Shown: piece after piece, positions 1-20,964 of the stretch
Numbering within the stretch: position 1 is the first letter of the stretch
How the letters are laid out: each line of letters starts with the position of its first letter
Source: Chloroflexia bacterium
Lineage (GTDB): Bacteria; Chloroflexota; Chloroflexia; Thermomicrobiales; JALYUS01
Length of the DNA: 20,964 nt
Direction: 5' to 3'
Assembly (NCBI GenBank): GCA_025924435.1
Contig: JAICIL010000037.1
Location: 1-20,964, forward strand
The notes under the pieces: model-generated
Told to the model about the DNA's origin: nothing
Databases searched by the model: none
Seen by the model: the letters and a program-made list of their open reading frames with translations, nothing else
Made by a program: the position numbers and the translations under genes

Positions 1-74
1 CCGCCGCCGCCGCCGCCTACGCGAGCGGACATCCGGGGCTTGTCGGGATGCGAGTAGCCACCGGCGGGCAGGCA

Positions 75-83
75 TGATATAAA
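75..83 (+). promoter_or_regulatory. Putative extended -10 promoter of the ABC exporter operon
   Basis: TG at 75-76, one base, then TATAAA at 78-83 match an extended -10 element. Transcription would begin near 90 and leave a leader of about 28 nt containing the GAAAGGA ribosome binding site. No convincing -35 box lies at the right distance; TTGTCG at 40-45 is too far away. This is inferred from sequence only. Confidence 0.45.
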
Positions 84-103
84 TCACCTGTTAAATACGT
101 GAT
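83..103. promoter_or_regulatory. Putative operator overlapping the ABC exporter promoter
   Basis: An inverted repeat ATCAC (83-87), 11 bases, GTGAT (99-103) spans the predicted transcription start and touches the -10 box. Its AT-rich centre and position suit a dimeric repressor site. Many multidrug ABC exporters are controlled by MarR- or TetR-type repressors, but no regulator gene is adjacent here, so the role is a guess. Confidence 0.3.
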
Positions 104-117
104 CGAAAGGACGCCGC

Positions 118-1899
118 ATGCCTCTGATCCTCCGCATGATGCGCTATCTCCGCCCCTACCGGCGTCAGGCGATCTGGTCCTACGGCGCGCTCATCCTCGC
201 CATCCTCCTGCAACTGGCCGTGCCGCTGCTCGTCCGCCAGATCATCAACTCGGCGATCGGGGCGGGGGACCGCCGCTTCCTCGCGTTCGCGGCGGCGGGG
301 ATCGTCCTCGTCACGCTGGGGCAGTCCACCTTCATGTACACGCGCTCGTACTGGCTCCAGTACCTCGCGGAGCGCGTCGCCTTCGATTTCCGCAACGAGA
401 TGTATACGCACCTCGAACGGCTCTCCTTCTCGTTCTACGACACCGCGCAGACTGGCCAACTCCTCTCCCGCGCGACGGAGGATGTGAACAATATCCGGCG
501 CTTCTTCATGTTTGGGCTGCGGATGGCGGTGCAGTCGTCGCTCCTCCTGCTCGGCGTGACGGTCATCATGCTGCGGCTGAACTGGCAACTCGCGCTGCTC
601 GCCCTCTCGACGGTGCCCTTCATGCTCTGGGTGACGCTCTGGTTCAGCACTTCCATCCGGCCGCTCTTCCTGCGCGCCCAGACGCAGTTCGGCGTGGCGA
701 TGAACGCCTTGCAGGAGAATCTGGCGGGCGTGCGCGTCGTGCGGGCCTTCGCGCGGGAGGAGTTCGAGATCGCCAAGTTCGAGCGGGAGACGACGGCGCT
801 CTACGACCGGCAGATGGACGCCGCGCGCCGTTGGACCTTCGTCTTCCCGATGATGTCCTTCATCACGGGCCTCGGCACGGCGATCATCATCGCGTACGGC
901 GGCTCGGCGGCGATCCGCCACGATTTGCAGGTCGGCACGCTGCTCGCCTTCTACCTCTATCTGAATATGCTCGCGGAGCCGGTGCGCAATGTCGGCTGGA
1001 TCGTCAACAACGTCGCTCGCGCGCAGGCGTCGGCGGAGCGCGTCTTCGAGGTGCTCGACAAGAAGCCGCAGATCTTCTCGCCCGCCGACCCTTTCCATCC
1101 GGCGGCGGTCGGCGGCCATGTGACGCTCGACAATGTGCAGTTCGCCTACTCGCGGGAGAGTCGCGATGTCCTGCGCGGCGTCTCAATTGACGCCCCGCCC
1201 GGCTCGGTGACCGCGCTGCTCGGCGCGACGGGCAGCGGCAAGAGCAGCATCATCCAGTTGCTCCCGCGCTTCTACGACGTCACGGACGGCGCGATCCGCG
1301 TGGACGGTATGGATGTGCGCGACTGGGACCTGGAAACGTTGCGGAAGAATGTTGGCCTCGTCTTGCAGGAGACCTTTCTCTTCTCCGTTTCGATCCGCGA
1401 GAACATCGCCTACGGCAACGGCGACGCCACGGACGAGCAGGTGATCGCGGCGGCGCAAGCGGCCCAGGCGCACGAGTTCATCGTCACGCTGCCGAACGGC
1501 TACGAGACGCTGCTCGGCGAGCGGGGCGTCAACCTCTCCGGCGGGCAGAAGCAGCGGCTCGCCATCGCCCGCGCGCTCCTCCTCAACCCGCGCATCCTGA
1601 TTCTCGACGACGCGACGAGCAGTGTGGACATGGAGACGGAGTTCGCGATTCAGCGCGCGCTGAATGTCCTGATGGAGGGGCGGACGACCTTCATCATCGC
1701 GCAACGCCTGAGCAGTGTGCGCAATGCGGATCAGATTTGCGTGTTGAGCGAGGGGCAGATCGTCGAGCGCGGCACGCACGCCGAACTGCTGGCGCGCGGC
1801 GCGTTGTACACCGAACTGTACGACCTTCAGATGCGCGATGAGGAGATCGTGGCGGCGGAACTGCGCGCCGACGTTCCCGTCGAGGCCGACGGTGACTAG
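118..1899 (+). CDS. ABC exporter half-transporter with degenerate ATP site
   Basis: A 593-residue type I ABC exporter half-transporter: an N-terminal six-helix transmembrane domain (about residues 15-315) followed by a nucleotide-binding domain. Walker A is GATGSGKS at 369-376 and the signature LSGGQ is at 473-477. Walker B reads ILILDD, so Asp498 replaces the catalytic Glu, and the switch residue is Gln529 (IIAQRLSS) instead of His. These two changes are known from the degenerate-site subunits of heterodimeric exporters such as TM287/288 and BmrCD. The ATG at 118 has GAAAGGA about 8 nt upstream. The next gene, 33 nt downstream, has the complementary motif pattern, so the two probably form one exporter in the cytoplasmic membrane. 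The substrate (drug, lipid or peptide) cannot be told. Confidence 0.93.
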   Translation: MPLILRMMRYLRPYRRQAIWSYGALILAILLQLAVPLLVRQIINSAIGAGDRRFLAFAAAGIVLVTLGQSTFMYTRSYWLQYLAERVAFDFRNEMYTHLERLSFSFYDTAQTGQLLSRATEDVNNIRRFFMFGLRMAVQSSLLLLGVTVIMLRLNWQLALLALSTVPFMLWVTLWFSTSIRPLFLRAQTQFGVAMNALQENLAGVRVVRAFAREEFEIAKFERETTALYDRQMDAARRWTFVFPMMSFITGLGTAIIIAYGGSAAIRHDLQVGTLLAFYLYLNMLAEPVRNVGWIVNNVARAQASAERVFEVLDKKPQIFSPADPFHPAAVGGHVTLDNVQFAYSRESRDVLRGVSIDAPPGSVTALLGATGSGKSSIIQLLPRFYDVTDGAIRVDGMDVRDWDLETLRKNVGLVLQETFLFSVSIRENIAYGNGDATDEQVIAAAQAAQAHEFIVTLPNGYETLLGERGVNLSGGQKQRLAIARALLLNPRILILDDATSSVDMETEFAIQRALNVLMEGRTTFIIAQRLSSVRNADQICVLSEGQIVERGTHAELLARGALYTELYDLQMRDEEIVAAELRADVPVEADGD

Positions 1900-1932
1900 C
1901 GCGTTTTTCCGGTCGCGGAGGGACACCCGCCG

Positions 1933-3735
1933 ATGATGCACTTCCAGGGCGATCCCGACGATCTGCTCGGCAAGGCGTTCGACCGGCATACCGCCCGACG
2001 GCTCTTCGGCTTCCTCGCGCCGTATCGGTGGCAAATCCTGCTCGCGGCGGCGGCGGTGCTGATCGGCACCTTCTGCGATCTCTCGTTGTACTGGCTGTTT
2101 GGCCGCGCGGTAGACAAGGGCGTCAGCCACGGCAGTTACGCGACGCTTTTTGGGGTCGTCGGCTTGTTTCTCGGCGCGCTGACGATTGCCTTCTTCGCGC
2201 GCTGGCTGCTCTTTTTCCTGATGGCGCGCGTCGGCAACCGCGTCATTTTCGACCTGCGCGCCGCGCTCTTCCGGCACATGCAGGTGCTCGGCCTGAAGAC
2301 GTACGACCGGATGGGCGTCGGGCGCATGATGTCGCGCATCCAGAACGACGTGACCGTGCTCGAAGACTTCCTCTCGACGGGCATGATCAGCGTGCTCACC
2401 GATGTGCTGACGCTCGTCGGCGTGGTGATCGCGATGTTCGCCCTCAATATCCGCCTCGCGCTGATCTCCTACACCGTTTTGCCGCTGATGTTCGTCGTGA
2501 TGTACTTCTGGCGCAAGCGGGCGATTCAGACCTACCGGGCGACGCGCATCGCGATCAGCCGCGTGACCGGGAACTTCGCGGAGAATATCAACGGCATGCG
2601 CGTCGTGCAGTCCTTCGGGCGCGAGGGGCGGAACTTCGCGGGCTTCAAGGTGCTCAATCAGGATAACCTCGACGCGAACGCCGACGCGGCGCGCCTCTCG
2701 GCCTTCCTCTTCCCGGCGGTCGAATTGCTCAGCGCGATGGCGACGGCGATTGTCCTGCTCTTCGGCGGGTTGCGGGTGATCGGCGGCGGCCTGACCGTCG
2801 GCGCGCTGATCGCCTTCCTCGGCTATGTGACGCGCTTCTTCCAGCCGGTGCGGACACTCTCCGACCGCTACAACACGCTCCAGGCTTCGACCGTCGCGGC
2901 GGAGCGCATCTTCGAACTGCTGGACGAGCCGTCGGAGATCGTGGACGCGCCGGACGCCTACCCGCTGCCGCCGATCCACGGCGAGATCGTCCTCGACCAT
3001 GTGACATTCGGCTACAACGCGACGCCCGTGCTGCACGACCTCAACCTGACGATCGAGCAGGGGAAGACCGTCGCGTTCGTCGGCGCGACGGGCGCGGGGA
3101 AATCCAGCCTCGTCAACCTCGTGCCCCGCTTCTACGATGTCTACGACGGCCGGCTGACGATAGACGGCCACGACGTCCGCGCCGTGCGGCTGGCGTCGCT
3201 GCGGAGCCAGATCGCCGTGGTCTTGCAGGACCCCTTCCTGTTCGCCGGGACGCTCGCGGACAATATCCGCTACGGCCGCCTCGAAGCGACGGATGGCGAG
3301 GTGGAGGAGGCCGCGCGGGCGGTTGGGGCGCACGACTTCATCGCGCGGATGCCGAGCGGCTACGCGACCGAGATTCAGGAGCGCGGCGGCGGCCTGAGCG
3401 TCGGCCAGCGGCAACTCGTCGCCTTCGCGCGGGCGCTGCTCGCGGACCGGCGGGTGCTCATCCTCGACGAGGCGACGAGCAGCGTGGACACCCAGACGGA
3501 GCGAGTCATCCAGGAGGCGCTGAAGCGGGTGCTGGCGAACCGCACCGCCCTCGTCATCGCCCACCGCCTCAGCACCGTCGTGGACGCGGACGAAGTCGTC
3601 GTCCTCGATCATGGGCGGATCGTCGAGCGCGGCACACACACCGAGCTGCTGGCGCGCCGGGGCTTCTACTTCAATCTCTACGCGATGCAGTTCCGCGCGC
3701 GGGACGAGGAGCGCGACGGGCGCGCGGCGGACTAG
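1933..3735 (+). CDS. ABC exporter half-transporter with intact catalytic Glu, partner of preceding gene
   Basis: A 600-residue ABC exporter half-transporter with an N-terminal transmembrane domain (about 30-330) and a C-terminal ATPase. Walker A GATGAGKS starts at 384. Walker B ends in Asp512-Glu513 with the catalytic Glu present, and the switch His544 is intact (VIAHRLST). The signature is LSVGQ (488-492) instead of LSGGQ. In a heterodimer this altered signature would face the degenerate Walker A/B of the preceding protein, which leaves one competent and one impaired site. GGAGGG at 1917-1922 precedes two tandem ATG codons (1933, 1936); either could be the start. It lies 33 nt behind the first subunit in one operon. 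A heptamer-repeat hairpin follows the stop. Confidence 0.93.
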   Translation: MMHFQGDPDDLLGKAFDRHTARRLFGFLAPYRWQILLAAAAVLIGTFCDLSLYWLFGRAVDKGVSHGSYATLFGVVGLFLGALTIAFFARWLLFFLMARVGNRVIFDLRAALFRHMQVLGLKTYDRMGVGRMMSRIQNDVTVLEDFLSTGMISVLTDVLTLVGVVIAMFALNIRLALISYTVLPLMFVVMYFWRKRAIQTYRATRIAISRVTGNFAENINGMRVVQSFGREGRNFAGFKVLNQDNLDANADAARLSAFLFPAVELLSAMATAIVLLFGGLRVIGGGLTVGALIAFLGYVTRFFQPVRTLSDRYNTLQASTVAAERIFELLDEPSEIVDAPDAYPLPPIHGEIVLDHVTFGYNATPVLHDLNLTIEQGKTVAFVGATGAGKSSLVNLVPRFYDVYDGRLTIDGHDVRAVRLASLRSQIAVVLQDPFLFAGTLADNIRYGRLEATDGEVEEAARAVGAHDFIARMPSGYATEIQERGGGLSVGQRQLVAFARALLADRRVLILDEATSSVDTQTERVIQEALKRVLANRTALVIAHRLSTVVDADEVVVLDHGRIVERGTHTELLARRGFYFNLYAMQFRARDEERDGRAAD

Positions 3736-3739
3736 AGGA

Positions 3740-3800
3740 GTTCGGGGTTCGGGGTTCGGGGTTCGGGGTTCGATGAAAGCCAGCCCGAACCTCGAACCCC
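3740..3800. repeat. Heptamer tandem repeat with inverted units forming a hairpin
   Basis: Five consecutive 7-base units (four GTTCGGG, then GTTCGAT) occupy 3740-3774. Complementary units at 3786-3800 pair with 3758-3772 to give a 15-bp stem (14 Watson-Crick pairs plus one G-U in the plus-strand RNA) around a 13-nt loop. It sits between the stop of the second ABC gene (3735) and the stop of the convergent hydrolase gene (3804), so it could act as a transcript-end structure for the plus strand. There is no T-run, so a classic intrinsic terminator is not shown. Confidence 0.85.
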
Positions 3801-3803
3801 TGT

Positions 3804-4607
3804 TCATCCGAAGAGCGTCAATTGCCGGTGGCGGATGCATTGCCAGATGGGGCCGTTCGCGTAGCGGGGTAGTGCCGTGACCGTCGCGCCGAAGATGCCG
3901 GCGGCGTGCAGCGCGCCGGAGACGGTGGCAACCGCCGTCTCCGGCGCGTTGTTGTTCGCGGAGAGGTGGGCGAGCCAGACATCGCGCGGGCGGTCGTGCA
4001 CGAAGGCTTGGGCGAGGAGGTCGCCGCAATCGGCGTTCGAGAGGTGGCCGCCGCGCCCCTTGATGCGCGCCTTGAGGAACCACGGATACGAACCGGCGTC
4101 GAGCATCGCGGCGTCGTAGTTCGCCTCGATGACGGCGAGATCCGCCGCGCCGATAGCGGCGCGCACGGCATCCGATGCGCCGCCGAGATCGGTGAAGAGC
4201 GCGACGGTGCAGCCGTCCGCCTCCACGACGAACCCGTACGTCCCGGCGGCATCGTGCGCGACGCGGCAAGGGGTCACGGCGATGTCGCCGACCGTCCATG
4301 TGCCGCCGGGATCGAAAGCGTCCGTGACGACATCGCCGAACCAGGTCACGTCGGCGACGAATTCCGGGCTGGCGACGATTGGCATGCGCGCCGCCTCGCG
4401 CAGGGGGCGGGCGGCCTGCGTGTGGTCGGAATGTTCGTGCGAGAGGATCACCGTCTCGATCTCGTCGGGGCGGACGCCGAGGCGGGCGAGATTCTTGCGC
4501 AGGCGGGGATACTGGACGCCACAATCCACGAGCAGGGTCCGGCGCGCGGCGCTACGGATCAATGTCGCATTGCCGCTGCTGCCGCTGCCGAGACTACAAA
4601 CGAACAC
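3804..4607 (-). CDS. Metallo-beta-lactamase-fold hydrolase, WalJ/YycJ type
   Basis: A 267-residue MBL-fold metallohydrolase. The N-terminus LGSGSSGNATL, the metal motif HEHSDH (His57, His59, Asp61, His62), His118, Asp140 (LFTD), GHLSN at 187-191 and His214 (LAHLS) match the WalJ/YycJ family in order. These proteins are zinc- or manganese-dependent; family members are reported as nucleases or linked to WalRK signalling and DNA repair, but the substrate here is unknown. The start is GTG at 4607; GGGAG about 5 nt upstream is the ribosome binding site and is itself one unit of a heptamer repeat. The gene is divergent from the UPF0182 gene. No walR/walK genes are nearby, unlike in Firmicutes. Confidence 0.88.
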   Translation of the reverse strand: MFVCSLGSGSSGNATLIRSAARRTLLVDCGVQYPRLRKNLARLGVRPDEIETVILSHEHSDHTQAARPLREAARMPIVASPEFVADVTWFGDVVTDAFDPGGTWTVGDIAVTPCRVAHDAAGTYGFVVEADGCTVALFTDLGGASDAVRAAIGAADLAVIEANYDAAMLDAGSYPWFLKARIKGRGGHLSNADCGDLLAQAFVHDRPRDVWLAHLSANNNAPETAVATVSGALHAAGIFGATVTALPRYANGPIWQCIRHRQLTLFG

Positions 4608-4611
4608 GCAT

Positions 4612-4646
4612 CACTCCCGACTGTCCACTCCTCACTGCCCACTACC
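4612..4646. repeat. Heptamer tandem repeat, five units of CACTNCC type
   Basis: The units are CACTCCC, GACTGTC, CACTCCT, CACTGCC and CACTACC, in an unbroken 7-base register. Read on the minus strand the units are GGNAGTG-like, and the last one (GGGAGTG) provides the ribosome binding site of the WalJ-like gene. The whole repeat lies in the 5' leader of that gene. Confidence 0.75.
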
Positions 4647-4655
4647 ATGAATCGG

Positions 4656-4668
4656 TGGTATCGTATCA
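4656..4668. promoter_or_regulatory. Putative overlapping divergent promoters (WalJ-like gene and UPF0182 gene)
   Basis: The 92-bp gap between two divergent genes holds TGG-TATCGT (4656-4664, plus) and, overlapping it on the minus strand, TGA-TACGAT (4668 down to 4660). Both fit extended -10 elements weakly (four of six bases each). Start sites would lie near 4671 (+) and 4653 (-). If real, the two polymerases could not bind together. This is inference from sequence only. Confidence 0.3.
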
Positions 4669-4699
4669 AGGGCATTCGTTCAATGAAAGAGAGTATCCA

Positions 4700-7612
4700 A
4701 TGGGTTTCGATTTCGGCGGTCGTCCGCAGCCGTTGCGCTCGGTGCGGCGCGATCCATCCGGCGGCGATGTCTCCGGTACGGGCGAACGACCGTGGTGGCT
4801 CTGGCCGGCGGCGGTGCTCGGCGCGCTGGCTCTGCTCGTCATTCTGCTGCTGATGACGGCCGGGTTCTGGGCAAACCTCTGGTGGTTCTCCAGCCTGGGC
4901 TTTCGGGATGTCCTCGTGACGCGCTACGTCGCGACAATCCTCTCGTTCCTGATCGGTTTCGTTATCGCCGCGCTCTTCATCGGCGTCAATCTGGTCGTCG
5001 CGCTCCGCTCCGACGGCGGGTTCGACCTGACAGTCGGCGATGTGCGGATGGGCCGGCGACTCAGCCTCGCCGCCCTCGTCGCCGTGACCGCCGGTCTGGG
5101 CGGGCTGTTCGCCATTTCGGTCGGCGCGGAGTGGGAACTCTTCCTCCGCTTCCTGAACCGGACGCCGTTCGGCGTGGCGGACCCGCAGTTCCATCAGGAT
5201 GTCTCATTCTACGTCTTCACACTGCCCGTCCTCGCATTCTGGCGGTCGTGGGCGATGTCCCTGATTATCCTGACCGCCATCGCGGTCGCGGCGGTCTACG
5301 CGGCGAAACTGGGCGCGGACCTCGCGGGCGGGCGGTTCCACCTGCCGCCGCATACGCGCGCCCATCTCTCGATCCTCGGCGTTTTCTTCCTCGTCGGCAT
5401 GGCGCTCGGCTACTGGCTCGATACGCGCGAGTTGGTCTATTCGACGCGCGGCGTCGTCGAGGGCGCGTCCTACACCGACGTGAACGCGCAAATCCCGGCC
5501 AATTACATCCTGCTCGGCATCTCGCTCGTCGCGGCGATCCTGCTCGGCATCAATGCGTTCCGCCGCCAGTTGCCGCTCTTCGTCGGGACGCTCGGCGTAT
5601 GGGCGGTCGCGGCGGTCCTCATCGGGTCCGGCTATCCGGCGGTCGTCCAATCGGCGAGCGTCCGGCCGAACGAATTGGGGAAGGAACGGCCCTATATTGA
5701 CCGCAACATCGCGATGACGCGGCAGGCATTCAATATTGACCAGGTGGATCGCCAGCAACTCGCCGGCGTCGGCGATCCAACACAGGCAGGCCTCGACGCG
5801 AACAAGGCATCCATCGCCAATATCCGCCTCTGGGATGACCTGGTGCTCTTGAAATCGTATCCGCAATTGCAGCAGATCCGGCAGTACTACACCTTCAAGG
5901 ATGTGGACATTGACCGCTATCAGGTGGACGGCCAGTATCGGCAGATCATGCTCTCCGCGCGCGAGCTGGATTCCTCCCAACTCGCGGCACAATCGCAGAC
6001 GTGGCAGAACCGCCATCTCATCTATACCCACGGCTACGGCGTCGTCGCGAGCACGGCGAATGAGGTCGTCGGCGGTGGCAACCCGAACATCATCCTCGGC
6101 GACATCCCGCCGCGCGGGCCGAGCGATCTCCAGGTGCAGGAGCCGCGCATCTACTACGGCGAGGTGACGAATGACTACGTCTTCGTGAACACGAAGCAGC
6201 CGGAGTTCGACCGCCCATCGGGGACGGCGGCGCAGTCGCAGGGGGAGTACACGTCGTACGGCGGCGGCAATGGCGTCCCGGCGGGCAGCGTGTTCCGGAA
6301 GATCGTGCTTGCCGCGTACCTCGGCGAGCCGAAGGTGCTCCTCAGCGGCGACATCACCGGCAATGCCGAGGCGCTCTACCGCCGCAATGTCGTGGATCGC
6401 CTGCACACGGTCGCGCCCTTCCTCCGCTACGACAACGACCCGTATCTCGTCGTCATTGACGGCCGGCTTGTCTGGGTGAACGACGCGTACACGCTCACGA
6501 GCCGCTATCCGTATGCGACGCAGTTCAATGGCGGGACCGGGATGACCGGCGGCTTCAACTATATTCGCAACAGCGTCAAGGCGACGGTGGACGCCTACGA
6601 CGGCACTGTCCGCCTCTATGTCGTTGATCCTTCCGACCCGATCGTCGCCACGTACGAGAAAATCTACCCGTCGCTCTTCGTGCCGGGCAGCACGGCCTCG
6701 CCCTCGCTGCGGGCGCATTTCCGCTACCCCGAAGATTACTTCAATGTCCAGACCTCGATGTACACCCGCTATCACGTCACCGATCCGCAGGTCTTCTACG
6801 GCAGCGAGGATCAGTGGGCGATCGCCAATGTGCAGGTCGGCGAGAAGAAGGATGTGCAGCCCATTTCCTCATACTACGTGCTCGTCAGATTGCCCGGCCA
6901 GCAGCGGGAGGAGTACGCGCTCGTCCGACCGTTCACGCCCGGCGGCGGTACGAATAACCGGCAGAACATGGTCGCATTCCTCGCCGGTCGGAGCGACGGC
7001 GACAACTACGGCAAACTCGTGGACTACGAGTTCCCCCGGCAATTGACGGTACAAGGCCCGCAGCAGGTCGAGGCGCGCATCAACCAGGAGCCGGACATAT
7101 CCAAGGAGATTTCGCTCCTCGACCAGGCGGGTTCCCAGGTGATTCTGGGGAACTTCCTCATCATCCCGATCGAGAACACGCTCCTCTATGTCGAGCCGCT
7201 CTATGTGCAGGCGGTCAACAGCCCATTCCCGGAATTGAAGCGCGTGATCGTCGCGTCTCAGAATGGTGTTGTGATGCGGCCCTCGCTGAACGAGGCGATT
7301 GCCGCGCTCATCAGCGGCGGCGCGCCGAGTACGACCGCGCCGGTGACGAATGGGGCGGCGCCCGGCCAAACGTCGCCGCCCGCCACGGGTGGCTCCGACG
7401 CGACGCAGGCCGCCGCCGCGCTGACTCATTACCAGCGGGCGCAGGATGCGCTGAAAACGGGCGACTGGGCGACCTTCGGCAGCGAATTGGCGCAGGTGCA
7501 GCAGATTCTCCAGCAACTTTCCGGATCGCCCCCTACTCCGACGGCGCAACCGCCCGGCGGCACGCCGGTGGGAACGCCGAGGCCCGCACCGAGCGCAACC
7601 CCGCGCCCTTAG
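4700..7612 (+). CDS. UPF0182 family integral membrane protein
   Basis: A 970-residue UPF0182 protein of unknown function. The first 320 residues hold seven predicted membrane segments (about 33-57, 71-102, 120-141, 168-202, 222-240, 268-286, 291-312). A large soluble domain follows (about 320-870) with family-like stretches such as KERPYIDRNI and YPEDYFNVQ. The last 100 residues are a Thr/Pro/Gly-rich tail around one helical segment (THYQRAQDALKTGDWATFGSEL), a layout typical of the family. The soluble domain probably faces outside. The ATG at 4700 was chosen because MGFDFGG directly precedes the charged leader and first membrane segment; the GAGAG upstream is a weak ribosome site. The reading frame is open further upstream but not protein-like. 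Its stop overlaps the convergent yggS stop by 4 nt. Confidence 0.92.
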   Translation: MGFDFGGRPQPLRSVRRDPSGGDVSGTGERPWWLWPAAVLGALALLVILLLMTAGFWANLWWFSSLGFRDVLVTRYVATILSFLIGFVIAALFIGVNLVVALRSDGGFDLTVGDVRMGRRLSLAALVAVTAGLGGLFAISVGAEWELFLRFLNRTPFGVADPQFHQDVSFYVFTLPVLAFWRSWAMSLIILTAIAVAAVYAAKLGADLAGGRFHLPPHTRAHLSILGVFFLVGMALGYWLDTRELVYSTRGVVEGASYTDVNAQIPANYILLGISLVAAILLGINAFRRQLPLFVGTLGVWAVAAVLIGSGYPAVVQSASVRPNELGKERPYIDRNIAMTRQAFNIDQVDRQQLAGVGDPTQAGLDANKASIANIRLWDDLVLLKSYPQLQQIRQYYTFKDVDIDRYQVDGQYRQIMLSARELDSSQLAAQSQTWQNRHLIYTHGYGVVASTANEVVGGGNPNIILGDIPPRGPSDLQVQEPRIYYGEVTNDYVFVNTKQPEFDRPSGTAAQSQGEYTSYGGGNGVPAGSVFRKIVLAAYLGEPKVLLSGDITGNAEALYRRNVVDRLHTVAPFLRYDNDPYLVVIDGRLVWVNDAYTLTSRYPYATQFNGGTGMTGGFNYIRNSVKATVDAYDGTVRLYVVDPSDPIVATYEKIYPSLFVPGSTASPSLRAHFRYPEDYFNVQTSMYTRYHVTDPQVFYGSEDQWAIANVQVGEKKDVQPISSYYVLVRLPGQQREEYALVRPFTPGGGTNNRQNMVAFLAGRSDGDNYGKLVDYEFPRQLTVQGPQQVEARINQEPDISKEISLLDQAGSQVILGNFLIIPIENTLLYVEPLYVQAVNSPFPELKRVIVASQNGVVMRPSLNEAIAALISGGAPSTTAPVTNGAAPGQTSPPATGGSDATQAAAALTHYQRAQDALKTGDWATFGSELAQVQQILQQLSGSPPTPTAQPPGGTPVGTPRPAPSATPRP

Positions 7613-8337
7613 CCAGGGGAGGGGAGACCTGCAAAGAGGGCGCGACCGACACGGATATGGGTCGCGCCCTCTTCAATCGCAATCGGGTAATCGTTGGACA
7701 TGCCCATCGAGAGAATCGGGAGCGAATGGGACGGATTCGCCTCGACGAGCGTGTCGCGCAGCGCCCGCAAGGATCGAAAGGCCACGCGCGCATCTTCCGG
7801 GTCGGTGACTTGGGCGGCAATGGTCATCAGTCCGCGCAGTCGGAGATGGTCGCAGTTTTTGACGACATATCCATGGAGATCGCAAGCATCTCCCGCATCC
7901 GCCCCTTGCTTCGCCCGATCCTCCGCCACGTTCACTTCCAGCAGCACATCCAGCACGACGCCCTGCCGGATCGCTTCGTGCTGCAGCGCGTCGGCGATTG
8001 CCGTGCGATTGACGGAATGGACCATCGCGAAGAGGGCGACGACATCGCGCGCCTTATTCGTTTGCAGGTTGCCGATCATGTGCAACCGGACAGCGGCGGG
8101 TGGGGGAGAGAAGGGGCTGCGTCGGCCAAATTTCTCCACCGCGTCCTGCACGCGATTCTCCGCGATGTCACGGACGCCTGCGGCGATCAATGCATCGGCG
8201 ACCGGGCGATCCACGCTCTTCGTGACGCCGATCAGCGTCACATCGGCGGGGTCGCGCCCCGCGCGGCGGCAGGCGGCGGCGATTTCCGCGCGGACGCGGG
8301 AGACATTCCCTTCGACAATGGCGGCGGCATCGGACAT
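7609..8337 (-). CDS. yggS: YggS/PLPBP family pyridoxal 5'-phosphate homeostasis protein
   Basis: A 242-residue single-domain protein with the alanine-racemase-like TIM-barrel fold. Lys40 in LIGVTKSV is the expected PLP-binding lysine. MIGNLQTNKA, NVAEDRAKQG, LRGLMTIAA and the C-terminal SMGMSNDYPIAIEEGATHIRVGRALF are hallmarks of the family, which keeps free PLP and amino-acid pools in balance and has no known enzyme activity. The ATG at 8337 has GAGGAG in the last codons of pgeF, 6 nt after whose stop it begins, so it is the third gene of a speE-like/pgeF/yggS operon. PgeF and YggS also adjoin in the ftsZ-sepF region of Actinobacteria, but ftsZ and sepF are not here. The stop interlocks with that of the convergent UPF0182 gene. 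Confidence 0.95.
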   Translation of the reverse strand: MSDAAAIVEGNVSRVRAEIAAACRRAGRDPADVTLIGVTKSVDRPVADALIAAGVRDIAENRVQDAVEKFGRRSPFSPPPAAVRLHMIGNLQTNKARDVVALFAMVHSVNRTAIADALQHEAIRQGVVLDVLLEVNVAEDRAKQGADAGDACDLHGYVVKNCDHLRLRGLMTIAAQVTDPEDARVAFRSLRALRDTLVEANPSHSLPILSMGMSNDYPIAIEEGATHIRVGRALFAGLPSPG

Positions 8338-8343
8338 GGCTGA

Positions 8344-9135
8344 TTACTCCTCAATCGAGAGCAGAACCGCGAAACGCCCCTCGATCTCGTGGTGCAGGCG
8401 CGCGTAGCGATGGGAGAAGAAGCGCGCGCCCCGCTCGAATGTGCATATCCCACTGGCATGGATCGTTCCGGGCCTGAGTCCGGCGCGCCGGAACTGCGCG
8501 GCGTTTGCTTCCCAGAGGTTGAGACGTGTCTGGCTGTCCGTACGGATAAGGAGGTTATGTCCAGGATATGCCGTGGCGAAGGCCGAGGCGACCTCCGGGC
8601 CAACTTCGTAGACGCGCGGGCCGATGCTCGGCCCAATCACCGCCAGCATCCGCGCGGGGTCGCTACCGTATCGCGCGCGCATCGCCGCGACCAGACAACC
8701 GGCCATGCCCGCGAGCGTGCCGCGCCACCCGGCGTGCGCCAGGCCGATGGCCCGCCGCTCGGCGTCCACGACGATCAGCGGCACGCAGTCCGCGAAGCAC
8801 ATCATCAGCGCAAGGCCCGGCGTATTCGTCGTCATGCCGTCCGTCCGGGGGATGGCAGTCGTCGGTTCCATGATTCCGCGCCCTGCGTCGGCCTCATCCA
8901 CCGAACGAATGTCCGTGCCGTGGACGAGGCCGCACATCACCGCCCGATCCGTCTCACGCCCGATTGCCGCGAGCCATCGGCGACGATTCGCCGCCACCCC
9001 CTCCGGGCAGGCGGCGCTGGTCGTGAAACTCATGTCGCCGCCCACGGGCAGCGCGTCATCTCGGGTCGTCACGACGTGGCGGAGCCAGGGAATTGCCTCC
9101 AGGGCGGGGAGAGTGCAGGGATCGTACGTCACCAC
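8344..9135 (-). CDS. pgeF: Peptidoglycan editing factor PgeF (laccase-domain, YfiH family)
   Basis: A 263-residue YfiH/PgeF protein, formerly called multicopper polyphenol oxidase. The metal/active-site residues are in place: His72 (LVHGTD), Cys117 (FADCVPL) and His134 (LAHAGWRGT). The C-terminal CTFERGARFFSHR is also typical. In E. coli the family removes wrongly incorporated L-Ser from muropeptide stems; related proteins act on purine nucleosides. It is cytoplasmic, with no signal peptide. The start is one of two tandem GTG codons (9135, 9132), placed 4 nt after the stop of the upstream spermidine-synthase-like gene, with AAGGGCGG as ribosome site. Translation is probably coupled. yggS follows after 6 nt. 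Confidence 0.93.
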   Translation of the reverse strand: MVTYDPCTLPALEAIPWLRHVVTTRDDALPVGGDMSFTTSAACPEGVAANRRRWLAAIGRETDRAVMCGLVHGTDIRSVDEADAGRGIMEPTTAIPRTDGMTTNTPGLALMMCFADCVPLIVVDAERRAIGLAHAGWRGTLAGMAGCLVAAMRARYGSDPARMLAVIGPSIGPRVYEVGPEVASAFATAYPGHNLLIRTDSQTRLNLWEANAAQFRRAGLRPGTIHASGICTFERGARFFSHRYARLHHEIEGRFAVLLSIEE

Positions 9136-9139
9136 GGCG

Positions 9140-10780
9140 CTATGTGCCGCCCTTGCGGGCGTAGTCGAGCAGGATACGATCTATCAGGTCCTCCACCGGC
9201 GCGAGATCATCGGTGAAGATATGCGGACCGGGTGCGGCCTCCCGGAGATGCCCGTCCTTGATCGCCGCGTCGCCGAGCGTGACGAGCGCGGAGTCCGGGG
9301 TCGTCTGGCGGACGGCGTTGATGTTCGCGGCGAAGTTCGCGAGCGAGGTCGGTCGCTTCGTGCCGATCACCATCGTGTTCGTGAACGATGGCGTGTCAAT
9401 CAGGTAGACATTCGGGAAGACGGAGCGCATCGTGTCGCTGATCACATCCACGAGGCGGAAATCGGTGTTCGAGCGACCCGCGTTGACGATGAACGTCCCG
9501 TCGTCGTTGAGATGGTCGTACGCCTCCCGGAAGAACTCCTGCGTCGTCAACTGGAAGGGGATATACGGCTGATGATAGGCGTCCGCCGCGATCACGTCGT
9601 ACGTCTTGTCGGTCGTCCGCATGTAGTAGCGGCCATCCTGGACGATCACATTGACGTGGGAGGCGTCCAGATTGAAGAATTGGCGGGCGACATCCACGAT
9701 CTTCGGGTCAATCTCCACACCGTCAATGTGCACGCCGGGGCCGTAGATCTGATCCATCCGCTGCGCGACCGTCCCACCCGCGAGGCCGATGATGCAGACA
9801 TCCTTGATGGCGTCGGGCCGCTGGTTTGGGATGAAGAACGGCGCGACGGCGAAGTAATCCCACGGGCCGTTACTGAGCGGCTGGACTGCGTCGCCGGGAT
9901 AATAGAGGGAATGGATCGCGTGCCCCTCGTTCAAATAAAGTTCCCGCGCGCCGTTCGCGGGGTTGCGCCCGACCTGGATGAAATTGTAGGCGGACTCGCC
10001 CTGCCAGATGACCGCGCGCCCGGCATCGAGCGGGCGGACGAAGCCGCGATGCCCGAACCCCGCGATGCCGATCATGATCGCAAGGAGGAGCGCCGTCGCA
10101 ACCAAGAGGCGGGTGCGTTCCCGCGTGCGTGGTGCGCGGGCGAGGCCGATCAGGGACGCCGCGAGGAGTACGACGGCGAAAAGGTAGAACGTCCGGAATG
10201 TGCCGATGCGGGGGATGAGCAGGAAGGTCGGCACGAATGTCCCGACGATGCTGCCGACCGTGCTCAGGGCATAGAGCGAGCCGGAGGTATTCCCGGCGCC
10301 CGCCACGGACGCGAGCGCCAGCCGGATGGCGAACGGCGAGACGCAGCCGAGCAGCGTCACCGGGATGGCGAAGAGGATGAGCGTACCGATGAGTGAGCCG
10401 TAGAAGCCGCCGAGCGAGATCGCCGCGAATGCGGTGAGGCTTTTGGCGAGGATCGGCTGCGCCAGGAGCGGCACGAGGCCCGTGACGAACGCCGCAATCG
10501 CCGTGATCGCATAGAGCAGCGAGATCCGGGGCCAGCGATCGGCGATCCGCCCGCCGACGGCGTAGCCGATGGAGAGGTAAATCAGCGTCAGTCCGATCAG
10601 ATTTGCCCAGATGAAGAGGGAGGTGCCGAAAAATGGGGCGAGAAGGCGCGACGCGGCCAGTTCGATGCCGATACTGACGCCGCCGCTGACGAAGACCACC
10701 ACGCGGAGATACCAGTCAACCGCCGCCGTAACCGCCGCGTCTCCCGACGCGGCAACGGGCGGATCAAGCGTTCGAGCCAA
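9140..10780 (-). CDS. Membrane-fused spermidine-synthase-like protein
   Basis: A 546-residue fusion of a membrane domain (about residues 25-255, several hydrophobic helices) and a C-terminal spermidine-synthase-like Rossmann methyltransferase fold. The nucleotide-binding stretch VCIIGLAGGTVAQ (about 323-335) is followed by GVEIDPKIVDVA, then QDGRYYM and AADAYHQPYIPFQLTTQEF. These match aminopropyltransferase motifs, but such fused proteins are often of unproven substrate, so no speE symbol is given. The frame is open to 10921, but that extension crosses repeats and a promoter. TTG at 10780 is preferred: GGAGG lies 9 nt upstream and the membrane domain follows after about 25 residues. It is first in the operon with pgeF and yggS. 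Confidence 0.85.
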   Translation of the reverse strand: MARTLDPPVAASGDAAVTAAVDWYLRVVVFVSGGVSIGIELAASRLLAPFFGTSLFIWANLIGLTLIYLSIGYAVGGRIADRWPRISLLYAITAIAAFVTGLVPLLAQPILAKSLTAFAAISLGGFYGSLIGTLILFAIPVTLLGCVSPFAIRLALASVAGAGNTSGSLYALSTVGSIVGTFVPTFLLIPRIGTFRTFYLFAVVLLAASLIGLARAPRTRERTRLLVATALLLAIMIGIAGFGHRGFVRPLDAGRAVIWQGESAYNFIQVGRNPANGARELYLNEGHAIHSLYYPGDAVQPLSNGPWDYFAVAPFFIPNQRPDAIKDVCIIGLAGGTVAQRMDQIYGPGVHIDGVEIDPKIVDVARQFFNLDASHVNVIVQDGRYYMRTTDKTYDVIAADAYHQPYIPFQLTTQEFFREAYDHLNDDGTFIVNAGRSNTDFRLVDVISDTMRSVFPNVYLIDTPSFTNTMVIGTKRPTSLANFAANINAVRQTTPDSALVTLGDAAIKDGHLREAAPGPHIFTDDLAPVEDLIDRILLDYARKGGT

Positions 10781-10810
10781 GCCGTAGGTCCTCCGTACTA
10801 GACGTAATCG

Positions 10811-10824
10811 GCAGTCAGTGGTCA
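10811..10824. repeat. Two imperfect heptamer units
   Basis: GCAGTCA followed by GTGGTCA, in the leader of the spermidine-synthase-like gene. This is a short remnant or seed of the heptamer family found in other gaps; alone it would not be convincing. Confidence 0.35.
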
Positions 10825-10875
10825 GAGAGAAACGGCAGAGGCCGGCACCCGTTTCGCACGGAGATTGCTGCGCGG

Positions 10876-10884
10876 AGTATAGCA
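10876..10884 (-). promoter_or_regulatory. Putative extended -10 promoter of the speE-like/pgeF/yggS operon
   Basis: On the minus strand TGC-TATACT is an extended -10 match (hexamer 10881-10876). The predicted start near 10869 leaves a leader of about 89 nt before the TTG start. No good -35 is seen; that position falls in a GTGCCGA heptamer repeat. The identical TGCTATACT lies upstream of the NifU-like gene. Confidence 0.5.
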
Positions 10885-10892
10885 CAGCACAG

Positions 10893-10913
10893 GTGCCGAG
10901 TGCCGAGCGCCGA
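10893..10913. repeat. Heptamer tandem repeat, three units of GTGCCGA type
   Basis: GTGCCGA, GTGCCGA and GCGCCGA stand in a strict 7-base register between the terminator of the 95-residue gene and the promoter of the spermidine-synthase-like operon. Confidence 0.6.
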
Positions 10914-10920
10914 GCAAACA

Positions 10921-10951
10921 ACGAACGCCAGCGTTACGGACTGGCGTTCGT
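10921..10951 (-). terminator. Intrinsic terminator-like hairpin after the 95-residue gene
   Basis: ACGAACGCCAG (10921-10931) and CTGGCGTTCGT (10941-10951) form a perfect 11-bp stem with a 9-nt loop. On the minus strand it begins 23 nt past the stop of the gene at 10975 and is followed by the T-rich TGTTTGC. It separates that gene from the downstream operon promoter. Confidence 0.7.
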
Positions 10952-10974
10952 CGCTGAAATACCCTGTAATCGCG

Positions 10975-11262
10975 TTATTCGACCTCGACCGGGCGTGCGG
11001 GCGCATCCAGCGTGGCGTAACCATCGCGCACGGAGGCGGCGATGTACCCAAAGGTCTGCCGGAAGTACGCCGGGTATTTCTCCCATTCGTCCGCCATCCC
11101 CGGCGCGAACTTCATTGCCGTCGCTTTCGCGTCGTCGCCCTCGACGGTGATCTCCTGCAACAGACCGAGCCGTGCGAGCGTCACCCGATCCGCGAGGCGC
11201 ATGATCTGAATCAACAAGTCCTTGAAATCTTCCACGATTCTCCTCATTTCGAGCGCATCCAC
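10975..11262 (-). CDS. Hypothetical 95-residue protein
   Basis: The family is not recognised. The product is soluble and mostly helical in appearance, with an amphipathic N-terminus (RRIVEDFKDLLIQIMRLADRVTLARLGLLQEI), a middle part ending in MADEWEKYPAYFRQTFGYIAAS, and a Pro/Val/Glu tail. There is no signal peptide, membrane segment or cysteine. The start is uncertain. ATG at 11262 has GAAGG 7 nt upstream, ATG at 11247 is in frame, and a GTG at 11235 is preceded closely by AGGAG. A putative extended -10 (11285-11277) and a hairpin after the stop suggest a single-gene transcript. Codon use resembles the neighbours, which supports a real gene. Confidence 0.65.
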   Translation of the reverse strand: MDALEMRRIVEDFKDLLIQIMRLADRVTLARLGLLQEITVEGDDAKATAMKFAPGMADEWEKYPAYFRQTFGYIAASVRDGYATLDAPARPVEVE

Positions 11263-11276
11263 CAGCCTTCAGGCGT

Positions 11277-11285
11277 ATGGTAGCA
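11277..11285 (-). promoter_or_regulatory. Putative extended -10 promoter of the 95-residue gene
   Basis: On the minus strand TGC-TACCAT (hexamer 11282-11277) fits an extended -10. Transcription would start near 11270, only 8 nt before the ATG at 11262, which would favour one of the later start codons. Heptamer repeats occupy the -35 region. Confidence 0.4.
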
Positions 11286-11288
11286 GAA

Positions 11289-11330
11289 ATCAGCAGTCAG
11301 TAGTCGGTAGTCCGCAGTCCGCACTCGCTA
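11289..11330. repeat. Heptamer tandem repeat, six units of GTCNGYA type
   Basis: The units are ATCAGCA, GTCAGTA, GTCGGTA, GTCCGCA, GTCCGCA and CTCGCTA in unbroken 7-base register. This lies in the divergent gap between the 95-residue gene and the HTH gene. Confidence 0.8.
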
Positions 11331-11341
11331 CGCATCTCTCA

Positions 11342-11390
11342 GTATGTGTCGCATAAGATAAGTTAAGCGACAATTAAGATCGTGCCGGTC
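11342..11390. promoter_or_regulatory. AT-rich island with inverted repeat in divergent gap
   Basis: TGTCGC (11347-11352) and GCGACA (11367-11372) flank a 14-base AT-rich spacer, followed by AATTAAG. This is the most AT-rich stretch of the divergent 11263-11562 gap and lies 70-110 bp upstream of the HTH gene's -35 box. It could be a binding site; no factor can be named. Confidence 0.25.
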
Positions 11391-11460
11391 AAACTGACTT
11401 CCCTCCTTGCATCGCGGGACGGTTGGGGCAGCGCAATATCCTCATGCTCCTCTCACCTAG

Positions 11461-11490
11461 TTGACAGAAGATCGTAACCGCACGTACAAT
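11461..11490 (+). promoter_or_regulatory. Near-consensus sigma-70-type promoter of the HTH gene
   Basis: TTGACA (11461-11466), an 18-bp spacer and TACAAT (11485-11490). The expected start is near 11497, with a 66-nt leader before the ATG at 11563. The alaS promoter has the same two hexamers and spacing. This also argues against reading the TTG at 11461 as a start codon. Confidence 0.8.
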
Positions 11491-11562
11491 GTGAGACGTA
11501 TGCTTCGTCCGTACAAGCGTCCCACAACGCTTGATTCGTCGTGCAGGATTGGGGAGGAACGT

Positions 11563-12147
11563 ATGATGGCCGACACGTCACCGTTTCAAGAGACGATTGA
11601 CAAGACGCTCCGCCTCGTGTACAGCCAGATGCACCGCTATCACCTGAAACTGTTCGGCAAAGCGCCGGACGCGGTCTCCGTCGAGGGGCTGCGCGAAGGT
11701 CCGCTCGGCCAGGACCTCTACCACCTCGGGCGGCTCGCGCGCGGCGAGGAGCAAGCGAATCAGGAGGATGTCTTCCGCGCCGTGAACTCGGTGCTCGAGC
11801 TGCTCTTCTGGCCCGCCGGTGAAGACCAGTACCAGGTGCCGCGTTCCTTCTGGGAGGAGCCGCTCGGCAAGATGCTCTCGCAGGCGAAACTGCGCGCGGT
11901 GGATGCGAGCGAGCTGATGAGCATCGGCAACGCTGCGCAGCGACTCGGCGTCACCCGCCCGACGATTTATCGCTGGATGGACGACCACACGCTCAACTAT
12001 GTGCGCGACGAAATGAGCGGACGGACCTTCGTTTTCCGGCAGGACGTGGACCAATTGCACGAGGAAGCCTCGCACATGTCCCATGACCAGATCTTGCCAC
12101 GCACCAACGACGGCTATGACCGCCTGGAGCGGGACACGATCCAGTAA
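11563..12147 (+). CDS. Helix-turn-helix DNA-binding protein with uncharacterised N-terminal domain
   Basis: A 194-residue protein. Residues 118-166 form an excisionase/MerR-like helix-turn-helix (HTH_17 type): LMSIGNAAQRLGVTRPTIYRWMDD, then a beta-wing RTFVFRQDVDQL. Residues 7-112 are helical and not recognised, with a tryptophan- and acid-rich stretch ELLFWPAGEDQYQVPRSFWEEP. It probably regulates transcription, with the N-terminal part for dimerisation or ligand sensing (inference). GGGGAGGA at 11551-11558 directs the ATG at 11563 or the adjacent ATG at 11566. An upstream TTG at 11461 is rejected as it is the -35 box. The gene stands alone between its promoter and a strong terminator; the divergent neighbour may share control. 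Confidence 0.85.
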   Translation: MMADTSPFQETIDKTLRLVYSQMHRYHLKLFGKAPDAVSVEGLREGPLGQDLYHLGRLARGEEQANQEDVFRAVNSVLELLFWPAGEDQYQVPRSFWEEPLGKMLSQAKLRAVDASELMSIGNAAQRLGVTRPTIYRWMDDHTLNYVRDEMSGRTFVFRQDVDQLHEEASHMSHDQILPRTNDGYDRLERDTIQ

Positions 12148-12180
12148 ATAGTAGCCGGATCGGGACAGAGCGATACGCAC

Positions 12181-12213
12181 GAAGAACGGAGCCTCTCGGC
12201 GGCTCCGTTCTTC
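12181..12213. terminator. Bidirectional intrinsic terminator hairpin
   Basis: GAAGAACGGAGCC (12181-12193) and GGCTCCGTTCTTC (12201-12213) make a perfect 13-bp stem with a 7-nt loop. The arms end in GAAGAA/TTCTTC, so RNA from either strand has a pyrimidine-rich 3' side. It lies 33 nt after the HTH gene and 35 nt after the convergent NifU-like gene and can serve both. Confidence 0.8.
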
Positions 12214-12218
12214 TCCAT

Positions 12219-12246
12219 CTACTGACTTCTGACTACCGGCTACTGG
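12219..12246. repeat. Heptamer tandem repeat, four units of CTACTGG type
   Basis: CTACTGA, CTTCTGA, CTACCGG and CTACTGG in 7-base register, between the shared terminator and the stop of the NifU-like gene. Confidence 0.6.
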
Positions 12247-12248
12247 AT

Positions 12249-12473
12249 TTACTCGACAGGCACGAGTTGGGTAACGCCGGGGACCTGTTGGCGGAGGAAG
12301 CGCTCGATGCCGTAGGTCAGGGTCATCGTGGACATCGGGCAGCCGCCGCACGCGCCATGCAGCCGGACCATCACAACGCCGTCGTCGGTGACTTCCACCA
12401 GTTCGAGGTCGCCGCCGTCCGCCTGCAATGCCGGGCGCACCTTATTGAGCGCGGTCAAGACCTGATCCTTCAT
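12249..12473 (-). CDS. NifU C-terminal domain (Nfu-type) Fe-S cluster protein
   Basis: A 74-residue stand-alone NifU C-terminal domain. Family features are VRPALQADGGDLELVEV, VMVRLHGACGGCPMSTMTL and a C-terminal VPGVTQLVPVE. Cys42 and Cys45 form the CxxC pair that binds a [4Fe-4S] cluster across a dimer. Such proteins act as cluster carriers or scaffolds in the cytoplasm. ATG at 12473 is chosen because AAGGAG lies 6-7 nt upstream; an ATG six codons earlier overlaps that ribosome site. No nifS/suf genes are nearby. An extended -10 at 12564-12556 and the hairpin at 12181-12213 suggest a single-gene transcript lying just behind the alaS-ruvX operon. Confidence 0.93.
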   Translation of the reverse strand: MKDQVLTALNKVRPALQADGGDLELVEVTDDGVVMVRLHGACGGCPMSTMTLTYGIERFLRQQVPGVTQLVPVE

Positions 12474-12494
12474 GCGATGCTCCTTCCACAAAAA

Positions 12495-12508
12495 CGATGA
12501 GCGATGAG
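12495..12508. repeat. Two heptamer units of CGATGAG type
   Basis: Two exact CGATGAG units in the leader of the NifU-like gene. They are short, but part of the same pattern as the GCTCGAT units 70 bp away. Confidence 0.45.
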
Positions 12509-12555
12509 CAACGCGCAGCCCATCCCCAATACATCATCGGTGAGAGACGAAGCCG

Positions 12556-12564
12556 AGTATAGCA
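12556..12564 (-). promoter_or_regulatory. Putative extended -10 promoter of the NifU-like gene
   Basis: On the minus strand TGC-TATACT (hexamer 12561-12556) is identical to the element before the spermidine-synthase-like operon. The expected start near 12549 gives a leader of about 76 nt. The -35 position is occupied by heptamer sequence and shows no TTGACA match. Confidence 0.5.
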
Positions 12565-12570
12565 TACACC

Positions 12571-12605
12571 CCTCAATGTTCATTGCTCGATGCTCGATGC
12601 TCGAT
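12571..12605. repeat. Heptamer tandem repeat, five units, overlapping the 3' end of ruvX
   Basis: CCTCAAT, GTTCATT and three exact GCTCGAT units. The ruvX stop codon (12582-12580) lies in the second unit, and the last residues of RuvX (RASSIEQ) are encoded by the GCTCGAT units. Confidence 0.75.
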
Positions 12606-13077
12606 TCCGACGCCGGTCGAGATACCCCTGCAAAATCAACGCGGCGGCACGCGCATCGAGGGTTGCCCTCCCCTCCCGCGTCGGTCGCGTGCCGCGCGAG
12701 CGGCCCTGCTTCCCCTCGAATGTTCGTGCGGCCTGCGCCGTCGTCAACCGTTCGTCCATCAAGGATATGTACACACGTAGCGGTTCGAGCGCCGTGCGTA
12801 GACGGGCGACGAATTCCTCCGTCCACACTGCTTGAACGCCGCGTTCGCCTTTCATATTCCGCGGCAGACCGACGACTACCCGCCGTACCCGATATTGCTG
12901 CACCAATGCGACTATCTCGCGGATTGCGTCGTCTATTCCCTCATTCTTTTGGGATATGTTTAGGGTTCCCTCCGGGGAGGCGATAATTTGCAGTTCATCG
13001 CTCACCGCCACGCCGATGCGGTGCGTACCGACATCCAAGCCGATTATCCGCTCCCGCGGCGGATCCGCGGCGCTCAC
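12580..13077 (-). CDS. ruvX: RuvX/YqgF pre-16S rRNA processing nuclease, putative Holliday junction resolvase
   Basis: A 165-residue YqgF-fold (RNase H-like) nuclease. Catalytic acidic residues are Asp15 (GLDVGTHRIGVAVSD), Glu109 (MDERLTTAQA) and Asp141 (LDARAAALILQGYL); VVGLPRNMKGERG at 68-80 is also typical. In E. coli YqgF matures the 5' end of 16S rRNA; Holliday-junction activity is reported for some homologues. The start is GTG at 13077, whose last bases form the TGA stop of the upstream gene (GTGA overlap), so translation is coupled. An ORF extension upstream is rejected as it overlaps that gene. The C-terminal RASSIEQ is written by heptamer repeat units and lies beyond the conserved domain. 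Confidence 0.94.
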   Translation of the reverse strand: MSAADPPRERIIGLDVGTHRIGVAVSDELQIIASPEGTLNISQKNEGIDDAIREIVALVQQYRVRRVVVGLPRNMKGERGVQAVWTEEFVARLRTALEPLRVYISLMDERLTTAQAARTFEGKQGRSRGTRPTREGRATLDARAAALILQGYLDRRRNRASSIEQ

Positions 13078-14750
13078 GTCGGTACGCCAACGCGTACATG
13101 GATATGCGACGCGCTGCGCGGCATGCGCTCTCGAAGCACCTTCGGCAGCCATGACGGACCGTAGCGAACCGTGTAGCCGTTCACCTTCGACTCGGTGACG
13201 AGCGTCCGCTCAGCATCGCGCGCATCCCGCCCGACCAATGCGGCGCGCATCCGCGCCAGGTCGGCGTCGGTGATCACCGCCCGCGTCGTGCCGGTCACGG
13301 TGGCGAAATAGCGCACCAACGGCCCCTGCACATCCACGAACGTCGGCTTCGACTTGACGACCGTTTCGGGGAGTACTCGTCGCGTGCCGCCGTCGGTGAC
13401 CCCCGTCTCCTGTGCGGCCTCGCCCAGGCGCCGATTAATCAGCGCGTCGAAATCGGCGTTCTGGTAGACGGGCATCCGCGCGGTGATCGTCAGGCGGAGA
13501 TGGACGCTGTCGGCCCGCGTCCCGGCGGCCGGTTGCGCGACCACGGCGGGCGGGCGGAGCGTCAAGTAGTCGTTGAGCGCCGTCGCACCGACGGGCAGCG
13601 CGGCGTTCACGTCGCTGAGTGCATGCATCCGCAGGTCGGCTTCGAGCCGCATGCGCAGGCCCGCGATATCGTCGTCGCTGACGACGGCCACCTGCTTCTC
13701 GGTACCGCCCGTGATCTCGCCGCTGATGTAGGTCACATTCTCCGTGTATCGCGCCGAGAAACCGGCGGCGAGGTTACCCGCCGGGCCGGGTTGCGAGGCG
13801 CGCACCTTGCCGCTCGCCTCCCCCAGTTGGCCGCGCACGAAGTCCAGACCCGGCACGACAACATCGCTGACGAGCACATAGGAGGTATCGCGCGGCCCCT
13901 TCAGGGTCGCGCCCGCCTTAAACGTCGTCGCGCCGTCGGCCCGGCTGCGAAAGGTCATCGTCCCCGAAGCCGTGCCGTCCGGGACGGTGCTCGTGCCCGT
14001 CGCGGCAGCATCGCCCTCGCGCGCGAGGGTCGTCTCAAACGTCTTCGTCTGGAGGGTGTTCGGATCGTCCGTCGGCGCGACTGAGACGGCGAATGGCACA
14101 ACCCGCGAGAACGGCTGCTCCACGGGCCGCACGGCGACATCGGCGGTATGGACCTTCCCGACGACTGCCGCCGCACCACCGACGCCGCCGAGCGCGAGGC
14201 AGATGACCATCAGCGCGACGAGCGAGTGACGCGTGACGCGTATCGAGCGCCGCCTGCGGACGACCGAGCGCCGCGTACTACCTGTCGGGTGCGGAGGACT
14301 CCCCGCTGGCTGCCGCCCGCCGCCCGCCGCCCGCTGGGCGTGATACGCGCCGGTCCGATTCGGCGGCCCGTACTGGATATCGGGGACGGGCGCGGTGCCC
14401 GCTTCGGGAGAGACGCCGGGTGGCCGCACGCGATAGCCGAACACCAGCGCCAGCCCTGTCCGGTGCGCATCCCCCACCTCGATGGTGACGGCAAGCCGCC
14501 GCGCGAGCCGCACGGCGTCCAATGCACGGAAGTGATCGGGCGTCGCGAACAATACGGAGAGCGGGTCGAGCCGTAGCGTCACACTCCCCGGCGGGCCGTC
14601 GCGCAGTTGGTCGAGCACCCGTTCGAGCGTCGCATGCTGCGTGACCCGGACAACGGGACAGGTCTGGGGGCTGGCTATCTCAGCAGAAACTGAGGACTGA
14701 GGATCGGGCGTCCGCGCCCCACGATCACCTTGACGCCGTTCATCAATCAT
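13074..14750 (-). CDS. Baseplate-J/gp47-like single-pass membrane protein
   Basis: A 558-residue protein in three parts. Residues 33-110 form a small alpha/beta domain (TLERVLDQL, SVTLRLDPL, LDAVRLARRLAVTIEV). A Pro/Gly/Arg linker leads to one membrane helix at about 175-197, after RRRR, so the N-terminus is probably cytoplasmic. The outer part (about 205-380) resembles the baseplate J domain: TASGTMTFRSRADGATTFKAGATL, then VPGLDFVRGQ and ASQPGPAGNLAAG. No phage genes are nearby, so this is a cellular membrane protein of unknown function; similar proteins occur in Chloroflexota. ATG at 14750 is the only good start before the first domain, though its ribosome site is weak. It is between alaS (65 nt) and ruvX (4-nt overlap). 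Confidence 0.78.
   Translation of the reverse strand: MIDERRQGDRGARTPDPQSSVSAEIASPQTCPVVRVTQHATLERVLDQLRDGPPGSVTLRLDPLSVLFATPDHFRALDAVRLARRLAVTIEVGDAHRTGLALVFGYRVRPPGVSPEAGTAPVPDIQYGPPNRTGAYHAQRAAGGGRQPAGSPPHPTGSTRRSVVRRRRSIRVTRHSLVALMVICLALGGVGGAAAVVGKVHTADVAVRPVEQPFSRVVPFAVSVAPTDDPNTLQTKTFETTLAREGDAAATGTSTVPDGTASGTMTFRSRADGATTFKAGATLKGPRDTSYVLVSDVVVPGLDFVRGQLGEASGKVRASQPGPAGNLAAGFSARYTENVTYISGEITGGTEKQVAVVSDDDIAGLRMRLEADLRMHALSDVNAALPVGATALNDYLTLRPPAVVAQPAAGTRADSVHLRLTITARMPVYQNADFDALINRRLGEAAQETGVTDGGTRRVLPETVVKSKPTFVDVQGPLVRYFATVTGTTRAVITDADLARMRAALVGRDARDAERTLVTESKVNGYTVRYGPSWLPKVLRERMPRSASHIHVRVGVPT
14690..14703. repeat. Two heptamer units of CTGAGGA type inside coding sequence
   Basis: Two exact CTGAGGA units within codons 16-21 of the baseplate-J-like gene, before its first domain. 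They are the complement of the GTCCTCA units at 14798-14823 and pair with them over 15 bp. Confidence 0.65.
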
Positions 14751-14797
14751 ACCGCGCTCATTCCCCAGCGATCATGCTGATTGCCGAGGCCGAGTGA

Positions 14798-14823
14798 GTC
14801 CTCAGTCCTCAGTCCTCAGTCCT
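14798..14823. repeat. Heptamer tandem repeat, GTCCTCA type, covering the alaS stop
   Basis: Three exact GTCCTCA units and a partial fourth. The alaS stop (14818-14816) lies within the third unit. Together with 14689-14703 it forms a 15-bp inverted repeat enclosing the start codon of the next gene. Confidence 0.75.
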
Positions 14824-17443
14824 TCTCCAAATGTGTTGCGATGTGCTGCCGGGCGTTGTCGAGCGCGGCATCGAGGGTGTCGCCGTTCGGCCCGCCGCCC
14901 TGCGCGCGCCCATCCCGCCCGCCGCCGCGCCCGCCGACCACCGGCGCGGCCTCCCGGAGGATCGCGCCCGCCGTGATCCCCCGCGCGATCAGGTCGTCGG
15001 AGACGAGGGCGAGCAGTTTCGCCTTGCCCTCTTCCACGCTGCCCAGCACGATGACGCTCGGACCGAGTTGGTCGCGCAATTGGTCGCCCAGCGCGCCCAG
15101 GTCGCCCGCCGCCGCGCGCGCGACGAGCACCCGCGCGCCATCCACGGTGCGCGCCTCATCGAGCAAACCGCCGACCGCCGACCGCGCCACCCGCGCGCGC
15201 AGTTCCTCGATCTCGCGGTCTTTCGCGCGCAGCTGATCGCGCTGGGCGTGGATCCGCTCCGGCAACTCTTCCGGCGTGCCCCGGAACTCCGCCGCCAGTT
15301 GGCCGACCAGCGTTTGCAGGTCGCCGATGTACGCGATGGCCAGCGCGCCCGTCATCGCCTCGATCCGGCGCACGCCCGCCGCCGAACTCTCCTCGCCGAT
15401 GATGACGAGCGGCCCGATCTCGCCGGTGCGCCCTACATGCGTGCCGCCGCACAGTTCTTTGGAGTAGTCGCCGACGCGGACGACGCGGACGACATCGCCG
15501 TATTTCTCGCCGAAGAGCGCCGTCGCGCCGCCCGCCACCGCCGCATCGTACGGCATGACGGCGGTCTCGACCGGCGTGTCCGCCAGAACCTGATCGTTGG
15601 CGATCTCCGCGACGCGCCGCAGTTCGTCACCGGTCATCGCGCCGCTGTGCGTGAAGTCGAAGCGCAGCCGGTCGGGGGCGACGAGCGACCCCGCCTGCTT
15701 GGCGTGCTCGCCGAGCACGATATGCAGCGCGCGGTGCAGGAGGTGCGTCGCCGTGTGGTTCCGGCGGATCGCCACCCGCCGCGCGAAGTCCGCCGCCGCC
15801 CGCACGCTGTCGCCGACGCGCAGCGACCCTTCCGTGATGTGCCCCCGGTGCGCGACCAGCCCGGCGTTGGGCCGCCGCGTATCCACGACGGCGAAGATGC
15901 CCGTCTGCGCGGTCAGCAGACCCGTGTCTCCCACCTGCCCGCCGGACTCGGCGTAGAACGGCGTGCGGTCGAGGAAAACGACGACCGTCTCCCCCGCCTC
16001 CGCGCCCTCCTGCGCGCCCGCGTCGCCGAGGATCGCCACGACCGTCGCGTCCGCCTCCGTCGTCTCGTAGCCGAGGAACTCGGTCGGCGCGAGGCCAAGA
16101 CCGCCGATGGCCTGCATGTTCGCCATCGCCGCCTTGTCGAACGCCGCGCGGGAGCGGCTCTGCTCGCGTTGCGCCTGCATCGCCCGCGCGAAGCCCGGCT
16201 CGTCTATCGTCAGCCCCTGCTCGTCCGCCAGTTCGCGCGTCAGGTCGGGCGGGAAGCCGAAGGTGTCGTAGAGACGGAAGGCCTGCTCGCCCGGAATTTC
16301 GGTCGTCCCCTGCCGCTGCACCTCCTGGGTGAGCGTCGCGAACCGACCGAGGCCCGCCGCGAGCGTCCGCCCGAAGGCCTCCTCCTCCCGCTCGACGACG
16401 CGCAAAATGTGTGACTCGCGCTCCCGCAGTTCCGGGTACGCGTTCCTGCGCGCCATCTTCGCGATCACCGCGCCGACGGTTTCCGTCGCGAAGGGCCGCT
16501 CGATGCCGAGGAGCCGCCCCTGCCGGATCAGCCGCCGCAGGACGCGCCGCAGGATGTAGCCGCGCCCCTCGTTGCTCGGCAGGACGCCGTCGGCGATCAG
16601 GAACGTGACACCCCGGCTGTGATCGGAGATGATCCGCAGGGCGCGGTCTGTTTTCGCGTCCCGACCGTAGATCGCCCCCGCCACCTGCGCCGCCTTCATC
16701 ACAATCGGCTCGTAGAGGTCCGTCTCATAGACCGTCGGCGTGCCCTGGAGGATCAGCGCGATGCGCTCCAATCCCAAGCCGGTGTCAATATGCGGGCTGG
16801 CCAGCCGGACATTCTCCCCGTCCGCGCTGCGGGCATACTGGATGAAGACGAGGTTCCACGTCTCCAAATACCGGTCGTCCCGGTCGGGGCCGCCCGCCGG
16901 GAAATCCGCGCCATATTGGCTTCCTCGATCAATATAGATCTCCGAGTCCGGGCCATTCGGTCCGACGGGGCCGGGCGCCCACCAGTTCTCCTCCAACGGC
17001 ACGATACGCTCCGGCGCGAAGCCGAGCGCGCGCCAGTATGCGCGGGCTTCCTCATCCTCCGGGTGGATCGAGGGATAGAGGCGGTCGGGGTCCACCCCGT
17101 AGCCGTTCGTCAGCAGGTCGTACGCGAAGCGCGTCGCGTCCTCCTTGAAATAATCCCCCACCGAGAAGTTGCCGAGCATCTCGAAAAAGGTCGTGTGCCG
17201 CTCGTCGCCCACCTCCTCGATGTCCGGCGCGCGGAAGCATTTCTGCACCGTGACGAGGCGCGGTGCGGGCGGCGGCTCCAAGCCGAGGAAATAGGGCGTG
17301 ATCTGCTGCATCCCTGCGATCGTCAGCAGCGACCCCGTGTCGCTCGGCGGGATGAGCGACGCGCTCGGCAGGTGGCGGTGGGCATGCCGCACGAAGTAGT
17401 CAACGAAGGTCTGGCGGATTGTCTCGCTGTCCATCGGGTCCAT
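14816..17443 (-). CDS. alaS: Alanine--tRNA ligase
   Basis: An 875-residue, full-length AlaRS. It charges tRNA-Ala and edits mischarged Ser/Gly. The class II catalytic domain is N-terminal (RHTTFFEMLGNFSVGDYFK at 82-100; DTGLGLERIA at 220-229). The editing domain has zinc/active residues His563 and His567 (NHTATHLLH) and Cys665 and His669 (CGGTH). The DHHA1-type C-terminal part follows a coiled-coil stretch (about 722-755) and includes GGRGGGRDGRAQGGG at 838-851. ATG at 17443 has AAGGAG 9 nt upstream. A TTGACA-N18-TACAAT promoter gives a leader of about 28 nt, too short for a T-box. It is the first gene of the operon with the baseplate-J-like gene and ruvX. Confidence 0.98.
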   Translation of the reverse strand: MDPMDSETIRQTFVDYFVRHAHRHLPSASLIPPSDTGSLLTIAGMQQITPYFLGLEPPPAPRLVTVQKCFRAPDIEEVGDERHTTFFEMLGNFSVGDYFKEDATRFAYDLLTNGYGVDPDRLYPSIHPEDEEARAYWRALGFAPERIVPLEENWWAPGPVGPNGPDSEIYIDRGSQYGADFPAGGPDRDDRYLETWNLVFIQYARSADGENVRLASPHIDTGLGLERIALILQGTPTVYETDLYEPIVMKAAQVAGAIYGRDAKTDRALRIISDHSRGVTFLIADGVLPSNEGRGYILRRVLRRLIRQGRLLGIERPFATETVGAVIAKMARRNAYPELRERESHILRVVEREEEAFGRTLAAGLGRFATLTQEVQRQGTTEIPGEQAFRLYDTFGFPPDLTRELADEQGLTIDEPGFARAMQAQREQSRSRAAFDKAAMANMQAIGGLGLAPTEFLGYETTEADATVVAILGDAGAQEGAEAGETVVVFLDRTPFYAESGGQVGDTGLLTAQTGIFAVVDTRRPNAGLVAHRGHITEGSLRVGDSVRAAADFARRVAIRRNHTATHLLHRALHIVLGEHAKQAGSLVAPDRLRFDFTHSGAMTGDELRRVAEIANDQVLADTPVETAVMPYDAAVAGGATALFGEKYGDVVRVVRVGDYSKELCGGTHVGRTGEIGPLVIIGEESSAAGVRRIEAMTGALAIAYIGDLQTLVGQLAAEFRGTPEELPERIHAQRDQLRAKDREIEELRARVARSAVGGLLDEARTVDGARVLVARAAAGDLGALGDQLRDQLGPSVIVLGSVEEGKAKLLALVSDDLIARGITAGAILREAAPVVGGRGGGRDGRAQGGGPNGDTLDAALDNARQHIATHLEKD

Positions 17444-17477
17444 TGGACACTGCTCCTTATGCCGATCCGCTCATCGC

Positions 17478-17507
17478 ATTGTAGGCGACGGCGGGCCGAA
17501 CTGTCAA
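17478..17507 (-). promoter_or_regulatory. Near-consensus sigma-70-type promoter of alaS
   Basis: On the minus strand TTGACA (17507-17502), an 18-bp spacer and TACAAT (17483-17478). The expected start is near 17471. The hexamers and spacing are identical to those of the promoter at 11461-11490. Confidence 0.8.
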
Positions 17508-17755
17508 CGGAAATCATCGTACGTACTGTCCGTACACAGCGGAAAAGACTTAGCACGGCGCGATCCGCGCGTATTGTGCGAGATGATTATGGCTATGAAA
17601 GATGGGCCAGCGGGGCGGCTGGCGAGCCGCCCACGCAACACCTCTGTGAAGATTCCATCAACGTATCCATTCCCGGTAGCGTGGCTTTGAAACGTGCCCG
17701 GAGCGTACCCGGCTCCTACATGAATTACGCGCCCGATGTCGGCGTTCGGACGCTT
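17508..17755. other. Gene-free divergent region between alaS and uvrC, with small hairpin
   Basis: The divergent gap between alaS and uvrC is 17444-17770. Apart from the alaS promoter and a -10 element just before uvrC, it holds GGGCGGCT-GGCG-AGCCGCCC at 17613-17632 (perfect 8-bp stem, 4-nt loop) and GTACG/CGTAC repeats near 17519-17535. No protein-like frame, tRNA or heptamer repeat was seen. If uvrC has a second, more distant promoter, the hairpin would be in its leader. Confidence 0.4.
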
Positions 17756-17764
17756 TGGTACAAT
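17756..17764 (+). promoter_or_regulatory. Putative extended -10 promoter of uvrC giving a leaderless start
   Basis: TGG-TACAAT is a full extended -10 match with the hexamer at 17759-17764. Normal spacing puts the transcription start at 17771, the A of the uvrC ATG. No Shine-Dalgarno sequence precedes that ATG, which agrees with a leaderless mRNA. Confidence 0.55.
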
Positions 17765-17770
17765 GATAGC

Positions 17771-19732
17771 ATGAATACGGACGCGACTGCTCCCACGATC
17801 ACCAGCACGGAAACGGACGACGAGCAGACGGCGCGCGAAGCGTCCGTCGTCCTCGATGACGCCGCGAGCGCCGCGCCGCGCGCCCGCCGCTCCGGCGAGC
17901 GGCACCCCTTCGCGGAGCGGCTCGCCGCGCTGGCGACCGCGCCCGGCGTCTACCTGATGAAGGACGCCGCGGGGAAAGTGATCTACGTCGGCAAGGCGCA
18001 ATCGCTGCGCGACCGGGTGCGCTCCTATTTCGGCTCGCCGCGCTCGATGACCGGCAAGACCCGCGAACTCGTGCGCCACATCGCGGATTTCGAGGTGATC
18101 CGCACCGACACGCCGCGCGAGGCGCTGATCCTCGAGAATGAACTGATTAAGCGGTATCAGCCGCACTACAACGTGCTGCTGAAGGACGACAAGACGTACC
18201 CATACCTGAAGATCACCGACGAGGAATGGCCGCGCGTCGTCATCACGCGGCGCGTCGCCAACGACGGCGGGCGGTACTTCGGCCCGATCACCACCGGCGG
18301 CTCGCCGCAGCGGACGCTCGACCTCCTCGAACGCCTCTTCCAGTTCCGCAAGTGCACGATGACGATCAAGGGCGATCAGCGCCCCTGCCTCTACTACCAC
18401 CTCCACCGCTGCCTCGCACCGTGCGCCAGCAAGACGACGCCCGAGGCGTACGAGGCGGAGCTGAAGCGGGCCGGGTTGCTGCTCATGGGCAAGGACGAGA
18501 CGATCAAGGCCGATCTCGTCGCCAAGCGAGATGCGGCGAGCGAGGACCTGCAATTCGAGCGCGCCCAACGCTATCAGGAAGACATCCGCGCCCTGGAGCA
18601 CGTCCTCCAGCGGCAGAAGATCGTCTCGCGGCGGGATGCGGACGCCGATGTGATCGCCCTGGCGCGCGGCGAGGGCGGCGACGCGGCGGTGCAAGTCCTC
18701 AACGTGCGGGGGCATAAGATCCACGGCACGGAGCATCTGCGACTCACGGGCGCGCGGATTGACGACAGCGACGCCGCCCTCCTCTCCTCGTTCGTCGAGC
18801 AGTACTACGCGACACAGCGCGCCGTGCCGCCTTTACTGATCCTGCAAAAGCCGCTCCTCGCGGACGAGCAGGGTGCCGTCGCCGATTTCCTGCGCGGGCG
18901 GCGGGGCGGCAAGGTGGAGATGGTCGTGCCGCAGCGCGGGGAACGGATGCAACTCGTCGCGATGACCGCCGAGAGCGCGGCGGAGAATCTGGCGCAGGAT
19001 CGTCTCCGCTGGCTGACCGACGAGCAGAAGATGACCGCCGCGCTCTCGGAATTGCAGGACGCCCTCGGCCTGACCGGCTGGCCGCGCCGCATCGAGTGCT
19101 ACGACATCTCCAACACGCAGGGGACGAACAGCGTCGCCAGCATGGTCGTCTTCGAGGATGCGCGCCCGAAGAAGAGCGACTACCGGAAGTTCGCCATCAA
19201 AACCGTGGAAGGGGCGAACGATTTCGCCTCGATGAACGAGGTGATTGGCCGCCGGTTCAAGCGGCTCCAGACTCCGGATGCAACCGACGCCGCCGGTTGG
19301 TCGGCCTGGCCGGACCTCATTATCATTGATGGCGGCAAGGGGCAGTTGGGCGCGGCGCTCGACGCCCTGCGCGCCCTCAACCTCGACAACCTGCCGATTG
19401 TCGGCCTCGCCAAGCAGAACGAGGAACTCTACCTCCCCGGTCGGCGCGACCCGGTGATCCTGCCGCGCGACGCGCAGGCGCTCTACCTCGTCCAGCGGGT
19501 GCGCGACGAGGCGCACCGTTTTGCTCTCACCTATCACCGCCAGAAACGGACGGCGGCGGGGCTGCATTCCAGCCTCGACGATGTGCGCGGCATCGGGCCG
19601 AAGCGCAAGAAGCAACTGCTGGCGCACTTCGGGTCGGTGAAGCAGATCAAGCAGGCGACGGTCGAGGAGCTGGCCCAGGCGCCGGGCATGACGCGCGATG
19701 TCGCGGAGCGGATCAAGGCCGCGTTGGGCTGA
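17771..19732 (+). CDS. uvrC: UvrABC system protein C, excinuclease subunit
   Basis: A 653-residue UvrC, the nuclease making both incisions in nucleotide excision repair. Domains: GIY-YIG (about 56-135; PGVYLMKDAAGKVIYVGKA), a cysteine cluster Cys195, 206, 214, 218 in the position of the [4Fe-4S] site reported for E. coli UvrC, a UvrB-binding UVR helix pair (about 245-282), the RNase H-like endonuclease (Asp445 in YDISN, Asp520 in IIIDGGKGQ, His582), and tandem HhH at 600-653. The ATG at 17771 gives an acidic, Ala-rich N-terminal extension of about 50 residues before GIY-YIG, longer than usual. It was chosen because a -10 element abuts it; an in-frame ATG at 17720 lacks a ribosome site. The gene is divergent from alaS. 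Confidence 0.96.
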   Translation: MNTDATAPTITSTETDDEQTAREASVVLDDAASAAPRARRSGERHPFAERLAALATAPGVYLMKDAAGKVIYVGKAQSLRDRVRSYFGSPRSMTGKTRELVRHIADFEVIRTDTPREALILENELIKRYQPHYNVLLKDDKTYPYLKITDEEWPRVVITRRVANDGGRYFGPITTGGSPQRTLDLLERLFQFRKCTMTIKGDQRPCLYYHLHRCLAPCASKTTPEAYEAELKRAGLLLMGKDETIKADLVAKRDAASEDLQFERAQRYQEDIRALEHVLQRQKIVSRRDADADVIALARGEGGDAAVQVLNVRGHKIHGTEHLRLTGARIDDSDAALLSSFVEQYYATQRAVPPLLILQKPLLADEQGAVADFLRGRRGGKVEMVVPQRGERMQLVAMTAESAAENLAQDRLRWLTDEQKMTAALSELQDALGLTGWPRRIECYDISNTQGTNSVASMVVFEDARPKKSDYRKFAIKTVEGANDFASMNEVIGRRFKRLQTPDATDAAGWSAWPDLIIIDGGKGQLGAALDALRALNLDNLPIVGLAKQNEELYLPGRRDPVILPRDAQALYLVQRVRDEAHRFALTYHRQKRTAAGLHSSLDDVRGIGPKRKKQLLAHFGSVKQIKQATVEELAQAPGMTRDVAERIKAALG

Positions 19733-19759
19733 ACTGCTGCGCTTAGGGGATATGTCGGC

Positions 19760-19789
19760 GCGACAAGGATGCCGCGCATCTGCTACACT
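19760..19789 (+). promoter_or_regulatory. Putative promoter of the membrane-protein gene pair
   Basis: TGC-TACACT (19781-19789) is an extended -10, with GCGACA at 19760-19765 (four of six -35 bases) at an 18-bp spacing. The expected start near 19796 gives a 27-nt leader before the ATG at 19823. Confidence 0.45.
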
Positions 19790-19822
19790 CCCTCCGTTGC
19801 GGTGTACGTACCTTGAGGGATC

Positions 19823-20749
19823 ATGGAAGAAGCGGCGGATCGCAGACATCTGACGGGCGAATGGCAAACCGACGATGAATCGGCGCACCCCGCATTCGCC
19901 GAGGCCGAGGGTGCCGCGTACGACGCCCCCCTCCCCGCATCGGCGCGCGTCTCAATCATCGCCCTTGTCGCGGTCGGCACGGTGGGGGCCGCGCTGCTCT
20001 TCCTGCTCGGCGCGCTCGCCCGGCGCGGCGCCGAGCAGGGGAGCGTCGCCTTCACGCTGCGCGCCCCGGGCGGCTGGAAATTCTGGCTCCCCGGCCTGCT
20101 GCTGGCGATCATCGTCGGCGCGGTCGTTGTCCTGCTGGCGCGGCGCGATGAGCGACCGGAGCTGCTTAGCATCACCGCCGGCATCTTCCCGGCGGTCTCT
20201 CTCGTCACCGGGTTGCTGATTATCGCGGTCTATCACGACCGGCGATGGTGGTTCGTCGCGCCGGTCGTCGTCTGGCTGGCGATCCTTGTCGGGACGATCG
20301 CGCGCGCCCTGCTCGCGGCGCCGGAGGGGTTCACGCGCGATGTCGCCCGCACCTCGCTCACGGTGGTCAGTTATGTGATCGGCTTCATCGCGCTGGCGAT
20401 GGTCTATATCAACAAATACCGCTCCGTCTTTTCCGCGTCCGCGGTCGCGGTCATCGCCTTCCTGCTCCTCCTCCAGATGACCGATGGCGAGCACGCCGCG
20501 CTCCTGCGCCGCGTCGTCTATGCCGTGGTCGGCGCGCTAATTGTCGGCCAGGTAACATGGGTCATCAACTACTGGTCCGCGACCGGCTGGACGGGCGGCG
20601 CGTTTCTCCTGGCGGTTTTCTACCTGATCGCGGGCCTGAGCGCGGCGCAATTGCGGGATCGTGTCCAGCCGTTCGATATTGTCGAATTCGGCGGCGTGGC
20701 GCTCGTCGCCATCGCCATCGTCTCCGCCGCCGTCTGGTTCCAGCGATGA
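19823..20749 (+). CDS. Multi-pass membrane protein of unknown function
   Basis: A 308-residue integral membrane protein with an acidic, soluble N-terminus (residues 1-42) and about nine hydrophobic segments (roughly 43-66, 88-106, 113-134, 140-160, 173-195, 202-218, 228-250, 255-275, 286-306). Loops carry few conserved-looking polar residues, so no transporter or enzyme class can be assigned. It may belong to an uncharacterised Chloroflexota membrane family (possibly DUF5656), which is a memory-based guess. The ATG at 19823 has GAGGGA just upstream. Its stop overlaps the ATG of the following small gene (ATGA), indicating translational coupling and perhaps a physical partnership. Confidence 0.82.
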   Translation: MEEAADRRHLTGEWQTDDESAHPAFAEAEGAAYDAPLPASARVSIIALVAVGTVGAALLFLLGALARRGAEQGSVAFTLRAPGGWKFWLPGLLLAIIVGAVVVLLARRDERPELLSITAGIFPAVSLVTGLLIIAVYHDRRWWFVAPVVVWLAILVGTIARALLAAPEGFTRDVARTSLTVVSYVIGFIALAMVYINKYRSVFSASAVAVIAFLLLLQMTDGEHAALLRRVVYAVVGALIVGQVTWVINYWSATGWTGGAFLLAVFYLIAGLSAAQLRDRVQPFDIVEFGGVALVAIAIVSAAVWFQR

Positions 20750-20937
20750 CACCGCGTATCCTTCCCACGACCGAGTACGATTTGCTCGACCTCCTCGATC
20801 GGCTGGAATCCCTCGTCGAGGATATGGACGACCTGGCGATCACGACGCGCGACGAGGCGGAGGAACTGATCGCGACGATCCACCAGCGGCTGGACGAACA
20901 CGAGAGTTCGGCGTTCGATGTTCGGAGTTCGGAGTGA
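20746..20937 (+). CDS. Small acidic helical protein coupled to the membrane protein
   Basis: A 63-residue, strongly acidic protein. Leucine/isoleucine spacing in LLDLLDRLESLVEDMDDLAITTRDEAEELIATIHQRL suggests two amphipathic helices able to form a coiled coil. No family is recognised. The ATG overlaps the stop of the membrane-protein gene by 4 nt. The last ten residues (SSAFDVRSSE) and the stop are written by GTTCGGN heptamer units that continue past the gene into a hairpin, so the natural C-terminus may have been replaced by repeat sequence. It may be a cytoplasmic partner of the membrane protein (inference from coupling only). Confidence 0.65.
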   Translation: MTPRILPTTEYDLLDLLDRLESLVEDMDDLAITTRDEAEELIATIHQRLDEHESSAFDVRSSE

Positions 20938-20961
20938 GCCATCGAACATCGAACGCCGAAT
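20906..20961. repeat. Heptamer tandem repeat with inverted units; 18-bp hairpin
   Basis: Direct units GTTCGGC, GTTCGAT, GTTCGGA, GTTCGGA (20906-20933), a GTGAGCC spacer unit, then inverted units ATCGAAC, ATCGAAC, GCCGAAT (20941-20961). TTCGGCGTTCGATGTTCG at 20907-20924 pairs perfectly with 20943-20960 around an 18-nt loop. The left arm is the 3' end of the small acidic gene. It is the same unit type as at 3740-3800, and it is close to the window edge. Confidence 0.88.
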
Positions 20962-20964
20962 CCA

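Follow-up and report, generated by a model that had tools for sequence, protein, structure and literature searches.

The arrays of 7-base tandem repeats scattered through a 20,964-nt stretch of Chloroflexia DNA, the whole of which we call the window, are, on balance, mostly the arms or arm remnants of hairpin elements that form a dispersed family, lie at stop codons and would be copied whole, with units exchanged within elements. In our reading they are REP/STRR-like hairpins, dispersed in the genome, whose uniformity is maintained by exchange at the level of the unit. Compared with the heptamer repeats known from the open-access literature, what is new is that several words occur side by side and that the word can change at the same site between related species.

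Results

Period-7 arrays in the window and its relatives

A scan of the window returned 10 period-7 segments with a score of at least 9, compared with 0.37 ± 0.55 in 30 dinucleotide shuffles, so the comparison with shuffled controls proposed in an earlier sequence-only reading of this DNA gave a signal far above chance. Other periods were raised as well, namely 14 (6 segments), 6 and 12 (4 each), 9 (3) and 21 (2); shuffled sequence gave about 0.4 for each of them, and the period-14 excess is a harmonic of period 7. At a score of at least 7.5, nine of the ten loci listed in that reading were recovered, but the period-7 scan missed the one at 4612, to which Tandem Repeats Finder assigns period 14. 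This locus nevertheless keeps an exact 7-base register (Table 1), and AGT/ACT chains of at least four occurred in 0/200 shuffles. The same reading had confined the repeats to gaps and gene ends. This was not borne out, since three of the 13 segments at the lower score, all GC-rich (14223, 14312 and 15167), are wholly within ORFs. No Rfam match was found in the window. Genes were called by our own script, and two gene names, alaS and uvrC, were given by eye and are presumptive.

Table 1. Heptamer arrays of the window and what the close relative G001 holds
Feature	Position (nt)	Units	Gene context	In G001	Predicted fold z
Class A hairpin	3737–3800	Left array 3737–3772 (GTTCGGG), inverted arm 3784–3800	Between convergent genes, ABC transporter (1933–3735) and metallo-beta-lactamase fold gene (3804–4607); starts 2 nt past the stop ending at 3735		−4.1
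Degenerate array	4612–4643	ACT ×5 in 7-base register	Divergent gap	Counterpart is a class A hairpin	
Array	10893–10915	AGTGCCG		Four-unit ATTGCTC array in corresponding gap	
Class B-like array	11284–11326	AGTNNGT/AGTCCGC		None at this gap	
Class B array	12219–12246		Adjoins stop of NifU-domain gene (12249–12473)	Remnant only	
Two-unit array	12495–12517	GAGCGAT		None at this gap	
Array	12573–12605	GCTCGAT	Overlaps 3' end of RuvX gene (12580–13077)	None there	
Class C left arm	14689–14703	ACTGAGG	Inside an ORF only with that ORF's longer start	Class C present too	
Class C right arm	14797–14823	AGTCCTC	Extends to stop of gene 14816–17443		−4.9
Class A left arm	20906–20935	GTTCGNN	Is the 3' end of small ORF 20746–20937	Class A too	
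Class A right arm	20940–20960				−7.0

Counts beyond the window were taken from two relatives, both MAGs or drafts: G001, a close Chloroflexia MAG with 74–86% DNA identity to the window in long matches, and the more distant G005. The G001 sample comprised 80 stretches (770,327 bp), 40 of them chosen for holding hits, and the G005 sample 20 stretches, 14 of them so chosen. Counts of hairpins, arms, cores and placement use all stretches; only figures for G001 stretches C1–C40 (269,833 bp) are free of hit-based choice. These held 25 period-7 segments against 2.5 in shuffled sequence, and periods 6 (11 versus 2.5), 9 (16 versus 2.5) and 12 (13 versus 0) were raised too, as expected for coding DNA. 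The heptamer arrays are real. They had been said to occupy most gene gaps, which is true of the window, where a hand count from gene calls and arrays puts them in 7/9 gaps of at least 60 bp, but not of C1–C40, where only 17/139 gaps hold one.

The sequence-only reading gave each locus its own unit. In the relatives, by contrast, the units fall into a limited set of classes (GTTCGNN, GTAGNCN and others), each recurring at many loci. A search of 41 genomes with the class A pattern found matches in five (157 in G001, 15 in G009 and one each in G005, G021 and G022), whereas the reversed control gave single matches in G026 and G032; the class B pattern matched in 19 of 158 genomes. From 19 further relatives one stretch each was sampled; three of these stretches lack G and C altogether and look masked. 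The 19 yielded a clear array in G004 and a GC-rich run in G018. When a pure class B repeat was run by BLAST against plasmids nothing matched, which low-complexity masking may explain.

Most arrays are arms of hairpins

An inverted partner within 130 bp was found for 116/155 arrays in G001 (control 5/155) and for 58/76 in G005 (control 6/76), and none was detected for the remaining 39 and 18. Partners so far above control indicate that the unit is a hairpin. Each arm has roughly four heptamers, those of the second arm being inverted, and the core between the arms has a median length of about 25 or 46 nt. In the window three inverted pairs were detected, and the loci at 3740, 14690/14798 and 20906 are their arms, a pairing that the sequence-only reading had not mentioned. 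Among arms with at least three units, 151/163 have three or four; class A has 32 arms with three, 30 with four and 2 longer, and class B 44, 45 and 10, respectively. The open-ended unit number of simple slippage repeats was not seen, since few arms exceed four units. Polarity was identical in 57/57 neighbouring same-class pairs. Many cores are unrelated to each other, yet different loci share cores more often than by chance: 20/867 same-class pairs scored at least 12 in G001 (0.4 by chance) and 5/193 in G005 (0.9). A single universal core motif was not found, the enriched words being largely unit remnants. Shared cores, one polarity and three to four units per arm together suggest that whole elements are copied.

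These features bear on the view that the arrays arose by local amplification only, through slippage of a polymerase that favours a step of 7 nt, independently at each gap, a hypothesis that the passages we draw on in PMC4679880 and PMC4692102 attribute to Mrazek and co-workers. It accounts for the period and for loss or change at orthologous gaps. Moreover, in the two element pairs compared, fixed unit positions had changed in 0/75 cases, variable positions in 10/28 and flanks in 21/147, so that the units differ at variable positions alone, as unit slippage would give. However, free slippage alone does not explain the recurrence of the same classes at many loci, the inverted partners, the single polarity, the limited number of units per arm or the shared cores, and we regard it as unlikely to be the whole story. 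The sequence-only reading had favoured slippage or a heptamer-templated process over copies of one mobile element; slippage does not suffice, whole elements seem copied, and the lack of RVT_1 matches in G001 and G005 speaks against a reverse transcriptase templating the heptamers.

The arms of one element share the word, not the order of its variants. At class A variable positions the arm-to-arm match was 0.575 versus 0.539 ± 0.049; for class B it was 0.846 versus 0.652 ± 0.033, yet the reversed-order control reached 0.852. The idea that one arm was recently copied from its partner by fold-back was not supported, as the controlled test was negative and an earlier positive test had been register-biased. 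Arms with a common word but different variant order would also result if a telomerase-like enzyme extended a DNA piece at either end with templated heptamers before its insertion. This would further yield inverted arrays that share one word and flank a core of any sequence, with fixed polarity. RVT_1 gave no match in G001, G005 or G125, and such an enzyme is the least credible of the sources considered.

Other regularities of the arms were partial. AGT occurs in the left-arm unit of 50/66 hairpins in G001 and 21/29 in G005 (ACT in 4 and 0), but as a rule for every unit it failed, being present in only 19/40 distinct units and not the leading trimer in C1–C40. A purine-rich left arm prevails 54 to 7 in G001 but only 18 to 9 in G005, and was dropped as a rule.

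Placement at stop codons and element ends

Gene ends beside hairpins lay within −22 to +12 nt of the hairpin edge in 53/53 cases in G001, and within −28 to +15 nt in 24/26 cases in G005, counts that omit 10/66 and 2/29 hairpins, respectively, lying at least 30% inside called ORFs. Where at least 40 nt were free, 16/19 lay within 15 nt of the stop, compared with 34% under uniform placement. Often an element separates a gene's stop from the region where the following gene starts; by array, 113/155 in G001 are less than 30% coding and 36 more than 70% coding. Beside class B elements, 25/41 genes have as their stop a TAG that belongs to the element, and in 24 of these it lies at +1, +8 or +15. All-frame stop codons fit class B as a reason for period 7, but not in general, since by eye class A and some G005 words have no stop codon.

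Stop-codon placement and the strong folds predicted for the three window hairpins (z −4.1 to −7.0; Table 1) are compatible with functional RNA hairpins, such as terminators or mRNA 3' protection, that arose repeatedly by selection at gene ends with the heptamer form as a by-product. Stem mismatches on the transcribed strand in co-directional gaps, however, comprised 27 G.U and 38 A.C in G001 and 3 and 8 in G005; with no G.U excess, selection for RNA pairing is not indicated. Together with class A variable positions that match between arms no better than chance, and with the shared cores, this makes repeated origin by selection rather improbable.

The outer edge of class B reads A-GTAG, with the leading A in 76/99 arms. 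Target-site duplications of k ≥ 3 were found in 0/29 class A elements and in at most 1/44 class B elements at any offset tested (control 0.3–0.6), which does not fit a MITE of DDE transposons. The lack of duplication and the extragenic palindromes at gene ends are in keeping with classical REP sequences mobilised by RAYT (Y1/HUH) transposases, likewise dispersed extragenic palindromes, and the class B edge recalls the GTAG tag of REPs (PMC3733652). Against this, of the GTAG or CGTC tags at the palindrome foot, class B has GTAG whereas class A has none; Y1_Tnp (PF01797) gave 0 matches in G001, though 2 in G005, and in such MAGs absence is not final; and heptamer arms are not among the REP features described in the parts of PMC3733652 used here. 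We therefore hold mobilisation by RAYT to be very unlikely.

Same gap, different word

Several orthologous gaps hold different unit classes in the window and in G001 (Table 1). When the two were compared, as had been proposed for related strains, words differed at some gaps, and at others arrays were absent or reduced to a remnant. The fixed period with a changing word noted earlier is borne out, even at one gap in related genomes. One core can also carry different words: in G005, L147 has GTCGTGA arms and L153 and L157 have AGTCCGT arms, and in G001, L087 is class A and L128 class B. Because the same core bears different words on both arms and words differ at orthologous gaps, the heptamer word could be an exchangeable coat on the hairpin element, both arms being rewritten in concert by the same system in Chloroflexota, Cyanobacteria and Xanthomonas; we put this forward as a speculative extension.

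Discussion

What the relatives show is the hairpin layout and its siting at stop codons, a polarity that stays the same, arms that seldom exceed four units, unit classes and cores found at more than one locus, and no target-site duplication. Under the reading we favour, whole hairpins would be copied to new sites with no duplication left, gene ends may be the places that tolerate a long hairpin, and class B units would supply a stop codon whichever of the three frames is read. Single units may slip or be exchanged within an element, leaving five positions uniform while two change fast, and a new unit type could replace the old one in both arms. Functionally, the elements are probably intercistronic stem-loops, with a putative role in 3'-end protection or in uncoupling translation.

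For the heptamer excess in bacteria, the literature, as far as the consulted parts of PMC4679880 and PMC4692102 represent it, offers mainly a polymerase-footprint hypothesis. In the lineage studied here, one genome carries several heptamer words, each in hairpins at stop codons whose arms are limited in length and whose polarity does not vary. What was a repeat statistic becomes a defined element, and strains can be compared for its gain, its loss and changes of its word.

The earlier likening to cyanobacterial STRR heptamers is supported, in that both are tandem 7-bp repeats dispersed in intergenic DNA. Characteristic STRR words are CCCCART, TTGTCAG and others; the Chloroflexia units come from a different phylum and use mostly different words, related but not identical, with the Trichormus GGAGYCA one base off class B. 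In 150 kb of a Trichormus plasmid there were 7 period-7 runs, compared with 0.3 in the control, and a GGAGYCA hairpin at a distance of 9 nt from a stop; a second Trichormus hairpin lay inside a coding gene. The cyanobacterial repeats described in the portion of PMC2670836 used here are, like ours, intergenic and able to fold as hairpins, one of them near a gene 3' end.

Also similar are the GGGAATC (GGGANTN) heptamers of Xanthomonas, for which the sections of PMC4692102 used here report 70 and 75 cases of inverted pairs, near or overlapping stop codons, and a gene context that two species share in 83%. Both families have units with five positions fixed and two free, favour four units, form inverted pairs and lie at stop codons. 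In Xanthomonas, however, there is one G-rich word, studied as quadruplex-forming, whereas here there are several words, most not G-rich, which differ at some orthologous gaps; GGGANTN itself is not among the main classes of the window, G001 or G005. The TAACTGA repeats of Beggiatoaceae (PMC4679880) and the GATAGRA satellites of Chloroflexus aurantiacus (PMC6749651), the latter also in Chloroflexi, are dispersed heptamers too, but of one word each, described in the parts used as direct repeats or satellites and not as stop-codon hairpins. The P6b stem of the Nostoc tRNA-Leu intron is, according to the part of PMC4476775 drawn on, built from a single heptamer word, either TDNGATT or NNTGAGT, and has shifted repeatedly between the two; a heptamer-built stem whose word changes is found there at a single intron site and here in a dispersed family. 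One architecture would connect these separate reports of Xanthomonas repeats, Nostoc STRRs and the tRNA-Leu intron stem.

Period-7 arrays exceed chance and share unit classes

Using local period-p identity as the scan and 30 dinucleotide shuffles of the window as the control, we detected 10 period-7 segments against 0.37 ± 0.55 in shuffled sequence, which bears out the 7-base excess proposed from the sequence alone. Other periods above ~0.4 were 14 (6 segments), 6 and 12 (4 each), 9 (3) and 21 (2). Nine of the ten tandem loci listed in that sequence-only reading were recovered at a score of at least 7.5; locus 4612 was too degenerate and fell below the scan. At 4612, five ACT triplets recur at exact 7-base spacing; AGT/ACT chains of at least four were absent from 200 shuffles. 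The arrays are not confined to gaps and gene ends as had been claimed, since three GC-rich period-7 segments fall wholly within ORFs. Three of the loci are arms of inverted pairs, a point missing from that reading.

Relatives were then compared. Of six loci retrieved with the 970-aa product of 4700-7612 as query, one is close: L001, from Chloroflexia bacterium isolate GZL_HY_2_bin.18, matches at 86% identity across the whole query. Its genome (G001, 4.4 Mb) aligns with the window through contigs C18, C593 and C578, with 74-86% DNA identity in long matches. G005, a more distant array-bearing relative, was found through pattern search. The excess recurs outside the window: G001 contigs C1-C40 (269,833 bp) hold 25 period-7 segments vs 2.5 shuffled, with periods 6 (11), 9 (16) and 12 (13) also raised, and the G005 sample, 14 of whose 20 stretches were picked by hits, holds 76 vs 3. 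GTTCGNNGTTCGNNGTTCG occurs 157 times in G001 vs 0 for its reversed control, and AGTAGNCNGTAGNCNGTAG 139 times in G001 and 19 in G005 (controls 0).

Units consist of five fixed and two variable positions. Among 155 G001 arrays, the consensus unit is of class B (around CAGTAGT) in 63, class A (GTTCGNN kind) in 49 and class C (around ACTGAGG) in 17; 26 of the 76 G005 arrays lie around AGTCCGT and 21 around CAGTCGT. Consensus units thus cluster across arrays, and the heptamer word is not private to one locus, contrary to the earlier view that each locus has its own unit.

Arrays pair into hairpins at stop codons

The window's relatives contain a real family of heptamer-arm hairpins at stop codons, into which most window loci fit as hairpins or remnants. 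An inverted partner lies within 130 bp of 116/155 G001 arrays and 58/76 G005 arrays, compared with 5/155 and 6/76 for random flanks. Cores span 8-108 nt in G001 (median ~25; 84 hairpins) and 9-123 nt in G005 (median 46; 39 hairpins). Neighbouring class A or B arrays no more than 130 bp apart agree in polarity and class in 57/57 cases (36 B, 21 A). Counting arms of three or more units, with shorter arms left out, class A has 32 arms with three units, 30 with four and 2 longer, and class B 44, 45 and 10, respectively. Variant order on one arm is not mirrored on the other.

Placement was counted for hairpins scoring at least 14 with <30% within called ORFs (56/66 in G001, 27/29 in G005). Measured from the hairpin edge, adjoining stop codons fall between -22 and +12 nt in 53/53 G001 cases and between -28 and +15 nt in 24/26 G005 cases, the remaining two being at 58 and 358 nt. 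The next start is within 30 nt in 33/54 and 19/27 cases, respectively. Short gaps do not by themselves account for this proximity, because where co-directional genes leave 40 nt or more free, 16/19 hairpins are still within 15 nt of the stop; uniform placement gives 34%, with a maximum of 68% in 5,000 simulations. In class B, 25/41 adjacent genes terminate at TAG within the element, 24 of these 25 at +1, +8 or +15, each in a different reading frame. In class A, 23/26 adjacent genes stop 3-17 nt ahead of the first core word.

The three window hairpins all have strong predicted RNA folds (z -4.1, -7.0 and -4.9). On the transcribed strand, co-directional stem mismatches number 27 G.U vs 38 A.C in G001 and 3 vs 8 in G005, and those in G001 convergent gaps 8 vs 4. 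Selection on RNA pairing is not clearly evident from these counts.

Words appear to change at conserved sites

Arrays in the window and G001, gap by gap
Locus	Window	G001
3740	class A	short class B hairpin
4612	ACT array	class A hairpin
10893	AGTGCCG	four-unit ATTGCTC array
11289, 12495, 12571	arrays	no array
12219	class B	at most remnant
14690/14798	class C	class C
20906	class A	class A
gap downstream of presumed uvrC (gene named by eye)	none	class A hairpin

Most surprising, though resting on few cases, is an apparent change of word at conserved sites and on common cores. Different loci have cores in common: with unit remnants masked, 20/867 same-class G001 core pairs score at least 12 vs 0.4 expected, including the paralogs L081/L090, which also have flanks in common; in G005 the figure is 5/193 vs 0.9. 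Cross-class sharing shows a smaller excess in G001 (5/1,278 pairs at 11 or more vs 1.25), with strong pairs in both genomes (G001, 1 at ≥14 vs 0.0; G005, 2/213 at ≥15 vs 0.05). By eye, flanks beyond the arms look unrelated in the best core-sharing pairs, L081/L090 excepted. Changes in the 20906 ortholog pair and the L081/L090 pair fell at 0/75 fixed, 10/28 variable, 2/27 core and 21/147 flank positions, a pattern that, from two pairs only, is indicative.

No target-site duplication was found around the elements. Y1_Tnp matches numbered 0 in G001 and 2 in G005; RVT_1 matches were absent from both and present in G124 and G126.

In G001, small ORF 10979-11271 is flipped with respect to its surroundings (BLAST reverse-orientation match, 86.5%). 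As window arrays lie on either side of it, heptamer arrays could have brought about the inversion. Another small ORF, 20746-20937, takes its final codons from the class A array, which would thus be translated if the ORF is real; its G001 counterpart carries that array in diverged form, and a Pfam search with the ORF gave no match.

Breadth and comparison with known systems

The class B pattern occurs in 19/158 genomes of the taxonomic class, at many places in G001, G005 and G124 and a few in G125 and G126. Stretches of G124-G126, picked by hits, hold 55 period-7 segments vs 1; some of the arrays there run longer, and the hairpins are less regular. G044:C21:8777-8893 and G081:C218:145-369 each hold one long class B array, unlike the roughly four-unit G001 hairpins. 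In G124, from another group of the taxonomic class, very long mixed arrays of the AGAGGGC/AGAAGTC kind lie at L200:7017-7163 and L204:10240-10395. G009, otherwise lacking the family of class A and B patterns, has 15 GTTCGAC/GTTCGTC tandem matches (e.g. G009:C12:91510-91542).

An open-access literature search found no account of such stop-codon hairpins in Chloroflexota; the kind of element is nevertheless already known, though poorly explained. A 150-kb portion of the Trichormus variabilis plasmid NC_007410 holds 7 period-7 runs vs 0.3 and two hairpins scoring at least 13; the first has GGAGYCA-like units and sits 9 nt away from a stop codon, the second falls within a coding gene. In the available parts of the respective sources, GATAGRA satellites are reported from Chloroflexus aurantiacus (PMC6749651), an STRR hairpin close to a gene end from Nostoc (PMC2670836), and a Nostoc tRNA-Leu intron stem built of either of two heptamer words, the choice having shifted repeatedly (PMC4476775). 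Xanthomonas GGGANTN arrays, as described in the accessible portion of PMC4692102, likewise have two free positions, a four-unit preference, inverted pairing and stop-codon proximity.
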